A stretch of DNA of 64,000 bases from NCBI RefSeq assembly GCF_002161555.1, contig NZ_NFHZ01000011.1:1-64000 (forward strand), in the 5' to 3' direction. Position numbers and translations under genes: made by a program. Numbering within the stretch: the stretch's first letter is position 1; every line of letters begins with the position of its first letter. The DNA comes from Barnesiella sp. An55 (lineage in GTDB: Bacteria; Bacteroidota; Bacteroidia; Bacteroidales; Barnesiellaceae). This document shows positions 1 to 64,000 of the stretch, one piece after another. Below the pieces are notes generated by a model. The model worked only from the letters and a program-made list of their open reading frames with translations, ran no database searches and was not told the DNA's origin.

Positions 1-50
1 CAGATTTAATGTTTGATTATGGTAGTTTCAAATGGTATCACTTAAAACAA

Positions 51-99
51 TAAGACATAGACAGTTATATACTTGTTGGGTACGTCTGCCTATGTCTTA
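51..99. repeat. Inverted repeat around the stop codon of the first gene
   Basis: Arms at 51-64 and 86-99 are complementary over 14 positions with one mismatch and enclose a 21-base loop. The loop holds the stop codon (65-67) of the minus-strand lipoprotein gene. On the minus strand the distal arm runs into T-rich sequence, so a terminator with an unusually long loop is the simplest reading. A recombination site is the alternative, because the protein seems to end early inside a recognisable domain. Only 50 bases lie beyond the repeat, which is too little to decide. Confidence 0.5.
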
Positions 100-2023
100 A
101 AATAAACCTCTTAGAGCCTACGCCTCCGAGGTTGAAATTCCCGTTTTTCGAAAAGGCGAGATAATCGTCGTAGCCGGGAATCTGGTACCCCGATGGAGCC
201 ATTTCGGTAGGAGGTAATGTCCCGAAGTTTTGAGCACTCGCGACAACTCCTTCGTGGTAGAATACAGTCCCGTCGTGCCGTAGGGGCAGCCCCTGTTTAT
301 TCCCGCCTTGATATTGATCGCCCAACAGCTTGAGCAGTTCATCCTCGGGGACCGAGGTCAGATAGGCGAGCAGGTCGTTGTGGGACGCCGGGTCGTTGGG
401 TATGGTCACCTGGTCTTCAAACGATTTTACGTTTCCCCGCAGGTTATATTTGCACCACCAGGTCTCACCTATTTTCACTACGGGCAATCCCCAGTTTATC
501 CTTCGAACGGTATAGACTTCTTTGTTCGATCCGTCTTCGTTCGAGATGACCAGCCGGCCTTCTTGAGCCCTTCCATCGGCTCGAGGGTCATTGGGTTTCC
601 ACCCTCCGACAATTCGATATTGCCTGCCCGAAGTTTCTGTCCGGGTGGTTGCCCCCGGTTCTGTTTCGGTAGCTTGCATCCATGCCGATTCGTCTGTATC
701 GAATTCCACGTGAAGCATCTTGTTTGAAGGCAGAGTGATTATCCCCAATTCACCTTCGACGTATTCCTTGAAATCGCAGACAGCCTCTTCGTCAAAATGC
801 ATCAACCCTTCTACTCGTATGGGACTGGCCTCGACGACGAGAACGACTCGCCCCAGGTTGGTAGCTGCCTTGTTGTAAATATCCAAGTGAATCCTTTCGG
901 CTATTCTGCCGGGCATACGCAAGCTGCTGCGAATGGAGACCTCGGCTATTTTTTCTAAAGTGGCTCTCCTTTTAGTTGAATTTCGAGCTACTTCTACGCC
1001 CGCGACAGAGCCGTCGATGGTCACCGTCGCACCAGCCTCGGCCAGCAGGGCCAGGGTGAAATCGCTCCCATGGTATGGAACAAAGACGGTATCTCTTGTC
1101 TCGTTCACTTTGACGCCCTCGGAGAATATGGAGTTTTCTACATCGACGAGTCCGCCGAGCGACGGAGTCGATTCAACCGATGCGCCCGTTCCCCAGCCTT
1201 CAGATTCTATAACGAGTTGCATTTCGGCTCCTTTCCCGTCTATTTTGAGGGTATATATTTCATTCCGCCGTATCGCCGATGGGAGTTTCGCTTTCAGCAA
1301 ATGTAGCCCTCCACCGAACTGGATGGTCACCTCGACAAAAAGAGAATTGTTGCGCTGCTCTGTCAGATACAAAAGTGTTTCGCTCTTGTTCTCGAGAGGA
1401 GAGCCGGCATACTCTTTGGTAAAATCAACCCCCGAAGCCGATATGGACGTCTCGATATTCTCTCTGGGCATGGCATAGCCTTTATCGGCCAGGTTGTGGA
1501 TGGTTACACGTTGGACCTGCACTCCTTTTTCAAGAGACTCGATATCGACTCTTGCCATGCTTCGTGTCATGGGGACGACGACCGAAGTCGAGCCTTCGAG
1601 TGTGGTCTTGCCGGTCATCAGTAAACCGTCGCCGGTCATCTCTTCGATACTCCCTTCGGTGGCGAGGAAGTCGTCCAGGGTCGAGCTCTTGGAAACAAGT
1701 GTTTCCACACCCTTCAAAGCACTCGAGTTGCTCAATATGTATAGCGTGCCCGAAAACGAGGAGGGGACAAAGGTATAGAGATTGGCGGTCCCGGCTTGCG
1801 AGGGTGTTATGACCTCTTCGAGTATGCCATTTACAAAACGGTATCCTGTTACATGATTGATTTTGGACTCATCGTCTGGTCCCGATGAACTTGCCGTAGC
1901 CAGCTTCACGGTTATCATTTGGGAATTTCCCGATTCCAAAGGACCGAGATTCTCGTGACATCCCGTGATGGTCAAAAGCATCGAGATGAACAGGAGTATG
2001 CAGGTAAAGATTCTTGTATTCAT
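65..2023 (-). CDS. Fimbrillin-like / FISUMP-type surface lipoprotein, probably short at the C terminus
   Basis: Predicted surface lipoprotein of 652 residues. It starts at the ATG at 2023, which gives a signal peptide with lipobox LTITGC (Cys22). The open frame extends upstream to 2257, but that part overlaps the preceding gene and would bury the signal peptide. The N-terminal 350 residues are beta-rich and resemble fimbrillin/Mfa-type lipoproteins. Residues from about 540 (motifs GETWWCKYNL and APSGYQIPGYDDYLAF) resemble the start of a FISUMP domain, known from large Bacteroidota and Fibrobacter surface proteins. That domain normally continues for many more residues, but here the protein stops soon after it in the loop of an inverted repeat. 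It lies 14 bases downstream of the metalloprotease lipoprotein gene, so the two are probably co-transcribed. The family assignment is by general resemblance only. Confidence 0.6.
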   Translation of the reverse strand: MNTRIFTCILLFISMLLTITGCHENLGPLESGNSQMITVKLATASSSGPDDESKINHVTGYRFVNGILEEVITPSQAGTANLYTFVPSSFSGTLYILSNSSALKGVETLVSKSSTLDDFLATEGSIEEMTGDGLLMTGKTTLEGSTSVVVPMTRSMARVDIESLEKGVQVQRVTIHNLADKGYAMPRENIETSISASGVDFTKEYAGSPLENKSETLLYLTEQRNNSLFVEVTIQFGGGLHLLKAKLPSAIRRNEIYTLKIDGKGAEMQLVIESEGWGTGASVESTPSLGGLVDVENSIFSEGVKVNETRDTVFVPYHGSDFTLALLAEAGATVTIDGSVAGVEVARNSTKRRATLEKIAEVSIRSSLRMPGRIAERIHLDIYNKAATNLGRVVLVVEASPIRVEGLMHFDEEAVCDFKEYVEGELGIITLPSNKMLHVEFDTDESAWMQATETEPGATTRTETSGRQYRIVGGWKPNDPRADGRAQEGRLVISNEDGSNKEVYTVRRINWGLPVVKIGETWWCKYNLRGNVKSFEDQVTIPNDPASHNDLLAYLTSVPEDELLKLLGDQYQGGNKQGLPLRHDGTVFYHEGVVASAQNFGTLPPTEMAPSGYQIPGYDDYLAFSKNGNFNLGGVGSKRFILRHRQTYPTSI

Positions 2024-2037
2024 TTGATATCGGGTTA

Positions 2038-3954
2038 TTAATATAGGTTCGGGTTTTTGCTGCTGTTGAGATAACTGGACGAGTCGATGGGCATGTCGGC
2101 CAGATGGTTGACATAAAAGTGGTTCATCAGCTCCTGTGCCCAGGGGCCATACGTGAAGGCGCTGCTGTGGCTGTATCCCATCACATGTCCCAGCTCGTGA
2201 AACATGATTTCGCAGGCATAGGTATTGGTGTAGTGGCTCAGCCAGCCTGTCTGCCATACGCCGTAGGAAGAACCTCCCCCCAGTCCGATAACACCGTTCC
2301 CCGGATATACCAGACCCACGTTCAGGGTGCGTTCCTGTCTCATCTGTCGCAATACGACATCGGGGCTCACCTTGTCGTTTACACCGCCGTTGCCATACAG
2401 TCGGTCTTCGTTGGCTCTCAATATCTCTTCATGCTCGGGCATATCGATCATGTAGGTAAAGTTCAGGAAGAATGCCACCGCTTCGCGACAGTGCACCGGT
2501 CTGATACCCATCCAGTTTCCTACGGGCCCTCCGTTGGGTTTCGTGGGATCTCCGTCGAACAGATGGAATCTTATATTCCAGCCGTGGATGATGCCTTGCA
2601 GTTTTTTCAGATAGGGGTCGCTGGACTCTATCTTGAATTCGATGCCTGAGAGATCATTGGCCTGCATCGCGGGGATCTTGACTATCTTTCCCGACTCGGC
2701 CCTGAAATACATCTCTTTTTCCGTCAGCGGAATATTTTCGTAGAAATCGGCAAATGCCGGTATGCTATCGAAATATGCCCAATCTACATATTCGTTCCCC
2801 GCAGCTGGGATGCGCGCTTTGACCAGCACCTGACTGAGGCTTCGCGGAGAATAGAACCGGGCATGAAACAGACCTTCATCGGTTATTGATAGCTGCAAAG
2901 GTCTGGTTGTATTGAAGTTACGCAATGATTTATCTGTATAGATAGTATGGGGCTCATCGTCTTGCAGAATGAGGCCATGTTGTCCTTCGGCATAAGCCCG
3001 GTTGGTAATGAACATGGTGCCTATTTCATCGTCGGGGTGGACCACGTCTATCTCGACTCGGCCCACGTAATTCCCCACGATAGAATCTAAATCAAAGGTA
3101 TATGAGCGTTTGGTCGTGCTACCTCGATAATCTCGAGTAAGCATCGTTACATCGCCCTTGACCGAACGACCTTTGACGGTGGGCATAAATAGGTATTCGG
3201 TCTGTTCCGACATATCCAGGACCTTCATGGCTCCATTGCTTTCTCCCGACAACGTGCCCTCTCCCGACAGTTGAGTATAGAATCGGCTGCTTGAATTTAG
3301 CGTAATCGTGTTTGAGGTGACCGCTGTTCTGACGAAGGGATTGTTGTATGAAAAGACAAAATCCATTCGACCGACAATTCGGCGTTGCGTTATTCTCTCG
3401 GAAATCTCGGCTACCAGTTCGTTCCCGTATGGGGTGGATACCTTTCTTACGCTAAAAGGGGTTGCCGAATAGAAGTATTCACACGTCAAGGGTTTGGCCA
3501 GGTCTTCGGGAAACGAGAGCCACACTTCCGAGATATGGTTAATGCGGTGGATGGACGCTTGATCGGCTGTCATGTCGCCTTTCATCCCAAGAATAAGAAT
3601 CCGATAAGAGCCTTCGTGCAATCCCTCTAAGCTCATGTTCGACGTGACTTTGTCGTATAACCCCTTTACGCCGTTCACCTTATTCCCGGCTTCATCGACT
3701 ACCACAAACTCTACCTGGTCATAGTTCGACAAGGTCTGTCTCGTATCTTTGCTGGGGTGCGATGAACCCGATTGAGCCTGGCGATATGTCGGGGGATTAT
3801 CCGCGGGTTGTTGCCCGACATACTCTTCGGGAACCAGCAGAAACGAAAAATCGCCAGATGTGTTTCCCGAAGGGATAGAATCCAGGTGATCTTCCTCTAC
3901 ACAGGCAGGAAGAAAAAAGATACTCATCAAAAGGATATAAATCGTAGCTCTCAT
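2038..3954 (-). CDS. Lipoprotein with fimbrillin-like N-terminus and metzincin-type zinc protease domain
   Basis: Secreted lipoprotein of 638 residues with signal peptide and lipobox LPAC (Cys18). The start is the ATG at 3954; a GTG two codons upstream (3960) is the alternative. The first 330 residues are beta-rich and resemble the anchor/tip subunits of Bacteroidales Mfa/Fim fimbriae. The C-terminal part carries HELGHVMGYSH at about residues 586-596, the HExxHxxGxxH zinc motif of metzincins, followed by a Met-containing stretch (QELMNHFYV) that could be the Met-turn. The protein should therefore be an active metalloprotease tethered to the outer membrane. It heads the two-gene minus operon. 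The combination of fimbrial-type N-terminus and protease is uncommon. The N-terminal fold is inferred. Confidence 0.65.
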   Translation of the reverse strand: MRATIYILLMSIFFLPACVEEDHLDSIPSGNTSGDFSFLLVPEEYVGQQPADNPPTYRQAQSGSSHPSKDTRQTLSNYDQVEFVVVDEAGNKVNGVKGLYDKVTSNMSLEGLHEGSYRILILGMKGDMTADQASIHRINHISEVWLSFPEDLAKPLTCEYFYSATPFSVRKVSTPYGNELVAEISERITQRRIVGRMDFVFSYNNPFVRTAVTSNTITLNSSSRFYTQLSGEGTLSGESNGAMKVLDMSEQTEYLFMPTVKGRSVKGDVTMLTRDYRGSTTKRSYTFDLDSIVGNYVGRVEIDVVHPDDEIGTMFITNRAYAEGQHGLILQDDEPHTIYTDKSLRNFNTTRPLQLSITDEGLFHARFYSPRSLSQVLVKARIPAAGNEYVDWAYFDSIPAFADFYENIPLTEKEMYFRAESGKIVKIPAMQANDLSGIEFKIESSDPYLKKLQGIIHGWNIRFHLFDGDPTKPNGGPVGNWMGIRPVHCREAVAFFLNFTYMIDMPEHEEILRANEDRLYGNGGVNDKVSPDVVLRQMRQERTLNVGLVYPGNGVIGLGGGSSYGVWQTGWLSHYTNTYACEIMFHELGHVMGYSHSSAFTYGPWAQELMNHFYVNHLADMPIDSSSYLNSSKNPNLY

Positions 3955-4113
3955 GTCCACAGATGTTTTTATAAAATATATTTTGGCAAAAAAGGGGGAT
4001 TAAACAGAACAAAATGGGTAAATTTGATCGTTAATAGGGCTGTGTGACTCCCTATTGGTGTGACTGTGAGGATGATTGTACCCGAAGATTGTTGAATCTC
4101 TTTTTGACCGGTG

Positions 4114-4121
4114 CAAAAGTA
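4114..4121 (-). promoter_or_regulatory. Promoter -7 box for the lipoprotein/protease operon
   Basis: The minus strand reads TACTTTTG, a match to the Bacteroidota -7 consensus TAnnTTTG. It lies about 160 bases upstream of the protease gene start, so the leader would be about 150 bases long. Confidence 0.5.
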
Positions 4122-4143
4122 TAGGATTGCATGACCATAATCG

Positions 4144-4157
4144 GTAACAATTGTTAC
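4144..4157. promoter_or_regulatory. Perfect palindrome, candidate Crp/Fnr operator
   Basis: GTAACAATTGTTAC is a perfect 14-bp palindrome in the divergent region between the Crp/Fnr-family gene (ATG at 4204) and the lipoprotein operon promoter (-7 box 4114-4121). Its two-fold symmetry and size fit a dimeric Crp/Fnr-type regulator, so autoregulation and control of the divergent operon are plausible. Confidence 0.55.
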
Positions 4158-4203
4158 GCGAGGTAAAAAATAGATGGAGTATTGAATTATATAATTGGCA
4201 GCA

Positions 4204-4815
4204 ATGAGCGACGATATTTATGAAATGCCTTTGTTCAAAGGCGGTAACAGGGATACTATCGAAAAAATCATGCGCGATTTTCCCAGCCGGTATGTGCATT
4301 ACAAAAAGGGCGATACCATTGCCATGCAGGGGAACGCGTGCCGTTCGCTATATATTTTGTGCGAGGGGAGTGTCTATGCAAAGATGATCAGTGAAGAGGG
4401 TAAAGAGCTTACATTGGATACCCTGTCGGCACCCGATGTGTTGGCCTCGGCCTTCATATTCAGTTCCGAAGGCGTATTCCCCGTTACGATATTGGCCAAT
4501 AGTGATTGCAGCCTTTGGATAGTCAGCAAAGAGAGTCTCTTGAAAATCATCGAAGAAGATTCGTCGGTCTTGCGAAATTACCTGACGGTGATATCGGACC
4601 ATAGCATGTTCTTGAGCAAACGGCTGAACGAGTTTGCCCTGCAAACACTCTCGTCGAGGATTATAAGCTACATCGAGAAAAACGGCTCCATACAGAATGT
4701 GCAAGAAGCTGCTTTTATTCTTGGGGTGGCCCGCCCCTCTCTTTCGAGAGTCATCTTGCAAATGCTCAATCGAGGGGTACTCAAAAGAGAAGACAAGGGC
4801 TATATCCTTTCTTGA
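4204..4815 (+). CDS. Crp/Fnr-family transcriptional regulator
   Basis: A 203-residue regulator. Residues about 10-115 form a cyclic-nucleotide-binding-type beta barrel (YKKGDTIAMQGN, LYILCEGSVYAK), and residues about 150-200 form a winged helix with ARPSLSRVILQM as the probable recognition helix. The ATG at 4204 is preferred over the TTG at 4195. No cluster of Cys suitable for an Fe-S centre is visible at the N-terminus, so an Fnr-like oxygen sensor is unlikely. The ligand is unknown. Many Bacteroidota paralogs of this size respond to redox or nitrosative signals. The palindrome at 4144-4157 lies 47 bases upstream, and the gene is divergent from the fimbrillin/protease operon, which is the obvious candidate target. 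Confidence 0.88.
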   Translation: MSDDIYEMPLFKGGNRDTIEKIMRDFPSRYVHYKKGDTIAMQGNACRSLYILCEGSVYAKMISEEGKELTLDTLSAPDVLASAFIFSSEGVFPVTILANSDCSLWIVSKESLLKIIEEDSSVLRNYLTVISDHSMFLSKRLNEFALQTLSSRIISYIEKNGSIQNVQEAAFILGVARPSLSRVILQMLNRGVLKREDKGYILS

Positions 4816-4865
4816 GGGGATATCCTGTTAAAAAAAGTCCTTCTTGGTAAGGGCTCACTCTTTTA

Positions 4866-7448
4866 TCACTCCTCCTCATAGGTGTCGGTGAGAGTGCGTA
4901 TCCGTATTCGGGCGATATCGTCGGGGGTGATATGGGGACTTGTAATGGATACTACCTTGTGTTCACCCGGCAGCAGGTCGAAGAAGTTATCGGAAAAATC
5001 GGCCCCCTGGGTGGGGATTTCGATGAACACATCCTTGGCCAGACAGTCGGTCGTGAGAGTGAGGACGATGCCTTGAGGCGTCGTCTCGATGGCTTTTTTC
5101 AGATGAGGATGAGGCAGGACCAGCTCCTTGGGGACGGTCAGGAATTTGTGCCCGTCGAAGAGAGTCTTGCCGTCGTGGCATATCTGCAGGGTCATGACCA
5201 CCTCACCGGCTCGATGGTTATCCAACAGATCGGCCAGGGCGAGGGTGATAAGCTTCTGGCTGGAGTTGGGTTGTATGGTGCGGATGAGGTCGATGGTCTT
5301 CAGCCGGGTGCCGTAGAAATCGTCGATGCCCACAATTATCTGTGCCTGGTCGAGTGGGTCGAGCCGGTCGGAGAGGACATAAATTGCGAGGCTGTCGCCT
5401 TGGATGCAGGGCGAGAGCATCAGGGGGGCAAAGGCGTCGCGAGCGTGGTAGTAGAGGGCCTTCTTGTTTTTGTAGTAGTCGATGGCCGACCACGAGATGG
5501 CGGGCCAACTGTCGTTGAGCTGCCAGTAGAGCGACCCCATGCACACGGGGCGTTGCCGGCGGTTGGTCTCTATGCCGTAGGCGATGCCGTGTCCCTGAAG
5601 TAGCAGTCCCAGATAGACGAAGTCGTCGAAGTTGCGGGGCATGCGGTAGTAGTTCTGCATATAGGTTTTTATCAAGTCGTTGCCGATGCTGCTCTTCTGC
5701 CGGTGGGTCATCACGTCGGAGTCGATGCTCAAGTCGGCGGGGCCGGCAAAGGTGCGCAGGGTTTTCATCTCGGGGAAAGACTCGAAGCCAAACTCGCTGA
5801 CGAACCGTAGCTGGAGCGTGTCCATGGCGTCGAACATCTCCTCGCCATACCAGATGCCCCAGTAGTGTATGTCGCCCTGAGTCTGGGTAGCGGGCCGCCC
5901 CCAGTTGGCCGAGTCGGGCGAGGTGTGTATGTAGCTGCGTTGCGGGTCATACTTGCGCACACACTCGGCGAGCGTGTGGCGGAAGAGGGTGTCGTAGTCG
6001 TGTTGCATCTGCTCGAAGGTCTTGGCCGGATAGCGACGGTTCCAGCCCCAGTATTTGAATCCTTCGTGAATCTCGTTGTTGCCGCACCACAGCGCCAGCG
6101 AAGGGTGGTTGCGCAGCCGCTCGATGTTGTAGCGGGCCTCGTGGGCCACGTTGTCGAGAAAGGCCGGGTCGCCGGGATAGGCCGAGCAGGCAAACATGAA
6201 GTCCTGCCACACGAGTATGCCGTAGCGGTCGGCCAGGCGGTAGAAGAGGTCGTCTTCATACACTCCGCCGCCCCACACCCGCACCATGTTCATGTGCGAC
6301 TCTTTCATGGCTCGGAACAGGCGTTCGTAGTCGTCGGGGGTGACACGGGAAAGGATGATATCCTGGGGTATGTAGTTGGTGCCCTTGGCAAACAGCGGTT
6401 GGCCGTTTACCCGGAAATAGAAGTTGCGGCCCAACTCGTCCCGCTCGTTGACAAATTCGATGGTGCGTATCCCCGTCTGGTATCGGCGCTGTGCCCAATA
6501 TACTCCCTCTTTTATCAAGGAAACCTCTACGTCATACAGATGCGCTTCGCCCCAGCCGTTGGGTTGCCACAGCTTCGGGTGGCCGATTTCGGTAGGGAGG
6601 GTTACTCGGTTCTCACCCGGTTGCAGTGTGCAGGGGCGAGACGTTTGGGCGACCACCTTTTCCTCATGGGTAATAGAGATAAGCAGTTCGGTCGCGACGG
6701 GGCTGTCGGTTTCGTTGGCGACAAGCAGGTCGGTCGTGAGCGAAGCCCGGTCGTTGTCGATTCGTATCGTGCGGGTAAAGGCATCGTCGATGCGGCAACC
6801 GTTGTGGAACAACAGTTGCACGGGGCGCCAGATGCCGCAGCCTACCATGCGGATACCCCAGTCCCACCCGTAGTGATAGGGAGCCTTGCGGGCATAGGCA
6901 CTCAAGTGGGGTGTGCTGCGGTCGTTGTCGGCCGGGTAGTCGATACCCGTCTGCTCATATAGAGGAACAACCGCCTTGAGGGGCGACGTAAATAGCACGG
7001 TGAGGGTATTCTCGCCCGGGACCATCAGCTCTTTTACCTCCTTCTCCCAAGCCACGAACATATTGTTGGTCTGCATCACCGGCTTGCCGTTGAGGAGTAC
7101 TTGGGCAAACGTGTCGAACCCCTCGAAGATGAGGCGGGCATAGGGAAATCGGGCATACACCTCGGGCTCGATGGTAAAGGAGGTCGTGTAACACCAGTCC
7201 TTCTCTTCGACCCATTGGACCTTCTCCTCGTTCTTCCCGTAGAAGGGATCGTCGAGTAGTCCGTTGTGCAGCAGGTCGGCGTGGATGGTACCCGGTACAG
7301 TCGCCGGGTATGACCGGGTGTCTCCCGTTTGGGCGAAGCTCCAATCCCGGTCGAGCTTCATAACATACGTGTCGGTTGTATTGAACGAAAAGGTAAAAGG
7401 CATAGACAATAACAAAAACAAAAGGGATAAGACGATGCGGTTGTTCAT
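4866..7448 (-). CDS. Secreted GH2 beta-mannosidase
   Basis: Glycoside hydrolase family 2 enzyme of 860 residues, expected to release terminal beta-linked mannose (EC 3.2.1.25). A signal peptide (about residues 1-21) points to the periplasm. The jelly-roll sugar-binding domain spans about 30-220 with the mannosidase-typical VPGTIHADLLHNGLLDDPFYG. An Ig-like domain follows, then the TIM barrel from about 340. The acid/base is Glu459 in WCGNNE and the nucleophile is Glu552 in VSEFGFESFP. Length and motif order match bacterial beta-mannosidases. The gene stands alone on the minus strand with its own -7 box at 7470-7477. It lies about 6.5 kb from the GH130 gene of the large PUL, and a shared mannoside pathway is inferred from this. 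Confidence 0.93.
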   Translation of the reverse strand: MNNRIVLSLLFLLLSMPFTFSFNTTDTYVMKLDRDWSFAQTGDTRSYPATVPGTIHADLLHNGLLDDPFYGKNEEKVQWVEEKDWCYTTSFTIEPEVYARFPYARLIFEGFDTFAQVLLNGKPVMQTNNMFVAWEKEVKELMVPGENTLTVLFTSPLKAVVPLYEQTGIDYPADNDRSTPHLSAYARKAPYHYGWDWGIRMVGCGIWRPVQLLFHNGCRIDDAFTRTIRIDNDRASLTTDLLVANETDSPVATELLISITHEEKVVAQTSRPCTLQPGENRVTLPTEIGHPKLWQPNGWGEAHLYDVEVSLIKEGVYWAQRRYQTGIRTIEFVNERDELGRNFYFRVNGQPLFAKGTNYIPQDIILSRVTPDDYERLFRAMKESHMNMVRVWGGGVYEDDLFYRLADRYGILVWQDFMFACSAYPGDPAFLDNVAHEARYNIERLRNHPSLALWCGNNEIHEGFKYWGWNRRYPAKTFEQMQHDYDTLFRHTLAECVRKYDPQRSYIHTSPDSANWGRPATQTQGDIHYWGIWYGEEMFDAMDTLQLRFVSEFGFESFPEMKTLRTFAGPADLSIDSDVMTHRQKSSIGNDLIKTYMQNYYRMPRNFDDFVYLGLLLQGHGIAYGIETNRRQRPVCMGSLYWQLNDSWPAISWSAIDYYKNKKALYYHARDAFAPLMLSPCIQGDSLAIYVLSDRLDPLDQAQIIVGIDDFYGTRLKTIDLIRTIQPNSSQKLITLALADLLDNHRAGEVVMTLQICHDGKTLFDGHKFLTVPKELVLPHPHLKKAIETTPQGIVLTLTTDCLAKDVFIEIPTQGADFSDNFFDLLPGEHKVVSITSPHITPDDIARIRIRTLTDTYEEE

Positions 7449-7469
7449 GGTATGTTGTTCTATCTTCTA

Positions 7470-7477
7470 CAAAGATA
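7470..7477 (-). promoter_or_regulatory. Promoter -7 box for the beta-mannosidase gene
   Basis: The minus strand reads TATCTTTG, an exact TAnnTTTG match, 22 bases upstream of the start codon. The leader would be about 15 bases. Confidence 0.6.
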
Positions 7478-7645
7478 TAAAAAAGACGAGCCCCGAAGCA
7501 AACGGGAAATGCAGTTTTCAAGTTCGATGAATAGAGATAATAAAAGTTGAAAGTAAAGAAATCAAGTCTTCTTGGATTTTTGGGGCCTTATTAAGTGGAA
7601 TAAATTTCTTATTATGGAGTCAATGGATAATTGAGGAATAAACTT

Positions 7646-7653
7646 TAACTTTG
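7646..7653 (+). promoter_or_regulatory. Promoter -7 box for the restriction-modification pair
   Basis: TAACTTTG matches the -7 consensus. It lies 25 bases before the ATG at 7678 and overlaps the in-frame TTG at 7651. This argues for the downstream ATG as the real start. Confidence 0.5.
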
Positions 7654-7677
7654 TTGGAGACATTAACTCTTGAATGT

Positions 7678-8778
7678 ATGACTTATTTTGAAAGGATAAA
7701 AGAATTAACATCGGGAATACCTGTTGAGCTTGTCGATTTTTCTCAAGAGAGAACACGGGCGAGTGCACCGACACAAGCATCGTCTAATTTTATTACAAAT
7801 AAAGAGCAAGGCGATTGGGCAGAGAATCTTGTAATGAGAGCCATTAATAGCACATCTCAGAATTATGTGGCGGTTCATTATGGAAAGAATGATGATTTAG
7901 TCGCTGGAGATGAAGGATTTGATGCATTTTATGAGGAATTTCAAAATGAGTTGGATACTATAGGCAAACGTCCTGATTTGTTAATTTTTAGGAAGTCTGA
8001 TTTTAGAACCGATTTGGGATTTGATATTAGTAGAATACCTCATGAAGAGATTGATGAGTATGTTAGAATGGCTGTAGCTGGGATAGAAGTGAGGTCGAGT
8101 GCATTTCTCATTGATAAGTATGAAGAGGCAATGACAAGAAAAACGGAGCAAAATATATCTCGAGCTATAGAGTTGAAGGAAGAGATATTGAATTCCTATT
8201 CAGGGTTATTAAATCATCCGTTGAGAGAGAAATATCGGGTAATCCTCAATTCAATAAATCGAGATACGATTCATGCTTGTGATTTTAAAGTCCCAGGATG
8301 GCGTTCATCGGCAGCATTAATTGAATTGAATGAGCGATTTAAAGAGTTAAAGTCTTGTATTAAAGAAATCCAAAAGAGAGATTATTTATCGATAACACCT
8401 AAGGTTGAGGATATTAAGGTCGTATATAAATGGATTGAAACGTTTAATGTACCTCACTATTATTTCCAGGTATTCTTTGATAAGGTATATGGAATCTCTT
8501 TCGAACAAATACTTCATATAATTTCTGATAGTGACAATGAAGGTGATATCTTTTCTATTGAACAAGACACGAAGAATCAAAATAAGACGACTATAAAAAT
8601 TAAGTCGAAGGTTGGATATGAGATTGCTTATAAGGTAGATGAACCGAGTCATAATAGCGTTCGAAAGGAGATGAATCGAGGACGACTATTGTTTTATGTT
8701 TCTTTTCAAGGAGGAACGGCCTATCTAGATCTTGAGAATCTTAAAGCAATATTACATATCGAAAGCGAAGAATTTTAA
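7678..8778 (+). CDS. Type II restriction endonuclease, probably AccI-like
   Basis: A 366-residue protein with no signal peptide. It starts at the ATG at 7678, because the in-frame TTG at 7651 lies inside the promoter. It contains KRPDLLIF followed by [10 protein letters not shown] (about residues 95-140), a plausible PD-(D/E)xK-type nuclease core in which the usual lysine position reads Arg. I recall this motif set from AccI-family enzymes but cannot verify it. The stop codon overlaps the ATG of the adenine methyltransferase by one base (TAATG), the strongest evidence that this is the endonuclease of an R-M pair. Base composition is clearly more AT-rich than the flanking genes, as expected for a horizontally acquired defence module. 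Confidence 0.72.
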
Positions 8779-10349
8779 TGGATTTGACCAACCACATAGA
8801 ATATAGTTATTCGACAAGTGTTAATCTTGAGCATAGGAAGCGATATGCTCAGTTTTTTACACCTGCAGAAGTGGCAGATGTCATGACTAATTGGTTGTTG
8901 GGAAATAAGAATCTAACAACTGTTTTGGAACCGGCATTTGGACTGGGTATATTTTCAAGGATCTTGCTTTCTAAAAAATCTGATTTGCAGATAACAGGTT
9001 GTGATGTCGATTGTATAATATATAAATGGGCCTCAGAACTGTTTAGACATAATTGCTCGGTTGATCTTGCTCTTCAAGATTATATTAATGAAGATTGGAA
9101 TAAACAATATGATGGCATCATCTGTAATCCACCTTATCTGAAATTTCACGATTATGAAAATAAGAAAGTTATTCCTGTAATAAAGGATCGATTGGGTATC
9201 AATTTGAGAGGACAAACAAATTTATATGCGTTATTCTTGTTAAAATCGCTTAATCAGTTAAATTATAATGGGAGGTGTGCATATCTTGTTCCATCGGAAT
9301 TCCTAAACTCTGATTATGGTGTTTTGGTGAAAGAACATTTGATTCAATCGGGGAAAATCAGACATATCATTATCTTTAATTTTAAGGAAAATGTTTTTGA
9401 TGATGCATTGACAACATCGGCTATCTTATTATGTGCAAATGATGATAATTCTACTCAAATATCATTTTCTAATTTAAATGATATAATAGAGTTAGATAGA
9501 GTTAATCAAATTATTTTGTCTTATCCGTTAACTCAATATGCCGATTATACGTATAACATTAGTGATCTAAAGGCCGATGTTAAGTGGCGAAACTATTACC
9601 AACCACAATCGTTGCCTAAGTTTAAAAATTTAGTCTCTTTTGCTACTTATGGCAAAGTGATGAGGGGTATTGCAACAGGAGCCAATAGTTTTTTTTCATT
9701 CAATAAAACTAAGGCTCAATATTTCCAGATAGGACTTGATAATTTGCAGCCATGTATTTGTCATTCGACAGATATTTTAGGTTTATGCTTTACTCCCGAA
9801 GATTTTAGAAAACTTTTGGAGAATGATAAGAATGTGTATATTCTTAATCCAAATAATCAGACCAGAGGGCTTAAAACTTATATTGAATTGGGAGAAAGAG
9901 AGAAAGTTCATAAAGGATATTTGGTGTCGAAAAGGAATCCTTGGTATTCAATGGAAAAGAGGCTTCCATCTCCTATTTGGGTAAGTGTCTTTAATAGGAC
10001 AGGATTAAGATTTGTGCGAAACGAAACTTCTACGCTTAATTTGACAACATTCCATTGTGTATATGTGAATAATAACCTTTTTGATGTTGATCCTGATTTA
10101 TTGTTCGCATATTTAATCTCCGATACAGCAAAACAGTTGTTCTCTGTATCAAGACGTGAGTATGGTAATGGATTGAGTAAATTTGAACCTAATGATTTAA
10201 ATAAATCTTATATGCTCGATATAGGCTCTTTGAATCAATATGATAAGAATAGATTGAGGGAAATATATCGTGAAAATAAGAAGAGTGACAATAGAACTTT
10301 TATTGAAGATATCGATACTATTTTGAATGATCACTTTTTGATTGGATAG
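8778..10349 (+). CDS. N6-adenine DNA methyltransferase of the R-M system
   Basis: A 523-residue DNA methyltransferase that should protect host DNA from the adjacent endonuclease by N6-adenine methylation. The SAM-binding motif I region is LEPAFGLGIFSR (about residues 53-64), and catalytic motif IV is NPPY (in GIICNPPYLKFHDY, about residues 116-119). The order I then IV, followed by a long C-terminal target-recognition region, fits the gamma (TaqI/Eco57I) group. The N-terminal QFFTPAEVADVM is typical of this group. Translation is probably coupled to the endonuclease by the one-base overlap. The recognition sequence cannot be read from the protein. Confidence 0.9.
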   Translation: MDLTNHIEYSYSTSVNLEHRKRYAQFFTPAEVADVMTNWLLGNKNLTTVLEPAFGLGIFSRILLSKKSDLQITGCDVDCIIYKWASELFRHNCSVDLALQDYINEDWNKQYDGIICNPPYLKFHDYENKKVIPVIKDRLGINLRGQTNLYALFLLKSLNQLNYNGRCAYLVPSEFLNSDYGVLVKEHLIQSGKIRHIIIFNFKENVFDDALTTSAILLCANDDNSTQISFSNLNDIIELDRVNQIILSYPLTQYADYTYNISDLKADVKWRNYYQPQSLPKFKNLVSFATYGKVMRGIATGANSFFSFNKTKAQYFQIGLDNLQPCICHSTDILGLCFTPEDFRKLLENDKNVYILNPNNQTRGLKTYIELGEREKVHKGYLVSKRNPWYSMEKRLPSPIWVSVFNRTGLRFVRNETSTLNLTTFHCVYVNNNLFDVDPDLLFAYLISDTAKQLFSVSRREYGNGLSKFEPNDLNKSYMLDIGSLNQYDKNRLREIYRENKKSDNRTFIEDIDTILNDHFLIG

Positions 10350-10484
10350 ATATTGGCAAGTTTATTTATTCCTTTTGGCGGATAGCCGAATACTGATATA
10401 TAATTTTTTGAATAGAAGTTTGTAAAAAGGTTGCTTGGGAGTATTGAATTCCCTTGATTTTATGGATTTTCCGAAATAAGCCAG

Positions 10485-10492
10485 TATCTTTG
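10485..10492 (+). promoter_or_regulatory. Promoter -7 box for the TetR gene
   Basis: TATCTTTG is an exact -7 consensus match 21 bases upstream of the TetR start codon. Confidence 0.55.
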
Positions 10493-10512
10493 ATTTATTA
10501 AAGTATAAGGGA

Positions 10513-11127
10513 ATGAAGACCAATAGAGAAGAGATTTTGCAGAGCGCATTGCAGTTGTTTATGTCGATGAACTACGAGCGGGTGAGCCTGCAAATGGTTA
10601 CCCGTATGGTGGGACTGACCAAGACGGGTATTTTTAATTACTATCCTACCAAACTCGATTTGTTTGTAGCAGTGGCCGATAAATATCTGTTCAACGCACA
10701 AGACCCGAAACGTAAATATGAGGAGTCGGATGGTACGTTGTCCGATTTCATCGACAAATATGTGACCGGAGTAGAGCGTACGATGGCCGAGATTGTGCGG
10801 TTGGGTAATGTGCGTCAAGAGGCCATGCCCGGTCAGTCGGCCAATGCGGGATATTTCCACCTCTTCCAACAAGTGTTGTTCTACTATCCTGGAGGTAAGG
10901 CAAAACTGCATGCTTGGATCGAATCGGAGTATGACCATTGGCGGAGTGTTATTCGTCGGGCGATCGAGAGCGGAGAAATCAATCGGGAGACCGATGTTGA
11001 GGAGGCAGTGGCTCAGTTTCGCCTCACATTTGTGGGCATGTCGTTTGAAATGTCGTTTTATGAGGGCCTTGATATAAATCGCTTGTCTGCACATTTTCGG
11101 TATATTTACAATCAGTTGAAGCGTTAA
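10513..11127 (+). CDS. TetR-family transcriptional regulator
   Basis: A 204-residue regulator. The N-terminal residues 1-50 form a TetR helix-turn-helix (NREEILQSALQLF, then VSLQMVTRMVGLTKTGIFNYYPTK with the typical Y/F-x-Y-F/Y-P ending). The C-terminal ligand/dimer domain is all-helical and not informative. The gene is followed by an operator-promoter-operator array (11157-11225) that drives the membrane protein/lipoprotein pair, the likely regulated unit. Because the array lies downstream of the tetR stop and tetR has its own promoter (10485-10492), this is repression of neighbours rather than classical divergent autoregulation. The inducer is unknown. Confidence 0.9.
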   Translation: MKTNREEILQSALQLFMSMNYERVSLQMVTRMVGLTKTGIFNYYPTKLDLFVAVADKYLFNAQDPKRKYEESDGTLSDFIDKYVTGVERTMAEIVRLGNVRQEAMPGQSANAGYFHLFQQVLFYYPGGKAKLHAWIESEYDHWRSVIRRAIESGEINRETDVEEAVAQFRLTFVGMSFEMSFYEGLDINRLSAHFRYIYNQLKR

Positions 11128-11156
11128 TAAAAAAAGAGTAGGGTAAAAAATAAAAT

Positions 11157-11172
11157 ATGACCAACCGGTCAT
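11157..11172. promoter_or_regulatory. TetR operator 1 (upstream copy)
   Basis: ATGACCAACCGGTCAT has two-fold symmetric ends (TGACC...GGTCA) and is repeated almost exactly at 11210-11225. It overlaps the -33 region of the promoter with -7 box 11190-11197. Confidence 0.7.
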
Positions 11173-11189
11173 ATTTTATTTTTTTATGC

Positions 11190-11197
11190 TATATTTG
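11190..11197 (+). promoter_or_regulatory. Promoter -7 box between the two TetR operators
   Basis: TATATTTG is an exact -7 consensus match. The predicted start of transcription (about 11203) falls between the two operators, so both copies are placed to block initiation. Confidence 0.65.
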
Positions 11198-11209
11198 CCC
11201 CTGTAAAAA

Positions 11210-11225
11210 ATGACCAACCGGTAAT
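11210..11225. promoter_or_regulatory. TetR operator 2 (downstream copy)
   Basis: ATGACCAACCGGTAAT is the second copy, 53 bases downstream of the first. It differs only at the C near the right end (GGTAA instead of GGTCA) and lies 5 bases before the ATG at 11230. Confidence 0.7.
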
Positions 11226-11229
11226 ATTT

Positions 11230-11709
11230 ATGGAGCAGGAGCGATTTACAAGTATTCACAAGACTTTTAATTATACCCCCGGTAGCATCTTTACCAACCA
11301 GTGGTCCAATCTGGCATTCGGTATCGGCATGATTGTCGTGCCGGCCATCTGTCCTTTTGGACTTCGTATCCGTCGGTTGCATATTTTGTCACCGGCCGTA
11401 CTTTCGACCATTCTCATTGTTGGGGGCATCGTGTTATTGGTATTTACCTGGTTGGCCATGCGCAAGGCCCGTGCTTTTATTCGCGAGGGGGCTACGATTA
11501 AGGTCGATGGTAATAGGGTTACCTACCCGACGGTAAAGTCGGGTAGGGTCGAGTATGATACCTTTTCCATCAGCGACATCGAGTATATCAAGTACGATGA
11601 GAAGGAGAACCAGTGCAAGGTGAGTTTGCCCGATCGATACCTGGTTTTCGAAATTCCCTATTTCGATTCGTGGGAGCAGTACGAAGAGTTTCGTGCTCTG
11701 CTCGGTTAG
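11230..11709 (+). CDS. Small membrane protein with two TM segments and a PH-like tail
   Basis: A 159-residue protein that I cannot name. Two hydrophobic segments at about residues 27-43 and 55-78 suggest a helical hairpin in the inner membrane. The rest (about 85-159) is a soluble, beta-rich tail with the pattern KVDGNRVTYPTVKSGRVEYDTFSI, resembling the bacterial PH-like (bPH) domains found after a TM hairpin. It is the first gene behind the TetR operators and is followed 28 bases later by a lipoprotein gene, so both should be induced together. A role in envelope stress or efflux-type responses is a guess from the regulator type. Confidence 0.7.
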   Translation: MEQERFTSIHKTFNYTPGSIFTNQWSNLAFGIGMIVVPAICPFGLRIRRLHILSPAVLSTILIVGGIVLLVFTWLAMRKARAFIREGATIKVDGNRVTYPTVKSGRVEYDTFSISDIEYIKYDEKENQCKVSLPDRYLVFEIPYFDSWEQYEEFRALLG

Positions 11710-11737
11710 TATGACAACCAACTAAAACATCTATATC

Positions 11738-12418
11738 ATGATTACAAAAGTTATGAGAATCGTAACAGCCGTGGCTATTGCCGTGGCCATGTTGTCGTCC
11801 TGCTCGTCGGGCAATGATTTGGGAATGGCTTCGGAAGAGGCTGTGGCCAAAGTGAAAGAACTCGTGAAAACTCATGTACCCGCCGATGCAAAAGTCTATC
11901 GGGTCGAGATGAACGAAGATCGTGGTGACCGCAAGCTCGAGAATGTGTTGAGCCAGGTAATCGTGTTTTATATTACTCCCGATAATAGCGATTATGTCTT
12001 GACTATTAACAAAGACGGTGGCGACTTCAAAGCCGATGAACCCTCGAAAAGTAATCGCCAGACATACGCTTATGAGCAGTCTGCCACGCTCGACCTGAAT
12101 GTTATTGATGCCGCGAAATTGCAAAAGTGGGGCGAGGAGGGGAATAACCTGCTGCAGGCCGAGGAAGATGGCGACCAATATGAACTGAAATCGGTCGAAA
12201 ACTACACCTTCTATACCTTACCCGTCGGGTTGAATAATGTGGAGCGTTGGAACAGAGACGAATCCTACAAGGCCGACAGCCAGAAGCAATATGCCTATTT
12301 CTCGCTGAACTACACGAAGAAAGGCGAGAAGACAGAGATGAATGGCCGATTACTCACAACCAACTACTACACCGTGCCATTCCAGGTGAACGAGGCCGGG
12401 CAGGTAGAGTTTGAGTAA
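11738..12418 (+). CDS. Hypothetical lipoprotein of the TetR-controlled unit
   Basis: A 226-residue lipoprotein with signal peptide and lipobox MLSSC (Cys at about residue 22). The mature part is polar, with alternating charged and aromatic residues (SQVIVFYITPDNSDYVLTIN, YTFYTLPVGLNNVERW), suggesting a beta-rich periplasmic or surface domain. I recognise no catalytic motif. The 28-base spacing from the membrane protein gene makes co-transcription from the TetR-controlled promoter likely. Confidence 0.72.
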   Translation: MITKVMRIVTAVAIAVAMLSSCSSGNDLGMASEEAVAKVKELVKTHVPADAKVYRVEMNEDRGDRKLENVLSQVIVFYITPDNSDYVLTINKDGGDFKADEPSKSNRQTYAYEQSATLDLNVIDAAKLQKWGEEGNNLLQAEEDGDQYELKSVENYTFYTLPVGLNNVERWNRDESYKADSQKQYAYFSLNYTKKGEKTEMNGRLLTTNYYTVPFQVNEAGQVEFE

Positions 12419-12430
12419 AACGGATGTTGG

Positions 12431-12848
12431 GTGAAATTGCTCGGAGATAAAGCAGCAGTTACACCTTCGGTTTTGCCCAAACCCTTGCTCGACTGGGAGC
12501 ATGAGAGCGCTTTGCCCTTGTGCCCCATGTTTGTTGCACCCTTTTCTTCCGAGACCAAGTCTCTTTTCCTTCGCCTCAAGGCTGAGGCGGCTTTCCGGCT
12601 GAGACGATATGACGAAGTCCGGGCCATTGCCGCCCGACTGGTTAGTAGATACCGGCACATCTGTGACCTCATTGAACAAATCGGCCATGACTGTCAAAGC
12701 CATTTATAAACTGTATGATTACAAGGCCTCCAGGAGGGAATTGCTGGAGGCTTTTGCCGAGTTCCCACTCGACAATCGGGACGACAATTGTTACAATCGC
12801 ACGGCTTTGCATCTGGCTGCCGAGCAGGTCGATGTGAATCAATCCTGA
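12431..12848 (+). pseudogene. Possible decayed gene with a TPR-like and an ankyrin-like fragment
   Basis: The 480 bases between the lipoprotein gene and the AraC gene hold two short plus-strand frames. The first (12431-12709, GTG start) contains KAEAAFRLRRYDEVRAIAARL, which looks like a TPR helix pair. The second has an ATG at 12687, ends at 12848, and contains DDNCYNRTALHLAAEQ, close to the ankyrin-repeat core (xTALHLAA). The frames overlap and neither forms a full domain, so the region may be the remnant of a repeat protein. It could also be chance. No promoter was seen. Confidence 0.25.
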
Positions 12849-12901
12849 CGCCTGTAGATAAATAGCTACAACCGGTTGGGGGGACGTTTCCCCGGGGAGT
12901 G

Positions 12902-13771
12902 TCAATACTTAATCATAATCTTTTGAATCGACTCGCGATACTCCGATGGCGTTTTCCCTCGGTTCTTTTTGAAAATGCGGTTAAAGTTCGAGATGTTGTT
13001 GAAGCCACACAAGAAGGCGATTTCGCTAATCGAGTTCGTGGTTTCGAAAAGCATCTTGGTGGCATTGCTTATGCGTATGTCGTTGATGTAATCGACAATA
13101 TTTCGGTTGGTACGTTTCTTGAAAAAGTGGCTGAGGGCCGAGTCGCTCATCGATACCAGTTCGGCAATATCGCATAGCTTGATGGGGTTCATGTAGTTGG
13201 CGTTGATATACTCGTTGATTTTGGCAATGCGGCGGCTTTTCGAGTCGCGCAGAATACTGTCGTTGTCGAATGTTCCGCTGGCCAGTATGCGCTGGCGGGG
13301 ATTGGTCGATAGGTCGTAGAGCAAGGCAAAGAATTCGAGACATACGTTAAACCCCGTCATTTGAGTCATGGCGATAATTCTTTTGATGATATCGGAGTTG
13401 GGACTTTCGGTAAATTGAATACCTCGTCGCGACTTCTCGAGCATCTCTTTAATCGAGGCGAACATGCGTTTCTGGAGAATGGGGAAGGAGAGTAACTGCT
13501 CGTGAAACTGGATGGTGATGACGTGGTTGCTGTCTATGTTGTTCCCCTCCCATTTGTGGGGTACATTGGGGCCGGTGAGAACCAGATCTACTTCTTCGAA
13601 AGGTTCGATTGAGTCGCCTACAATGCGTCGCCCGAAATCCCACAGAACCAGGTTCAGCTCAAAATCGGAATGAAAGTGAATGGGATAGTTGAAATCGGCC
13701 TTCGGATGGTTGAGAATAATGAACAGGTCGTCTTCGTTAAGCGGTGTGATTTCGTGCTGTATATTTTTCAT
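12902..13771 (-). CDS. AraC-family regulator of the PUL
   Basis: A 289-residue regulator. The N-terminal part (about 20-150) is a cupin-like sensor (YPIHFHSDFELNLVL, GPNVPHKW). The C-terminal 100 residues carry the two AraC helix-turn-helices (IKLCDIAELVSMSDSALSHFFKK, then ISEIAFLCGFNNISNFNRIFKK and the PSEYR signature). It is divergent from the GH130 gene that starts the plus-strand PUL operon, with about 260 AT-rich bases between them. It has its own -7 box at 13797-13804. AraC proteins of this layout often sense soluble sugars directly, so it is the best candidate for the local PUL switch. Confidence 0.9.
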   Translation of the reverse strand: MKNIQHEITPLNEDDLFIILNHPKADFNYPIHFHSDFELNLVLWDFGRRIVGDSIEPFEEVDLVLTGPNVPHKWEGNNIDSNHVITIQFHEQLLSFPILQKRMFASIKEMLEKSRRGIQFTESPNSDIIKRIIAMTQMTGFNVCLEFFALLYDLSTNPRQRILASGTFDNDSILRDSKSRRIAKINEYINANYMNPIKLCDIAELVSMSDSALSHFFKKRTNRNIVDYINDIRISNATKMLFETTNSISEIAFLCGFNNISNFNRIFKKNRGKTPSEYRESIQKIMIKY

Positions 13772-13796
13772 AATAGGAGCAGTTTGATGAGTAGGA

Positions 13797-13804
13797 CAAA
13801 TATA
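13797..13804 (-). promoter_or_regulatory. Promoter -7 box for the AraC gene
   Basis: The minus strand reads TATATTTG, an exact -7 consensus match 26 bases upstream of the AraC start codon. Confidence 0.55.
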
Positions 13805-13999
13805 TAAAATAATTTAGGTAATATCAATAATATATATGATGGATATTTAAAATTTTATATTGTAAATATCTGATATAATGATTTATAGAATGTATTATTG
13901 ATACTATTTTGAAAAAATATGATAAAAAATTGCATTATGCGGTTCAATATAGTATATGTGTTTGACTAAAATGTATTAAGTATGGCGGGTTATTTGGCT

Positions 14000-14007
14000 T
14001 AAATTTG
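14000..14007 (+). promoter_or_regulatory. Candidate -7 box for the plus-strand PUL operon
   Basis: TAAATTTG matches TAnnTTTG 27 bases before the GH130 start codon. No good -33 TTTG stands at the right distance, as expected for a promoter that needs an activator such as the divergent AraC protein. Confidence 0.5.
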
Positions 14008-14033
14008 TCATAAAAAATAAATATCAAATAATT

Positions 14034-15059
14034 ATGAAGTTGAAGAAGTACGAAGGCAATCCGATATTGTCGCCCAATCCTGAGAATTACTGGGAAAATT
14101 TGGTAGTATGTAACCCGGGTGTAATTTATGACCAAGGAGTTTTCCATATGCTATATAGAGCCGCCGGTGACGATATGGAGCACTTGGTGTATTTGGGGAA
14201 AGCCGAGAGTACCGATGGTATCCATTTCAAGAGAATTTCGAATGAGCCGGCCTTTGCTCCGGGGAAGAATTCGTTTGATGCCGGTTCGAACGAAGATCCT
14301 CGCATTGTCAAGATGGGAACCGAGTTTTTCATTACTTATGCTTTTCGTCCCTATTTTGCCGGGCAGTATTGGAAAAACGAATATGATAAGGTTGATGCCC
14401 CCGATCATGACCCCAACGTCCCGAAGTGTTTGCGTGAGAATATAAGCAATACGGCTCTGGCCGTTTCGAAAGATATGCGACATTTTAAAAAAGTTGGGCG
14501 CCTTACCGAGCCTTCGTTAGACGATAGAGATGTAATTTTGTTTCCTGAAAAGATAAATGGCAAATACTGGATGCTGCATCGTCCCAAGGATTATGTCAAT
14601 GCCAATGGCGACTATGGTACCGACAATCCGTCGATCTGGATCAAAAGCTCCGACGATTTGATGATGTGGCACACCGAGAGTAAATTGTTGATGAAAGGAA
14701 AAGAAGATTGGGAAGTCAAGATTGGAGGTAATACTCCGCCAATCAAGACCGACGAGGGTTGGTTCCTTCTCTATCACGGAGTAGATAAGAATTTTACCTA
14801 CCGGATAGGGGCGGCTATTCTCGATTTGAATGATCCCACGAAAGTGCTTTACAGAACCAAAGACTTTATACTCGAGCCCGAGACTTATGAAGAGACACAA
14901 GGTCTGTATCGCTGGGGTGTCGTATTCCCCACCGGAGCCGTGGTCAAGGATGGTATTCTTTATGTCTATTATGGAGCCTCCGATCAGTGGATCAATCTGG
15001 CCACCTGCAATTTTAAAGAGTTGATAGACTTTGTAAAATCAAATACCCGAAAGGAATAA
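14034..15059 (+). CDS. GH130 mannoside phosphorylase / beta-mannosidase family enzyme
   Basis: A 341-residue five-bladed beta-propeller enzyme of family GH130. Members phosphorolyse or hydrolyse beta-mannosides such as mannosyl-glucose, mannobiose or mannosyl-GlcNAc. There is no signal peptide, so it is cytoplasmic. Family features include YEGNPIL at the N-terminus, SNEDPRIVKMG with the candidate catalytic Asp88, and DDRDVILFPEKINGKYWMLHRP in the middle. Phosphorylase members use basic residues for phosphate; LHRP is consistent with this but does not settle phosphorylase versus hydrolase. It is the first gene of the plus-strand PUL and is followed by a symporter 20 bases downstream. The pairing suggests import and intracellular breakdown of a short mannoside. 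Confidence 0.9.
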   Translation: MKLKKYEGNPILSPNPENYWENLVVCNPGVIYDQGVFHMLYRAAGDDMEHLVYLGKAESTDGIHFKRISNEPAFAPGKNSFDAGSNEDPRIVKMGTEFFITYAFRPYFAGQYWKNEYDKVDAPDHDPNVPKCLRENISNTALAVSKDMRHFKKVGRLTEPSLDDRDVILFPEKINGKYWMLHRPKDYVNANGDYGTDNPSIWIKSSDDLMMWHTESKLLMKGKEDWEVKIGGNTPPIKTDEGWFLLYHGVDKNFTYRIGAAILDLNDPTKVLYRTKDFILEPETYEETQGLYRWGVVFPTGAVVKDGILYVYYGASDQWINLATCNFKELIDFVKSNTRKE

Positions 15060-15079
15060 ATGAATTAATAAATTAATCC

Positions 15080-16720
15080 ATGGAAGTGAATATATCCTAT
15101 ATCGATATAGCAGTCATTCTTCTTTTTGTCGTAGGCATCATCTGGTGGGCACTTAAAAACAGAAAGAACGGGAATGCCAGCGAGTATTTTCTGGCCGGGA
15201 AATCTCAAACCTGGTTTGTGGTAGGTTCTTCGTTGTTTGCTGCCAGTGTGAGCAGTTCGACCTTGATGGGCCATTCGGGCGAAGGATTTATCAGTGGGGT
15301 GGCGGTCTTTAACTACAATGTAGGCGCTATTTTCGTCATCATCTTTGTGTCGCTGTTTTTCCTGCCGTTCTATATCAAGTCGGGCATATACACGATACCC
15401 GAGTATTTGGGACGACGCTTCGACAACCGATCGCGCAAATATTTCTCGTTCATCACCATTATAGGCAATGTATTCCTGGATGCCGGCGCAGCCCTATATA
15501 CGGGAGCCTTAATCTTGAAAATCATCTTCCCCGAGGTAGATATGATGTGGATTATCATAGGTATGGCCTTGATGGCCGGTACCTATACGATTATCGGTGG
15601 ATTGTCGTCGGCGATTAATGCCGATATGATTCAGTCGGTTATTCTGATAGCCGGTTCGGTGTTGCTGTCGATTTTCTGCTTCAATTCGGTAGGCGGGTGG
15701 GACAACTTCGTGAACCATTTCCACGATGGTGTGTGGCTCAATTTGATACGCTCCAATACCGATACTACGGTACCCTGGTTCTCCATATTCCTGTCTATCC
15801 CCATTCTGGGATTCTACTTTTGGGGCAACAATCAGGTGATGGTGCAGCGGGTCATGTCGGCCAAGACGGTAAATGAGGGGCGGTTGGGGTTTCTGTTCGT
15901 CGCTTTCCTGTATGTATTCACCTTGTTTATCTTCATCACGCCGGGTATGGTGGGGCGCATGATCGACCTCTTTGGCGTGGGAGACGCCCTGCCCAACGAA
16001 ATTATTGACGGCAATACGCTGCGCACGCAGTATGGAATCGATACCAACGAGGTGTATCCCCGTCTCATTCTGAGGTTGTTGCCTGTCGGTTTGATAGGAG
16101 TGATGATTGCTTGTATGGTGTCGGCGCTGACCTCGACCCTGAGCGCTACGTTGAGTTCGGTATCGACCCTGTTTACGATGGACTTCTATAAGTCGTGGCG
16201 ACCCAATTCGTCGCCCAAGCATTTGGTGCGTGTGGGGCAGTGGACTTCGTTCATCGCTTTGGCCATTGCGGTAGCATGGGCTCCGCTCATTGGCAAGTTT
16301 GCTTCGCTGGTTGCCTATTATCAAGAGTTCTCGTCCTATCTGGCACCTCCCATTGTGGGTACTTTCCTGGTGGGGCTCTTCTGGAAAGGCTCTACCCGAA
16401 ACGGTGCTTTTGCCGGTTTGATGTCGGGGTTGGCCATGTCGGCATTGATCATGATTTACAAATTCGGATTCGGTGGTGAGATTCCCTTCCATTTCCTGTT
16501 GTGGGTTCCTATTCTGTTGGTATTGAGTGTGCTCGTGAATGTGATTGTGAGCAAATGCGACAAGACCGAGCAGCGCGATATCGAAGCCTATACTTGGGAT
16601 AAGACCGTTTGGCAAACCGATACCCAAGAACTCAAGACTGTGCCTTGGTATAAAAATTTCCGATACATCAGTATCGCTTTGATTATTATTGCATTGCTCG
16701 AATACTGGTGGTTCTTCTAA
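15080..16720 (+). CDS. Sodium/solute symporter (SSS family), probable sugar importer
   Basis: A 546-residue inner-membrane protein with about 13-14 hydrophobic helices. Features of the sodium:solute symporter (SGLT-like) family include AGKSQTWFVVGSSLFAASVSSSTLMGHSGEGF near the N-terminus and the PIVGTFLVGLFWKGSTRNGAFAGL stretch near residue 430. Such proteins in PULs carry mono- or disaccharides across the inner membrane. It lies between the GH130 enzyme and the SusCD block, so the substrate is likely the oligosaccharide or methyl sugar released in the periplasm. The specific substrate is unknown. Confidence 0.9.
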   Translation: MEVNISYIDIAVILLFVVGIIWWALKNRKNGNASEYFLAGKSQTWFVVGSSLFAASVSSSTLMGHSGEGFISGVAVFNYNVGAIFVIIFVSLFFLPFYIKSGIYTIPEYLGRRFDNRSRKYFSFITIIGNVFLDAGAALYTGALILKIIFPEVDMMWIIIGMALMAGTYTIIGGLSSAINADMIQSVILIAGSVLLSIFCFNSVGGWDNFVNHFHDGVWLNLIRSNTDTTVPWFSIFLSIPILGFYFWGNNQVMVQRVMSAKTVNEGRLGFLFVAFLYVFTLFIFITPGMVGRMIDLFGVGDALPNEIIDGNTLRTQYGIDTNEVYPRLILRLLPVGLIGVMIACMVSALTSTLSATLSSVSTLFTMDFYKSWRPNSSPKHLVRVGQWTSFIALAIAVAWAPLIGKFASLVAYYQEFSSYLAPPIVGTFLVGLFWKGSTRNGAFAGLMSGLAMSALIMIYKFGFGGEIPFHFLLWVPILLVLSVLVNVIVSKCDKTEQRDIEAYTWDKTVWQTDTQELKTVPWYKNFRYISIALIIIALLEYWWFF

Positions 16721-16749
16721 TCGATTATTAACCCGTAAAATAAATCATT

Positions 16750-18066
16750 ATGAAAAAAATCTTCAACTTATTGACGACTGCTTTGGTACTGACCTCATTT
16801 AGTGTCGGTGCGCAAACCTATGTGAATGAAATGACACAAGCCGAGGTAGAGCGTGATTGCTATATCGAAGGAGGTAGTGCCTTGTTCAACGACGAATCGG
16901 CAGTATATTACGACGACGGGAGTTATGTGCAGAAATCCTCTGCTTCGACTCCTACCTCTTTGATTTTTAACCGGGATATTTGGGGTAATAAGAACTTGAC
17001 AGGCTTTATTGTCAATGCTTTGGTGCCTAACGACCGTATGGATTTCGATAAGTTCATAACCATCGAATACTCGACCGACGAGTTGAATTATCACGAGATT
17101 CCCGATATGAAGATTGAAAAATCGTATGACGCCGTGCAAGGCAGCAACTATTGGATCGATGTGTGGTATCAAGCTGCCCTGCCCGAGGGTGTGAAAGAGA
17201 TTAAAGTGACGATGGTGGCTAATGAAGAGGTGGCCAACTGGATTCCCTGCTACCGTCGTACCGAGATTTTCTATGAAGGGGGTACTCCTTATGAGTATCA
17301 GAAACCTCCTTATCTGATGGTTGTTCCTACCGAATTTTCGGTCGATTTCGAAACTGAAAATTACAGTATCGACATGGCCGGTTCGCAAAATGCTACCTCG
17401 ACCATCGAGGTAGTTGACAACCCTGTAAAAGACGCTGTTAACGGTAGTAACAAAGTGCTGAAGATTGTACAAGACCCCTCCGATTCGAACTGGGGATGGG
17501 AGAATGCCGACTGGTTTGGTGTAGCTGTCGGTTTACTCGATGGTGAAGACAATCAGTTGGTTGAGATTACCGAGGCCGATGGTCGTTACCTGCACTTCCA
17601 GATCTTGAGAGCCGAGAATTCCATTTTCGGTATGGAGACTTGGGGTGGCACCTGCACCTATAAGGACCAGGAGATTCACTTTACCGGTTCTGAAGGATGG
17701 CAAGAGATTGTAGTCGATTTGCAGGAGTTCATCGGAGCCTCCTTCAAGCAGTTCTATTTCTCGCCCAACGAGCGGTATGGAACCGACAATGTATCGGTGG
17801 CCGAGACGACCTACCTCGATAATATCTATATCTCGCCAGAGGCTGCCTCCTCGGCCATAGACGAGACGGTAGTTGCAACGGCAAAGGCCTGGGGTGGTAA
17901 AGGTATGCTCTATGTTGAGGGCGAAGCCGGCCATGTGACCATCTACTCGGTTGCAGGTGTAGAGATTGGAGCCTATGCCATGGACGGTTTCTTGCAAGTA
18001 GAACTCACTCCGGGTATCTATTTGGTAAAGAGTGGTAACACGGTTTCCAAAGTGATAGTATATTAA
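16750..18066 (+). CDS. Secreted glycan-binding-like protein with T9SS-type C-terminal tail
   Basis: A 438-residue secreted protein with a signal peptide ending near GAQT. Residues about 22-190 resemble a discoidin-like beta-sandwich (YSTDELNYHEIPD). Residues about 195-365 form a module beginning VDFETENYS and ending TTYLDNIYIS. The same pattern (DFE, NP, SN, W-E-L, DNI-S) occurs twice in the glycosidase at 32893-35577. The last 75 residues form a short beta domain ending in VSKVIVY, like T9SS sorting tails. No catalytic motif is seen. Lying directly upstream of susC, it is a candidate surface glycan-binding protein, though it is not a lipoprotein. Confidence 0.65.
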   Translation: MKKIFNLLTTALVLTSFSVGAQTYVNEMTQAEVERDCYIEGGSALFNDESAVYYDDGSYVQKSSASTPTSLIFNRDIWGNKNLTGFIVNALVPNDRMDFDKFITIEYSTDELNYHEIPDMKIEKSYDAVQGSNYWIDVWYQAALPEGVKEIKVTMVANEEVANWIPCYRRTEIFYEGGTPYEYQKPPYLMVVPTEFSVDFETENYSIDMAGSQNATSTIEVVDNPVKDAVNGSNKVLKIVQDPSDSNWGWENADWFGVAVGLLDGEDNQLVEITEADGRYLHFQILRAENSIFGMETWGGTCTYKDQEIHFTGSEGWQEIVVDLQEFIGASFKQFYFSPNERYGTDNVSVAETTYLDNIYISPEAASSAIDETVVATAKAWGGKGMLYVEGEAGHVTIYSVAGVEIGAYAMDGFLQVELTPGIYLVKSGNTVSKVIVY

Positions 18067-18077
18067 AAACAAGCAGT

Positions 18078-18113
18078 AGGCCATACGGTGTATGGGTAAA
18101 GGCTGTATGGCCT
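18078..18113 (+). terminator. Hairpin between the surface protein gene and susC
   Basis: Arms 18078-18086 and 18105-18113 are perfectly complementary over 9 bp with an 18-base loop, followed by CTGTTTT. It may act as an attenuator or processing site that sets the level of susCD relative to upstream genes. Confidence 0.4.
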
Positions 18114-18140
18114 CTGTTTTAATCGACTTATTTTAATGTC

Positions 18141-21100
18141 ATGAAAAGTAAAGTGTATTTATTAATAGTGGCCAGTCTCTTGATTGTGATCTTCTTCCCC
18201 GTTGGGCTATGGGCTCAAGATAACAGTCTTGTGGTTTCTGGTAGTGTCTCCAATGCCAGTCAAGAACCGTTGGTAGGTGTGAGTGTCCTTGTCAAGGAGA
18301 CTCATGCAGGCACCATGACCGATGCCGACGGGCACTTCTCGATCAAGGCGGCCGAGGGGCAGAAGCTGGAGTTTCACTATATCGGGTACGAAACAAAGGT
18401 TGTCAAGGTGACTGGCAAGACGATGCTTGTCGTTTTGTCGGAGAATCAAGTAGAACTGGACGATGTGGTGGTAATCGGTTACGGTACGCAGAAGAAGAGC
18501 GACTTGACCGGTTCGCTGTCGTCGGTAAAAGGCGAGGATATCGTCAAGACAGGCGATGCCAACATTACCCAGTCGTTGCAAGGTAAGGCCGCCGGTGTTT
18601 ATGTAACCTCCAACTCGGGAACCCCGGGAGCCGGTGCTACCGTGCGTATTCGTGGTTATGGATCTATCTCGACCGATTTGACCCCCCTCTATGTTGTGGA
18701 CGGGCAACCTATGGAAGAGAGCAGTGTCAATGCCATTAACCCTATTGATATTGAGAATATCGAGATCTTGAAAGATGCATCGGCCACCGCCATTTACGGT
18801 TCGCGTGGTGCCAATGGTGTAGTTCTTATCACGACCAAAAAGGGGAAAGCCGGCAAGACCAATATCTCGTTTGATGCATCGTTTGGTTGGTCAAATGCGA
18901 TCAATCGCATACACATGATGAGCAGTGACCAATTATATGGTTTCCTTCAAGAGGCTTATGAAAACGATGGGTTGCGTATGCCGCGTAACATTACCAGGCT
19001 CTATCACCTCGACGGTGAGGGGCTTGGCCCGCTCGACGAATATGGAGAGCCTACCGACATTAACGTGTATAACACCGATTGGTGGAAAGAGACCACTCAA
19101 ACGGCTTTCAAGCATAGTTACAACCTGTCGGTCAGTGGGGGTACCGATAAACTCACCAGCCACTTCAGTATAGGCTATATGAATCAGGAGGGTATCATAA
19201 AGACTTCTGATTATGAGCGTATTACTCTGCGAACAAACAACGAATACAAGTTCAACAAGTGGATTACCATCGGGCAGACCCTGGGTGTGGCCTATGTAAA
19301 GAGCCACGACTTGAACACTCCCATCAATGAGATTCTGTTGCCCGACCCCTTCACCCCGATTTATGCCAAGGATGCCGACAAGCAAGATCCCAACTATGAG
19401 TACAACAAGTACATGGGTTCGCAATACAGCTACTACTCCAATCCGGTGGCCAAGCTCAACCGGCAGAAGAAAGAGCACATCAACCGCAACATCGACGGTA
19501 CGGCCTATTTGAATATCAACCTGGGATTGAAAGGGTTGTATTTCAAAACCATGCTGGGTTTCGAACTTCCAGGATATACCTATACCGAGTTTAATCCTTT
19601 CTTCGACTTGCGACCCAACGATACACTCTATAACATGTGTACCAATCCCGAGAGCAAGTTCCTTTTGCAAAACAGTGTGACCAATACCTCGACGACCGAG
19701 TTGAATTATACGTTCCAGAATACGCTGAGCTACGACAATACGTTTGGCAAGCACTCGATTTCGGCCGTAGCTGGTTTCACCTGGGAGTCCTATACGGGTA
19801 ATACCTTCACGGCCCAGCGCCTCAATACCCCCAGCAACTCCGAAGCCTTCCAGATTGTGGGTGCCGGTACCGAAGAGGGAACCTCCTCGGGCTACCGCTA
19901 CGAGACCTACCTCATTTCATACCTTGGTCGTGTGAACTACAACTACGACAACCGTTACCTGGCTACGGTGAGTGTACGTGCCGACGGTTCTTCGAAGTTC
20001 GCTTCGGGCAATCGCTGGGGAACTTTCCCCTCCTTCTCGCTGGGCTGGCGCATCGACCAGGAAGAGTTCTTCAAGGATTGGAATCAAAATGCACTCAGCG
20101 CCGTGAAACTGCGTGGAGGCTGGGGCCAGATAGGTAACCAGAATATACCCTCCTATGCCTATGCCGATATTGTTTCGACCTACGACACTTGGGTGTATGG
20201 TTTCAACAGCGGGCAGAATATGCTCAAGGCCTATGCCTCTACTTCGAAAGGTAACAAGGATATCAAGTGGGAAACCGTAGAACAGGGTAACGTGGGTGTG
20301 GACCTGGGATTCTTCAAGAACTCTCTCACCTTGTCGGCCGATGCCTATATCAAGACCACCCGCGATATGTTGATGCAGAACCCGCTACCGAGCATGGCCG
20401 GTTATCCCACAACACCGTGGGTAAATGCCGGGTCGGTTGAGAACCGAGGCCTGGAGTTTTTGATCGGGTATCAGGGAAAAGTGGGAGACTTCCGCTATGC
20501 CGTGAGTGCCAACTTTACCTTCCAAAAGAATAAATTGGTCGAGACCGGTACGAACGACCCCATCTGGGGAAGCGTCTCCAAAAACGAGATTGGCGAGGAG
20601 TTCGGACGTTTCTATGGTTATGTATATGACGGAATATTCCAGTCGGAGGAAGAGGTGCTTGCCCATGTGGGTGCCGATGGCAAGACTCTGCTTCAGCCGA
20701 TGGCCGAGCCGGGTGATGCCCGATTTAAAAATGTCAATGGCGACAATACCCTCGACAGTGACGACCGCGACTATATAGGTAATCCCAATCCCGACGTAAT
20801 TTACGGTGGAAACATCGAGTTGGGATATAAGGGTCTCGACTTTGCCCTCTATTTCCAGGGCGTGGCCGGTAATGATATCTGGGTAGGGACCAAGGCCCTC
20901 ATGCGGCAAACGAGTATGACCAACCTGTTGGCCGAGACCTATACCGATGCCTGGCGTAAACCCGGCGACAAGACCGATGTGTTTGGAATCACTCGCAAGG
21001 ACGATAACGACAACTATCGCAACTCATCGTGGTATGTACAGGATGGTAGCTTCTGCAAAATCAAGTCGGTACAGTTGGGCTATACCTTCCCCAAGAAATG

Positions 21101-21287
21101 GATCGAGGCTACCAAGGTGGCCAGTTCTTTGCGCTTGTATGTAAGTGCCGAGAATCTCTTTACGATAACCAAATTCAAATATATGGATCCCGAGGTGCCC
21201 AACGGAAATGCTTTGGATATGGGTATAGAGAATCTGGGATATCCCAATCCGCGCACATTTACCGTAGGTGTTAATGTCCAATTTTAA
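18141..21287 (+). CDS. SusC-like TonB-dependent outer-membrane transporter
   Basis: A 1048-residue outer-membrane protein. Signal peptide (about 1-25), carboxypeptidase-regulatory-like domain (about 28-105, VSGSVSNASQEPLVGVSVLVK), TonB box/plug start VVVIGYGTQKKSDLTGS, plug domain to about 240, then a 22-strand barrel ending in the aromatic FTVGVNVQF typical of outer-membrane beta barrels. It imports oligosaccharides together with the SusD partner encoded 12 bases downstream. No N-terminal STN domain is present, so regulation by an anti-sigma system through this protein is unlikely. That fits the AraC regulator at the head of the locus. Confidence 0.96.
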   Translation: MKSKVYLLIVASLLIVIFFPVGLWAQDNSLVVSGSVSNASQEPLVGVSVLVKETHAGTMTDADGHFSIKAAEGQKLEFHYIGYETKVVKVTGKTMLVVLSENQVELDDVVVIGYGTQKKSDLTGSLSSVKGEDIVKTGDANITQSLQGKAAGVYVTSNSGTPGAGATVRIRGYGSISTDLTPLYVVDGQPMEESSVNAINPIDIENIEILKDASATAIYGSRGANGVVLITTKKGKAGKTNISFDASFGWSNAINRIHMMSSDQLYGFLQEAYENDGLRMPRNITRLYHLDGEGLGPLDEYGEPTDINVYNTDWWKETTQTAFKHSYNLSVSGGTDKLTSHFSIGYMNQEGIIKTSDYERITLRTNNEYKFNKWITIGQTLGVAYVKSHDLNTPINEILLPDPFTPIYAKDADKQDPNYEYNKYMGSQYSYYSNPVAKLNRQKKEHINRNIDGTAYLNINLGLKGLYFKTMLGFELPGYTYTEFNPFFDLRPNDTLYNMCTNPESKFLLQNSVTNTSTTELNYTFQNTLSYDNTFGKHSISAVAGFTWESYTGNTFTAQRLNTPSNSEAFQIVGAGTEEGTSSGYRYETYLISYLGRVNYNYDNRYLATVSVRADGSSKFASGNRWGTFPSFSLGWRIDQEEFFKDWNQNALSAVKLRGGWGQIGNQNIPSYAYADIVSTYDTWVYGFNSGQNMLKAYASTSKGNKDIKWETVEQGNVGVDLGFFKNSLTLSADAYIKTTRDMLMQNPLPSMAGYPTTPWVNAGSVENRGLEFLIGYQGKVGDFRYAVSANFTFQKNKLVETGTNDPIWGSVSKNEIGEEFGRFYGYVYDGIFQSEEEVLAHVGADGKTLLQPMAEPGDARFKNVNGDNTLDSDDRDYIGNPNPDVIYGGNIELGYKGLDFALYFQGVAGNDIWVGTKALMRQTSMTNLLAETYTDAWRKPGDKTDVFGITRKDDNDNYRNSSWYVQDGSFCKIKSVQLGYTFPKKWIEATKVASSLRLYVSAENLFTITKFKYMDPEVPNGNALDMGIENLGYPNPRTFTVGVNVQF

Positions 21288-21299
21288 ACGATTACAGTC

Positions 21300-22907
21300 A
21301 TGAAACTAAGATTAGGAATATTATATATTTTGTTGGGTTCGTTGTGTGTGCTCCCCTCGTGTACCGATGAGGATCTCGACACGACGATGTATGGAGGTCG
21401 AGAAGATACGGCGTTTTACAGCAATCTTGAGGAGATAAATCAAGCCTTGACCGCCTGCTACTTCTATATGAAAAACAGTTGGAACGATATGAGCCTCGAG
21501 CTCATGTTTATCAACGACTGCGCTTCGGACGATTGCGAGAAGGGCGGTGGTGGACTCACCGACAACGGCGATATTTACCAGCTCGAGACGTTCAATGTGT
21601 TTACGACCAACAGCAAGGTGAGTCAGTTTTGGGGTATGGCCTATTCGGCTATCTATCAAGTGAACACGTTGTTGGACAAGACTGCTGCATTTCGTGCTTC
21701 GCATACCGACCTGACCGAGGACGATCTTACTCTGCTCTCCCGCTATGAAAACGAGGCACGTTGGATTCGAGGTTTGTGGTATTTCAATCTGGCCTATCTG
21801 TGGGGCGATGTACCCTTGTTCCTGCATGCCGAGCAACCCGACGATATCTACAAGTCGCGCACGCCGGTGGCTCAAATCTGGGAGCAGGTGATTGCCGATT
21901 TTACAGCTGCTACGGCTCTTCCGAAACGGAGCGAATATCCGGCCGAGGACATGGGCCGCGTGACCAGTGGCGCCGCTTATGCCATGCTGGGTCGTACCTA
22001 TTGGTATAAACGGGATTTCGAGAAAGCCTATGAGATGCTTCATATTTTGGTCGAGGGAGACCAAAAGGGAGAGTATGAGTTGGATCCCGATTTCGCTACC
22101 CAGTGGCTCAATCCCAATTCCAATACAAAGGAGTCGGTCTTTGAAATTCAGTATGTGACCAATGGCAAGAACTGGAACGAATCGACCGGATGGAACGGTG
22201 TGTGGTTTATCCCCAGCAGCGACGGTGGTTATGGTTTCCACGTGCCTACCCAACATCTGCTCGATGCCTTCGACCCCGAAGATCCGCGCATCACCTGGAC
22301 CTTTGTTCGTCAAGGCGACCAGTTCGTGGGCAACGACTTCGAGACCAAAGACAACAACTACCCCAGCCGCTATTTCGACCGTAAGCATTTTGTTCCCATG
22401 AGCGAGACCATGAATGCGGCTTCGCCTGTATATCCCCAGGATACCGAGGCTACGGTATATGTCATTCGTTATGCCGATGTATTGTTGATGTATGCCGAGA
22501 CCTGCTTGGAGAAGGGTGATCTCACGGGTGCCAAGAAATACCTGAACATGATTAGAAAACGGGCTCGCGAGTCCAGCCCGCTGGATCCGAAGCGTGTGGT
22601 TCAGAAATATGTGCCCGACACGAAGCCCACTTCGTTGCCCGATATCACATCGGATAACGTTGAGGAGGTGCGCCAGGCCATCTGGGACGAACGTCGATTC
22701 GAGTTTGCCTGCGAGGGTGTGCGCCGTCGCGATCTGATGCAGCAGGGCCGATATGGCGAAATCATGCAGGCTGTCTATGCCAACGGCTATGCGACCGAAG
22801 ATGTCGATAAGGGACGCTATTATACCAAGGAGAAGGAGCTGTTCCCCATCCCCCAGAACGAGATTGACTTGAGTCGGGGAGCCTTGGTTCAGAATCCCGG
22901 GTATTAA
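21300..22907 (+). CDS. SusD/RagB-like glycan-binding lipoprotein
   Basis: A 535-residue surface lipoprotein with lipobox VLPSC (Cys21). SusD-family features include helical TPR-like segments, ARWIRGLWYFNLAYLWGDVPLF at about residues 154-175, the YVIRYADVLLMYAETCLEKGD segment near 385, and the C-terminal DERRFEFACEGVRRRDLMQQGR. It forms the lid of the SusC transporter and binds the target glycan. It follows susC by 12 bases. Confidence 0.96.
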   Translation: MKLRLGILYILLGSLCVLPSCTDEDLDTTMYGGREDTAFYSNLEEINQALTACYFYMKNSWNDMSLELMFINDCASDDCEKGGGGLTDNGDIYQLETFNVFTTNSKVSQFWGMAYSAIYQVNTLLDKTAAFRASHTDLTEDDLTLLSRYENEARWIRGLWYFNLAYLWGDVPLFLHAEQPDDIYKSRTPVAQIWEQVIADFTAATALPKRSEYPAEDMGRVTSGAAYAMLGRTYWYKRDFEKAYEMLHILVEGDQKGEYELDPDFATQWLNPNSNTKESVFEIQYVTNGKNWNESTGWNGVWFIPSSDGGYGFHVPTQHLLDAFDPEDPRITWTFVRQGDQFVGNDFETKDNNYPSRYFDRKHFVPMSETMNAASPVYPQDTEATVYVIRYADVLLMYAETCLEKGDLTGAKKYLNMIRKRARESSPLDPKRVVQKYVPDTKPTSLPDITSDNVEEVRQAIWDERRFEFACEGVRRRDLMQQGRYGEIMQAVYANGYATEDVDKGRYYTKEKELFPIPQNEIDLSRGALVQNPGY

Positions 22908-23065
22908 AGATTGTTTAACCTCTTATATGGAGCCAGGAACATTTCCTGCCCATACAAGAAAAAAAGTCGCTTCTACCGATAGTCGCTCGAGAAATATGCG
23001 GGCATGACAAGATAGACACATTTAACGAATAACAGTTGCTAATTAAAGATAGATAGATTGTGAAG

Positions 23066-25057
23066 ATGAGAAATTGGATATATGCGGTATTGCTCCTGGC
23101 CGGTCTGGTGGGTTGTACCACCGAGAAAACCGAGGTAAAAAACCCGATTGTGGTAGATACCGATTTTGTTTTGCAAGGGAACTATTACGGGGGAGCCATG
23201 CAGTGGGAACCTACCGATCGCGACTCGATGACCGAGGCTCAATGGGAGCGCCTTTTCAAGCGCGTGAAATTTATGAATCTGGGGTATATACGCTGCTGCA
23301 TCATGCCCTATTATTACTGTTTTGGGTATGAAGGGCAGAATCCCATACTGCTTTGGAACATGGATTCGACCCGGGTCGATGCCCGGTGGTATGCCAATTC
23401 TCGCCGGTATATGAACGACCTGTACCGCCAGCTTCAGTTCTGTAAAGACAACCATATCGATGTGCTCTTGGGTGAATGGTGGAAACCGATGAATCCCAAC
23501 TGGCAACAGACTGTCCCTGTCGATATGCCCAAATATACGATTGAACTCGACGACCCCCGGTATGCCGCGGCAGTTGCCACGATGGTCGAGCATCTGGTCA
23601 AGGAGAAGGGTTTCACCTGTATCAAACAGTTCAACCTGGGTAACGAGGTGAACCTCATGGCCAATGATCCCAAGAACGGCTATTCGTGGGAAAAGTGGAA
23701 ACAGTCTATTCTCAACTTGCGGGCCGAGCTCGATAAACGCGGTCTCAACGATATTAAAATCGTGGGTCCCGACGGGGGGTACTGGGGGGTCGATGTATGG
23801 TTCAACAAGACGTTGAACGAGCTCGACAGCGTGGTGTCGGTAATCGACTATCACTGGTACATTAATAAAGATTGGACCTATACCAACCGGGTGGAAGACG
23901 AGACCCGCATGTTCCGCTTCTTCACGCAGATGCAAGATAGTAGCAAGGTGAATATTTGGGGCGAGATGGGTATCCGCGACGGGCACGATGAGGTCTTCGA
24001 CCAGCATACACTCATTCACCAATGGTGGTATGGTACATTCGTGGCCGATGCCTTGATACAGACTTTGCGTTCGGGCTGGTCGGCTGCGGCAGCCTGGGGT
24101 ATGGACGATGCCATGCACTACAAGGATAATCTTGATGAACAGAAACGCTGGGGTTTCTGGAACTCCATTGCCGAGCAGAAGAACAAACCCGAGGAGGCCA
24201 ACATCCGTCCCTGGTTCTATACCTGGTCGTTGATGTCGCGCAATATTCCCAAGGGTTCCAAAATTTTATATTGCAACTCATATCGTACTCAGAATCTCAA
24301 TTGTGTGGCGGCTCTCACCCCGGCGGGCGATTTGACGTTTGCTATTACCAATACGGCCGACTTTGCCCAAAGCGTAACTTTGCAGATTCCCACGGTGACC
24401 AATCGGCCCACGGTCAATAAATATGTCTATTTCGAAGACGACTATCCGGTCGATGCCGATGGATTCCCTGTGGCAAAGGAGGTGCTGAAGAGTGTCGATT
24501 TCACTCGTGGAGTGACTATCGATTTCCCGGCCAAGGGTTTTGTGATGCTCACGACCAACGGCGGGAGCCGTCCCGAGATTGTCAAGAACGACCGTTGCAT
24601 GGTAGATCCCATGGAGGGTATCCAGCGCATGTATGATCACTCCGACAATCTGGGGATGAATAGCTTTGCCCGCTTTTACGACGAGTGTGGTGGCTCTACC
24701 CCCGATTTCCAATTCTTTAAAGTGCTGGAAGACCACGGTTCGATTCATCCTTCGACCAACGACGAAAGTGCCTATGTCACTTACAAGTTCGATGGGATGA
24801 ACCATTTCGAAATCAAAGTGTCGGGTGTAGAGACCGTAGCCGACCGTTTCAAGGTCTATGCTTCGTCCGATAACAAGACGTGGCAACCTGTCGAGCTCGA
24901 CTTTACCGAACCCGAGATGTCGGTTTGGCGATTTGTACATGCGACGATGACCCCCAAAGCTCCACTTGCAAATGTCAACTATTTGAAAATCGAGATGTTG
25001 CCGAAAGGCTATTTTGCCAACACCCGTATTCGTGAAGTGAAGATAGAGAAACGATAA
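23066..25057 (+). CDS. Clan GH-A-like glycosidase lipoprotein
   Basis: A 663-residue lipoprotein (start ATG 23066; lipobox LVGC, Cys17; the GTG at 23060 is the alternative). The N-terminal 400 residues look like a TIM barrel. LGNEVN places a Glu at 194, the usual Asn-Glu acid/base pair of clan GH-A. IWGEMG places a Glu at 300, at the position of the nucleophile. Spacing and the upstream DYHWY are consistent with retaining enzymes such as GH5, GH30 or GH39. I cannot choose the family. The region after about residue 400 holds the small beta domain that often follows such barrels, and the last 150 residues resemble a discoidin-type module. It is probably on the cell surface, acting on the polymer bound by SusD. 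Confidence 0.75.
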   Translation: MRNWIYAVLLLAGLVGCTTEKTEVKNPIVVDTDFVLQGNYYGGAMQWEPTDRDSMTEAQWERLFKRVKFMNLGYIRCCIMPYYYCFGYEGQNPILLWNMDSTRVDARWYANSRRYMNDLYRQLQFCKDNHIDVLLGEWWKPMNPNWQQTVPVDMPKYTIELDDPRYAAAVATMVEHLVKEKGFTCIKQFNLGNEVNLMANDPKNGYSWEKWKQSILNLRAELDKRGLNDIKIVGPDGGYWGVDVWFNKTLNELDSVVSVIDYHWYINKDWTYTNRVEDETRMFRFFTQMQDSSKVNIWGEMGIRDGHDEVFDQHTLIHQWWYGTFVADALIQTLRSGWSAAAAWGMDDAMHYKDNLDEQKRWGFWNSIAEQKNKPEEANIRPWFYTWSLMSRNIPKGSKILYCNSYRTQNLNCVAALTPAGDLTFAITNTADFAQSVTLQIPTVTNRPTVNKYVYFEDDYPVDADGFPVAKEVLKSVDFTRGVTIDFPAKGFVMLTTNGGSRPEIVKNDRCMVDPMEGIQRMYDHSDNLGMNSFARFYDECGGSTPDFQFFKVLEDHGSIHPSTNDESAYVTYKFDGMNHFEIKVSGVETVADRFKVYASSDNKTWQPVELDFTEPEMSVWRFVHATMTPKAPLANVNYLKIEMLPKGYFANTRIREVKIEKR

Positions 25058-25180
25058 AAAGGTGGTGCGACGATAGAGTTATTGCGGTAGGGAGAAGATA
25101 CCGAATCTCACGCATGCGAGTCAATGCATTGTGGATATAAAGGTGGGTTTGGTATCTTCTTCTTTTCAAGAGAAATAGGA

Positions 25181-26172
25181 ATGAATAAGGACCTGTTTTT
25201 TGACGCGTTGGACAAGAAGAACCAAAGCGGCACGCCCCCTTGTGGGAGTTGGAATTCCATTTGTGGGGAAAATTCGGAGAGGGTCGCTTCTGTGTAGGAA
25301 CCGATTTTGAGAAACTGAGTCGGGGACAAAAGGAGCGGACCTTGGAAGAGAATGTCGATACAATGGCCGCTGTGTGCGAGCTGTTGTCGTTCTCGGCAGT
25401 GACCGCTCCCGGCGGTTACTGGGAGGTAGCTCCCGGTGTGCCGGCGTGGTATTATTTGCCCGAGGAGTATCGCTTACGGCAAATCGACCTGATGAAGAAG
25501 AGGTTGGGCGACGATGTGGCTATTGTGGTCAACGTGGGAGGTGTGATGGCCATGCCTGAGGCTCATGAGTATATGGACTTTTCGATAAAGCTGATGACCG
25601 AGCCCGACCAAATCGACGAGATAGCCCGTGCAAAGTTTCAGAATTCTCTGCCAGCCATCGACTGGTGCAGCGACCATGGGGTTGATGTGGTGCTTACGGC
25701 CTCCGATATTGCCGATGGTCATGGTCTCTACTTTTCGCCCGAGCAACTCGACCGCTTTGTTTTTCCCTATCTGTCCCGATGGGCCGACTATGCGCATGAT
25801 CGGCATCTGCGGGCCATCATGCACACCGATGGCAATATCAATGCCGTGGTCGGGAAGATTGCCTCCAGTGGGGTCGATGCTCTTCAGGCTCTCGACAGTA
25901 CCGCCCACATGGATATTGTGGATATTGCCAGGCGCTATCGCGACTTGTTGTGCGTGTGCGGCAACGTCGATTGTGGTTTGTTGCAACAGGCTTCGGCCGA
26001 TGACGTCTATGCGGCCACGCTCGATTTGGTAGGACAGTTGCAGACCGCGCCCAACTTTGTACTGGGGGCCTCCAATGCATTGCAGGTAGAGGCTCCGGCC
26101 GAAAACTATCTGGCACTCGTGCGGGCCGCCCGCGACGGCAGTCGGCGAGACTTGTGTGAAAAGAAACAGTAG
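25181..26172 (+). pseudogene. UroD-fold methyltransferase-like gene broken by a one-base frameshift
   Basis: The natural start is the ATG at 25181 (MNKDLFFDALDKKNQSGTPP), a typical UroD-family N-terminus. That frame meets a stop shortly after the run of five C at 25235-25239. Adding one base there joins it to the long frame reading LWELEFHLWGKFGEGRF and on to 26172, for a protein of about 330 residues. The frame from 25240 lacks a credible start of its own (TTG). The active-site strand reads MHTDGN rather than the H-x-C-G-N of zinc-binding MtaA-type members, and no Cys stands in the usual third ligand position, so it would be a substrate-specific (MT1-like) or divergent member. A sequencing error, true decay and C-tract phase variation are all possible. 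Confidence 0.75.
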
Positions 26173-26194
26173 TAATAAATAATAGACAAATCTA

Positions 26195-29100
26195 ATGAGA
26201 AAAACAGTATTTCTGCTCGTCATGTTGGCATGCACCCTGTGGGGATATGCGCGTGAGATTGTGAGCAACAGCGGGGAGACATTCCCCCAGAACAGCGATT
26301 ATACCGTGGAGATAAACCGGGGCGATGGCAACTGGGAGACACTCATGTCGCACAATGCGATAGTTTTTTGGGGTACCCAGAATATGACCTTTGCCAAGTT
26401 CGAGGCCGACTTTACGACGCCTGTCGAGGTGCGGGTGACTCGCAACAGCGGTACATTCAATCGGGCCGAAATACGTCCGAAGTCCTATTTTATCGATTAC
26501 CGTAAGCTCGACGATCGAACCCTTACCTTTACCCTCGACCGGCCCCGCAAGGTCTCGGTCGAGTTCGATGGTGATCGTTGGAACAATCTCTTCCTTTTTG
26601 CCGACGAGACCGACACCAATGTCCCCGATAAGAACGACGACCGTGTACTGTGGTATGGCCCGGGCGTACACGAGGTGGGTAAAATCGAATTGCAGAGCGG
26701 GCAGACTCTCTATCTGCACCCCGATGCGCTGGTCTATGGCTATATCGAGGCTAATGAGGCTCAAGGGGTACGCATCTGCGGCCGGGGTATTATCGACGGT
26801 TCGAAAGAGAATATGGACTATGGCGAAGGTAAGGTGCGTTACAGTCAGTTGTTGTTGGTCAACTGCAGCGATGTGACGGTCGAGGATCTCGTTTTTCGCA
26901 ACACGCCTACCTGGAATATCGTGACCGTGGGCTGCGACAATATCCATTTCGACGGCATCAAGGAGATTGGGTCGAATGCCAACTCCGATGGTTTCGATAT
27001 CGTGTCGTCGAGCAATATACTCATCGAGAATACCATGCAGCGTAACAAGGACGACAATATCTCGGTCAAGGCTATCGACCTGGAGGTCAATACCAGTGGA
27101 CTGCTCGACGGCTTGCGAGGCAATAAAATCGAGCGGCTGAATGTGACCGAGAGTCACGACATACGCATGCGCAACTGTGTGCTGTGGGCCGATGAGGCAC
27201 ACAATATGCTCATCGGTCCCGATGTGAACGGCACCGCTGTGTCGGGCATCTATTTCGAGAATATCGACGTGTTGCAGAACCGGCAGAACGACGACGTATA
27301 TCCCGGGGTGATGGCCGTGATGATTGCCGACCAAGGCACCTATTCCGATATTCACTGGAAAGACATTCGCGTCGAGGATATCGATGCGGGGCAGGTCATT
27401 TCGCTCACCTACCAGAATGCCTACGCTCCGTTGGGCTATGGCAAATCGCTGCGCAACGTGACTTTTGAAAACATTTCGTATATCGGTACCAAGGCCAGTC
27501 CCAGCCACATACTGGGCCTCGATGCCACTCACACGGTCGAGGGGGTAACCATTACCAACTACCGCATTAACGGGGTGCCCGCGACCGATGCCGAGTCGGC
27601 CAACCTCACCACCAACAGTTTTACAAGTGGCATTACCTTCGAAACCGGTACCAGCGACAATCCTACCGGCATGACCCCAATGAGCAGGTCGGTCGAGCAG
27701 CAGGCGTTGTATGGAACACCGCTGGAGTATGATTATTTTTTTTTTAGTGACCGCTTCTCCTATATAGACCCGTTACAGTCCATCCGGGTGGTGGCACTGC
27801 CTCAGTCGGGCTCTCTCGTGTTGTCGGGGCAGCCTGTCGCGCTTAATCAGGAAATCGGTGCCGGTGAGTTAGGGAACTTGCGTTATGAGTCCTCGACCGG
27901 ATTTGTCGGGAGCGACTCCTGGAGTTGGGTTGGGGTGAGCAATGATGTCGAGTCTGCCCCGGCCACCATTTCGATAGTGGTTGAGAACAAATCGATTTTG
28001 TCAATGGCGATTGCTCGGGAGACGACGTTGGGTAACAACCTGAATAACTTCTATGAACGTTCGGCCAATCTCACCATCGACGGCAGCAATGCCAATCTGT
28101 TGGACGATTACGCTCGGGTGAACCGTACCTCCGATACCGAAGAATATGTGGTTGTGCGGGGAAGCGAGGCGTTCAGCACCTTTGACGTGTTGGTCTATGG
28201 GTATGGCCCTACGGGAGCCAAGGGGCTTTTGCGTTTCGAAGTATCGACCGACGGGTCGGTGTGGACCCCGGTGACCGTCAATGACGGCGTGGGTGAGCAA
28301 ACCACCGAGACGAGTGGCTGGTATCGCAAGCATTTTATGCCTCAGACTCAGCTGCCTGAAGGTTCGCAATTTCTGAAAGCCATCTTTTTGCCCAGTGGTA
28401 ACTCGTGGGGAACCCAGATGGCACGAATCGATTTGGGCACCATGCATTTGCAGAAAGAGGTCTCGATAGGGACACCACTCGACGAGGTTGGACTTGCCCC
28501 CGAGGCCGAAGTGACTTTGTCTGGTGGAACGGTCGAATATTTCCCGGTTGCATGGGACGGTGGAACGCCGGTCTATGAGCCGGATGTGGCTGGTGAGTAT
28601 CGGTTTGCAGGAACTGTCGAGTTGCCGTTGGGGTATGCCTATACCGGGAATACCCAGGCTACTGCTATGATTCAAGTTTATGATATTACGCAAGGAGTCG
28701 CTCCGCTCGAGGGTACCGATGATTTTATGGCCCGAGATGACGAGGGACGCATCGTCTATACCGACGGAACGCCGGTGCCCGAGAGTATTACCGACTTTGC
28801 CGATAACAAGGCGGTGAAGATAGGCGAGAAGAGATATCTCTCGGTCGAGAATATCATGGGCGACGGGCCGGCTGCCACCGAGGGGTGGAAGCTTAAAGGA
28901 GAGGGACTGCAAGATCGTTATGCTCGTTTGCAACGAGCCAGCGAGTCGGCATCGAGTGTCACCTATGTGATACACGATACATACGGTCTCGAAGTCGAGA
29001 TTCTGGGCGTGGCGGGACTGACCAACCTGAGCTCCTCTATTGAGATTGCCGAGACGGCCAACGGCACCGACTGGACTCCACTCGATTACCGTCTGGTCAA

Positions 29101-30466
29101 TACGGGAGTTCTTACCGCCAACGGATATTATGCTTTGTACAAAGCTCAGGTTGTCTCTTTTTCGGCCGGGGCTCAACTGGTAAAAATCACGATGAGGAGT
29201 GGCGATGACAATTTGCCGTCGTGGGCTCCCCAAATCATAGCGGTGACGTCGCTCCCGGTAGAGAACGCCGTGGCGTGCGATCACGAGATGCTCTCCTATA
29301 TGGGGCGCGTCGATCGAAGCGATGTCACGACACCCCGGTTTATCTGGACCGGTAGCGGGGTACGCACTCGCTTTTACGGGACCGAACTGACGGCTCTCTT
29401 CTCGGCTGAAAACGGAAAGGTAGCCGTGTGGGTAGATGGTGAGCGGCAAGGGGTAACCTCGGTGACTGCGGCCCAAGTTCCGGTATCGACCGGCGTGTGT
29501 GACGAAGGTTGGCACGAGGTGGTATTCCGCAAGGCCTCTCGGGTCGAGAACGGCGATTTGTATCTCTCGAAAATCATTTGTAACGGTGAGTTGGCTCTGC
29601 CCGAAGAGGCCGAGTTGAAACTCGAGTTCTATGGCAACTCGGTGGCCGAAGGATATGCAGCCGGAGCCATTGACGAGTCGCAGCGTAACAACGGACTGTA
29701 TGACGACCACAGTTGTGCCTATCCCTGTCTGGTCTCCGAGATGTTGGGGGCCGACTATCATAACATCAGTATCAGTGGCATTGCCTTGACCGATGGTGCC
29801 GGATATCTGCCCTATGGCATGCAGTCGCGCTATCGGCTGCTCGATCCCGACGACGAATCGTCGCTTTGGGATTTCACCCGGTTTGTCCCCGATATCTGTG
29901 TGATGGCTTTGGGTATCAACGATACATATGCTCCGGGCAACGTCAACGGCCGCACCTGGCGCGAGAATTATCGGCAACTGGTACACGAGTTGAGAGAGCA
30001 GTACGGTACCGACACCCGGTTTGTCTTTATCGTGCCGCCCATGGTCGATGCCGATGCCGACGTGATTCAGTGGAACACGACGTTGGTCGAGACCCTGAAA
30101 GCCGAGGGGATAGATGCCTATCAATATATTTTTGAGTTGGGCAAGGTAAAAGATCATCCCATTGCCAGCGAACAGCAGACGATAGCCGAGGAGCTCTACC
30201 GTTTCCTCAATGAGCAGGTGATTGCCGACAAGCCTACGTCGATAGCCGATCTTCGTGAAGAGACGAGCCGTTACTCCCTGATCGGCAATAGTGTTTGCCT
30301 GGCTTTGGAGGAAGGCGATTGTGCCCGGTTGTACTCCATATCGGGCATGCTGCTTCGTACCGCCTCGGAGCCTGTGGTTTGGAGCGATTTGCCCCGGGGC
30401 TACTATGTGTTGCATATCGGCTGTAGCACCGGTGTGCAGGAGGTTGCCAAAATACAAATAAGATAG
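26195..30466 (+). CDS. Two-enzyme protein: GH28/GH49-like beta-helix plus CE2-like esterase, T9SS-type tail
   Basis: A 1423-residue secreted protein with a signal peptide (about 1-20). Residues about 25-150 form a beta-sandwich like that preceding GH49/GH28 helices. About 150-480 form a right-handed beta-helix with GRGIIDGS, NSDGFDIVSS and KDDNISVKAI, equivalents of the acidic NTD and DD motifs of GH28. Several beta-sandwich modules follow (about 520-1010). About 1020-1120 resembles the jelly-roll domain of CE2 esterases. About 1140-1350 is an SGNH hydrolase with GNSVAEGYAAG (Ser about 1148), GIND (about 1239) and DHP (His about 1320). The last 70 residues form a sorting-type tail. The joined activities suggest attack on an acylated polysaccharide. 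Confidence 0.8.
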   Translation: MRKTVFLLVMLACTLWGYAREIVSNSGETFPQNSDYTVEINRGDGNWETLMSHNAIVFWGTQNMTFAKFEADFTTPVEVRVTRNSGTFNRAEIRPKSYFIDYRKLDDRTLTFTLDRPRKVSVEFDGDRWNNLFLFADETDTNVPDKNDDRVLWYGPGVHEVGKIELQSGQTLYLHPDALVYGYIEANEAQGVRICGRGIIDGSKENMDYGEGKVRYSQLLLVNCSDVTVEDLVFRNTPTWNIVTVGCDNIHFDGIKEIGSNANSDGFDIVSSSNILIENTMQRNKDDNISVKAIDLEVNTSGLLDGLRGNKIERLNVTESHDIRMRNCVLWADEAHNMLIGPDVNGTAVSGIYFENIDVLQNRQNDDVYPGVMAVMIADQGTYSDIHWKDIRVEDIDAGQVISLTYQNAYAPLGYGKSLRNVTFENISYIGTKASPSHILGLDATHTVEGVTITNYRINGVPATDAESANLTTNSFTSGITFETGTSDNPTGMTPMSRSVEQQALYGTPLEYDYFFFSDRFSYIDPLQSIRVVALPQSGSLVLSGQPVALNQEIGAGELGNLRYESSTGFVGSDSWSWVGVSNDVESAPATISIVVENKSILSMAIARETTLGNNLNNFYERSANLTIDGSNANLLDDYARVNRTSDTEEYVVVRGSEAFSTFDVLVYGYGPTGAKGLLRFEVSTDGSVWTPVTVNDGVGEQTTETSGWYRKHFMPQTQLPEGSQFLKAIFLPSGNSWGTQMARIDLGTMHLQKEVSIGTPLDEVGLAPEAEVTLSGGTVEYFPVAWDGGTPVYEPDVAGEYRFAGTVELPLGYAYTGNTQATAMIQVYDITQGVAPLEGTDDFMARDDEGRIVYTDGTPVPESITDFADNKAVKIGEKRYLSVENIMGDGPAATEGWKLKGEGLQDRYARLQRASESASSVTYVIHDTYGLEVEILGVAGLTNLSSSIEIAETANGTDWTPLDYRLVNTGVLTANGYYALYKAQVVSFSAGAQLVKITMRSGDDNLPSWAPQIIAVTSLPVENAVACDHEMLSYMGRVDRSDVTTPRFIWTGSGVRTRFYGTELTALFSAENGKVAVWVDGERQGVTSVTAAQVPVSTGVCDEGWHEVVFRKASRVENGDLYLSKIICNGELALPEEAELKLEFYGNSVAEGYAAGAIDESQRNNGLYDDHSCAYPCLVSEMLGADYHNISISGIALTDGAGYLPYGMQSRYRLLDPDDESSLWDFTRFVPDICVMALGINDTYAPGNVNGRTWRENYRQLVHELREQYGTDTRFVFIVPPMVDADADVIQWNTTLVETLKAEGIDAYQYIFELGKVKDHPIASEQQTIAEELYRFLNEQVIADKPTSIADLREETSRYSLIGNSVCLALEEGDCARLYSISGMLLRTASEPVVWSDLPRGYYVLHIGCSTGVQEVAKIQIR

Positions 30467-30510
30467 CCCGCTACCGGTTTGATACTTGGTGAAACTTTTC
30501 AATTGAGATA

Positions 30511-30547
30511 GATAAAGGCGACTCCCATTGCGGGAGCCGCCTTTATC
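30511..30547. terminator. Bidirectional terminator between the two PUL halves
   Basis: GATAAAGGCG... pairs with ...CGCCTTTATC over about 16 bp with one mismatch and a 4-5 base loop. It lies between the convergent ends of the esterase fusion gene and the MtaA-like gene and separates the two operons. Confidence 0.8.
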
Positions 30548-30575
30548 ATGGACGAAGTTATTGAATTGTGCGCAG

Positions 30576-31559
30576 TTATTGTTGGTTGAAGTTTTTGACC
30601 GCCTGGTAGAATGCGGCAATATTCTCGCGACTGACTCCCGGGGGTACATCACACCCGGTCGAGATGACAAAGTTGTCGCAATCGGCTGTAGCCGACAGCA
30701 GATTGGCTGTTTCGACATAAACCTGTTCGGGGGAGGCCGACTTGAACACCCCTACGGGGTCGAGATTACCCATGGCGATAAGGTCGTGGGGTACTTGTTT
30801 AAGCACTTCGACCATGTCGCACTTGTTGCCGAAATGGAGTGCCCGGGCCCCCGAGTCGATCATCGATTGGGTGCAATGACCGGTATTTCCGCAGTTGTGC
30901 AGGACGAACAGGAAATTGTCGTCTTGCACAGCCTCGACAATGGGTCGAATGTAGTGAGTCGAGTAGTGTGTAGCATCGTCGTTACTGAGCAGCCCGGCTG
31001 CCGGCTCGGCCATGATTACACCATCGACCCCGGTCTCTTTCAGGGCTTTGACGTATGAACCTATGAATCGGGCACATTTTTCCAGTAGGGCTTTGGCCAG
31101 TTCGGGCTCGACATAGATGGCCATCATGATTTCGGTCATGTCGTAAAGACGTCCGGCCAGAGAGTATGGCCCTATGCATCCGGCAAAGACAGGCCGGTCG
31201 TTGATGCGTTCGGCCGCAAGACGGTTGGCCTTGAGATATTGGGGTACACGGGCCGCCGTGAGATCGGGAATGGGCAGGTTTTCCACTTCGCTCATGTTGT
31301 GGAGCAGGCGTTCGGCCACGCTGGGCACGTCGTTGTCGGCAAAGTGTAGTTTGGCCCCGAAGGCTTCGGCCTCGACGGTGAGATCCATGATTACCGTAGC
31401 GGCATCGGATGGGGTAGCTTCGGCCAGGGCTACGATGGCATCGGCATGGGTTTGGCCGTCGGTGACGGCATCGTTTACGGTTTTGCCTATGATTTCAATG
31501 CCCGGGTGAGTCATGATGGGGATGGCCAGGCGGTGATTATGGTTGAGTTTGAGTTTCAT
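30576..31559 (-). CDS. MtaA/CmuA-like UroD-fold methyltransferase with full zinc site
   Basis: A 327-residue cytoplasmic protein of the uroporphyrinogen-decarboxylase superfamily, in the branch of methylcobamide methyltransferases. It carries His221-x-Cys223 (HNCGNTGH) and Cys303 (STGCDVPPG), which match the H-x-C-x(n)-C zinc ligands of MtaA/MtbA enzymes that activate a thiol to accept a methyl group. Residues used by true UroD for porphyrin binding at the N-terminus are absent. It is the last gene of the minus operon and overlaps the preceding MetH-activation-like gene by 23 bases. It is the likely MT2 step (corrinoid to acceptor). The acceptor is unknown: coenzyme M is not expected in this phylum, so homocysteine, a tetrahydrofolate or another thiol must be considered. 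Confidence 0.85.
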   Translation of the reverse strand: MKLKLNHNHRLAIPIMTHPGIEIIGKTVNDAVTDGQTHADAIVALAEATPSDAATVIMDLTVEAEAFGAKLHFADNDVPSVAERLLHNMSEVENLPIPDLTAARVPQYLKANRLAAERINDRPVFAGCIGPYSLAGRLYDMTEIMMAIYVEPELAKALLEKCARFIGSYVKALKETGVDGVIMAEPAAGLLSNDDATHYSTHYIRPIVEAVQDDNFLFVLHNCGNTGHCTQSMIDSGARALHFGNKCDMVEVLKQVPHDLIAMGNLDPVGVFKSASPEQVYVETANLLSATADCDNFVISTGCDVPPGVSRENIAAFYQAVKNFNQQ

Positions 31560-32235
31560 GATTGAATCGTTTTTTAAGTCGTTTTTTGTAACAGTTTTCC
31601 AATTCGCAGAATTGGCATCCGTATTTGCGGGTATCGACGTGGAGACCCGAACCTATGACTCCACTGATAGACTTGATGGGGTACATCAGGGCACTGTCGT
31701 TGAGACGGATGCCGCAGACATCGGGAGGCAGCAGCGAGAAGAGTAGTTTCTGTTCGCTCACATGCCAGCCGCAATACCCTGGGCTGAAGCGGTTGGTATG
31801 GGGAATGTCGGGGAGTGTGGCTTCGACGAACTTCTCCATGAGGTCGCCCGTAGCTTCGGCAATGCAGCTACCCATCGAGTCCCACACAAACAGGGTGAGG
31901 GCATCGTCACTGTTGGCCAGTTGGTTATGAATCTCTTGATACTCCATACCGGCTGTGGCTGCGAAGAAGATGAATCGTTCGGAGTTTTTCAACAGCGTGG
32001 CGATGGTGCGGTTTACATGAAGTACGCAGGAGCCGCATATGATGCAATCCTGGTCGAGCTGCCCTTCCGAAATCTGGAAGTAGAACCGGGGCTTTACCGT
32101 CGTGTAGGCGGTGGTGAAGAGCTTATCGACCAATTGCCTTACAGGCTCATCGGGCAACTCCTTTCCGTATCCCATTTTGGTATATACAGCCTCTTTCGAG
32201 AGGTTCAGGTCTTTGAACTGTAAATGGTATTCCAT
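31537..32235 (-). CDS. Stand-alone methionine-synthase-activation-like protein
   Basis: A 232-residue protein resembling the C-terminal reactivation domain of cobalamin-dependent methionine synthase (MetH), which binds SAM and re-methylates oxidised cobalamin. The core match is RFSPGYCGWHVSEQKLLFSLL near residue 145, equivalent to the RxxPGY SAM-binding loop of MetH, followed by LNDSALMYPIKSISGVIG. The C-terminus has three Cys in GCQFCELENCYKKR, absent from the MetH domain and possibly a metal or Fe-S site. An ICGSC motif lies near residue 66. It sits 5 bases after the corrinoid gene and overlaps the MtaA-like gene, so it probably services that corrinoid protein. Such trios are known in anaerobes that use corrinoid methyl transfer. 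Confidence 0.8.
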   Translation of the reverse strand: MEYHLQFKDLNLSKEAVYTKMGYGKELPDEPVRQLVDKLFTTAYTTVKPRFYFQISEGQLDQDCIICGSCVLHVNRTIATLLKNSERFIFFAATAGMEYQEIHNQLANSDDALTLFVWDSMGSCIAEATGDLMEKFVEATLPDIPHTNRFSPGYCGWHVSEQKLLFSLLPPDVCGIRLNDSALMYPIKSISGVIGSGLHVDTRKYGCQFCELENCYKKRLKKRFNHETQTQP

Positions 32236-32240
32236 CTCTT

Positions 32241-32879
32241 CTATTTGTTCAATAATTTACGGGCCAGGGTAACGGCAGCGTTGGCATTGTCGCTGTATCC
32301 GTCGGCTCCAATCTCCTCGGCAAATTTTTCGCTGAGTGGAGCTCCACCCACCATGATTTTCACGTCGTTGCGGATACCGGCCTTTTCGAAGGCTTTGATA
32401 ACCTCTTTCATATAGACCATTGTGGTGGTGAGCAGCGCCGACATGCAGACGATGTTGGCTTTGTTCTCCTTGGCGGCCTGAACGAATTTTTCGTCAGAGA
32501 CATCGACCCCAAGGTTAATGACTTCGAAGCCGCATCCCTCGAGCATCGAGCAGACGAGGTTTTTACCGATGTCGTGCAAGTCGCCCTTGACGGTACCGAT
32601 TACCACTTTGCCAAGGCTTGTTACCTCTTTGTTTTGCTCCATATAGGGTTTGAGAAGTTCCAAGGCCCCTTTCATGGCCCGGGCGCTCATGAGCAGGTTG
32701 GGAACATAGGCTTTCCCGGCCTCGAACTGGGCTCCTATCTCCTCCATACCTTTGATGAGGTAGTCGCTGATGAGAGTCTGTGGATCGATGTTTTCTTGAA
32801 GAGCTTCGCGGGTGGTGCTTACCGCCAGTTCGAGATTGCCTTTGACGATAGCGTCATATAAGTTAGTCAGATTTACCAT
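32241..32879 (-). CDS. Corrinoid (B12-binding) methyl-carrier protein
   Basis: A 212-residue two-domain corrinoid protein of the MtaC/MtbC/MetH type. The N-terminal four-helix cap domain spans about residues 1-88. The Rossmann-like B12 domain spans about 89-212 with GTVKGDLHDIGKN, in which Asp100-x-His102-x-x-Gly105 is the DxHxxG motif and His102 the lower axial cobalt ligand. Downstream SALLTTTM and GGAPLSEKFAEEIGADGY match the S-x-L and GG motifs that hold the nucleotide tail. It carries the methyl group between MT1- and MT2-type proteins. It lies 13 bases after the glycosidase and 5 bases before the activation-like gene. Confidence 0.94.
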   Translation of the reverse strand: MVNLTNLYDAIVKGNLELAVSTTREALQENIDPQTLISDYLIKGMEEIGAQFEAGKAYVPNLLMSARAMKGALELLKPYMEQNKEVTSLGKVVIGTVKGDLHDIGKNLVCSMLEGCGFEVINLGVDVSDEKFVQAAKENKANIVCMSALLTTTMVYMKEVIKAFEKAGIRNDVKIMVGGAPLSEKFAEEIGADGYSDNANAAVTLARKLLNK

Positions 32880-32892
32880 GATAGTTCTGTTT

Positions 32893-35577
32893 TTAATAGT
32901 TGATTATTTTATACGATTTATTTCCTATTCTCACGATATGAAATCCTTTCCCGGCCGGTATCGAGTAGCTGCCGTTTACGTTGGTTGCCGAGTGCAGCAG
33001 TTTTCCGTCGGGTGTAAAATGCGACACGGGTTGTCCCTCAAGGTGATCGATGAGGATGTATCCGTTGTCACACGATATTGATATTTTGTCGGCTGTGACA
33101 TCGCTGACGCCCGAGACTTCGGTGTTGCTGAAGATGAAGTGGTCGAAGAACGAGGTGTCGAGCATGTTTAGCTGGTTGGCATAACCGATGTTGGGGTAGA
33201 TATCGATGCTGGTGATTATCTGTCCAGCATAGTCGGAGAGATCTATCCCCGAGTTGAACCAGGTGCGCTTTTCGTTGCAGGAGAAGACGCCCGATACCTG
33301 TTCGCCCGAGAGGAAGTTGACCGTCACTTTCAAGTCGGCCTCACCCGTGTAACGGTAGTAGGAGAAGAAAAGATTGGGTTTGCTGGATGGAACCTGTACG
33401 AAGGGGTAGAGGCTCAGGTTGGCCGATAGCTTCTGGTCGGGATTGCTCGAGAGCAGGTTTATCTGTAAGGCCTGGTTACTGGAATTTTCGTCCTGCATTT
33501 TGGGGTTGGCGACAATCGATGTCGTTACCGAGGCACTTGCCGGGACAATTTGTACAAAAGAGTCGAGGTACTCAAAGTCGATGTCGAGTACTTGGCGGTA
33601 TGATGAGTTCTCGTTTACAGCGACAGGCTGCAAATCGATAGGGTTGTTTTCTGTGGAGGATAGCGAAATGTTGTCAAAGATGAGCGACTCGGAGTCGAGC
33701 GTCGAAGGGGTCGGGTCGCGATAGGGATAGATGATGATATAGTCCAGAATCTTGCCGGCAAGGGGAGTCAGATTCAGTTGAACTTCTTTCCATTCCCGAT
33801 GGGGAATTTCAAATTCGTAGCCCAGTAATTCATTCTCGCCTTCGATGTGGAGGGCGATAGCCACCTGAGCCGGGCGGCTGCGGTAGAGTTGGATGTTGAG
33901 AAAGGGTAACTCCTCGCCAAGGAGGACTTTGTTTAAGGGAACGATGGTGCTGAAACAATCGTTGGCGTTGTAGGTATCGTTGATAAGGATTTCGGAATAA
34001 CCGGCATAGTTGCTGGTATTGGGGTCGCGTTTGCGGGGGTTAGAACCCACGTAGGTTCTAACCCCTTTGTTATAGTCGCCCAGCAGCATGTAGCCGCTTT
34101 GCGATTCAAAATCCAGAGTCAAAGTCGATTGGGTCGCGGCCGATTCGGAATCCAGCGGCTCGAGGGTGGTGATGAATACCCCCTCTTCGAGCGGTACTTC
34201 TATGGTTATGCCGCCCGAGAGAGTCGTGGTTGCTACCTCATAGGGCAGCGATAGCGCAGCTCCGTCGCCGCAGTTATTCCGGTTGAACCGATAGATATAG
34301 ACCGGTTTGTCACATTCTACCTGGAAGGTAATCGATTGGGTTTGGCTTTGAGCATCCATGCGGCGGTTTACCACCACAAACGAGTAGTCGTCGGTACCGA
34401 TGCGGGCGCCAAGTATGCGAATGTCTTTACGCCCCTCGAGTTCGCTCATCTTAAGTATTTTAGCTCCGCGGGGGAAGTAGCGGCACATCAGTTGCCAGGT
34501 GTAGTACCAGGGTCGCAAGGTCATGCCTCCATATGTGCCGGCATTGTTCCACATGCCGGCGTTCTTGTTCTGTTCCAAACCGTCGAGAGCCCAGGCCAAA
34601 CCCGAGGCCATGCCCGAACGGGCCAACTGTATGCCGTAATCCCAAAATCCCAAGGCATATTCATAGGTGTCGATGCGACAGTGGGCGGGTGCGTCGGCTA
34701 CGGGCCAGTCGATGAAGGGGACTCCGATGGGAGCCATCTCCGATACATGTACCGGTTTGTTGCTGTTGTCGTATTGCAGTATGTTGGCCAGGTTGCTGGC
34801 AAAGGTAGTCTCGATGGTGCGGTTGTAGAGCTGGTTGTGCGTGTCGTCGGGCGTGTCGTTCAGGTAGTTGTGAAAGTCGTAGGCCGACAGCTCTGCCGCA
34901 TTGTATTGCGCCGGTTTCCATATCCAGTCGCTCCACGAGTCGGCCCCCGACAGGAAATTGGTAGGCAGTCCGCGTCGCTCCAGTTCGGCATGGAGTTTTT
35001 CGATCATTGTGCTCCATTCTTCAAAGGGAATACCCAACCCCAGCGGTTCGTTGGTGGGGGCATAACTGGTGATGATTTTATCGTATCCCTTTGTGCGGAA
35101 CAGATATTCGATCAGGTCGGCTTGCAGTTGGGCACACTCGTCGGTGGTGTAGAACTCCTTCTGGTCCTCGCCGTTGTAGGCTACACCCCAAAAACCGCTC
35201 ATCACTTTGATGTCGTGCTCTTTGTAGAGGTCCATGATTTTGAAGTAGGCCTGCATATATTTGCTGTCCCAGTTGTAGGTGCCGATGGGCAGTTTGTTGC
35301 CGGCATCGTCTTTGTTGAACCAGTCGCGAATGACGGGGAGCCGCACCAGCGAAGGCTTGATGGCCAGGATACGTTCCGAGGTGGTTTCCCACAACTCGTC
35401 GTCCCAGGGTTTGAAGGTGTTGCCGTCGCTTTCACGGGCAAATCCCCACTGGTTGTATCCGAATCCCTCCCAAGGGGTGGAGAGTTCCTCCTCGATGGTC
35501 GATTCGAAGGCTTGCAGGTGCGCCGGTACAATCCATGCTGCGATGGCAAGAGTAATAAAAATGGCTGTTCGTTTCAT
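32893..35577 (-). CDS. Clan GH-A-like glycosidase with two DFE/NP/SN modules and T9SS-type tail
   Basis: An 894-residue secreted protein with a signal peptide (about 1-23). Residues about 30-370 form a TIM barrel of clan GH-A. YAPTNEPLG places the acid/base Glu at 177, and HVSEMAP places the nucleophile Glu at 280. A small beta domain follows to about 470. Two related beta-sandwich modules at about 480-640 (LDFESQSGY ... DNISLS) and 655-800 (IDFEYLDSF ...) resemble the module in the secreted protein at 16750-18066 and may bind the same glycan. The last 70 residues form a sorting-type tail ending HIVRIGNKSYKIINY. The exact family is uncertain (GH5/GH30/GH39 range). It is placed inside the methyltransferase operon, immediately before the corrinoid gene. 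Confidence 0.8.
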   Translation of the reverse strand: MKRTAIFITLAIAAWIVPAHLQAFESTIEEELSTPWEGFGYNQWGFARESDGNTFKPWDDELWETTSERILAIKPSLVRLPVIRDWFNKDDAGNKLPIGTYNWDSKYMQAYFKIMDLYKEHDIKVMSGFWGVAYNGEDQKEFYTTDECAQLQADLIEYLFRTKGYDKIITSYAPTNEPLGLGIPFEEWSTMIEKLHAELERRGLPTNFLSGADSWSDWIWKPAQYNAAELSAYDFHNYLNDTPDDTHNQLYNRTIETTFASNLANILQYDNSNKPVHVSEMAPIGVPFIDWPVADAPAHCRIDTYEYALGFWDYGIQLARSGMASGLAWALDGLEQNKNAGMWNNAGTYGGMTLRPWYYTWQLMCRYFPRGAKILKMSELEGRKDIRILGARIGTDDYSFVVVNRRMDAQSQTQSITFQVECDKPVYIYRFNRNNCGDGAALSLPYEVATTTLSGGITIEVPLEEGVFITTLEPLDSESAATQSTLTLDFESQSGYMLLGDYNKGVRTYVGSNPRKRDPNTSNYAGYSEILINDTYNANDCFSTIVPLNKVLLGEELPFLNIQLYRSRPAQVAIALHIEGENELLGYEFEIPHREWKEVQLNLTPLAGKILDYIIIYPYRDPTPSTLDSESLIFDNISLSSTENNPIDLQPVAVNENSSYRQVLDIDFEYLDSFVQIVPASASVTTSIVANPKMQDENSSNQALQINLLSSNPDQKLSANLSLYPFVQVPSSKPNLFFSYYRYTGEADLKVTVNFLSGEQVSGVFSCNEKRTWFNSGIDLSDYAGQIITSIDIYPNIGYANQLNMLDTSFFDHFIFSNTEVSGVSDVTADKISISCDNGYILIDHLEGQPVSHFTPDGKLLHSATNVNGSYSIPAGKGFHIVRIGNKSYKIINY
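34036..34065. repeat. Perfect 12-bp intragenic inverted repeat
   Basis: GGGGTTAGAACC (34036-34047) and its exact complement (34054-34065) flank a 6-base loop inside the coding sequence of the glycosidase at 32893-35577, at the start of its first DFE module. A hairpin this perfect is unusual within a gene. No T-run follows on the coding strand, so it is not an ordinary terminator. Confidence 0.8.
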
Positions 35578-35642
35578 ATGATATAACCGTGTTATGATTG
35601 TCGTTTCTCTATCTGAATCTCGGAGAGTGGCAGATTTTGGGG

Positions 35643-36695
35643 TTAACCTCGTTTTTCGTTGGCCCGAATCTGTTTCGCTGCATCAATCATGCCTCTGAAC
35701 CCATCGACCGAGACATAGGAGGCGATGGAGTTGCCCGATCCCAATCCGTAGCCTTTGCACATGCGGCGGTATTCGGTGCCTCGCTCCAGCACCTGATCAT
35801 AGACTGTCTGATAGGTGCCCAGCGAAAGCAGGTTCACGTCGAATCCACCGAACAGACCTATCTTGTCGTTGTATCGTTTGATCCATTCGTCGAAGGGGGC
35901 AATCTGGTCTTCGTTGCTGTGCTTGGCATCGATACCCAGGGCGATGATGTCGGGCATGATTTCGAATATGTTCCCGCAGCTGTGCATGAGGAATTTTTTG
36001 TGCCCTTGATGTACCAGGTCGATAACCCGCTTGGTCTGGGGCAGTATGTGGTTGATGATGGTCGAGGGCTCGAGCATGGTCGAGGTGCGGTGACCCAGGT
36101 CGTCGCCCATACGGAAGAAGACGAAGATATCGCTGTATTCGCGTATCATGCGGCTCCATAACTCGACATAGAGGTCGCCGATGCGGATGAAGAGGTCGCG
36201 AAAGAGGTCGGGGTCGATGTATTGCAGAATACAGAGGCTTTCGTAACCTACCAGGTCTTGAGCCGACTCGAATATGCCGTAGCCACAGCCGCCGTAGGCC
36301 TTCATGCCCGGGGGCAGCACTTTGCGTATGGCATCGAGTTTGGGTTTGTTGGCTTCCCAGAAACGGGAGGGAATCTCGTCGAAGGGGTATCGCTCGAAGT
36401 CGGCCCGAGTTTGAATAGGCCCCAGCTTGCCACCCATGATGGCACCGTGGTCGGGATAGACGTCGCAGATAGGTGCTTCGAAGTCAAAGGCATCGTAGGT
36501 ATTGTCTTTCCAGAACTTCGTGACTTTCGTAAAGAAATATTCGGGATCGGTCTCCTGGTATCCGGCCAGTTGCTCACCGGTATATTTCTCTATGAATTCG
36601 GTGTCGATATGATGTTCATAAAGCGGCAGATATCCGGGGCGTCGGTTGTACAGAACCTCGAGAATGTTGTTTGCGTTTGGTTGAAATTGTTCCAT
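35643..36695 (-). CDS. UroD-fold methyltransferase-like protein (second)
   Basis: A 350-residue cytoplasmic protein of the UroD superfamily. It has FLMHSCGN (His238-x-Cys240), the first two ligands of the MtaA zinc site, but the third-ligand region reads GLGSGNSI without Cys. GDDLGH at about residues 198-203 matches a motif frequent in UroD-type methyltransferase I proteins. The arginine-rich porphyrin-binding N-terminus of true HemE is missing, and this is not a haem synthesis context. It lies 11 bases after the next UroD-like gene and 65 bases before the glycosidase. It is a candidate substrate-side (MT1) methyltransferase; substrate unknown. Confidence 0.8.
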   Translation of the reverse strand: MEQFQPNANNILEVLYNRRPGYLPLYEHHIDTEFIEKYTGEQLAGYQETDPEYFFTKVTKFWKDNTYDAFDFEAPICDVYPDHGAIMGGKLGPIQTRADFERYPFDEIPSRFWEANKPKLDAIRKVLPPGMKAYGGCGYGIFESAQDLVGYESLCILQYIDPDLFRDLFIRIGDLYVELWSRMIREYSDIFVFFRMGDDLGHRTSTMLEPSTIINHILPQTKRVIDLVHQGHKKFLMHSCGNIFEIMPDIIALGIDAKHSNEDQIAPFDEWIKRYNDKIGLFGGFDVNLLSLGTYQTVYDQVLERGTEYRRMCKGYGLGSGNSIASYVSVDGFRGMIDAAKQIRANEKRG

Positions 36696-36706
36696 AACTA
36701 TGAGAT

Positions 36707-37708
36707 TTAATCATTCCAGTGTGTGAGTCCGGCCCTGATGTTTTCGAGGGGCATATCGGGGCCTGCTTCGAATTGCCCGATGAGGCCGCCGTTTACCCAC
36801 AACTTCTCTTTCATGGCGTGGACGGCCTCGATGACATCCTCGACACTGCCGTTGGGCAGAATGTGTTGGCGACATATCTCGCCCCAGTTGGTGATGCGCC
36901 CGTTGCACTTCTCGGCTACCTGGTCGAGCCCCATGCACCATACCTGGCTGTTGATGGCATCGACACCGATCTCTATGAGGTCGTCGTAGAGGTCGAGAAT
37001 GTATCCGTCGCTGTGCATGAACACATATTTGCCGGCGGCATGAACCTTGTCGAAGAATCGTTTGTAGAGAGGCTTGTACTGTTTTCGCCAGGTATCGGGC
37101 GAGATGAGCAGCGAGCGTTGCGAACCCCAGTCATCGCCGAATATGATACCATCGACATCGAGCTTGAGCCACTCATCGACGTAGGTATTGTAGAAGTCTT
37201 CGACGATATCCATCAACTTGAAGTATTCGGGCGATTCGATTAGTGTGTCCATGAAGAGATTTTCGGTTCCACGAAGATATTGCATTCGCTCGAACAAACT
37301 GATCCAACCACCCAAAATAAATTTGTCTTTGTGCGTTTCGATAAACTGGCGGGTCTTGTCGAACCCTGCCACTCCCGAGAGGAAGAGCTCCTTGGGGCTT
37401 TTGTAGTCCCATACCCGACTGAAGTCGGCAAAGGGATACTCTTTTACTTCGCCGATGATTCCGGCCTGGTGGTTTACCCAGGTCGAGCCCCAGCAGTCGG
37501 TATAGCTACCTACCTGGTAATGGCGGGGATCTTCGGTGGGGTCGTCGAATGGAGCCGACAGAATATCGAGGTCGCAGTCGGCAATTACTTCGTCGAGTGC
37601 CTCTCCATATTTGAGTCGGGTGGCCGGTAGCTGCCACAGGTTTACCGGCACCCATTCGGGGTTGTCGTGATGGAGAGTGCGTATTACATTTTCTTTTGCA
37701 GTCATCAT
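36707..37708 (-). CDS. UroD-fold methyltransferase-like protein (third)
   Basis: A 333-residue UroD-superfamily protein. It has FMHSDGYILD (His232, with Asp in place of Cys), GDDWGSQ at about residues 191-197, and GGWISLFERMQYLRGTENLFMD around residues 133-154, a segment shared with UroD-type methyltransferase I proteins. The third zinc ligand is replaced by a GQFEAGPDMP stretch. It therefore lacks the classical MtaA site and probably acts on a methylated substrate rather than on a thiol acceptor. Two adjacent Met codons (37708 and 37705) are both possible starts. It is the first full-length gene of the minus operon, 15 bases after the 59-codon ORF. Confidence 0.8.
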   Translation of the reverse strand: MMTAKENVIRTLHHDNPEWVPVNLWQLPATRLKYGEALDEVIADCDLDILSAPFDDPTEDPRHYQVGSYTDCWGSTWVNHQAGIIGEVKEYPFADFSRVWDYKSPKELFLSGVAGFDKTRQFIETHKDKFILGGWISLFERMQYLRGTENLFMDTLIESPEYFKLMDIVEDFYNTYVDEWLKLDVDGIIFGDDWGSQRSLLISPDTWRKQYKPLYKRFFDKVHAAGKYVFMHSDGYILDLYDDLIEIGVDAINSQVWCMGLDQVAEKCNGRITNWGEICRQHILPNGSVEDVIEAVHAMKEKLWVNGGLIGQFEAGPDMPLENIRAGLTHWND

Positions 37709-37723
37709 GGTTTGAGTAGAGTA

Positions 37724-37903
37724 TTATAAATTACACTTGAAAGCTTTGTTGTCTATCTGTATCAGATAATTCCCTTTGTCGAAATCGATGTTGGCGCAAT
37801 CGGTCGATAGGGTGTCGCGATACAGCAGTCTCCCCCGGCAGGTCGAAGATATTGTCCTGGTGCCCTGAAGCATGGCGCTTGCTTTGAGTACGTTGGTTTT
37901 CAT
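37724..37903 (-). CDS. 59-residue ORF resembling an orphan T9SS sorting tail
   Basis: ATG at 37903 to TAA at 37724. The peptide ends with GRLLYRDTL ... IDFDKGNYLIQIDNKAFKCNL, the pattern of the C-terminal sorting-type tails in neighbouring secreted proteins (compare GFHIVRIGNKSYKIINY). It has no signal peptide or other domain. A -7 box (37951-37958) lies about 50 bases upstream and the methyltransferase gene starts 15 bases downstream, so it should be the first translated frame of the operon. It could be the remnant of a deleted surface-protein gene whose promoter was kept, or a short leader peptide. Confidence 0.5.
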   Translation of the reverse strand: MKTNVLKASAMLQGTRTISSTCRGRLLYRDTLSTDCANIDFDKGNYLIQIDNKAFKCNL

Positions 37904-37950
37904 GATAGGGAGTATTAAGTTTTTTGTTTTATATCTTGTATGTTTTTATG

Positions 37951-37958
37951 CAAAGTTA
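37951..37958 (-). promoter_or_regulatory. Promoter -7 box for the methyltransferase/glycosidase operon
   Basis: The minus strand reads TAACTTTG followed by GC, an exact TAnnTTTG match. It is the only good candidate upstream of the seven minus-strand genes, which have gaps of at most 65 bases. No clear -33 TTTG is present, again suggesting an activator. Confidence 0.6.
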
Positions 37959-38466
37959 GAGTAGGTATTTGAATTATAGTGATATAATCGAGTTAAAGGG
38001 TTGTACTTTTTTGAATAGTTTTTGGTCTTATGATGATAAATCCCTGCGCTTTCAAAATCATATTGTTTATGGTCAAAAAAGTATTTGAATGTAGGAGTAT
38101 TATAGAGCCTTTTGTGAAAGGGAACTTTATAGTATCTTATAATGTATATAAGATGTTTGTTTATAATAGTCGGATTACTGTGTGCTTCTTTGAGTGGAAT
38201 ATGGGGATGTGAAATGAAATATATAATTTATTAAAATCACATTTATTTTAATCTTCTTGAGCCGATTTTTTGAAAGCTGAACTATTAAAATCGTTTTGTT
38301 TGAAATATTATTAAAACAATAACATTTATTTCTTATATTCATGTTATATATATACTTTTGATATGTGCTTATGATCGTTATGCAAAGGTGCGTATTTTAA
38401 TAAAAGTGTTAGGTTAATAGGTAGATTTACACATTTTCACTATTCTGTAACTTTATAAGGAGTGCT
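37959..38466. other. AT-rich intergenic region between divergent operons
   Basis: About 500 bases, strongly AT-rich, between the minus methyltransferase operon and the plus subtilase gene. A 60-codon frame at 38030-38212 has unremarkable composition and no match to anything I know. A possible plus-strand -7 box TACTTTTG lies at 38353-38360. Just before the subtilase, AAGGAG at 38457-38462 is a good Shine-Dalgarno sequence, rare in this window. No RNA gene is recognised. Confidence 0.5.
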
Positions 38467-40614
38467 ATGAAATTTAGGTTTTTTACGACTTTGTTCTTGG
38501 TCGGGCTTAGTTCGACTTTGTTTGCCGATGAGTCTAAATTGACCATGGGTACCCAGATGGATTTGTTGAAAGCAGAAAATGGTATTTCAAAAGTCCGAAG
38601 TATCTCTCCTTCTCATCAAACGATTTCGGCGTTTATTCGCTATGCCGATGACTCGTGTTTGGATTCTTTGCGCTTATTGGGAGTTGATATCCGCACTCAA
38701 ACTCGTAGTGTGGTTACGGCCACTATTCCGTTGGATCGGTTGGAGGATGTTACCGATCTCTCGGGGGTAGTTGCGGTGCAGGCTTCGCAGAGTGTCGATT
38801 ATCAACTCGACTCGGCACGCATGGCCACGCGGGTGGATGATGTGCAGCAGGGTTTGGCTCCGCTCGAGACTCCTTTCCTGGGGAAGGGCGTGATTGTGGG
38901 TGTGGTCGATGGTGGATTGGATTTTACGCATCCGGCTTTTCGCACGAGCGATCGTTCGGCGTTGCGTCTGAAGCGGGTGTGGAACCAGAGTGCCACAACG
39001 GGTACCCCTCCCGAGGGTTTTTCGTATGGTGCCGAGTATGCGACCGAGGCCGATATTCTTGCGGCCGAGACCGATTTGAGCTATTGGTCTCACGGCAGTC
39101 ATGTGATGAATATTGCAGCGGGTGCCGATATGGAGGATGGTAACAAGTATTATGGGGTGGCCCGGGAGGCCGACCTGGTGTTCTCGAACTTTCTGGACGA
39201 GAGCGCCGGTATTATCGATGCCATCAGCTATATTTTCAAGTATGCCGACAGTGTGGACAAACCGGCGGTTATCAACATGAGTCTGGGTACGCAGATGGGA
39301 CCGCATGACGGGACTTCGCTGCTCGATGTGGCTGTCGATGAGATGGTGGGCCCCGGTCGTATCGTTGTGGGTGCCATGGGCAATGATGGCCAGGTCGAGG
39401 TGCATATCCAGAAAACTTTCACCGAGGAGGACAACACGATGTTGGCCGGCCTGGCTTTCAAGAGCGATACCCAGGGATATTGCCCGCTCGATATCTGGGG
39501 CGAGGTGGGCAAGACGCTTAAGGTCAATGTGGTGACGGTCGATAAGAGCACCGACAAAGTGGTGTATAAGAGCCGCACGTTCGATGCCTCGAATACCTAT
39601 AAAGGCACGGTAACCTTGCAGTTACCCTATGACAAGTCGAGCGGTTCCTTCAGCATTACCACGGGCATCAGTCCGTTGAACGGGAAACCCAACGTGCGCA
39701 TCGACCTGAGTATTGGCGATTTCTATCCCGAAAAGGCGATTGCCATTCTCGTAACGGGCGAGGCCGGTGAGACGGTGCATGCCTGGACGAGTTCGACCTA
39801 TGCCGTCTTCCGCCAGCAAACCGCGTCGATGGATATTCCCGACCTTTACACTTCGCCCTCTGAAATTGGTGGAGTGGCCGAGGGTATCATCAGTGTAGGG
39901 GCGTTCACGACCAAGCAGAATGTGACTCTCGAGGATGGGTCGGTGACGACTTCGGAATATACGGTGGGTGCAGTCTCGCCCTTTTCCAACCGAGGCCCCA
40001 CGGTCGATGGCCGCATGAAACCCGATGTGGTTGCTCCCGGCAGTCAGATTGTATCGGCGCTGAACAGTTTTGGCGGTTATTCCGAGGGGCTTGTGGCTAC
40101 TCACACTTGGAATGGCAAGTCGTATTACTACGGCTCCATGCTGGGGACCTCGATGGCTGCGCCCCATGTAACGGGTGTCATTGCTACCTGGCTGGGGGCT
40201 TGCCCCACGTTGACCCCCGACGAGATCAGGGATGTCTTGAGCAAGACCGCCATACGCGATGAATACACGGGGGCCGAGCCCAACAATGTGAGCGGCTATG
40301 GCAAGATAGATGCCTATAACGGTTTGCTCGAGATTTTGCAAAACTACTCGTCGGTCGAGGATGTGGCAGATGATACCGATGAGGATATCATGTGCCGTAT
40401 AGCCGACGGGCAGTTGCATGTGGTATCGTTGGGGCGGAGCCCGTTGGTAGGCGTTGCTGTCTATAATTTGGCAGGTGTGTGCGTGTTGAATCAGCGTTGC
40501 AGCCTGAGCCTGGGCGAGGAGTATATCGTGGATATGACCGCAGAACCCGTGGGCGTCTATATCGTGCGCGTGAGCACCGAAGATGGAGATAAGGTTTTCA
40601 AACTCAATAAATAA
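38467..40614 (+). CDS. Secreted subtilisin-like serine protease (S8) with T9SS-type tail
   Basis: A 715-residue secreted protease with a signal peptide (about 1-20) and a propeptide-like region (about 45-110, with a QTISAFIRY inhibitor-type strand). The S8 catalytic domain has Asp148 (GVVDGGLDFTHP), His209 (SHGSHVMNIAAG) and Ser562 (GTSMAAPHVTG). A large insert between His and Ser includes a beta-sandwich at about 310-440, as in C5a-peptidase/lactocepin-like subtilases. The last 75 residues form a sorting-type tail ending YIVRVSTEDGDKVFKLNK. A clear Shine-Dalgarno sequence precedes it. It is followed 16 bases later by the giant GLUG-repeat protein and is probably co-transcribed with it. Confidence 0.93.
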   Translation: MKFRFFTTLFLVGLSSTLFADESKLTMGTQMDLLKAENGISKVRSISPSHQTISAFIRYADDSCLDSLRLLGVDIRTQTRSVVTATIPLDRLEDVTDLSGVVAVQASQSVDYQLDSARMATRVDDVQQGLAPLETPFLGKGVIVGVVDGGLDFTHPAFRTSDRSALRLKRVWNQSATTGTPPEGFSYGAEYATEADILAAETDLSYWSHGSHVMNIAAGADMEDGNKYYGVAREADLVFSNFLDESAGIIDAISYIFKYADSVDKPAVINMSLGTQMGPHDGTSLLDVAVDEMVGPGRIVVGAMGNDGQVEVHIQKTFTEEDNTMLAGLAFKSDTQGYCPLDIWGEVGKTLKVNVVTVDKSTDKVVYKSRTFDASNTYKGTVTLQLPYDKSSGSFSITTGISPLNGKPNVRIDLSIGDFYPEKAIAILVTGEAGETVHAWTSSTYAVFRQQTASMDIPDLYTSPSEIGGVAEGIISVGAFTTKQNVTLEDGSVTTSEYTVGAVSPFSNRGPTVDGRMKPDVVAPGSQIVSALNSFGGYSEGLVATHTWNGKSYYYGSMLGTSMAAPHVTGVIATWLGACPTLTPDEIRDVLSKTAIRDEYTGAEPNNVSGYGKIDAYNGLLEILQNYSSVEDVADDTDEDIMCRIADGQLHVVSLGRSPLVGVAVYNLAGVCVLNQRCSLSLGEEYIVDMTAEPVGVYIVRVSTEDGDKVFKLNK

Positions 40615-40630
40615 CTTTTTATCAGTGATC

Positions 40631-43600
40631 ATGAAGAAGATAGGATTTGCTTTGTTTAGTCTGGTGTTGTGTGTGCCGGGCTATTCGCAGACATTTAGTG
40701 GTGGGGAGGGTACCGAGGCCTCTCCTTACCAGATCAAAACGGTGGCCGACCTTACCGAGCTGGCCACGGTAGTAACAGGAGGCGATAATCTGGAGGGTAA
40801 GTACCTGAGGCTGGAGAACGATATTACCTATGCCTCGATCAACAAGTTTACGGTAATCGGTACCAATACCAAGAAATTCAATGGCTGTTTTGACGGTAAC
40901 GGCCATACGATATCGGGATTGGTTTTCGATGGGAATACCTACCAGGGTTTTGTGGGATATGCCGATAAAGCGGCTGTCATCAAAAACTTGAATTTGGCAT
41001 CGCCTACCCTTCAGTCAACGGGTGGATATGGCGGTTGTATCGTAGGCCGCAACGACGGACTGGTGGATAATTGCCAGGTGACCGATGCCGTGATTTCGAT
41101 TTCGACGGGCGGATACAAAGGTGGTATTGCCGGGCAGTCGAACGGTACCGTGCAGAACTGTTCTTTCTCGGGGAGTATCACTACCCTGCAGTCGGCTGCC
41201 GGTATCGTGGGGCAGAACTATGGAAAGATTTTCGACTGTCACTCGTCGGCTACCATTGTGTCGCAGACCGAGAGCAGCTCATCTACCCACCTGGGCGGTA
41301 TTGCCGGGGTATCGTTGGCCCTCAATACCGAGCCCGAGATTGTTGATTGCTACTTTACCGGAACAATCAACGGTGGGTATCAGAATAACTGCGGTGCAAT
41401 CGTAGGCTCTTCGCGGGGAACCAATCTGACGCGTTGCTGGAGTGCCGCTTATGTGTCGGGCTCGGGTGTGTCGTCGCATTGCGGTGGTATCCTGGGTACG
41501 TTGGAGTCGGGCATCATCAAGGATTGCTATTCGGCCAGTACCCTCTACAACACGACATCGGCCAATGTGGGCGGTATCGCCGGATACTGTTCTCCCAAAG
41601 ATGAGACGGTCCTCGAGAACTGTCTTGTCTATGGTCCCATCTTCAACTCGATACTGTTGCGTCAGGACGGTTGCGAGATGCTGGGTGTCCTTGAGAATGG
41701 TGAGGCTACCATTACCAACTGTTTCTTCGACGAACAGGTGTCGGGTAGTGGTTCTACCACCTGGAACAAGACAACCCGGGAACTGGCGAGTGCTACCCCG
41801 CTCACCGGTTTTGATGCCGATACGTGGAGTTTTGCCGATGGTCTGTATCCCCGGTTGACCAAGTTTGCCGACCTTGAGGTGGCCACGTTGTATGCCGTGC
41901 CCATCTATTTTGCCGAAGGGGAGACCGAGTCGAAGGTACAGTCCGATTTCGTGCTGGGCACCTATCCCGGTATGGAGAGTTCTGTTTCGGAGAGCGACCT
42001 CGTCGAGGTGCAAGGCAACAATGTGCTGGTAACCCGGGGCTCGGAACAGGAAGAGATTACCGTGACCTACTATCTGGGCGAGAGCATGAAGCGCAGCCTG
42101 GTCAAGATATATCCGTCGATTTTCACGGGAGCAGGTACCGAAGCCGATCCTTATCTCATTTCGTCGGTGGCCGATTTTAACAAGTTTGTAGCGGCTACCA
42201 ACGAGCAGGGCCTCTGCTTCGAGGGCGACTACTTCAAACTGACAACCGATCTCGACTTGAACTATGCGGCATTTACGCCTGTCTCTTCGGCCGACGAGAC
42301 GCTGGGATTTGCCGGAATCTTCGATGGCGACAATCACACCATCAACAATTTGGCCATCGACAACCTCACCACCCGCAAGTTAAATGTCGCTTTGTTCTGG
42401 CAGGTGACGAAAGATGGCGTGATCAAGAATCTGAAAATTGCCGACAATGCCCGGTTTAGTGTATATCGTAACTTTGCTCCGTTTGTGTGCACATTGTATG
42501 GCACGGTTGACAACTGCTACAACTATGCCTCGTTCTCACCTTCGGCCGGTTTTGCAGGCGGTATTGCCTATATAGTCGAGGAGACGGGTGTCGTTAAGAA
42601 CTGTTTCAACGGTGGCGATATCGTGCTTGCCGACGATGCGACCAACGGCAGTGTGGGCGGTATCGTGGGGTCGAACTACGGAACCATCGAGAACTGTCTG
42701 AATGTGGGAAATGTCGAGGCTGCCATGTCGGGCTCGGAGAATGTGGGCGGTATCGCCTACTCCAACCGGGGCACGATAAAATCGGTCATGAATATGGGCC
42801 TCGTCAAAGGGGTTGAATCGGTAGGCGGTATCGCGGGCACAAGTGCGGGAACCATCGTCTCGTCTCTGTCGGTAGCTCCGGTTGTATCGACCGGAAATTA
42901 CGATGGGGTAGGAGCCGTGGCCGGCAGTGTGGATACCGACGAATTGACCGAGGTTTACTACGACAGTCAAATCGCCATTTACGAAGGCGACGCACACAGC
43001 GCTATCGGGAAGAGTACGACCGAACTGACGAATCCTCAAACCTCGCTCTTTGCCGATGAGTCGGCCTGGACCCGCGTGTCGGGGCAATATCCCGTGCTGT
43101 CGCATTTTGCTAACGAGCCTCATGTACAGTTCCTGCTCAAACCCATTGTGGTGGCCGATAATGCACTGCGTACGCAAGTCGATTCGGAAATTGTTTTGCC
43201 CTCCGACGACAATATCTCGTGGACCCTGCAGGAGGGCGACGTGTTCAATATTGTCGGGGGCAAGGTCGAGATGACTGGTTCTTCGTCGTTTGCCGAAGAT
43301 GTGCTCACCGGAACTCAAGGGTCATATCGTCGGGTTCTCCCCATATCGACCCTGGGTAATTTCCTCACCGGTAAGGGTACCGAAGCCGAGCCTTATCAGA
43401 TTGCCACGGCAGCCGATTTGGCAAAACTGTCGAGCGAGGTGCTCAAGTCGAACAGCTCTTACAAGGGTTGCTACTTTAAGTTTATGGCCGATATCGATAT
43501 GGCTGGCAGCTCGTTCAGCCCCATCGCTCCCGAGTCGGTGGCCAAATTTGAAGGTATTGTTCTGGGAAATGGCAAGACGATAAAATCGCTTAATATCGAG

Positions 43601-45094
43601 GATACCGAGAATAATTATGTGGGTCTGTTTGCTCGCTTGGGTGCAGCCGCTTCGCTCGATGGGCTTACCATCGATGAGGCTTCGTCGATCAAGGGAGTGA
43701 GCTATGTAGGAGCCTTTGCCGGTTTGTGCGAGGGTACAATCGAAAATTGCCACAACCTCGCCAGCGTGGCTGCAACCAAAGGGTATGTAGGCGGTATCAC
43801 GGGTTCGGCTCAAGTGGGCTCGGCCTTGCGGAATTGCGTGAACGACGGGGCCGTGTCGGGTGCCGGTAACGTGGGCGGTATCGTAGGTTCTCTCGAGGAT
43901 GTCGATTTGGGTGCCCTCGAGAATAATGGTAATGTCGCCTCGACTTCGAGCTACACAGGTGGTATTGTTGGCTATGTAAACGGTTATGCCAAAGGTGTCA
44001 ACTGGATTAACCGCGGCAACATCTCGGGAACCTCCGAAACGGGAGGCCTGGTGGGCTATGCCTATAAGTCTTATGAGACGGGTTGCCTCGAGCTGGAGTC
44101 GTCGTTCAATGCCGGGTATGTGACTGGTAGCAAGACCAACCTGGGCGGCTTGATTGGCAAAGGTGATGCCAACGTGATTACCAAGTGCTTCAATACGGGC
44201 GATGTGGTCAATACGGACGAGAAGGTTTCGACCTCGGCCTGCGGTGCCGCCGGGCTCGTGGGCTATGGTATCCCGCAGATTACCGATAGCTACAATGCCG
44301 GTAATGTGTCGGCCGTCAATGGCGTGGGTGGCATCGTGGCTTATCCTTCGTCGTCCTATACGGCCTTTGCCTTTACCAATGTATATTCGGCTGGCAAGGT
44401 GGTTGCTACCGGCGAAACGTCGAAAAATGTGGGTGCTATCCTGGGCAAAGCCTCTTCGAAACTGACCCTGACTCAGGTGGCCTACGATGCCGATATCAAC
44501 AAGGATATCCAGGCAATAGCCGGCGACGATGCCGATGCAATGCCCATGAAGACGGCTGTTCTCGTGCAGACCAATATGGGTGATAACTGGGTTTCCTATC
44601 CCAACCACTATCCTGTGCTTGCCGGGTTTGAGACCACTCCCGAGGCCTTGGTTTACAGTGCCGCAGTGGTTCTCGGCGAGGACGACAGCTACGAGCAGGT
44701 GACCAAGAATTTTGCCGTAGGTGTGCAAGGTGGTGTTACCTGGACGGGCGACGATGTGTTTACTTTTGACAATGGGTCGGTGGCCGTGAAGGCCGGAGCC
44801 CAGGGCAGCTATACCCTCACAGCCTCGTTGGATGGCGTGGAGAAAGAGGTAACCCTGGTATTGAACGTACCCGGTGGTTCGGGTGTGGAGTCGCTCGAGG
44901 CTGGCGAAGTTTCGGCCTATGCCGTAGCAGGAGGTGTCGTATTTACGACCGCTTGTGAATATGCCGTTTACAACACGAGTGGTGCACTGGTAGCTGTGGG
45001 CGAGACTCAGGCCGATGGCGAGTTTGTAGCACTTGAGGCTGGAGTATATGTCGTACGCATCGGCGATAAGGGAACCTTGGTGAAAGTAAATTGA
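40631..45094 (+). CDS. Giant GLUG-repeat beta-helix surface protein, three tandem modules
   Basis: A 1487-residue secreted protein. The ATG at 40631 is chosen because it gives a clean signal peptide ending PGYSQ; the longer frame starts inside the subtilase gene. Three modules begin with F/L-T/S-G-x-G-T-E-A-x-P-Y-x-I at about residues 20, 497 and 910. Each contains many GLUG-type repeats (VGGIVG ... ENCLNxG) forming a right-handed beta-helix, and ends with an Ig-like beta-sandwich. The C-terminus is a sorting-type tail (VYVVRIGDKGTLVKVN). GLUG repeats are known from adhesins and IgA-protease-like surface proteins. It is probably a large adhesin exported with the subtilase. No enzymatic motif is visible. 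Confidence 0.88.
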   Translation: MKKIGFALFSLVLCVPGYSQTFSGGEGTEASPYQIKTVADLTELATVVTGGDNLEGKYLRLENDITYASINKFTVIGTNTKKFNGCFDGNGHTISGLVFDGNTYQGFVGYADKAAVIKNLNLASPTLQSTGGYGGCIVGRNDGLVDNCQVTDAVISISTGGYKGGIAGQSNGTVQNCSFSGSITTLQSAAGIVGQNYGKIFDCHSSATIVSQTESSSSTHLGGIAGVSLALNTEPEIVDCYFTGTINGGYQNNCGAIVGSSRGTNLTRCWSAAYVSGSGVSSHCGGILGTLESGIIKDCYSASTLYNTTSANVGGIAGYCSPKDETVLENCLVYGPIFNSILLRQDGCEMLGVLENGEATITNCFFDEQVSGSGSTTWNKTTRELASATPLTGFDADTWSFADGLYPRLTKFADLEVATLYAVPIYFAEGETESKVQSDFVLGTYPGMESSVSESDLVEVQGNNVLVTRGSEQEEITVTYYLGESMKRSLVKIYPSIFTGAGTEADPYLISSVADFNKFVAATNEQGLCFEGDYFKLTTDLDLNYAAFTPVSSADETLGFAGIFDGDNHTINNLAIDNLTTRKLNVALFWQVTKDGVIKNLKIADNARFSVYRNFAPFVCTLYGTVDNCYNYASFSPSAGFAGGIAYIVEETGVVKNCFNGGDIVLADDATNGSVGGIVGSNYGTIENCLNVGNVEAAMSGSENVGGIAYSNRGTIKSVMNMGLVKGVESVGGIAGTSAGTIVSSLSVAPVVSTGNYDGVGAVAGSVDTDELTEVYYDSQIAIYEGDAHSAIGKSTTELTNPQTSLFADESAWTRVSGQYPVLSHFANEPHVQFLLKPIVVADNALRTQVDSEIVLPSDDNISWTLQEGDVFNIVGGKVEMTGSSSFAEDVLTGTQGSYRRVLPISTLGNFLTGKGTEAEPYQIATAADLAKLSSEVLKSNSSYKGCYFKFMADIDMAGSSFSPIAPESVAKFEGIVLGNGKTIKSLNIEDTENNYVGLFARLGAAASLDGLTIDEASSIKGVSYVGAFAGLCEGTIENCHNLASVAATKGYVGGITGSAQVGSALRNCVNDGAVSGAGNVGGIVGSLEDVDLGALENNGNVASTSSYTGGIVGYVNGYAKGVNWINRGNISGTSETGGLVGYAYKSYETGCLELESSFNAGYVTGSKTNLGGLIGKGDANVITKCFNTGDVVNTDEKVSTSACGAAGLVGYGIPQITDSYNAGNVSAVNGVGGIVAYPSSSYTAFAFTNVYSAGKVVATGETSKNVGAILGKASSKLTLTQVAYDADINKDIQAIAGDDADAMPMKTAVLVQTNMGDNWVSYPNHYPVLAGFETTPEALVYSAAVVLGEDDSYEQVTKNFAVGVQGGVTWTGDDVFTFDNGSVAVKAGAQGSYTLTASLDGVEKEVTLVLNVPGGSGVESLEAGEVSAYAVAGGVVFTTACEYAVYNTSGALVAVGETQADGEFVALEAGVYVVRIGDKGTLVKVN

Positions 45095-45169
45095 TTGGTG
45101 AAAGTAAATTGAAATGAATGATAGATAAAAGCCCGTTGTCGATAACGGGTAGTTGACTGTAAATAGACG

Positions 45170-45206
45170 AGAGGAGGTCTCAAGCGAGAGACCTCCTCTT
45201 TTTTTG
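45170..45206 (+). terminator. Rho-independent terminator after the GLUG gene
   Basis: A perfect 12-bp stem (45170-45181 with 45188-45199), 6-base loop and a run of seven or more T. Confidence 0.9.
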
Positions 45207-45308
45207 TCGAGCCGGATGTTATGTTTGGAGCGAACCCTATTTTAAGCCTGTAGATAATATTCGGGCTCTCGGGGCGTTTATATAATATGTAATAACGATA
45301 CTTGGTTT

Positions 45309-46463
45309 ATGCAAAATATTTATGATCTCCGGCAAAAGGGGAAGTTGATTTTTCTGTTGATATCGGTGCTGCTGGTTGGCGGGGTGCTCTATGTGTCGAA
45401 CGACCTGGTCGAGGACCTCTCGATCGAGGAGCGCAAGAAGATGGAGATTTGGGCCGAGGCAACTCGCGAGTTGGCCAGTGACAAGACCGAGATGAGCATG
45501 GAGCTTATCCTGAAGGTAATCCAGAGCAACACCTCGATTCCGGCCATCCTGGTCGATGAGAATGGCGAGATAAACCAGTATGTCAACCTGAATTTGCCCG
45601 AGTCGGATCCCGAGAAATATTTGCAGCGCAAGTTGGCCCGGCTGAAGGGTAGCTCGAACGTCATCGAAATCAACCTGGGCGATAACGAAAAGCAATACCT
45701 CTATTACGACGACTCCATCTTACTGAAGCGTCTCTCGTTCTATCCCTATGTGCAGTTGGGGGTGATGGTGCTGTTTGTACTCATCGTCTATTTTGCTCTC
45801 ATCAGCACCAAGAAGGCCGAGCAGAACAAAGTGTGGGTGGGATTGTCGAAGGAGACGGCACACCAGTTGGGCACCCCCATCTCGTCGCTCATGGCCTGGA
45901 TGGACCTGCTGGAAGCCTCGGGGGTGGACCCGTCGTTGTTGTCCGATATGAATAAAGATGTCAAGCGTCTCTCGGTCATTGCCGAGCGCTTCTCCAAGAT
46001 AGGATCGAAGCCCGAGATGGAGCTGGTCTATGTCAACGAGGTGCTCGAGAACGCCACCGAATATATGCGCCGGCGAGTCTCCAACAAGGTGCAGATAACT
46101 ACCCACCTCCCCTCGGATGCCGAAGGGGCCATGGTGTGTCTGCCGCTCTTTGAATGGGTCATCGAGAACCTGTGCAAAAATGCCGTCGATGCCATGAACG
46201 GCGAGGGGCGCATCGACGTGTATATGACCTCGGAGAAGCAGCAGATCTATATCGATATCAAGGATACGGGAAAAGGGATAGCCCGCAAAAACTTCAAGAC
46301 CGTTTTCAACCCCGGCTATACGACCAAGAAACGTGGCTGGGGACTGGGACTCACGCTGGCCAAGCGTATCATCGAAGAGTATCACGAGGGGCGCATCTTT
46401 GTGAAAGAGTCGGAGGTAGGCAAGGGAACCACCTTCCGCATCGAGTTGAAGCGAGTGGCGTGA
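45309..46463 (+). CDS. Membrane sensor histidine kinase
   Basis: A 384-residue inner-membrane kinase. TM1 is at about 12-30 and TM2 at about 146-166, with a 115-residue periplasmic sensor between them. The HisKA-like dimerisation helix holds SKETAHQLGTPISS with the phospho-acceptor His185. The HATPase_c domain follows with N box (ENLCKNAVDAM), G1 (DTGKGI) and G2 (GWGLGLTLAKRI). No response regulator gene adjoins it, so the partner is elsewhere. The AHQLGTPISSLMAW signature is a common Bacteroidota kinase subgroup. The signal sensed is unknown. Confidence 0.92.
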   Translation: MQNIYDLRQKGKLIFLLISVLLVGGVLYVSNDLVEDLSIEERKKMEIWAEATRELASDKTEMSMELILKVIQSNTSIPAILVDENGEINQYVNLNLPESDPEKYLQRKLARLKGSSNVIEINLGDNEKQYLYYDDSILLKRLSFYPYVQLGVMVLFVLIVYFALISTKKAEQNKVWVGLSKETAHQLGTPISSLMAWMDLLEASGVDPSLLSDMNKDVKRLSVIAERFSKIGSKPEMELVYVNEVLENATEYMRRRVSNKVQITTHLPSDAEGAMVCLPLFEWVIENLCKNAVDAMNGEGRIDVYMTSEKQQIYIDIKDTGKGIARKNFKTVFNPGYTTKKRGWGLGLTLAKRIIEEYHEGRIFVKESEVGKGTTFRIELKRVA

Positions 46464-46601
46464 AACGGGTGTGGGCCGGGAGGTCGATTCGGGTTGTTTC
46501 GGGCTGTCCGTTTCGGCGGTAACGCCCTTGTCTTTGGTCGTGAAAATTTAAATATGAAATAAAAACTCCCGAAAAAATTGACAGATAACGATTATTTTTT
46601 A

Positions 46602-46609
46602 TACCTTTG
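46602..46609 (+). promoter_or_regulatory. Promoter for DUF177-rpmF
   Basis: TACCTTTG matches the -7 consensus. TTGACA starts at 46578, about 20 bases upstream, in the -33 position. Transcription should start near 46616, just before the TTG start codon at 46633. Confidence 0.65.
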
Positions 46610-46632
46610 CGCAGTTTTAACGACAAATAGCA

Positions 46633-47220
46633 TTGGGACGTTTTAGTGCTTATAAATTACCGCTCAAAAGCATGCCGATAGGTACTCAGGATTTTGAGTA
46701 TATATTGGATAATGAGTTCTTTAAGAATATCGAAGGAGAAGATGTTCAAAAAGGGAAGGTAAATGTGAAGCTGACCGTGAAGCGGACTGCGGCTTCTTTT
46801 GAATTGGACTTCGATTTGGAAGGAGTGATTCAGATTCCGTGTGATCGCTGTCTCGACGACATGGATCACGAAGTGCAAACCCACGAGACGCTCTTCGTCA
46901 AATTCGGGACAGAATACAGCGAAGAGAGCGACAATGTGGTTGTCATTCCCGAGAGCGACGGGGAGTTGAACATCGCCTGGTTCTTGTATGAATTTGTGGC
47001 GTTGACCATTCCCTTGAAGCACGTTCACCCGGCCGGGAAGTGCAATAAGACGATGAGTGCTAAGTTGCGTAAACACCGAGCCCGTGCACTCGACGAGAGC
47101 GACGAGGAGGATATCGATTCGTTTGACGATGAAGATATCGCAGATGAAATCTCCGACGAAGGCGAGGCCATGACCGACCCTCGTTGGGACGAATTGAAGA
47201 AGATGATAGATAATAATTAA
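46633..47220 (+). CDS. DUF177 (YceD-like) protein
   Basis: A 195-residue cytoplasmic DUF177 protein, linked to large-ribosomal-subunit/rRNA biogenesis and usually encoded just before rpmF. The family Cys motif appears as IPCDRCLDDM at about residues 75-84. The C-terminal 50 residues are highly acidic (DESDEEDIDSFDDEDIADE). The start is a TTG at 46633, because MGRFSAYKLPLKS is the usual beginning of Bacteroidota homologs and the promoter fits; the next ATG (46672) would cut this conserved segment. It lies 11 bases before rpmF. Confidence 0.88.
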   Translation: MGRFSAYKLPLKSMPIGTQDFEYILDNEFFKNIEGEDVQKGKVNVKLTVKRTAASFELDFDLEGVIQIPCDRCLDDMDHEVQTHETLFVKFGTEYSEESDNVVVIPESDGELNIAWFLYEFVALTIPLKHVHPAGKCNKTMSAKLRKHRARALDESDEEDIDSFDDEDIADEISDEGEAMTDPRWDELKKMIDNN

Positions 47221-47231
47221 ATAATAGAAAA

Positions 47232-47417
47232 ATGGCACATCCTAAAAGAAAACAATCTAAAACGAGAACAGCCAAGAGAAGAACTCACGACAAAGCAGTA
47301 GCTCCTACTTTGGCAGTTTGCCCCAACTGTGGTGCTTGGCACGTATATCACACCGTATGTGGCGAGTGTGGTTATTACAGAGGAAAATTGGCAATCGAAA
47401 AAGAGGCAGCCGTCTAA
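47232..47417 (+). CDS. rpmF: 50S ribosomal protein L32
   Basis: A 61-residue L32. It begins MAHPKRKQSKTRTAKRRTHDK and has the four-Cys zinc ribbon CPNCGAWH ... CGECGYY (the zinc-binding form). It is co-transcribed with the DUF177 gene. A terminator follows at 47440-47466. Confidence 0.97.
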   Translation: MAHPKRKQSKTRTAKRRTHDKAVAPTLAVCPNCGAWHVYHTVCGECGYYRGKLAIEKEAAV

Positions 47418-47439
47418 GTTTTTCGATAAAGTATGTATG

Positions 47440-47466
47440 GCCCTAAGCGATTTAGGGCATTTTTTT
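47440..47466 (+). terminator. Terminator after rpmF
   Basis: A 7-bp stem GCCCTAA/TTAGGGC (47440-47446 with 47452-47458), 5-base loop, then a run of T. It may be partly read through into fabH. Confidence 0.75.
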
Positions 47467-47491
47467 CACACACTAAGCCAATTTTATAGTT

Positions 47492-48481
47492 ATGAACGCT
47501 AAAATAACGGGAATAGCCTCGTATGTTCCTGATTATGTGCTCACCAACGATGAGTTGTCGCATATGGTCGATACCAACGACGAGTGGATTACCACTCGTG
47601 TGGGCATTAAGGAACGTAGAATTTTGAAAGGGGAGGGAACGGGGTCTTCCGATTTGGGCGAGAAAGCCGTTGCCGAGTTGTTGCGCAAGACCGGCGTGAA
47701 ACCCGAAGAGGTAGATTTGCTCATCTGTGCAACCTCCAACCCCGACTATCGTTTCCCCTCTACGGCCTCGATCGTACTGGAGAAATTGGGAATAAAGACC
47801 GCCTATGGATATGACATCCAGGCTGCTTGCGCCGGCTTTATCGTAGCCCTGCAGTCGGGTGCTGCCTATATCAAGAGTGGTTTGTACAAACATGTAATCG
47901 TGCTGGCTGCCGAGAAGATGTCGTCGATGGTCAATTACAAAGACCGTTCGACTTGTCCTCTGTTTGGCGATGCCGCTGCCTGCGTGATGCTCGAGCCCAC
48001 CGACGAACCGGTAGGTATCGTGGATGCCGTGCTGCACACCGACGGTATGGGGTTGCCCCACCTGTTGATGAAGGCCGGCGGAGCCGTACATCCGGCTTCG
48101 CACGAGACGGTCGATCGCGACGAGCACTATGTATATCAAGAGGGTCGCGCCGTGTATAAACACGCCGTAACCGATATGCTCACCTCGTCGGAGAGCGTGA
48201 TGAACCGCAACGGTCTCACGGTCGATACGATCGATTACTTCATCCCGCACCAAGCCAATCTGCGCATCATCGAGGCTATCGCCGACCGCATGAAGTTGCC
48301 CGCAGAGAAGCTGCTGGTCAACATCCAGAAGTACGGAAACACGAGCGCAGCCTCCATCCCCTTGTGCATGGCCGAGTTTGAAAACAAATTCAAGACCGGC
48401 GACAAGCTGGTACTCACGGCCTTCGGTGCCGGGTTTACCTGGGGAGCTCTCTACCTCGTGTGGGGATACGACGCAAAATAA
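47492..48481 (+). CDS. fabH: 3-oxoacyl-ACP synthase III (FabH)
   Basis: A 329-residue KAS III that condenses acetyl-CoA or a branched acyl-CoA with malonyl-ACP to start fatty-acid synthesis. The catalytic triad is complete: Cys113 (QAACAGF), His253 (IPHQANLRI) and Asn283 (YGNTSAAS). Length and the C-terminal GAGFTWGA are normal for the family. It lies downstream of rpmF, a widely conserved order, and is followed by a strong hairpin. Confidence 0.96.
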   Translation: MNAKITGIASYVPDYVLTNDELSHMVDTNDEWITTRVGIKERRILKGEGTGSSDLGEKAVAELLRKTGVKPEEVDLLICATSNPDYRFPSTASIVLEKLGIKTAYGYDIQAACAGFIVALQSGAAYIKSGLYKHVIVLAAEKMSSMVNYKDRSTCPLFGDAAACVMLEPTDEPVGIVDAVLHTDGMGLPHLLMKAGGAVHPASHETVDRDEHYVYQEGRAVYKHAVTDMLTSSESVMNRNGLTVDTIDYFIPHQANLRIIEAIADRMKLPAEKLLVNIQKYGNTSAASIPLCMAEFENKFKTGDKLVLTAFGAGFTWGALYLVWGYDAK

Positions 48482-48500
48482 ACGTGTTGAGAATAAGACA

Positions 48501-48540
48501 AAGACGCATCTTTTGTTGCAAAAGATGCGTCTTTTCTTGT
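48501..48540. terminator. Strong hairpin terminator after fabH
   Basis: A perfect 15-bp stem (48501-48515 with 48519-48533) with a 3-base loop, followed by TTTTCTTGT. Confidence 0.85.
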
Positions 48541-48589
48541 CTTTGAACAAAAGCAGCCTGCGGTTGTTCGTCAGGTAGAATATTTTCAC

Positions 48590-48597
48590 TACCTTTG
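48590..48597 (+). promoter_or_regulatory. Promoter -7 box for era
   Basis: TACCTTTG matches the -7 consensus. It lies 51 bases upstream of the era start and just after the fabH terminator, so era begins a new transcript. Confidence 0.55.
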
Positions 48598-48648
48598 GAG
48601 AAAATAGAATCTCCGATATATTGTCTTGCAGATTAACCGAATGGAACT

Positions 48649-49533
48649 ATGCATAAAGCCGGTTTTGTAAATATTGTAGGAAATCCCAATGTGGGTAAAT
48701 CTACACTGATGAATTCGTTGGTGGGAGAGCGCATCTCGATTATCACGTCGAAGGCCCAGACCACCCGTCACCGCATCATGGGTATCGTGAATACCGACGA
48801 TATGCAAATCGTCTATTCCGACACGCCCGGGGTGCTCGTGCCCAACTACAAGTTGCAGGAGTCGATGCTCAACTTCTCGCAATCGGCGCTGGTCGATGCC
48901 GACATTCTGCTCTATGTGACCGATGTGGTGGAGACCCCCACCAAGAACCAGTCGTTTCTCGACAAGGTGGCTCAGGAGACGGTACCCGTGCTGGTCGTAA
49001 TCAACAAAATAGACCTGTTGCAGGGTCAGGAGGCGCTCGAGTCGCTTGTAGAGGAGTGGAAACAACTGCTGCCGAAGGCCGAGGTGATACCCGTTTCGGC
49101 CCAATACAAATTCAATCTCGACTATCTGTTGAAGCGCATCCAGGAGCTGTTGCCCCCGTCGCCTCCCTTCTTCGACAAAGACGCCCTCACCGACAAGCCG
49201 GCCCGTTTCTTTGTGACCGAGATTATCAGAGAGAAGATTCTGCTCACCTACGACAAGGAGATACCCTATGCCTGCGAGGTGGCTGTCGAGCAATTCAAAG
49301 AGGAGGAGGGCCGCATACACATCATGGCGGTCATCTATGTCGAGCGCGATTCCCAAAAAGGCATCGTGATAGGCAAGGGCGGCTCGGCCTTGAAAAAGGT
49401 AGGCATGCTGGCCCGCAAAGACATAGAGGCATTTTTCGACAAGAAAGTATTTCTCGAGCTATATGTCAAGGTCGAGAAAGACTGGCGTAGCCGAGAGAAT
49501 AAACTGAAAGGATTTGGGTATATGCCCGAGTAA
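48649..49533 (+). CDS. era: GTPase Era
   Basis: A 294-residue GTPase acting in 16S rRNA/30S subunit maturation. G1 is GNPNVGKST (about residues 10-18), switch region TTRHRIMG, G3 DTPGV, G4 NKID. The C-terminal KH domain has [15 protein letters not shown] (about 240-254). Length is standard. It is followed 44 bases later by der. Confidence 0.97.
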
Positions 49534-49577
49534 ACCCCCGAAGGGGCTGTGACAGCCTCGAAAAAAGAAAGAGAATT

Positions 49578-50891
49578 ATGGGAAATATCGTAGCAATCGT
49601 AGGTCGCCCCAACGTAGGGAAATCGACCCTGTTTAACCGCCTGACGCAAACTCGCAAGGCCATCGTTAACGAAGAGGCCGGTACGACCCGCGACCGCCAG
49701 TACGGCAAGGTCGAGTGGTGCGGACAGGAGTTCTCCATTATCGACACCGGTGGATGGGTCGTTAATTCGGAAGATATTTTTGAGGAAGAGATCAACAAGC
49801 AGGTGGCTCTGGCTATTGAAGAGGCCGATGTCATCTTGTTTATGGTCGATGTCAAAACCGGTGCCGTGGATCTCGACGACCATGTGGCTGCCATCTTGCG
49901 CCGGTCGTCCAAACCGGTCATTCTGGTAGCCAACAAGGCCGATTCGAACGAGTGGCAGTACAATGCCGCCGAGTTCTATTCGTTCGGTCTGGGCGATCCC
50001 TTCTGTGTGTCGGCTGCCAGTGGTTCGGGCACGGGCGATCTGCTTGACGAAATCTTGAAACGCTTTACCAAGAAGTCGGAGCCCGAAATTGAAGAGAATA
50101 TACCCCGCTTTGCCGTTGTGGGCCGACCCAATGCCGGCAAGTCGTCGATTATCAACGCCTTCATCGGTGAGGAGCGCTACATCGTGACCGATATCGCCGG
50201 CACCACCCGCGACTCTATCTATACCCGTTACGACAAGTTCGGTTTCGACTTCTACTTGGTCGATACCGCCGGTATCCGCAAGAAGGGCAAGGTGACCGAG
50301 GATCTCGAGTATTACTCGGTTATCCGGTCGATACGGGCCATCGAGGCTTCCGACGTCTGCATCCTCATGATCGATGCCACCCGGGGTATCGAGGGGCAAG
50401 ACCTCAATATCTTCTCCCTGATACAGAAAAACAAAAAAGGTCTGGTGGTGTGTGTCAACAAGTGGGACCTGGTCGAGGACAAGTCGAACAAGGCGATACA
50501 GACCTTCGAGAATGCCATACGGGCACGCCTTGCGCCGTTTGTCGATTTCCCCATCGTCTATGCCTCGGCTCTGACCAAGCAACGCATCTTCAAGGTGCTC
50601 GAGAGTGCCGTGCAGGTCTATAAGAACCGCCAGCGCAAGATACCCACCTCGAAGCTCAACGAAGTGATGCTCAGTGCTATCGAGAACTATCCGCCCCCTG
50701 CACACAAGGGCAAGTATGTGAAGATAAAATATGTGACCATGTTGCGCGAGACCTATGTGCCCACGTTTGTCTTTTTCTGCAACCTGCCCCAGTGGGTGAA
50801 GGACCCCTACAAGCGTTATCTCGAGAACAAGATTCGCGAAACGTGGAACTTCAGCGGAACCCCCATCAATATCTTCATGCGTGAGAAATAA
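49578..50891 (+). CDS. der: GTPase Der (EngA)
   Basis: A 437-residue protein with two GTPase domains in tandem, essential for 50S ribosome assembly. Domain 1 has GRPNVGKST (about 9-17) and DTGGW. Domain 2 has GRPNAGKSS (about 182-190), DTAGI and NKWDLV. A KH-like C-terminal domain (about 350-437) follows. The layout is exactly that of the family. It lies downstream of era. Confidence 0.97.
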
Positions 50892-50936
50892 CGAAAAGAA
50901 CAATACTGTCTGTTTCAATGGCCGGCAAAAGTTGTC

Positions 50937-50944
50937 TATATTTG
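50937..50944 (+). promoter_or_regulatory. Promoter -7 box for the LD-carboxypeptidase gene
   Basis: TATATTTG is an exact -7 match 52 bases upstream of the ATG at 50996. Confidence 0.55.
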
Positions 50945-50995
50945 TAGAAACCTCGTCGGCGACGGTGTCGGGGCGGGGATAACCTTTTAATCCTT

Positions 50996-51910
50996 ATGAC
51001 CGTGAAGATGATTCAACCCCCCTTTTTAATTCCCGGCGACGGACTCGCTATTGTTTCGCCGGCCAGTATCATTAACCCCGATTATGTAAAAGGTGCCGTC
51101 AAGCGGCTCGAGAGTTGGCCGTTGGGCGTTTCGGTATCGCCGCACTGTCTGGGAAAGTCGGGAGCCTATGCGGGTACCATCGACGAGCGCATCGACGACT
51201 TTCGTCAAGCCCTATATACCCCCGAGGTGAAAGCCATTCTGTGTAGCCGGGGCGGTTATGGCTGCGTGCATCTGCTCGACCAGCTGGCCGACGACGTGGC
51301 TCACAACCCCAAGTGGATAATCGGGTTCAGCGATATCTCGGCCCTGCACGCCTTGTGTGTGAGTCGGGGCATCATGTCGCTGCACGCTCCCATGTGCAAA
51401 CACCTTACGGCCGAACCGGCCGACGATCGCTGCACACAGTATCTGCGGCAGATTCTCTTCGGCGAGTTGCCTCATTATCACGAAAAGACTCACCCGCTGA
51501 ACCGTTGCGGCGAAGCCCGGGCTATGCTGGTGGGCGGCAATATGGCCGTGCTTTGCGGGCTGATAGGGACCCCCTACGATGTCTTCCGCCCGGGCACGGT
51601 GCTCTTTATCGAAGATATTGCCGAGCCCCCCTACAAGATCGAGCGCATGCTCTACCAGTTGAAACTCTCGGGGCGGCTTGCTTCGCTGGCCGGGCTGATT
51701 GTGGGGCGCTTTACCGAGTACACCGAGAACCCGGGATTGGGCGGTACGCTCTATGAACTCATCTCGCAGATGGTCGAGGAGTATGACTACCCGGTATGCT
51801 TCGATTTCCCCGTAGGCCATGTCCCCGACAATCTGCCTCTCATCGAGGGGGCCGAGGTGACGTTTGCGGTAGGAAAACAGTCGGTGGAGCTCTCTTTTTG
51901 TATAAAATAG
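50996..51910 (+). CDS. ldcA: Muramoyltetrapeptide LD-carboxypeptidase (S66)
   Basis: A 304-residue cytoplasmic S66 peptidase that removes the terminal D-Ala from recycled murein tetrapeptides. The nucleophile elbow is GFSDISAL near residue 110 with Ser as nucleophile. Other family motifs are ILCSRGGYGCVHLLDQL (about 80-96), the VGGNMAVL segment with the family LxGGN, and FIEDIAEPPYKIERML (Glu of the triad). The C-terminal GHVPDNLPLIEGAEV contains the third triad residue His. No signal peptide, as expected. Confidence 0.92.
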   Translation: MTVKMIQPPFLIPGDGLAIVSPASIINPDYVKGAVKRLESWPLGVSVSPHCLGKSGAYAGTIDERIDDFRQALYTPEVKAILCSRGGYGCVHLLDQLADDVAHNPKWIIGFSDISALHALCVSRGIMSLHAPMCKHLTAEPADDRCTQYLRQILFGELPHYHEKTHPLNRCGEARAMLVGGNMAVLCGLIGTPYDVFRPGTVLFIEDIAEPPYKIERMLYQLKLSGRLASLAGLIVGRFTEYTENPGLGGTLYELISQMVEEYDYPVCFDFPVGHVPDNLPLIEGAEVTFAVGKQSVELSFCIK

Positions 51911-51942
51911 GCGGGATATTTGTGAGTTTTTGTCAGAATGAT

Positions 51943-51950
51943 TACTTTTG
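51943..51950 (+). promoter_or_regulatory. Promoter very close to the M28 peptidase start codon
   Basis: TACTTTTG (-7) with TTTG at 51919-51922 and 20 bases between them fits the consensus very well. The predicted transcription start (about 51956) coincides with the two ATG codons at 51954 and 51957, so the mRNA would be leaderless or nearly so. Confidence 0.45.
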
Positions 51951-51953
51951 AAC

Positions 51954-52946
51954 ATGATGAAAACGTTAAACCGTCAACTGGGGTATTTGATTCTGATTAC
52001 AGGTCTGGTAGCCTGTTCTGCCAAGTCGGGAAAGAGTAACGAGGAGAAGACGGCCGACACGGTGTCGGTCGAGGTGCCCGCGTTCAATGCCGACAGTGCC
52101 TATGCCTATGTCGAACGCCAGGTCGAGTTTGGATACCGGGTACCCAACACGCCGGCCCATCGGGCCACGGCCGACTATCTGGCGGCCGAGCTGGCCCGCC
52201 ACGGAGCCTCGGTCGAGGTACAGGAGGGCACCGTTACCGCCTACGACGGTACCGAACTTTCGATTCGCAACATCATCGGGTCGTTCTCGCCCGAGAAGAA
52301 AAATCGCATTTTGCTTTTTGCCCACTGGGATACCCGTCCCTATGCCGACAATGACGCCGACAAGAGCAAGCATCGCCAGCCCATAGCCGGGGCCGACGAC
52401 GGTGCGAGCGGGGTGGGAGTGCTGCTCGAGATAGCCCGTCAGCTGGGACAGAAGTTGCCCGCTACGGGAGTCGATATCGCCTTCTTCGATGCCGAAGATT
52501 ACGGAGCTCCCTACTGGAGCCACTCGAGCGACGAGGATACCTGGGCTTTGGGTACACAATATTGGACCCGCCGTCCGCACAAGCCCGGTTATCGGGCCCG
52601 TTTCGGTATCCTGCTCGATATGGTGGGAGGCTCGGGAGCCCGTTTCTGTCGCGAAATGTTTTCGGAGTACTACGCCTCGGGCATTGTGAAACAGGTGTGG
52701 GAGACCGCTGCCCGGTTGGGGTATGGCAACTATTTTGTGGACGAGAAGGGGGGCTATGTGACCGACGATCATGTGTATGTGAACCGGTATGGCATACCCA
52801 GTATCGACATCATTGCCTGCTCGAGCGAAACGGCCACGGGGTTCCCGCCCTACTGGCACACGGTGGACGACACGATGAAGAATATCGACCCCGCTACACT
52901 GAAGGCTGTGGGCCAAACCGTGCTGACGGTCATTTATGAAGAGTGA
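51954..52946 (+). CDS. M28-family zinc peptidase / glutaminyl-peptide cyclotransferase-like lipoprotein
   Basis: A 330-residue lipoprotein (lipobox LVAC) with an M28 alpha/beta fold. Metal-binding positions are FAHWDTRP (His/Asp), GADDGASG (Asp), DAEDYG (Glu/Asp), TDDHVYV and YWHTVDDT (His). The layout is close to the glutaminyl-peptide cyclotransferases of Bacteroidota, which cyclise N-terminal Gln, and also to aminopeptidases; I cannot separate the two. The ATG at 51954 is used, because the TTG at 51948 lies inside the -7 box. It is probably co-transcribed with sufE (18 bases downstream). Confidence 0.88.
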   Translation: MMKTLNRQLGYLILITGLVACSAKSGKSNEEKTADTVSVEVPAFNADSAYAYVERQVEFGYRVPNTPAHRATADYLAAELARHGASVEVQEGTVTAYDGTELSIRNIIGSFSPEKKNRILLFAHWDTRPYADNDADKSKHRQPIAGADDGASGVGVLLEIARQLGQKLPATGVDIAFFDAEDYGAPYWSHSSDEDTWALGTQYWTRRPHKPGYRARFGILLDMVGGSGARFCREMFSEYYASGIVKQVWETAARLGYGNYFVDEKGGYVTDDHVYVNRYGIPSIDIIACSSETATGFPPYWHTVDDTMKNIDPATLKAVGQTVLTVIYEE

Positions 52947-52964
52947 TTTTAAAACCTACCTAAT

Positions 52965-53393
52965 ATGAAAAGTATCGACGAAATACAAGACGAGATTATA
53001 GACGAGTTCTCGGTCTTCGACGACTGGATGGATAAATATGCTTTACTTATCGAATTGGGCAACAGTCTGCCCCCGATTGAAGAGAAATACAAAACCAACG
53101 AGAATCTGATTGAAGGTTGCCAAAGCCGGGTGTGGCTGCAAGCCGACTATCGCGACGGTCGCATCTATTTCGAGGCCGAGAGCGATGCCATCATTGTGAA
53201 GGGCATTGTGTCGCTGCTGGTGCGGGTGCTCTCGGGGCGTACCCCCGACGAGATTCTCAACGCCAACCTCTACTTCATTGAGCGGATAGGCCTCACCGAA
53301 CACTTGTCGCCCACACGTTCCAACGGGCTGCTGGCCATGGTCAAGCAGATGCGCATGTATGCATTGGCCTTTAAAGTGAAATCGGAAAACTGA
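52965..53393 (+). CDS. sufE: SufE-family sulfur acceptor
   Basis: A 142-residue SufE-like protein that receives sulfane sulfur from a SufS-type cysteine desulfurase for Fe-S cluster assembly. The acceptor Cys52 lies in NLIEGCQSRVW, the family signature. Normal length. The rest of the suf genes are not in this window. Confidence 0.93.
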   Translation: MKSIDEIQDEIIDEFSVFDDWMDKYALLIELGNSLPPIEEKYKTNENLIEGCQSRVWLQADYRDGRIYFEAESDAIIVKGIVSLLVRVLSGRTPDEILNANLYFIERIGLTEHLSPTRSNGLLAMVKQMRMYALAFKVKSEN

Positions 53394-53433
53394 GAAACCA
53401 GAGAATATTTATGAACAACTAACCCTAATATCT

Positions 53434-55101
53434 ATGTTTGAATCTTTGAAAAGTTTTTGGCAAACCAACCAATCGCTGGCGATTTTGTTTGCCGTGTTGA
53501 TTGTAGTAATCCCATTTTTGGTATTCTACATCGTAAAAGCAAGAAAAGAGCACCCCAAGGGGCTTATTGCTGCCGCTCTTGCCAATATGGGAGAACGTTT
53601 TGGCTACTATATCATGAATGCGGTACTGTTGCTTTTCTTGTGCTCTAAATTCGGTATCAGCGACGATGCGGCCGGTTGGATCTATGCCGTATTCTATTTC
53701 TTGATATATGTGCTGAGTCTGCCGGGTGGCATGATTGCCGACAGAACTCAAAAATACAAAGGGACTATTATTTCAGGTTTGCTGGTGATGGCGTTGGGTT
53801 ACGGCCTGTTGTCTATACCTGTCTTTGCCGAAACGACAGGCACAATCTCGTGGGTGCTTGTATTCACTTGCGTGGCGTTGTTGTTTATCGCGTTTGGTAA
53901 TGGGTTGTTCAAAGGCAACTTGCAGGCGATTGTAGGTCAGATGTATGACAACTTCGAGGCCGAGGCCGCCAAGAAAGGTCCGGATGCGTTGGCTGCCGCC
54001 AAGTCGAAACGCGACTCGGGCTTCCAGATTTTCTATGTCTTTATCAACATCGGAGGTGTGATTGCACCATTCGTGGCTCCTCTTTTGAGAGAGTTCTGGT
54101 TGAAGGCGCATCACCTTGCATACAATTCCGATCTGCCCCGTTTGTGCCACATGTTCAACGATAACGCAGGTGCGATGCCGGCTACCGATATGGCCAACTT
54201 GGTGGAACTTTCGAGTAAAGTGGGTCACACAGGTGCCGTGGACGCTGCGTTCTGTAATCAATATCTGGAGGTTTTCAACACGGGAGTCCATTTCTCTTTT
54301 ATCGCTTCGGTGGTAGCCATGCTCATTTCGCTTGCCATATTCTTGGTTGTGAAGAACAAGCTTCCCAATCCGGCCAAGAAAGAAAAGAAAGCCGTTGAGG
54401 TGACGCAGGAAGAAAGAAATGCCGACGCAAAAGAAATCAAACAAAGATTGTATGCGCTGTTTGCAGTGCTTGGCGTGGCCGTATTCTTCTGGTTCTCGTT
54501 CCATCAGAACGGGCAATCCTTGTCGGTTTTCGCCCGCGACTTCGTGGCTACCGATTCTGTGGCTCCCGAAATCTGGCAATGTATCAATCCGTTCTTCGTA
54601 ATTGTGCTGACCCCGATTATTATGTGGCTGTTTGGCGCTTTGGCGGCGAGAGGACGCAAAATATCTACACCCCGCAAGATTGCGATAGGTATGTTTATCA
54701 CGGCTTGTGCCTACATCTTCTTGATGATTGTGGCTGTGGCCAATAATTATCCTTCGGGAACCGAGTTCAAGAGTTTGAGCGACGCTGCAAAACTGGCGAT
54801 GAAGTCAAGTCCGTATGTTTTGATTCTGACCTATTTCTTCTTGACTGTGGCAGAGTTGTTTATTTCTCCTCTTGGACTTTCGTTCGTGTCGAAGGTTGCT
54901 CCCAAACATCTTCAAGGTATATGCCAGGGACTTTGGTTGACGGCGACCGCTATCGGCAACTTGTTCATTGCGCTTGGTGTGACAATGCTGAACGAGTTTC
55001 CGCAGCAATGGATGTGCTGGGCGGTATTCGCAGGATTCTGCCTGATATCGATGGGCGTGATGCTGGGTATGCTCAAATGGCTGGAGCGGGTGGCCGAATA
55101 G
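53434..55101 (+). CDS. POT-family proton-dependent oligopeptide transporter
   Basis: A 555-residue inner-membrane protein with about 12-14 helices. The POT/PTR signature ANMGERFGYYIM (ExxERFxYY) lies at about residues 49-60, and the FINIGGVIAPFVAP segment at about 200-213. The second half contains a long cytoplasmic linker (about 305-335, KKEKKAVEVTQEERNADAKE). It imports di-/tripeptides with protons. It ends just before a strong bidirectional hairpin. Confidence 0.92.
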   Translation: MFESLKSFWQTNQSLAILFAVLIVVIPFLVFYIVKARKEHPKGLIAAALANMGERFGYYIMNAVLLLFLCSKFGISDDAAGWIYAVFYFLIYVLSLPGGMIADRTQKYKGTIISGLLVMALGYGLLSIPVFAETTGTISWVLVFTCVALLFIAFGNGLFKGNLQAIVGQMYDNFEAEAAKKGPDALAAAKSKRDSGFQIFYVFINIGGVIAPFVAPLLREFWLKAHHLAYNSDLPRLCHMFNDNAGAMPATDMANLVELSSKVGHTGAVDAAFCNQYLEVFNTGVHFSFIASVVAMLISLAIFLVVKNKLPNPAKKEKKAVEVTQEERNADAKEIKQRLYALFAVLGVAVFFWFSFHQNGQSLSVFARDFVATDSVAPEIWQCINPFFVIVLTPIIMWLFGALAARGRKISTPRKIAIGMFITACAYIFLMIVAVANNYPSGTEFKSLSDAAKLAMKSSPYVLILTYFFLTVAELFISPLGLSFVSKVAPKHLQGICQGLWLTATAIGNLFIALGVTMLNEFPQQWMCWAVFAGFCLISMGVMLGMLKWLERVAE

Positions 55102-55124
55102 GGCGCTGCTCATAGCACCATATA

Positions 55125-55162
55125 ACAGAAGGCCCCCGGGACTACTCCCGGGGGCCTTCTGT
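55125..55162. terminator. Strong bidirectional terminator
   Basis: A perfect 17-bp GC-rich stem (55125-55141 with 55146-55162) with a 4-base loop, between the convergent transporter and AraC genes. Confidence 0.9.
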
Positions 55163-55166
55163 CGTG

Positions 55167-56021
55167 TTATGCATTCTTGCGCATTCTGAATTTCAGGGGG
55201 GATATCCCGTTTTTCTTGACAAAGAATTTGCCGAATACCGACTGGTCCGAGAAGCCCAGTTGCGAGGCAATCTCTTTGATGTCGAGATCGGTGCAGTCGA
55301 GCAGACGGCGGGCGTCGGCGCTGATGAGTTCCGAGATGTGGAATCGCACGGTTTTGCCCGTTGTTTTTTTGACAATTCGCGAGAGATAGGCGGTCGAGAT
55401 GTTCAGCTCGTCGGCATAGAAGCCTATGTCGTGGTGCTGCTTGTAGTTGTCCATCAACAGTTTTCTGAATCGGCGGAATATCTCGCCCGACCGTTTTATA
55501 TAGGTGGGCATGTGCCGGTTGCTTTGCCCGAAGGAATCGGCCACTTGCAATAGCAGTAGGCTGCACAAGTGCCTGGCGATGCCGTTCATGTAGAGCTTGA
55601 AGCCTTTGAGCTCGCTGGTAAAGAGGGCAAAGGTTTGCAGCAGATAACGGCTCTTCTCGGGTTTGAGAGAGAGGAGAGGCAGGCGGTCGCTACGGATAAA
55701 CTCGGAGAGTTGGTTATAGAGGGGTTGGCCGCCGGGCAGACTGTCGAAGTACTCGGGCACGAGGTAAATCGCAGCAAATTCAAAGTCGGTGCTCATCTCG
55801 TGTAGTGTAGCTGTGAGGCTTGGGGTGAAGATGACCAGCTCCTCTTTCTTCAGTCGGTAACAGCGATGGGTGTCGGAGAGTAAGGCTGTTCCATTTTTGA
55901 CGAAAATAAAAAAGAATCCTTTGGCTATGGTTATCGTGTCGAGGCTCGAAAAACCCGCTCCATCGCCGTAGGAACCCGCATTAGGTATCTTGTACAAGAT
56001 CTCGAGAAGCGCAATATTCAT
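55167..56021 (-). CDS. AraC-family regulator
   Basis: A 284-residue regulator. The N-terminal part (about 1-150) is a cupin-like sensor. The C-terminal AraC domain has two helix-turn-helices (HHDIGFYADELNISTAYLSRIVKK, then LDIKEIASQLGFSDQSVFGKFFVKK, ending GISPLKFR). It is monocistronic with a -7 box at 56038-56045. It is divergent from a membrane protein gene, the most likely target. Confidence 0.9.
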   Translation of the reverse strand: MNIALLEILYKIPNAGSYGDGAGFSSLDTITIAKGFFFIFVKNGTALLSDTHRCYRLKKEELVIFTPSLTATLHEMSTDFEFAAIYLVPEYFDSLPGGQPLYNQLSEFIRSDRLPLLSLKPEKSRYLLQTFALFTSELKGFKLYMNGIARHLCSLLLLQVADSFGQSNRHMPTYIKRSGEIFRRFRKLLMDNYKQHHDIGFYADELNISTAYLSRIVKKTTGKTVRFHISELISADARRLLDCTDLDIKEIASQLGFSDQSVFGKFFVKKNGISPLKFRMRKNA

Positions 56022-56037
56022 GCTCCGTTTTTTCTTT

Positions 56038-56045
56038 CAAAGGTA
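56038..56045 (-). promoter_or_regulatory. Promoter -7 box for the second AraC gene
   Basis: The minus strand reads TACCTTTG, an exact match 17 bases upstream of the start codon. A TTGG lies about 20 bases further upstream in the -33 position. Confidence 0.55.
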
Positions 56046-56110
56046 AGAATTGTTTCGTTTTTAACCAAGGTTGGTTTTTCTTTTATGAGTGGGAATCCAA
56101 AAAATGGAGA

Positions 56111-56118
56111 GAACTTTG
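56111..56118 (+). promoter_or_regulatory. Candidate -7 box for the divergent membrane protein gene
   Basis: GAACTTTG followed by CACC resembles the -7 consensus and its usual downstream bases. It lies inside the longer open frame that starts at 56085, so the start codon is more likely the ATG at 56148. Confidence 0.4.
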
Positions 56119-56147
56119 CACCGGTTTTTAAAAGGTATTATAAAATT

Positions 56148-56813
56148 ATGATGAATGTTTATTTGTTGAGGCGTTATTTGTTGTTTGTCGTTTCTCTGTT
56201 TGTCAACGCCTTGGGTATCGATTTCATTACGAAAGCTTTGTTGGGAACCTCACCCATTACCAGTGTCAATTATGTGTTGAGTCTGTTTACTCCGCTCACG
56301 ATGGGGCAGTGGACGATTATTGTTAATATTCTGTTTCTGTTATTTGAATTGCCGTTTATGACACGCGAATCGCTTAAGGAAGAGATGCGTCCCTATATCA
56401 TGCAGATACCTATTTCGCTCGGGTTCGGTATCTTTATCGACTGGGCCATGAATATGCTGTTTTGGGTTGCTCCTGTTAATCTTGTGCAGCAGTTGGTCTA
56501 TCTCTTCATCGGGTGCTGTGTGTTGGCCGTGGGGATAGCCCTCGAGATGAAGGTGAATGTGGCCATGACGGCCGGCGAGTTCTTTGTCAAGACGATTGCC
56601 CAGCGGTTGAGCCGCCCCTTTGGTTCTGTGAAGTTAGGCTTTGATGTGTCGCTGGTGTTGATGGCTTGTGCCATGTCGTTTATCTTCTCCTCGACCATTA
56701 CCGGTGTAGGGTTGGGGACTGTGGTTTCGGCTTTGCTGGTAGGGCCTATCGTGCATGTGGTGAGCCCCTTCTACCGTGTGCTCGACCGGTGGTTGCTTTC
56801 GCCCGCAGCTTGA
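56148..56813 (+). CDS. YczE/YitT-like integral membrane protein
   Basis: About 221 residues with five to six hydrophobic helices. The motif FVVSLFVNALGIDFITKALLGTSPITS at the start is typical of the YczE/YyaS/YitT-type family (BCR, function not established). Two adjacent ATGs (56148, 56151) follow the likely promoter; the ATG at 56085 would add 21 polar residues. It is divergent from an AraC regulator, which may control it. A transport or membrane-stress role cannot be assigned. Confidence 0.75.
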   Translation: MMNVYLLRRYLLFVVSLFVNALGIDFITKALLGTSPITSVNYVLSLFTPLTMGQWTIIVNILFLLFELPFMTRESLKEEMRPYIMQIPISLGFGIFIDWAMNMLFWVAPVNLVQQLVYLFIGCCVLAVGIALEMKVNVAMTAGEFFVKTIAQRLSRPFGSVKLGFDVSLVLMACAMSFIFSSTITGVGLGTVVSALLVGPIVHVVSPFYRVLDRWLLSPAA

Positions 56814-56821
56814 CCCGAAAA

Positions 56822-57418
56822 TTAGAAAATAGAGAGTTGCCGCTCGAGCAACTGAAACGATAGCCTGTGATAAGGCGAAGGCCCGTATTGAGCAATGGCA
56901 GCTCGATGAGCTTTGGTGGGATACCCCTTGTTTGACTTCCAGTCATACATGGGGTATTTTTCGTGCAGCTCGTTCATGTAATCGTCGCGGTAGGTTTTGG
57001 CCAGCACCGAAGCTGCTGCGATGGCTTCGTATTTGCCGTCGCCCTTTACCACGCAGGTGTGGGCGATGCCGGGATAGGGCTTGAAGCGGTTGCCGTCGAT
57101 GAGCAGGTGCTGCGGGACGACCCGTAGTTGCTCTATGGCCCGGTGCATGGCCAGGAACGAGGCATTGAGTATGTTGATGCGATCGATTTCCTGGGGAGAG
57201 ACAATGCCTACGGCCCAGGCCAGAGCCGACTCTTCGATGAGGGGGCGCAGGGCGTAGCGTTGTTTCTCGGTGAGTTGTTTCGAGTCGTTGAGCAGTTCGT
57301 TGCGGAAGTCGGGCGGCAATACGACGGCCGCCGCATAAACGGCACCGGCCAGACAGCCGCGACCTGCCTCGTCGCAGCCGGCTTCGACCACTCCGCTATT
57401 CATGTAGGGCAACAGCAT
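56822..57418 (-). CDS. rnhB: Ribonuclease HII
   Basis: A 198-residue RNase HII that nicks RNA in RNA/DNA hybrids and removes misinserted ribonucleotides. The catalytic acids are Asp16-Glu17 in DEAGRG, Asp108 in LIDGN and Asp145 in [23 protein letters not shown] is the family KGD motif. Standard length; Met6 is an alternative start. It lies 15 bases downstream of the DUF4831 gene. Confidence 0.96.
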
Positions 57419-57433
57419 AATTTCCCGTTCTCC

Positions 57434-58501
57434 TTATTTGCCTAACTGGCGGATGGCCCCGGTTTGGGGATAGAAGGTGGCGCAGGTGGGGTTTTTCTTG
57501 TCGGTAAAGAGCGAGGGGTCGAGCCCGAAGATGACGCCAAACTGGGCCACGGGGACCTCGCCTTTGAAGAGCGTTTTCTTGCCGTCGGTGAGGGTTACCT
57601 CGGCCTTGCCGGGAATGGCATAGGGTACGGCGTTTTTGGGCATCTTCTTCACGTTGCCCTTGTTATCGACGGGGAGTTGCCCCTCCTCGGTAATCTTCAG
57701 GGTGAGGTATATGGGGGCTCCGCTCAGGTTGTCGGCATCAACCACGCCATAGAGGTCGGAGATGCGGAACACCACCTCGTTGGTGGTCTCTTCGACGGGC
57801 ACATAGTCGATGTGTTTCACTACCGTCTCGGTCTGGGTCGTACCCATGAACAGAGCCGTGAGGGCAGCCTCCTGCTCGTCGAGTTGTTGAATGACGAGCT
57901 TGAACGATTCCCCGTCGGCCGGCAGTTCGTCCACTTCGCCGGTGACCAGGTCCAGACGGCTTTCGCGTATGCGGTAAAGCTGTTTGGCGGCTACCTCGGC
58001 CATCTTGGCGGTCGAGGCCGACATGAGCAACTCTTCGGAGAGAACTTTGGCATAGGCCTTATCGTCGAGGGGCGATTTCTTTTTGGCCTTGGGAGCCGCG
58101 GGTTCGATGGTATCGAGCACGGGTTCGGTGTTGATCGAAAGCAAAAGCCCGTTTTCGTCGAGCACGATATAGCCCTCGCTGCCCGACTTAAACTGCATGA
58201 GGTATTGCTCCTCGGGATCGGGCAGGCCGTAGGGGATGGCCTTTACCGAAGCGATGCTCCACTCTTCGGAGTCTTGTGTGATGGCTCCCGGTATGCCCAG
58301 GTATTTCTCGGCATACTGGCAGTAGGGGCCCGCTTTACGGATGGTCTTTGTGGCTACGACCTCGAGGTCGAGGTGTGTTTTGGGCAAAGAGAATATGAGG
58401 CCATACTCGTTGTGCTTTTCGGCGGTGAGTCTTTTGGTCTCTTGGGCGAATCCCAGGCTCGTGGTGAGGAGCAGGCAGAGGGATAAGAGGGCGTATTTCA
58501 T
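57434..58501 (-). CDS. DUF4831-family secreted protein
   Basis: A 355-residue protein with a signal peptide (cleaved near GFAQ). Sequence style and length match the Bacteroidales DUF4831 family, whose function is unknown. Notable segments are IFSLPKTHLDLEV near the N-terminus and VVFRISDLYGVVDADNLSG near residue 245. A Lys-rich PKAKKKSPLDDKAYAK lies around 145. It is probably the first gene of a pair with rnhB, a conserved neighbour. Confidence 0.8.
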   Translation of the reverse strand: MKYALLSLCLLLTTSLGFAQETKRLTAEKHNEYGLIFSLPKTHLDLEVVATKTIRKAGPYCQYAEKYLGIPGAITQDSEEWSIASVKAIPYGLPDPEEQYLMQFKSGSEGYIVLDENGLLLSINTEPVLDTIEPAAPKAKKKSPLDDKAYAKVLSEELLMSASTAKMAEVAAKQLYRIRESRLDLVTGEVDELPADGESFKLVIQQLDEQEAALTALFMGTTQTETVVKHIDYVPVEETTNEVVFRISDLYGVVDADNLSGAPIYLTLKITEEGQLPVDNKGNVKKMPKNAVPYAIPGKAEVTLTDGKKTLFKGEVPVAQFGVIFGLDPSLFTDKKNPTCATFYPQTGAIRQLGK

Positions 58502-58618
58502 AAGTCTTGTGTTGGTTTTACGGGGTTAAAACGGCAAATCGATTCCCGGATCTTGGCTTGTAGTTCCCGGTTCCATTTGCTTGATTTATGCAAAGATATA
58601 AAATGTTTTGACATTCTG

Positions 58619-60145
58619 TTACATTCGTGTGGCTTTTATCTGCTTGAACGCCTTTCCCAAATGGGCTACGATATCACCGGCGGTGACATACTCTTCGCCC
58701 TCTTCCTGGGAGGCCAGGTCGCCGGCGGTACCGTGCAGGAACACGCCTATGATGGCTGCCTCTTCGGGGGGATAGCCTTGGGCCAGCAGGGAGCCGATGA
58801 TGCCGGTGAGCACATCGCCGCTGCCGGCGGTAGCCATGCCGGGATTGCCCGTCGAGTTGAAATGTACCGAACCGTCGGGCAGGGCGATGGCGGTGTGAGC
58901 CCCCTTCAAGACAACGATAATGTCGTATTTGGTGGCTACGTGGGTGATGCATTTCAATCGGTCGGCATCGCTGTTCATGGGGCCGAACATGCGTTCCAGC
59001 TCGTGAATGTGGGGGGTGAGTATGGTGCGCGAGGGCAGGTATCGCAGGATGCTCTGCTCCTGGGCTATGCAGTTCAGGGCATCGGCATCGAGCACGAGAG
59101 GTTGTTTTATCTCTTTGAGCAGGTGCAAGAGGGCGGCTATGGAAGTCTCGTTGCAACCCATGCCGGGCCCTACGGCCAAAGCCGTGTAACGGGGATTGGC
59201 CGGAATCTCCTCGATGTGTTCCTCTCCCTTGTCGGGCGAGAATATCGCTTCGGGTACGGCGGTTTGCAGGATGAGGTTGGCGCAGCGTGGAGCGTGCACC
59301 GATACCAGTCCGGCACCACTGTGCAGGGCCGCCTTGGATGCGAGTATGGCTGCCCCCATCATGCTGTACTGACCGGCAGCCAGCAGCAGGTGGCCATAGT
59401 CGCGCTTGTCGGAGAATTTGGCACGGGAGTGGAGCCGGGTAGCCACGTCGGTGACGGTCGTCAGGTAGTAGCCGGTTTCGGTCTCGGCGATAGCCCGGGG
59501 GTGCAGTGCAATGTCGAGCACCTTGACCTGGCCGGTATATTTTGTATTCTCGGCAAAGAAGAAGGCCAGTTTGGGAGTCTGGAGGGTGAGCGTCAGGTGT
59601 GCTTTGACCACCCGGTCGGGAGAGGCGTCGGGATTCCATTCTCCAAACAATCCCGAGGGGATATCGATGGAGATGACGAAGGCCTCGGTTTCGTTGATAT
59701 AGCGGACCAGCGAGGCAAAGCCACCTGTGAGAGGTTCGCGCAGTCCGGCACCGAAGAGGCCATCGATGATTACATCGTCGGGCTCTATGACCGGGGGAGT
59801 AAACTGATTGGTAATTTCAAAAAAATCGGTCGTGCCGGTATTCTTCAGCCGGTCGCGATTCTTGGCACAGTCGGCCGACAAGTGGTGGCTGGGCGAGGTG
59901 TTGAACAGATATACGATGGGGCGATAACCCAAATCGATGAGCAGCCGGGCGGTAGCCAGGGCGTCGCCACCGTTGTTGCCTGGCCCGGCAAAGATATAGA
60001 TGTGGCGTTCGGGCGATACGATTTTACTTATCTCTTGGGTAATCGCCTCGGCGGCCCGTTCCATCAGGCCGATGGAGGTAATGGGTTCATATTCTGTGGT
60101 AAGCTGGTCGAGCAGCTTGATCGATGGGGTAGTGAACAGTTTCAT
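58619..60145 (-). CDS. nnrD: Bifunctional NAD(P)H-hydrate epimerase / ADP-dependent dehydratase
   Basis: A 508-residue fusion repairing hydrated NAD(P)H. The N-terminal YjeF_N (NnrE) epimerase spans about 1-210 with FAGPGNNGGDALATARLL. The C-terminal NnrD kinase-like dehydratase spans about 230-508 with GPGMG, LDADALN, TPHIHELERMFG and TAGSGDVLTGIIG. The ATG at 60145 is used; the open frame runs on to 60325, but the promoter (-7 box 60195-60202) lies within that extension and the extra residues look unrelated. The fusion is common in bacteria. Confidence 0.95.
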   Translation of the reverse strand: MKLFTTPSIKLLDQLTTEYEPITSIGLMERAAEAITQEISKIVSPERHIYIFAGPGNNGGDALATARLLIDLGYRPIVYLFNTSPSHHLSADCAKNRDRLKNTGTTDFFEITNQFTPPVIEPDDVIIDGLFGAGLREPLTGGFASLVRYINETEAFVISIDIPSGLFGEWNPDASPDRVVKAHLTLTLQTPKLAFFFAENTKYTGQVKVLDIALHPRAIAETETGYYLTTVTDVATRLHSRAKFSDKRDYGHLLLAAGQYSMMGAAILASKAALHSGAGLVSVHAPRCANLILQTAVPEAIFSPDKGEEHIEEIPANPRYTALAVGPGMGCNETSIAALLHLLKEIKQPLVLDADALNCIAQEQSILRYLPSRTILTPHIHELERMFGPMNSDADRLKCITHVATKYDIIVVLKGAHTAIALPDGSVHFNSTGNPGMATAGSGDVLTGIIGSLLAQGYPPEEAAIIGVFLHGTAGDLASQEEGEEYVTAGDIVAHLGKAFKQIKATRM

Positions 60146-60194
60146 GTCGATATATGCTTTTTTCTCCCGGCTATGCTCCCGGGGAGGAGTCATA

Positions 60195-60202
60195 CAAAAG
60201 TA
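60195..60202 (-). promoter_or_regulatory. Promoter -7 box for the NnrDE gene
   Basis: The minus strand reads TACTTTTG, an exact -7 match 50 bases upstream of the ATG at 60145. It decides against the longer reading frame. Confidence 0.6.
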
Positions 60203-60309
60203 AAAAGAAAAACGCAGAACGTGAAATATTTTGTAGGGTGGGGATGCGGCCAAGAATCGAATTCTGTAAAAATATAGGCCTTCGTTGTCGGAGTTTTTAC
60301 GATTTGTTA

Positions 60310-60317
60310 TAACTTTG
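60310..60317 (+). promoter_or_regulatory. Promoter -7 box for hpt-adk
   Basis: TAACTTTG matches the -7 consensus 17 bases before the hpt start codon. Confidence 0.6.
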
Positions 60318-60333
60318 TGCAACATTCAGAATA

Positions 60334-60882
60334 ATGCCAATGGACACAAAGATTCAGATTAAAGACCGTTTTTTCACTCCTTATATTTCGAGAGATGAGA
60401 TTGCGGCGGCTGTGGGTCGTATAGCTTCGAAGATGAACGAAGACCTGGCCGGGAAGAACCCTCTTTTTTTATGTGTATTGAACGGCGCATTTGTTTTTGC
60501 GGCCGATCTCTTTCGCGAAATTAAGGTCGATTCCGAGATTTCGTTTATCCGTATGAAATCGTACGAGGGTATGCACTCGACGGGCGAAGTGAAGCAAGTC
60601 TATGGCTTGCAGCAAGATATCTCGGGGCGCACGGTGGTCGTGGTCGAAGACATTGTCGATACGGGTTTCACGATACAACAGCTGCTCAAGCAACTCAACG
60701 CTCACAATCCCAAGGAGATAAAAGTGGCTACGTTGCTCTTCAAGCCCGAGTCGCTCAAGTGCGATGTGAAGCCCGATTATGTGGCTCTCGAGATACCCCC
60801 TGCCTTTATTGTGGGATATGGACTCGATTATGATGAGCAGGGACGCAATCTGAAAGATATTTATGTTGTTGCCGAAGATTGA
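60334..60882 (+). CDS. hpt: Hypoxanthine phosphoribosyltransferase
   Basis: A 182-residue purine-salvage enzyme converting hypoxanthine/guanine and PRPP to IMP/GMP. The PRPP loop is [13 protein letters not shown] at about residues 107-119. Other landmarks are [15 protein letters not shown] and the C-terminal [14 protein letters not shown]. Normal length. It lies 36 bases before adk; both are nucleotide-metabolism genes and likely co-transcribed. Confidence 0.95.
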
Positions 60883-60918
60883 ACAAACACAAGGTTGAAT
60901 AGGATAATATAAGGTAAA

Positions 60919-61491
60919 ATGTTGAATGTAGTTATTTTTGGAGCTCCGGGTTCGGGAAAAGGAACTCAGAGCGAGAAGCTCATCGCAGAGTATGGCTTGT
61001 ACCATATTTCGACGGGTGATGTATTGCGCGAGCAAATTGCCAAGGGTACCGAACTGGGTAAGACGGCCGATTCGTATATCTCGAAGGGCCAGCTCATCCC
61101 CGACGAACTGATGGTCGATATCTTGGCTCATGTGCTCGATTCGCACGAGGAGAGCAAGAAGGGTGTGATCTTCGACGGATTCCCCCGTACCATAGCCCAG
61201 GCCGAGGCTTTGAACCGCATGCTGGCCGAGCGTAACGCTCAGGTCGATGTCGTGTTGGGACTTGAGGTCGAGGAGCAGGAGCTGATTGATCGTCTGTTGA
61301 AACGTGGACAGGTTTCGGGCCGTAGCGACGATAATTTGGAGACTATCCAGAAACGTCTCGATGTGTATCATAACCAGACTCGCCCTCTCAAAGACTTCTA
61401 TCAGAAGGAGAACAAATATCGGGCTATCCCCGGCATGGGCAGCATCGACGATATTTTTGAGAACATCAAACAGGTTGTCTCCAATTTGTAA
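60919..61491 (+). CDS. adk: Adenylate kinase
   Basis: A 190-residue adenylate kinase (ATP + AMP to 2 ADP). The P-loop is GAPGSGKGTQ (about 8-17), the NMP-binding part is STGDVLRE, FDGFPRT lies at about 89-95, and the lid KRGQVSGRSDDN is short. This is therefore the short form without a zinc-binding lid, typical of Bacteroidota. A terminator follows. Confidence 0.97.
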   Translation: MLNVVIFGAPGSGKGTQSEKLIAEYGLYHISTGDVLREQIAKGTELGKTADSYISKGQLIPDELMVDILAHVLDSHEESKKGVIFDGFPRTIAQAEALNRMLAERNAQVDVVLGLEVEEQELIDRLLKRGQVSGRSDDNLETIQKRLDVYHNQTRPLKDFYQKENKYRAIPGMGSIDDIFENIKQVVSNL

Positions 61492-61513
61492 ACCAGAATA
61501 TCCAGATAGAGAA

Positions 61514-61547
61514 AAGGAGTACCCCACGGGGATACTCCTTTTTTTGT
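61514..61547 (+). terminator. Terminator after adk
   Basis: AAGGAGTA-CCCC pairs with GGGGATACTCCTT with one bulged base, followed by a run of T. Confidence 0.85.
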
Positions 61548-61590
61548 TCTTTCTCCAGATGTCTCACTCTTTATCAGTTTGGGATAAACA

Positions 61591-61623
61591 AGAGGGCGAC
61601 CTGATATAGGTCGCCCTCTTTTG
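61591..61623. terminator. Second hairpin, serving the converging LRR gene
   Basis: A perfect 12-bp stem AGAGGGCGACCT (61591-61602) with 61608-61619 and a 5-base loop, followed by TTTTG on the plus strand. It lies just downstream of the minus-strand LRR gene end. Confidence 0.8.
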
Positions 61624-61641
61624 CGCGGTGTGTTTTGGAGA

Positions 61642-63678
61642 TTATTTGATCACTTTGAATGTTTTGACAGTCTGTCCCGAGGTTACACAGATGAGGTAGA
61701 GCCCTCTGGCGGCAGGTTGGAACGACACCGAGTCCTGAGCGCCGTCTATACGGTCGATGAGGTTGCCCGTAGCGTTGAAGAGTTCGACAGTACAGTTGTT
61801 CAGCGAGCCCAATACCACTTGCAGTGCACCTCCATTTTGAGCCACGAAGCAGGCGTTGCCTTCGAGTTGCTCGATGCCCGACTGAACCTTGCCGGTGAAG
61901 TGAAGAACGATTTTCTGGTTCTGGTAGCCGTCGGTATTCTCAACGATACCGGCCGGGATGGTCACATAGTAATCTTCGCCACTCTCCAGGGTAATAGGTT
62001 GAACTCCCTCTTGATACTCGTCAGAGGGGAATACATTTACTGTCTTACCACTGGCAAAGGCCATCCATCCGCCCTCGTTCACGACGGGTTCGCCATAGAG
62101 TTCCTGACCTTTCACGACTGTCACTTCGGGGAATTGTTGCAGAAGCGAGATGTTGTCGGCAAAGGTAATCTCGAGCGTGCCGAGCGTTTCGAGCTCCGAG
62201 TCGTTGGCGGGGAGTACGCTTTCGTAAGTGAGGACTCCGGTTGCCGATTCTACGATGTTGTCGAACTGGTAACCCCACTCACTGTTTTCATAGTCGCTCT
62301 TGCAGCCTTTGGGCACATACACGGTCACTTGTGAGGCTTCAAGGTTGCCGAAGGGGTGGTCGAAGCCCTCGTAATAATTCAAGACGGCAGGAGTGGCACC
62401 CAGACAGAAAACCTCGGTGAGAGCCGTACAACCGTTAAACGCATATGCTTCGATAGATCGGATGCCCGAGGGAATCGTGATTGATTTCAATGTAGTGCAT
62501 TGGGCAAAGGTCCCTTCATACACGTTGGTCATGTTTTCGGGGAGTATGAGTGTAGTCAGTTGGGTCTTGGCAAAAGCCTGGTTGCCTATCAGCACAAGCG
62601 ATGTCGGGAAGTTGATTTCGGCCAGTGCCGACTGGGAGAAGGCGTTGTCGTCGAAGGCGCGCATCCCCTCGGGTACGACCACCTTTTGCAGGTTGGAGTG
62701 GGCAAATGCCCCTTCGCCTACACCCAGACAGCCGTTGGCAATGGTATATTTGGTAGCTTCGGCTTTTGTAGGATAGGCCATGAGCACTTTACCGTCGGCC
62801 GAGTAGAGCACCCCGTTTATGGCTTGGCACACGGTGTTGCCGGACTCTACTTCAAAGGCGGTGACGCCATTGTATGAGAAGGCGGCATCTCCAATTTCCG
62901 ATACACCGGCCGGAATGTTTACCGAGGCGAGCGACGAGTTATCGAGAAAAGCATATTCGCCTATCGACTTGAGACTGGCCGGAAGGTTGATTTCGGAGAG
63001 TTTGCTACATTCACGGAAAGCCCCTTCGTTCAACGTCTCTACACCTTCGCCCAAGGTTACCCGAGTGAGGTTGGGACAGAGCTGGAAGGCATTGTCGCCA
63101 ATCGTTTTGCAGCTGCCGGGAATATTGATTTCGGTAAGGGCGGTCTTGTAGAAAGCTCCGCTGCCTATCGAAGTGTAGTCGCTGGCGAAGGTGATTGAGG
63201 TGAGCGCCTGGTCGTTAAAGAAACAGCTTTGGGGAATTTCGGTCACTCCGGCAGGAATAGAGAGTGAGGTCAGTTTGCTGTTCGAAGCCAGGGCATAAGC
63301 TCCCAGTGAGGTAAGGTTTTCAGACAGGACTACCTCTTCCAAATCGTAGTTGTAGTAGATGGCATTGTCTTTTAAGGAGGTTACGGTATTGGGCATCTCG
63401 ATTTTGCGAATGTCCGACAGCCATTGGAAAGCATACTGCTCGAGTGAGGTTACTGTGTAGTCTTTCCCTTCATAAGCAACGGTTGCAGGAATGACGACTT
63501 CGGTTACCGGGGATTCGTTCTGTTCGTAATTTTCATTGAATCCCGATACTCCTACCGTATTCTCACTGGTAACAGTGTATTGGATTCTGTTTGCCTCGAA
63601 TGTTGTAGATTCTGCGGCTTGGGCCTGAAACGTGCAAAGTGCCGTAATGGCAGCAAAAAAGGTAACAAATTTCTTCAT
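61642..63678 (-). CDS. BspA-like leucine-rich-repeat surface protein with T9SS-type tail
   Basis: A 678-residue secreted protein with a signal peptide (cleaved near AQAA). Residues about 80-440 contain roughly 14 LRR_5 (BspA / treponemal) repeats of the form LTSIxIPxGVTxIGxxAFxxC, forming a solenoid. About 450-600 is beta-rich (Ig-like). The last 75 residues form a sorting-type tail (FQPAARGLYLICVTSGQTVKTFKVIK). Such proteins are adhesins or host-interaction proteins in Bacteroidales. It has its own -7 box at 63706-63713. Confidence 0.92.
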   Translation of the reverse strand: MKKFVTFFAAITALCTFQAQAAESTTFEANRIQYTVTSENTVGVSGFNENYEQNESPVTEVVIPATVAYEGKDYTVTSLEQYAFQWLSDIRKIEMPNTVTSLKDNAIYYNYDLEEVVLSENLTSLGAYALASNSKLTSLSIPAGVTEIPQSCFFNDQALTSITFASDYTSIGSGAFYKTALTEINIPGSCKTIGDNAFQLCPNLTRVTLGEGVETLNEGAFRECSKLSEINLPASLKSIGEYAFLDNSSLASVNIPAGVSEIGDAAFSYNGVTAFEVESGNTVCQAINGVLYSADGKVLMAYPTKAEATKYTIANGCLGVGEGAFAHSNLQKVVVPEGMRAFDDNAFSQSALAEINFPTSLVLIGNQAFAKTQLTTLILPENMTNVYEGTFAQCTTLKSITIPSGIRSIEAYAFNGCTALTEVFCLGATPAVLNYYEGFDHPFGNLEASQVTVYVPKGCKSDYENSEWGYQFDNIVESATGVLTYESVLPANDSELETLGTLEITFADNISLLQQFPEVTVVKGQELYGEPVVNEGGWMAFASGKTVNVFPSDEYQEGVQPITLESGEDYYVTIPAGIVENTDGYQNQKIVLHFTGKVQSGIEQLEGNACFVAQNGGALQVVLGSLNNCTVELFNATGNLIDRIDGAQDSVSFQPAARGLYLICVTSGQTVKTFKVIK

Positions 63679-63705
63679 AGTTATTTTGTTTTGGTGTTAT
63701 TTATG

Positions 63706-63713
63706 CAAAGGTA
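63706..63713 (-). promoter_or_regulatory. Promoter -7 box for the LRR gene
   Basis: The minus strand reads TACCTTTG, an exact match 28 bases upstream of the start codon. Confidence 0.6.
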
Positions 63714-63828
63714 TATGTTTTTATGAGATATGAAAATGTATGCATAAAATCTTTATTAAAAAGCGTTACTGTGAATTTTTATTTATTTTTTTTATTGTTG
63801 TAGCTGCTTGTCGCATGGGAAAGCTTCA

Positions 63829-63864
63829 TCTCGTTTGCCTCTGCACTCACCTTTCACTATCTTT
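63829..63864 (+). repeat. Upstream copy of a 36-bp promoter repeat
   Basis: Identical over 36 bases to 63914-63949. It contains the TTTG (-33) and TATCTTT of the -7 box, but the next base is T instead of G, so the -7 box is imperfect and this copy is probably weaker or silent. Confidence 0.85.
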
Positions 63865-63913
63865 TCAGAAGACAGGATTCGGTTCGGTATAGCCAAACTT
63901 GAAAAACAAGTTT

Positions 63914-63950
63914 TCTCGTTTGCCTCTGCACTCACCTTTCACTATCTTTG
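63914..63950 (+). promoter_or_regulatory. Downstream copy of the repeat, an excellent consensus promoter
   Basis: TTTG at 63919-63922 and TATCTTTG at 63943-63950 with 20 bases between them, a textbook Bacteroidota sigma-A promoter. Transcription should start near 63957, about 35 bases before the ATG at 63992. Confidence 0.75.
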
Positions 63951-63991
63951 CAACGTGATATATGGATGAAAATAAAAAACAGAGATAAAAT

Positions 63992-64000
63992 ATGGCAGAG
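63992..64000 (+). CDS. Start of a gene cut by the window edge
   Basis: ATGGCAGAG, the first three codons (Met-Ala-Glu) after the strong promoter at 63914-63950. The product cannot be named. Confidence 0.4.

Follow-up and report, generated by a model that had tools for sequence, protein, structure and literature searches.

A Barnesiella polysaccharide utilisation locus that probably contains an anaerobic corrinoid O-demethylase for a methyl sugar

Introduction

Xylan, pectin (RG-II), gums, and algal and microbial glycans all contain O-methyl sugars. To our knowledge, no UroD-family enzyme acting on a sugar has been characterised. Acetogen O-demethylases combine a UroD-fold MT1 with a separate corrinoid protein, a folate MT2 and a dedicated reactivator of the RACo type, and the ether-cleaving bacterial UroD MT1s MtvB, OdmB and VdmB act on methoxyaromatics (PMC13222342). 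MtaA/MtbA enzymes and type 1 mlp clusters, the latter with Mlp2, Mlp3 and Ram/RACE, have several UroD paralogues per corrinoid protein, and such clusters are assigned to S/Se metabolism; a His-Cys-Cys (HCC) ligand triad marks S-methyltransferases, whereas in O-methyltransferases one or both cysteines are replaced by carboxylates or non-ligands (PMC10418091). In MetH, a single polypeptide unites the homocysteine, folate, cobalamin and activation domains. For glycan-degrading Bacteroidota, the demethylation route that we found described is a P450 monooxygenase, which acts oxidatively on 6-O-methyl-galactose in porphyran polysaccharide utilisation loci (PULs) of marine Flavobacteriia and yields formaldehyde (PMC10033563). 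Searchable papers gave no description of corrinoid-dependent sugar demethylation in such PULs, and demethylation goes unmentioned in a 2025 study of RG-II 2-O-methyl-fucosidases.

Here, we analysed a window of 64,000 nucleotides from Barnesiella sp. An55, a gut-type member of the Bacteroidota. By gene content, its locus resembles the acetogen systems in having UroD-fold candidate MT1s, a separate corrinoid protein, a putative dedicated reactivator and a proposed ether-cleaving logic, but it has neither the folate MT2 nor the RACo-type activator, and it lies in a SusCD PUL with glycosidases as partners. The likeness to known anaerobic O-demethylation drawn in a preliminary description is supported for a UroD-type MT1, a corrinoid protein and an MT2, though this MT2 is not of the folate type. 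With MtaA/MtbA and type 1 mlp clusters (PMC10418091), the locus shares an HCC triad in UroD2, which aligns with MtaA, and several UroD paralogues per corrinoid protein; unlike them, it has UroD2 scoring below the family cut-offs, a single HCC protein among its four UroD proteins, no Ram/RACE or RACo, and no S/Se genes. Like MetH it pairs a corrinoid domain with an activation-like protein, and relatives in Prevotella add a homocysteine domain by fusion, but no protein of the locus joins the four MetH domains: a folate domain is missing, a UroD-like domain takes the place of the methyl-donor module, and the activation-like protein (Act) is separate and carries CxxCx4C. As in the P450 route, CAZyme-linked genes of Bacteroidota would demethylate a methylated monosaccharide, whereas the route here would be anaerobic and corrinoid-based.

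Results

ORF calls and Pfam matches reveal a SusCD PUL that converges with a six-gene operon on the minus strand. The PUL has a tandem SusC/SusD pair, CAZymes and an AraC-family regulator that probably controls it (12902-13771, minus strand; HTH_18 3e-21), which is syntenic in G395 and G292. On the plus strand lie a GH130 gene (14034-15059; PF04041 4.7e-52), an SSF sodium:solute symporter (15080-16720; PF00474 9e-69), a secreted protein without family assignment (16750-18066; no Pfam hit, 80-81% identity in genus relatives), the SusC TonB-dependent transporter (18141-21287; Plug 2.3e-20), the SusD binding lipoprotein (21300-22907; SusD_RagB 1.5e-42), a clan-A type, GH59-like glycosidase (23060-25057; weak GH59 match of 6.5e-4, below cut-off), the divergent UroD-fold methyltransferase UroD1 (25240-26172; URO-D 1.3e-20) and a fusion of a GH28 beta-helix with a CE2-type esterase (26195-30466; GH28 9.9e-17, CE2_N 8.4e-14, GDSL 3.2e-8).

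The minus-strand operon consists, in order, of UroD4 (36707-37708; URO-D 2.1e-13), UroD3 (35643-36695; URO-D 5.1e-13), a secreted glycosidase (32893-35577; no Pfam hit, homologous to the product of 23060-25057, with a hydrophobic N-terminus; MKRTAIFITLAIAAWIVPAHLQA), the corrinoid protein (32241-32879; B12-binding 4.2e-31, B12-binding_2 1e-21), Act, a stand-alone MetH-activation-like protein (31537-32235; Met_synt_B12 5.1e-12), and the MtaA-like UroD2 (30576-31559; URO-D 1.1e-56). ORFs and Pfam back each named gene; the two clan-A glycosidases, one with a weak Pfam match and one with none, are related to each other at 24-25% identity. The preliminary description of a SusCD PUL with GH130, a symporter, two clan-A glycosidases and a beta-helix/esterase fusion, joined by four UroD-fold genes, a DxHxxG corrinoid protein and a MetH-activation-like protein, is borne out by ORFs, Pfam, homology and motif; its tight operons of glycosidases and methyltransferases are also present, as two convergent operons rather than one. 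At gathering thresholds, the window gave no match to any Rfam element, including cobalamin riboswitches.

The best PDB relative of the GH130 protein is a 1,2-beta-oligomannan phosphorylase (9fj8, 5.6e-55), and by sequence it is nearest to beta-1,2-mannoside phosphorylases. The symporter probably imports the sugar released by the PUL. A PDB sequence search with the GH59-like protein gave no match, and its AF2 model, from an alignment of eight sequences, reached a pLDDT of 50.9. A nearby GH2 gene (4866-7448, minus strand) encodes mannosidase-type Ig domains and lies outside the conserved block. Of the earlier pointer to mannose from GH130 and this GH2, the GH130 part stands; together with a 65% homologue of UroD3 found with a GH92 protein in Alistipes (L048/L123), it hints weakly at a mannose-containing substrate.

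The four UroD genes are the sole URO-D matches in a genome that is 99.99% complete. Because all of them sit in the PUL and the genome has no canonical hemE, a role in haem synthesis was rejected, and their clustering is not a matter of chance. UroD2 carries the zinc-ligand triad His-Cys-Cys, found in 64 homologues, and aligns to MtaA (4ay7) through HNCGN and TGC, yet it falls far below the curated MtaA and MtbA cut-offs (148 bits vs 244; 140 vs 235). The corresponding triads are H-D-N in UroD1, H-C-N in UroD3 and, by alignment column, H-D-F in UroD4, where the third ligand column is uncertain. Sorted into thiol and non-thiol types by the published ligand rule (PMC10418091), these residues fit a division of roles, with UroD2 as a thiol-type candidate MT2 and UroD1, UroD3 and UroD4 as non-thiol-type candidate MT1s, UroD1 being a candidate accessory one. 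The modelled fold of UroD4 is MtaA-like (AF2 mean pLDDT 94.1; best PDB match MtaA 4ay7/4ay8, TM 0.71-0.74).

The corrinoid protein, a candidate methyl carrier, contains GDLHDIGKN, has 1y80 as its nearest solved structure (9.1e-57) and resembles MtgC/MtbC. The only other corrinoid proteins in the genome are MetH and a 735-aa protein. Act, the probable corrinoid reactivator, ends in CxxCx4C; Cys207 and Cys210 are present in 93 of 93 homologues, and Cys215 and Cys155 in 91 of 93. An ATP-dependent RACo/RACE activator (PF14574) is absent from the genome, in which the Act-type protein is present instead. No separate methylcorrinoid:tetrahydrofolate MT2 was found either, the pterin-type proteins of the genome being folP and MetH only.

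The block is syntenic in three further genus genomes, two of which match Barnesiella MAG contigs, and UroD3 is present in four of the nine genus members sampled. For the block genes that could be computed, dN/dS ranges from 0.016 (UroD3) to 0.060 (UroD1), indicating strong purifying selection. UroD1 and the GH28-CE2 fusion form an optional joint insert, present in two of the four genomes read and absent from the other two.

Outside the genus, the module of corrinoid protein, activator and UroD2 recurs in Bacteroidales with swapped MT1s beside other glycosidases. Its partners are GH78 with RhaT (a rhamnose permease), GH29, GH115, GH89/GH120, GH92, and GH141/GH31 with SSF, and SSF also adjoins UroD/corrinoid fusions in Bacteroides and Prevotella. 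A labelled CAZyme is found in 41 of 81 corrinoid and UroD operons vs 30 of 184 other multi-gene operons from the same loci, with labels drawn partly from the corrinoid and UroD operons themselves; Pfam tallies of near vs far neighbours are too scattered for enrichment among the 25 families listed. The GH115 link is one locus (L095), and the expectation that its MT1 tracks GH115 was rejected, as close relatives elsewhere are not beside GH115. Cultured carriers of relatives include Bacteroides xylanisolvens, B. salyersiae, Parabacteroides gordonii and P. goldsteinii. Glycosidases adjoin many Bacteroidales genes anyway.

Fusion proteins of Prevotella join a UroD-like domain to homocysteine-methyltransferase (S-methyl_trans) and B12 domains and have no pterin domain. 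The fusion N-terminus is UroD-like by hhalign against a profile built without it (95.2% probability, E 2.5e-8, 108 columns), while Pfam gives 0.0023 in one member and nothing for the unfused form or for two further fusions. These fusions retain a separate MT2 and Act despite their own homocysteine domain, and separate homocysteine methyltransferase genes occur in L199 and L202.

Discussion

We propose, with a probability of roughly 0.7, that this PUL has a built-in anaerobic corrinoid O-demethylase for a methyl sugar. From the gene content we infer the following catalytic steps, substrate, acceptor and role for Act. SusCD would import an oligosaccharide, the periplasmic glycosidases (23060-25057 and 32893-35577) and the accessory GH28-CE2 protein would liberate an O-methylated sugar, and SSF would carry it into the cytoplasm. 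There, UroD4 and/or UroD3, with UroD1 where present, would act as MT1 and move the O-methyl group to the Co(I) corrinoid protein, freeing the ordinary sugar. UroD2 would act as MT2 and pass the methyl group to a thiol, which is probably the acceptor and most likely homocysteine, giving methionine; Act would re-reduce oxidised corrinoid. Homocysteine is suggested because UroD-like, S-methyl_trans and B12 domains occur fused and, in L199 and L202, the methyltransferase occurs as a separate gene, but the acceptor of MT2 may be another thiol because the Prevotella fusions, which have a homocysteine domain of their own, still come with a separate MT2 and Act. Fold, triads, recurrence and the absence of alternative machinery thus largely support the scheme put forward earlier, in which a UroD-type MT1, a corrinoid protein and an MT2 would demethylate PUL-released sugars.

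The aromatic substrates of MtvB, OdmB and VdmB (PMC13222342) raise the question whether the MT1s here take their methyl groups from feruloyl, sinapoyl or lignin-derived methoxyaromatics esterified to the polysaccharide, with the CE2-like esterase of the PUL releasing them. We regard this as unlikely. No aromatic pathway gene lies in the operons read, GH28-CE2 is missing from two of four genomes that retain the rest, relatives have sugar-specific partners (rhamnosidase with RhaT, fucosidase, GH92), and the MT1 profile is nearer to MtaA (1.2e-27) than to CdmB (1.1e-7).

Service in S/Se metabolism, as in type 1 mlp clusters (PMC10418091), would suit the MtaA-type site of UroD2, but it is improbable given that UroD1, UroD3 and UroD4 lack this site, the genome is without Ram/RACo, a glycosidase is a member of the operon, and the genes that accompany the module elsewhere encode glycosidases and sugar permeases. 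It is equally improbable that UroD2, the corrinoid protein and Act form a variant methionine synthase that remethylates homocysteine from a general methyl donor and has no role in glycan use. The resemblance of Act to the MetH activation domain and the homocysteine methyltransferase domains fused in relatives speak for it; the genome, however, already encodes MTHFR and a complete MetH of 1229 aa that includes an activation domain, the operon includes a secreted glycosidase, and MT1 varies with the glycosidase. Least probable, and rejected here, are methanol salvage from pectin methyl esters and quaternary amine use, which the pectin-type GH28 fold, the esterase and the MtgC/MtbC-like corrinoid protein might recall, since the genome has neither MtaB nor MttB and the candidate MT1s are of the UroD type.

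The reading of the locus as a methyl-sugar demethylase extends, more tentatively and at somewhat less than even odds, to a modular cassette shared by Bacteroidales, in which a constant corrinoid protein, an Act that is possibly an Fe-S protein and a thiol-type MT2 would serve exchangeable MT1s matched to sugar and glycosidase, with the methyl group passing to homocysteine and on to methionine. If so, there would be MT1s matched to methyl-rhamnose, methyl-fucose, 4-O-methyl-glucuronate, methyl-mannose and so on, and glycan methyl ethers would feed one-carbon metabolism without oxygen. This may be a general, apparently undescribed way for anaerobes to digest methylated glycans. A corrinoid route would explain the use of O-methyl sugars by anaerobic gut and rumen Bacteroidota, would tie B12 supply to fibre digestion, and would make substrates predictable for many UroD-like genes near glycosidases in Bacteroidales.

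Locus organization and conservation

The gene content given for this locus in the preliminary description proved accurate. The SusCD side starts with an AraC regulator gene (12902-13771, minus strand), after which the plus strand carries, in order, genes for a GH130 protein, an SSF symporter, a secreted protein of unknown family, SusC, SusD, a GH59-like glycosidase, the methyltransferase-like UroD1 (25240-26172), and a GH28+CE2 fusion. Convergent with these lies a tight minus-strand operon encoding UroD4 (36707-37708), UroD3 (35643-36695), a secreted glycosidase, the corrinoid protein (32241-32879), the stand-alone MetH-activation-like protein Act (31537-32235), and UroD2 (30576-31559), with successive gaps of 11, 65, 13, and 5 bases and a final Act/UroD2 overlap of 23 bases. 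All four URO-D genes of the genome (3.03 Mb, completeness 99.99%) reside here, and the only other B12-binding proteins genome-wide are MetH and a 735-aa protein; this clustering is not due to chance. Upstream, outside the conserved block, is a GH2 gene with mannosidase-type Ig domains (4866-7448, minus strand).

A UroD3 orthologue (88-100% identity) was found in four of the nine genomes examined within the genus, the present one among them, and the other three share the gene order of both the operon and the SusCD block. The AraC-GH130-SSF end is present in two of these, namely those whose examined stretch extends that far. UroD1 and GH28-CE2 are jointly present in two of the four genomes and absent from the other two, so UroD1 comes and goes with its neighboring hydrolase. 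Against the relative G396, dN/dS was 0.060 for UroD1, 0.043 for UroD2, 0.033 for the corrinoid protein, 0.016 for UroD3, and 0.025 for UroD4; these values are limited to computable pairs, several others being presumably saturated at synonymous sites. Directly beyond the operon, genes for an S8 protease of the subtilase family and for a GLUG-repeat protein of 1503 aa occupy 38467-45094; neither had a tblastn match in the corresponding stretches of G395 and G396.

Roles of the UroD proteins and Act

The alignment of UroD2 to MtaA spans the zinc ligands (HNCGN, TGC), and 64 UroD2-type proteins show His-Cys-Cys in the ligand columns. FCC (n=10) and HDG (n=8) stand in these columns in two further groups, which are more distant but also match UroD2 best. 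HCC never occurs in the other types, which have HDN (UroD1), HCN (UroD3), and HDF (UroD4; HCH or HDH in relatives), while the triad of the fusion domains is mostly HDV. In this superfamily, HCC marks S-methyltransferases, and replacement of one or both cysteines by carboxylates or non-ligands marks O-methyltransferases (Kountz and Balskus, PMC10418091); zinc is dispensable for some MT1s, the enzymes loading the corrinoid (PMC13222342). In a quick tree, 39 UroD2 orthologues formed one clade (support 100) and the MT1 candidates all fell in a separate set of 51 (support 97); branches were long, that of UroD1 most of all. The predicted fold of UroD4 (mean pLDDT 94.1) matched MtaA best in the PDB and better than HemE, and the MT1 profile matched both MtaA (1.2e-27) and CdmB, an MT1 for chloromethane (1.1e-7).

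Act matches the MetH activation domain at 5.1e-12. Its homologues share a C-terminal CxxCx4C motif (Cys207 and Cys210 in 93/93, Cys215 in 91/93) and Cys155 (91/93); the alignment to 1j6r, a stand-alone activation protein of known structure, ends at residue 195, ahead of this motif. Judged from these cysteines, Act possibly bears an iron-sulfur site, which would supply electrons for Co(II). RACo was not found genome-wide, and RACo genes adjoin Act in some relatives. Both activator kinds thus stand side by side in some Bacteroidales, the RACo-type gene adjoining Act in L038 (8379-9875), L145, L148, and L150.

The corrinoid module in other genomes

Comparison loci were chosen by similarity to the corrinoid protein or Act, blind to their neighbors. 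A labelled CAZyme is present in 41 of 81 corrinoid+UroD operons versus 30 of 184 other operons (at least three genes, same loci), a comparison that is descriptive and carries no test because the labels were partly taken from the corrinoid+UroD group. The arrangements include GH78 rhamnosidase-Corr-Act-CobW-UroD-RhaT rhamnose permease (L047, L052; Corr, corrinoid protein), UroD-GH29 fucosidase-Corr-MT2-Act with a RhaT-like gene (L134; MT2, onward transfer), GH2-mutarotase-GH115 glucuronidase-UroD-Corr-Act-MT2-GH127-MFS (L095), SusCD-GH89-GH120-UroD-Corr-Act-MT2 (L050; similar in L053 and L056), and GH92-GxGYxYP-UroD3-Corr-Act (L048, L123). Many Bacteroides and Phocaeicola have GH141-GH31-[UroD-like+Corr]-SSF with divergent Act and MT2, and Prevotella has SASA-DUF5703/GH78-[UroD-like+homocysteine methyltransferase+Corr].

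Several loci had features of their own. The UroD-like+corrinoid fusion of Bacteroides xylanisolvens XB1A (L058:8731-10633) reads as ORFs of 131 and 504 aa that overlap, possibly because of a frameshift or sequencing error. L114, titled as a Paenibacillus MAG, is probably a mis-binned contig: the locus has the typical Bacteroidota form, and its proteins cluster with those of Prevotella and Bacteroides. A GDSL-esterase-like gene (719-722 aa), absent from the window, heads the methyltransferase operon in the relatives L117 (gene at 1882-4050), L035, and L036. The SusCD operon of Parabacteroides sp. PH5-46 (L096:4533-9973) encodes a GFO/IDH oxidoreductase, MFS, ROK, a glucosamine-6-phosphate isomerase-like protein, an MttB-family methyltransferase, a corrinoid protein, and MT2, and possibly serves N-demethylation of a methylated amino sugar.

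Substrate and methyl acceptor

We found no report of corrinoid-dependent sugar demethylation in the literature searched, most subscription papers and preprints being outside reach. The closest known systems are acetogen O-demethylases, whose substrates are methoxyaromatics, the mlp clusters (PMC10418091), and the P450 pathway that acts aerobically on 6-O-methyl-galactose (PMC10033563). A mannose-type substrate had been suggested for the present locus; the nearest relatives of its GH130 are beta-1,2-mannoside phosphorylases, and a 65% homologue of UroD3 accompanies GH92, a family that comprises alpha-mannosidases. O-methyl-mannose is a possible substrate of this PUL, at fairly low probability.

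The only pterin-binding proteins genome-wide are folP and MetH, which leaves the genome without the common folate-type MT2; given its HCC site, UroD2 may well use a thiol as acceptor. Because of this site, of Prevotella proteins that combine UroD-like, homocysteine methyltransferase, and corrinoid domains without a folate domain, and of separate homocysteine methyltransferase genes beside those for the corrinoid protein and UroD in L199 and L202, homocysteine would be the first-choice acceptor, with moderate confidence only, since a simple one-acceptor scheme leaves unexplained why 13 loci retain MT2 and Act alongside the homocysteine fusion. UroD-like/homocysteine S-methyltransferase/corrinoid fusions of ~940-950 aa (L082:7811-10624, L070:7769-10618) lack a folate domain and have a domain order unlike that of MetH, and the Prevotella fusion looks as though an O-demethylase took the place of MetH's folate module.
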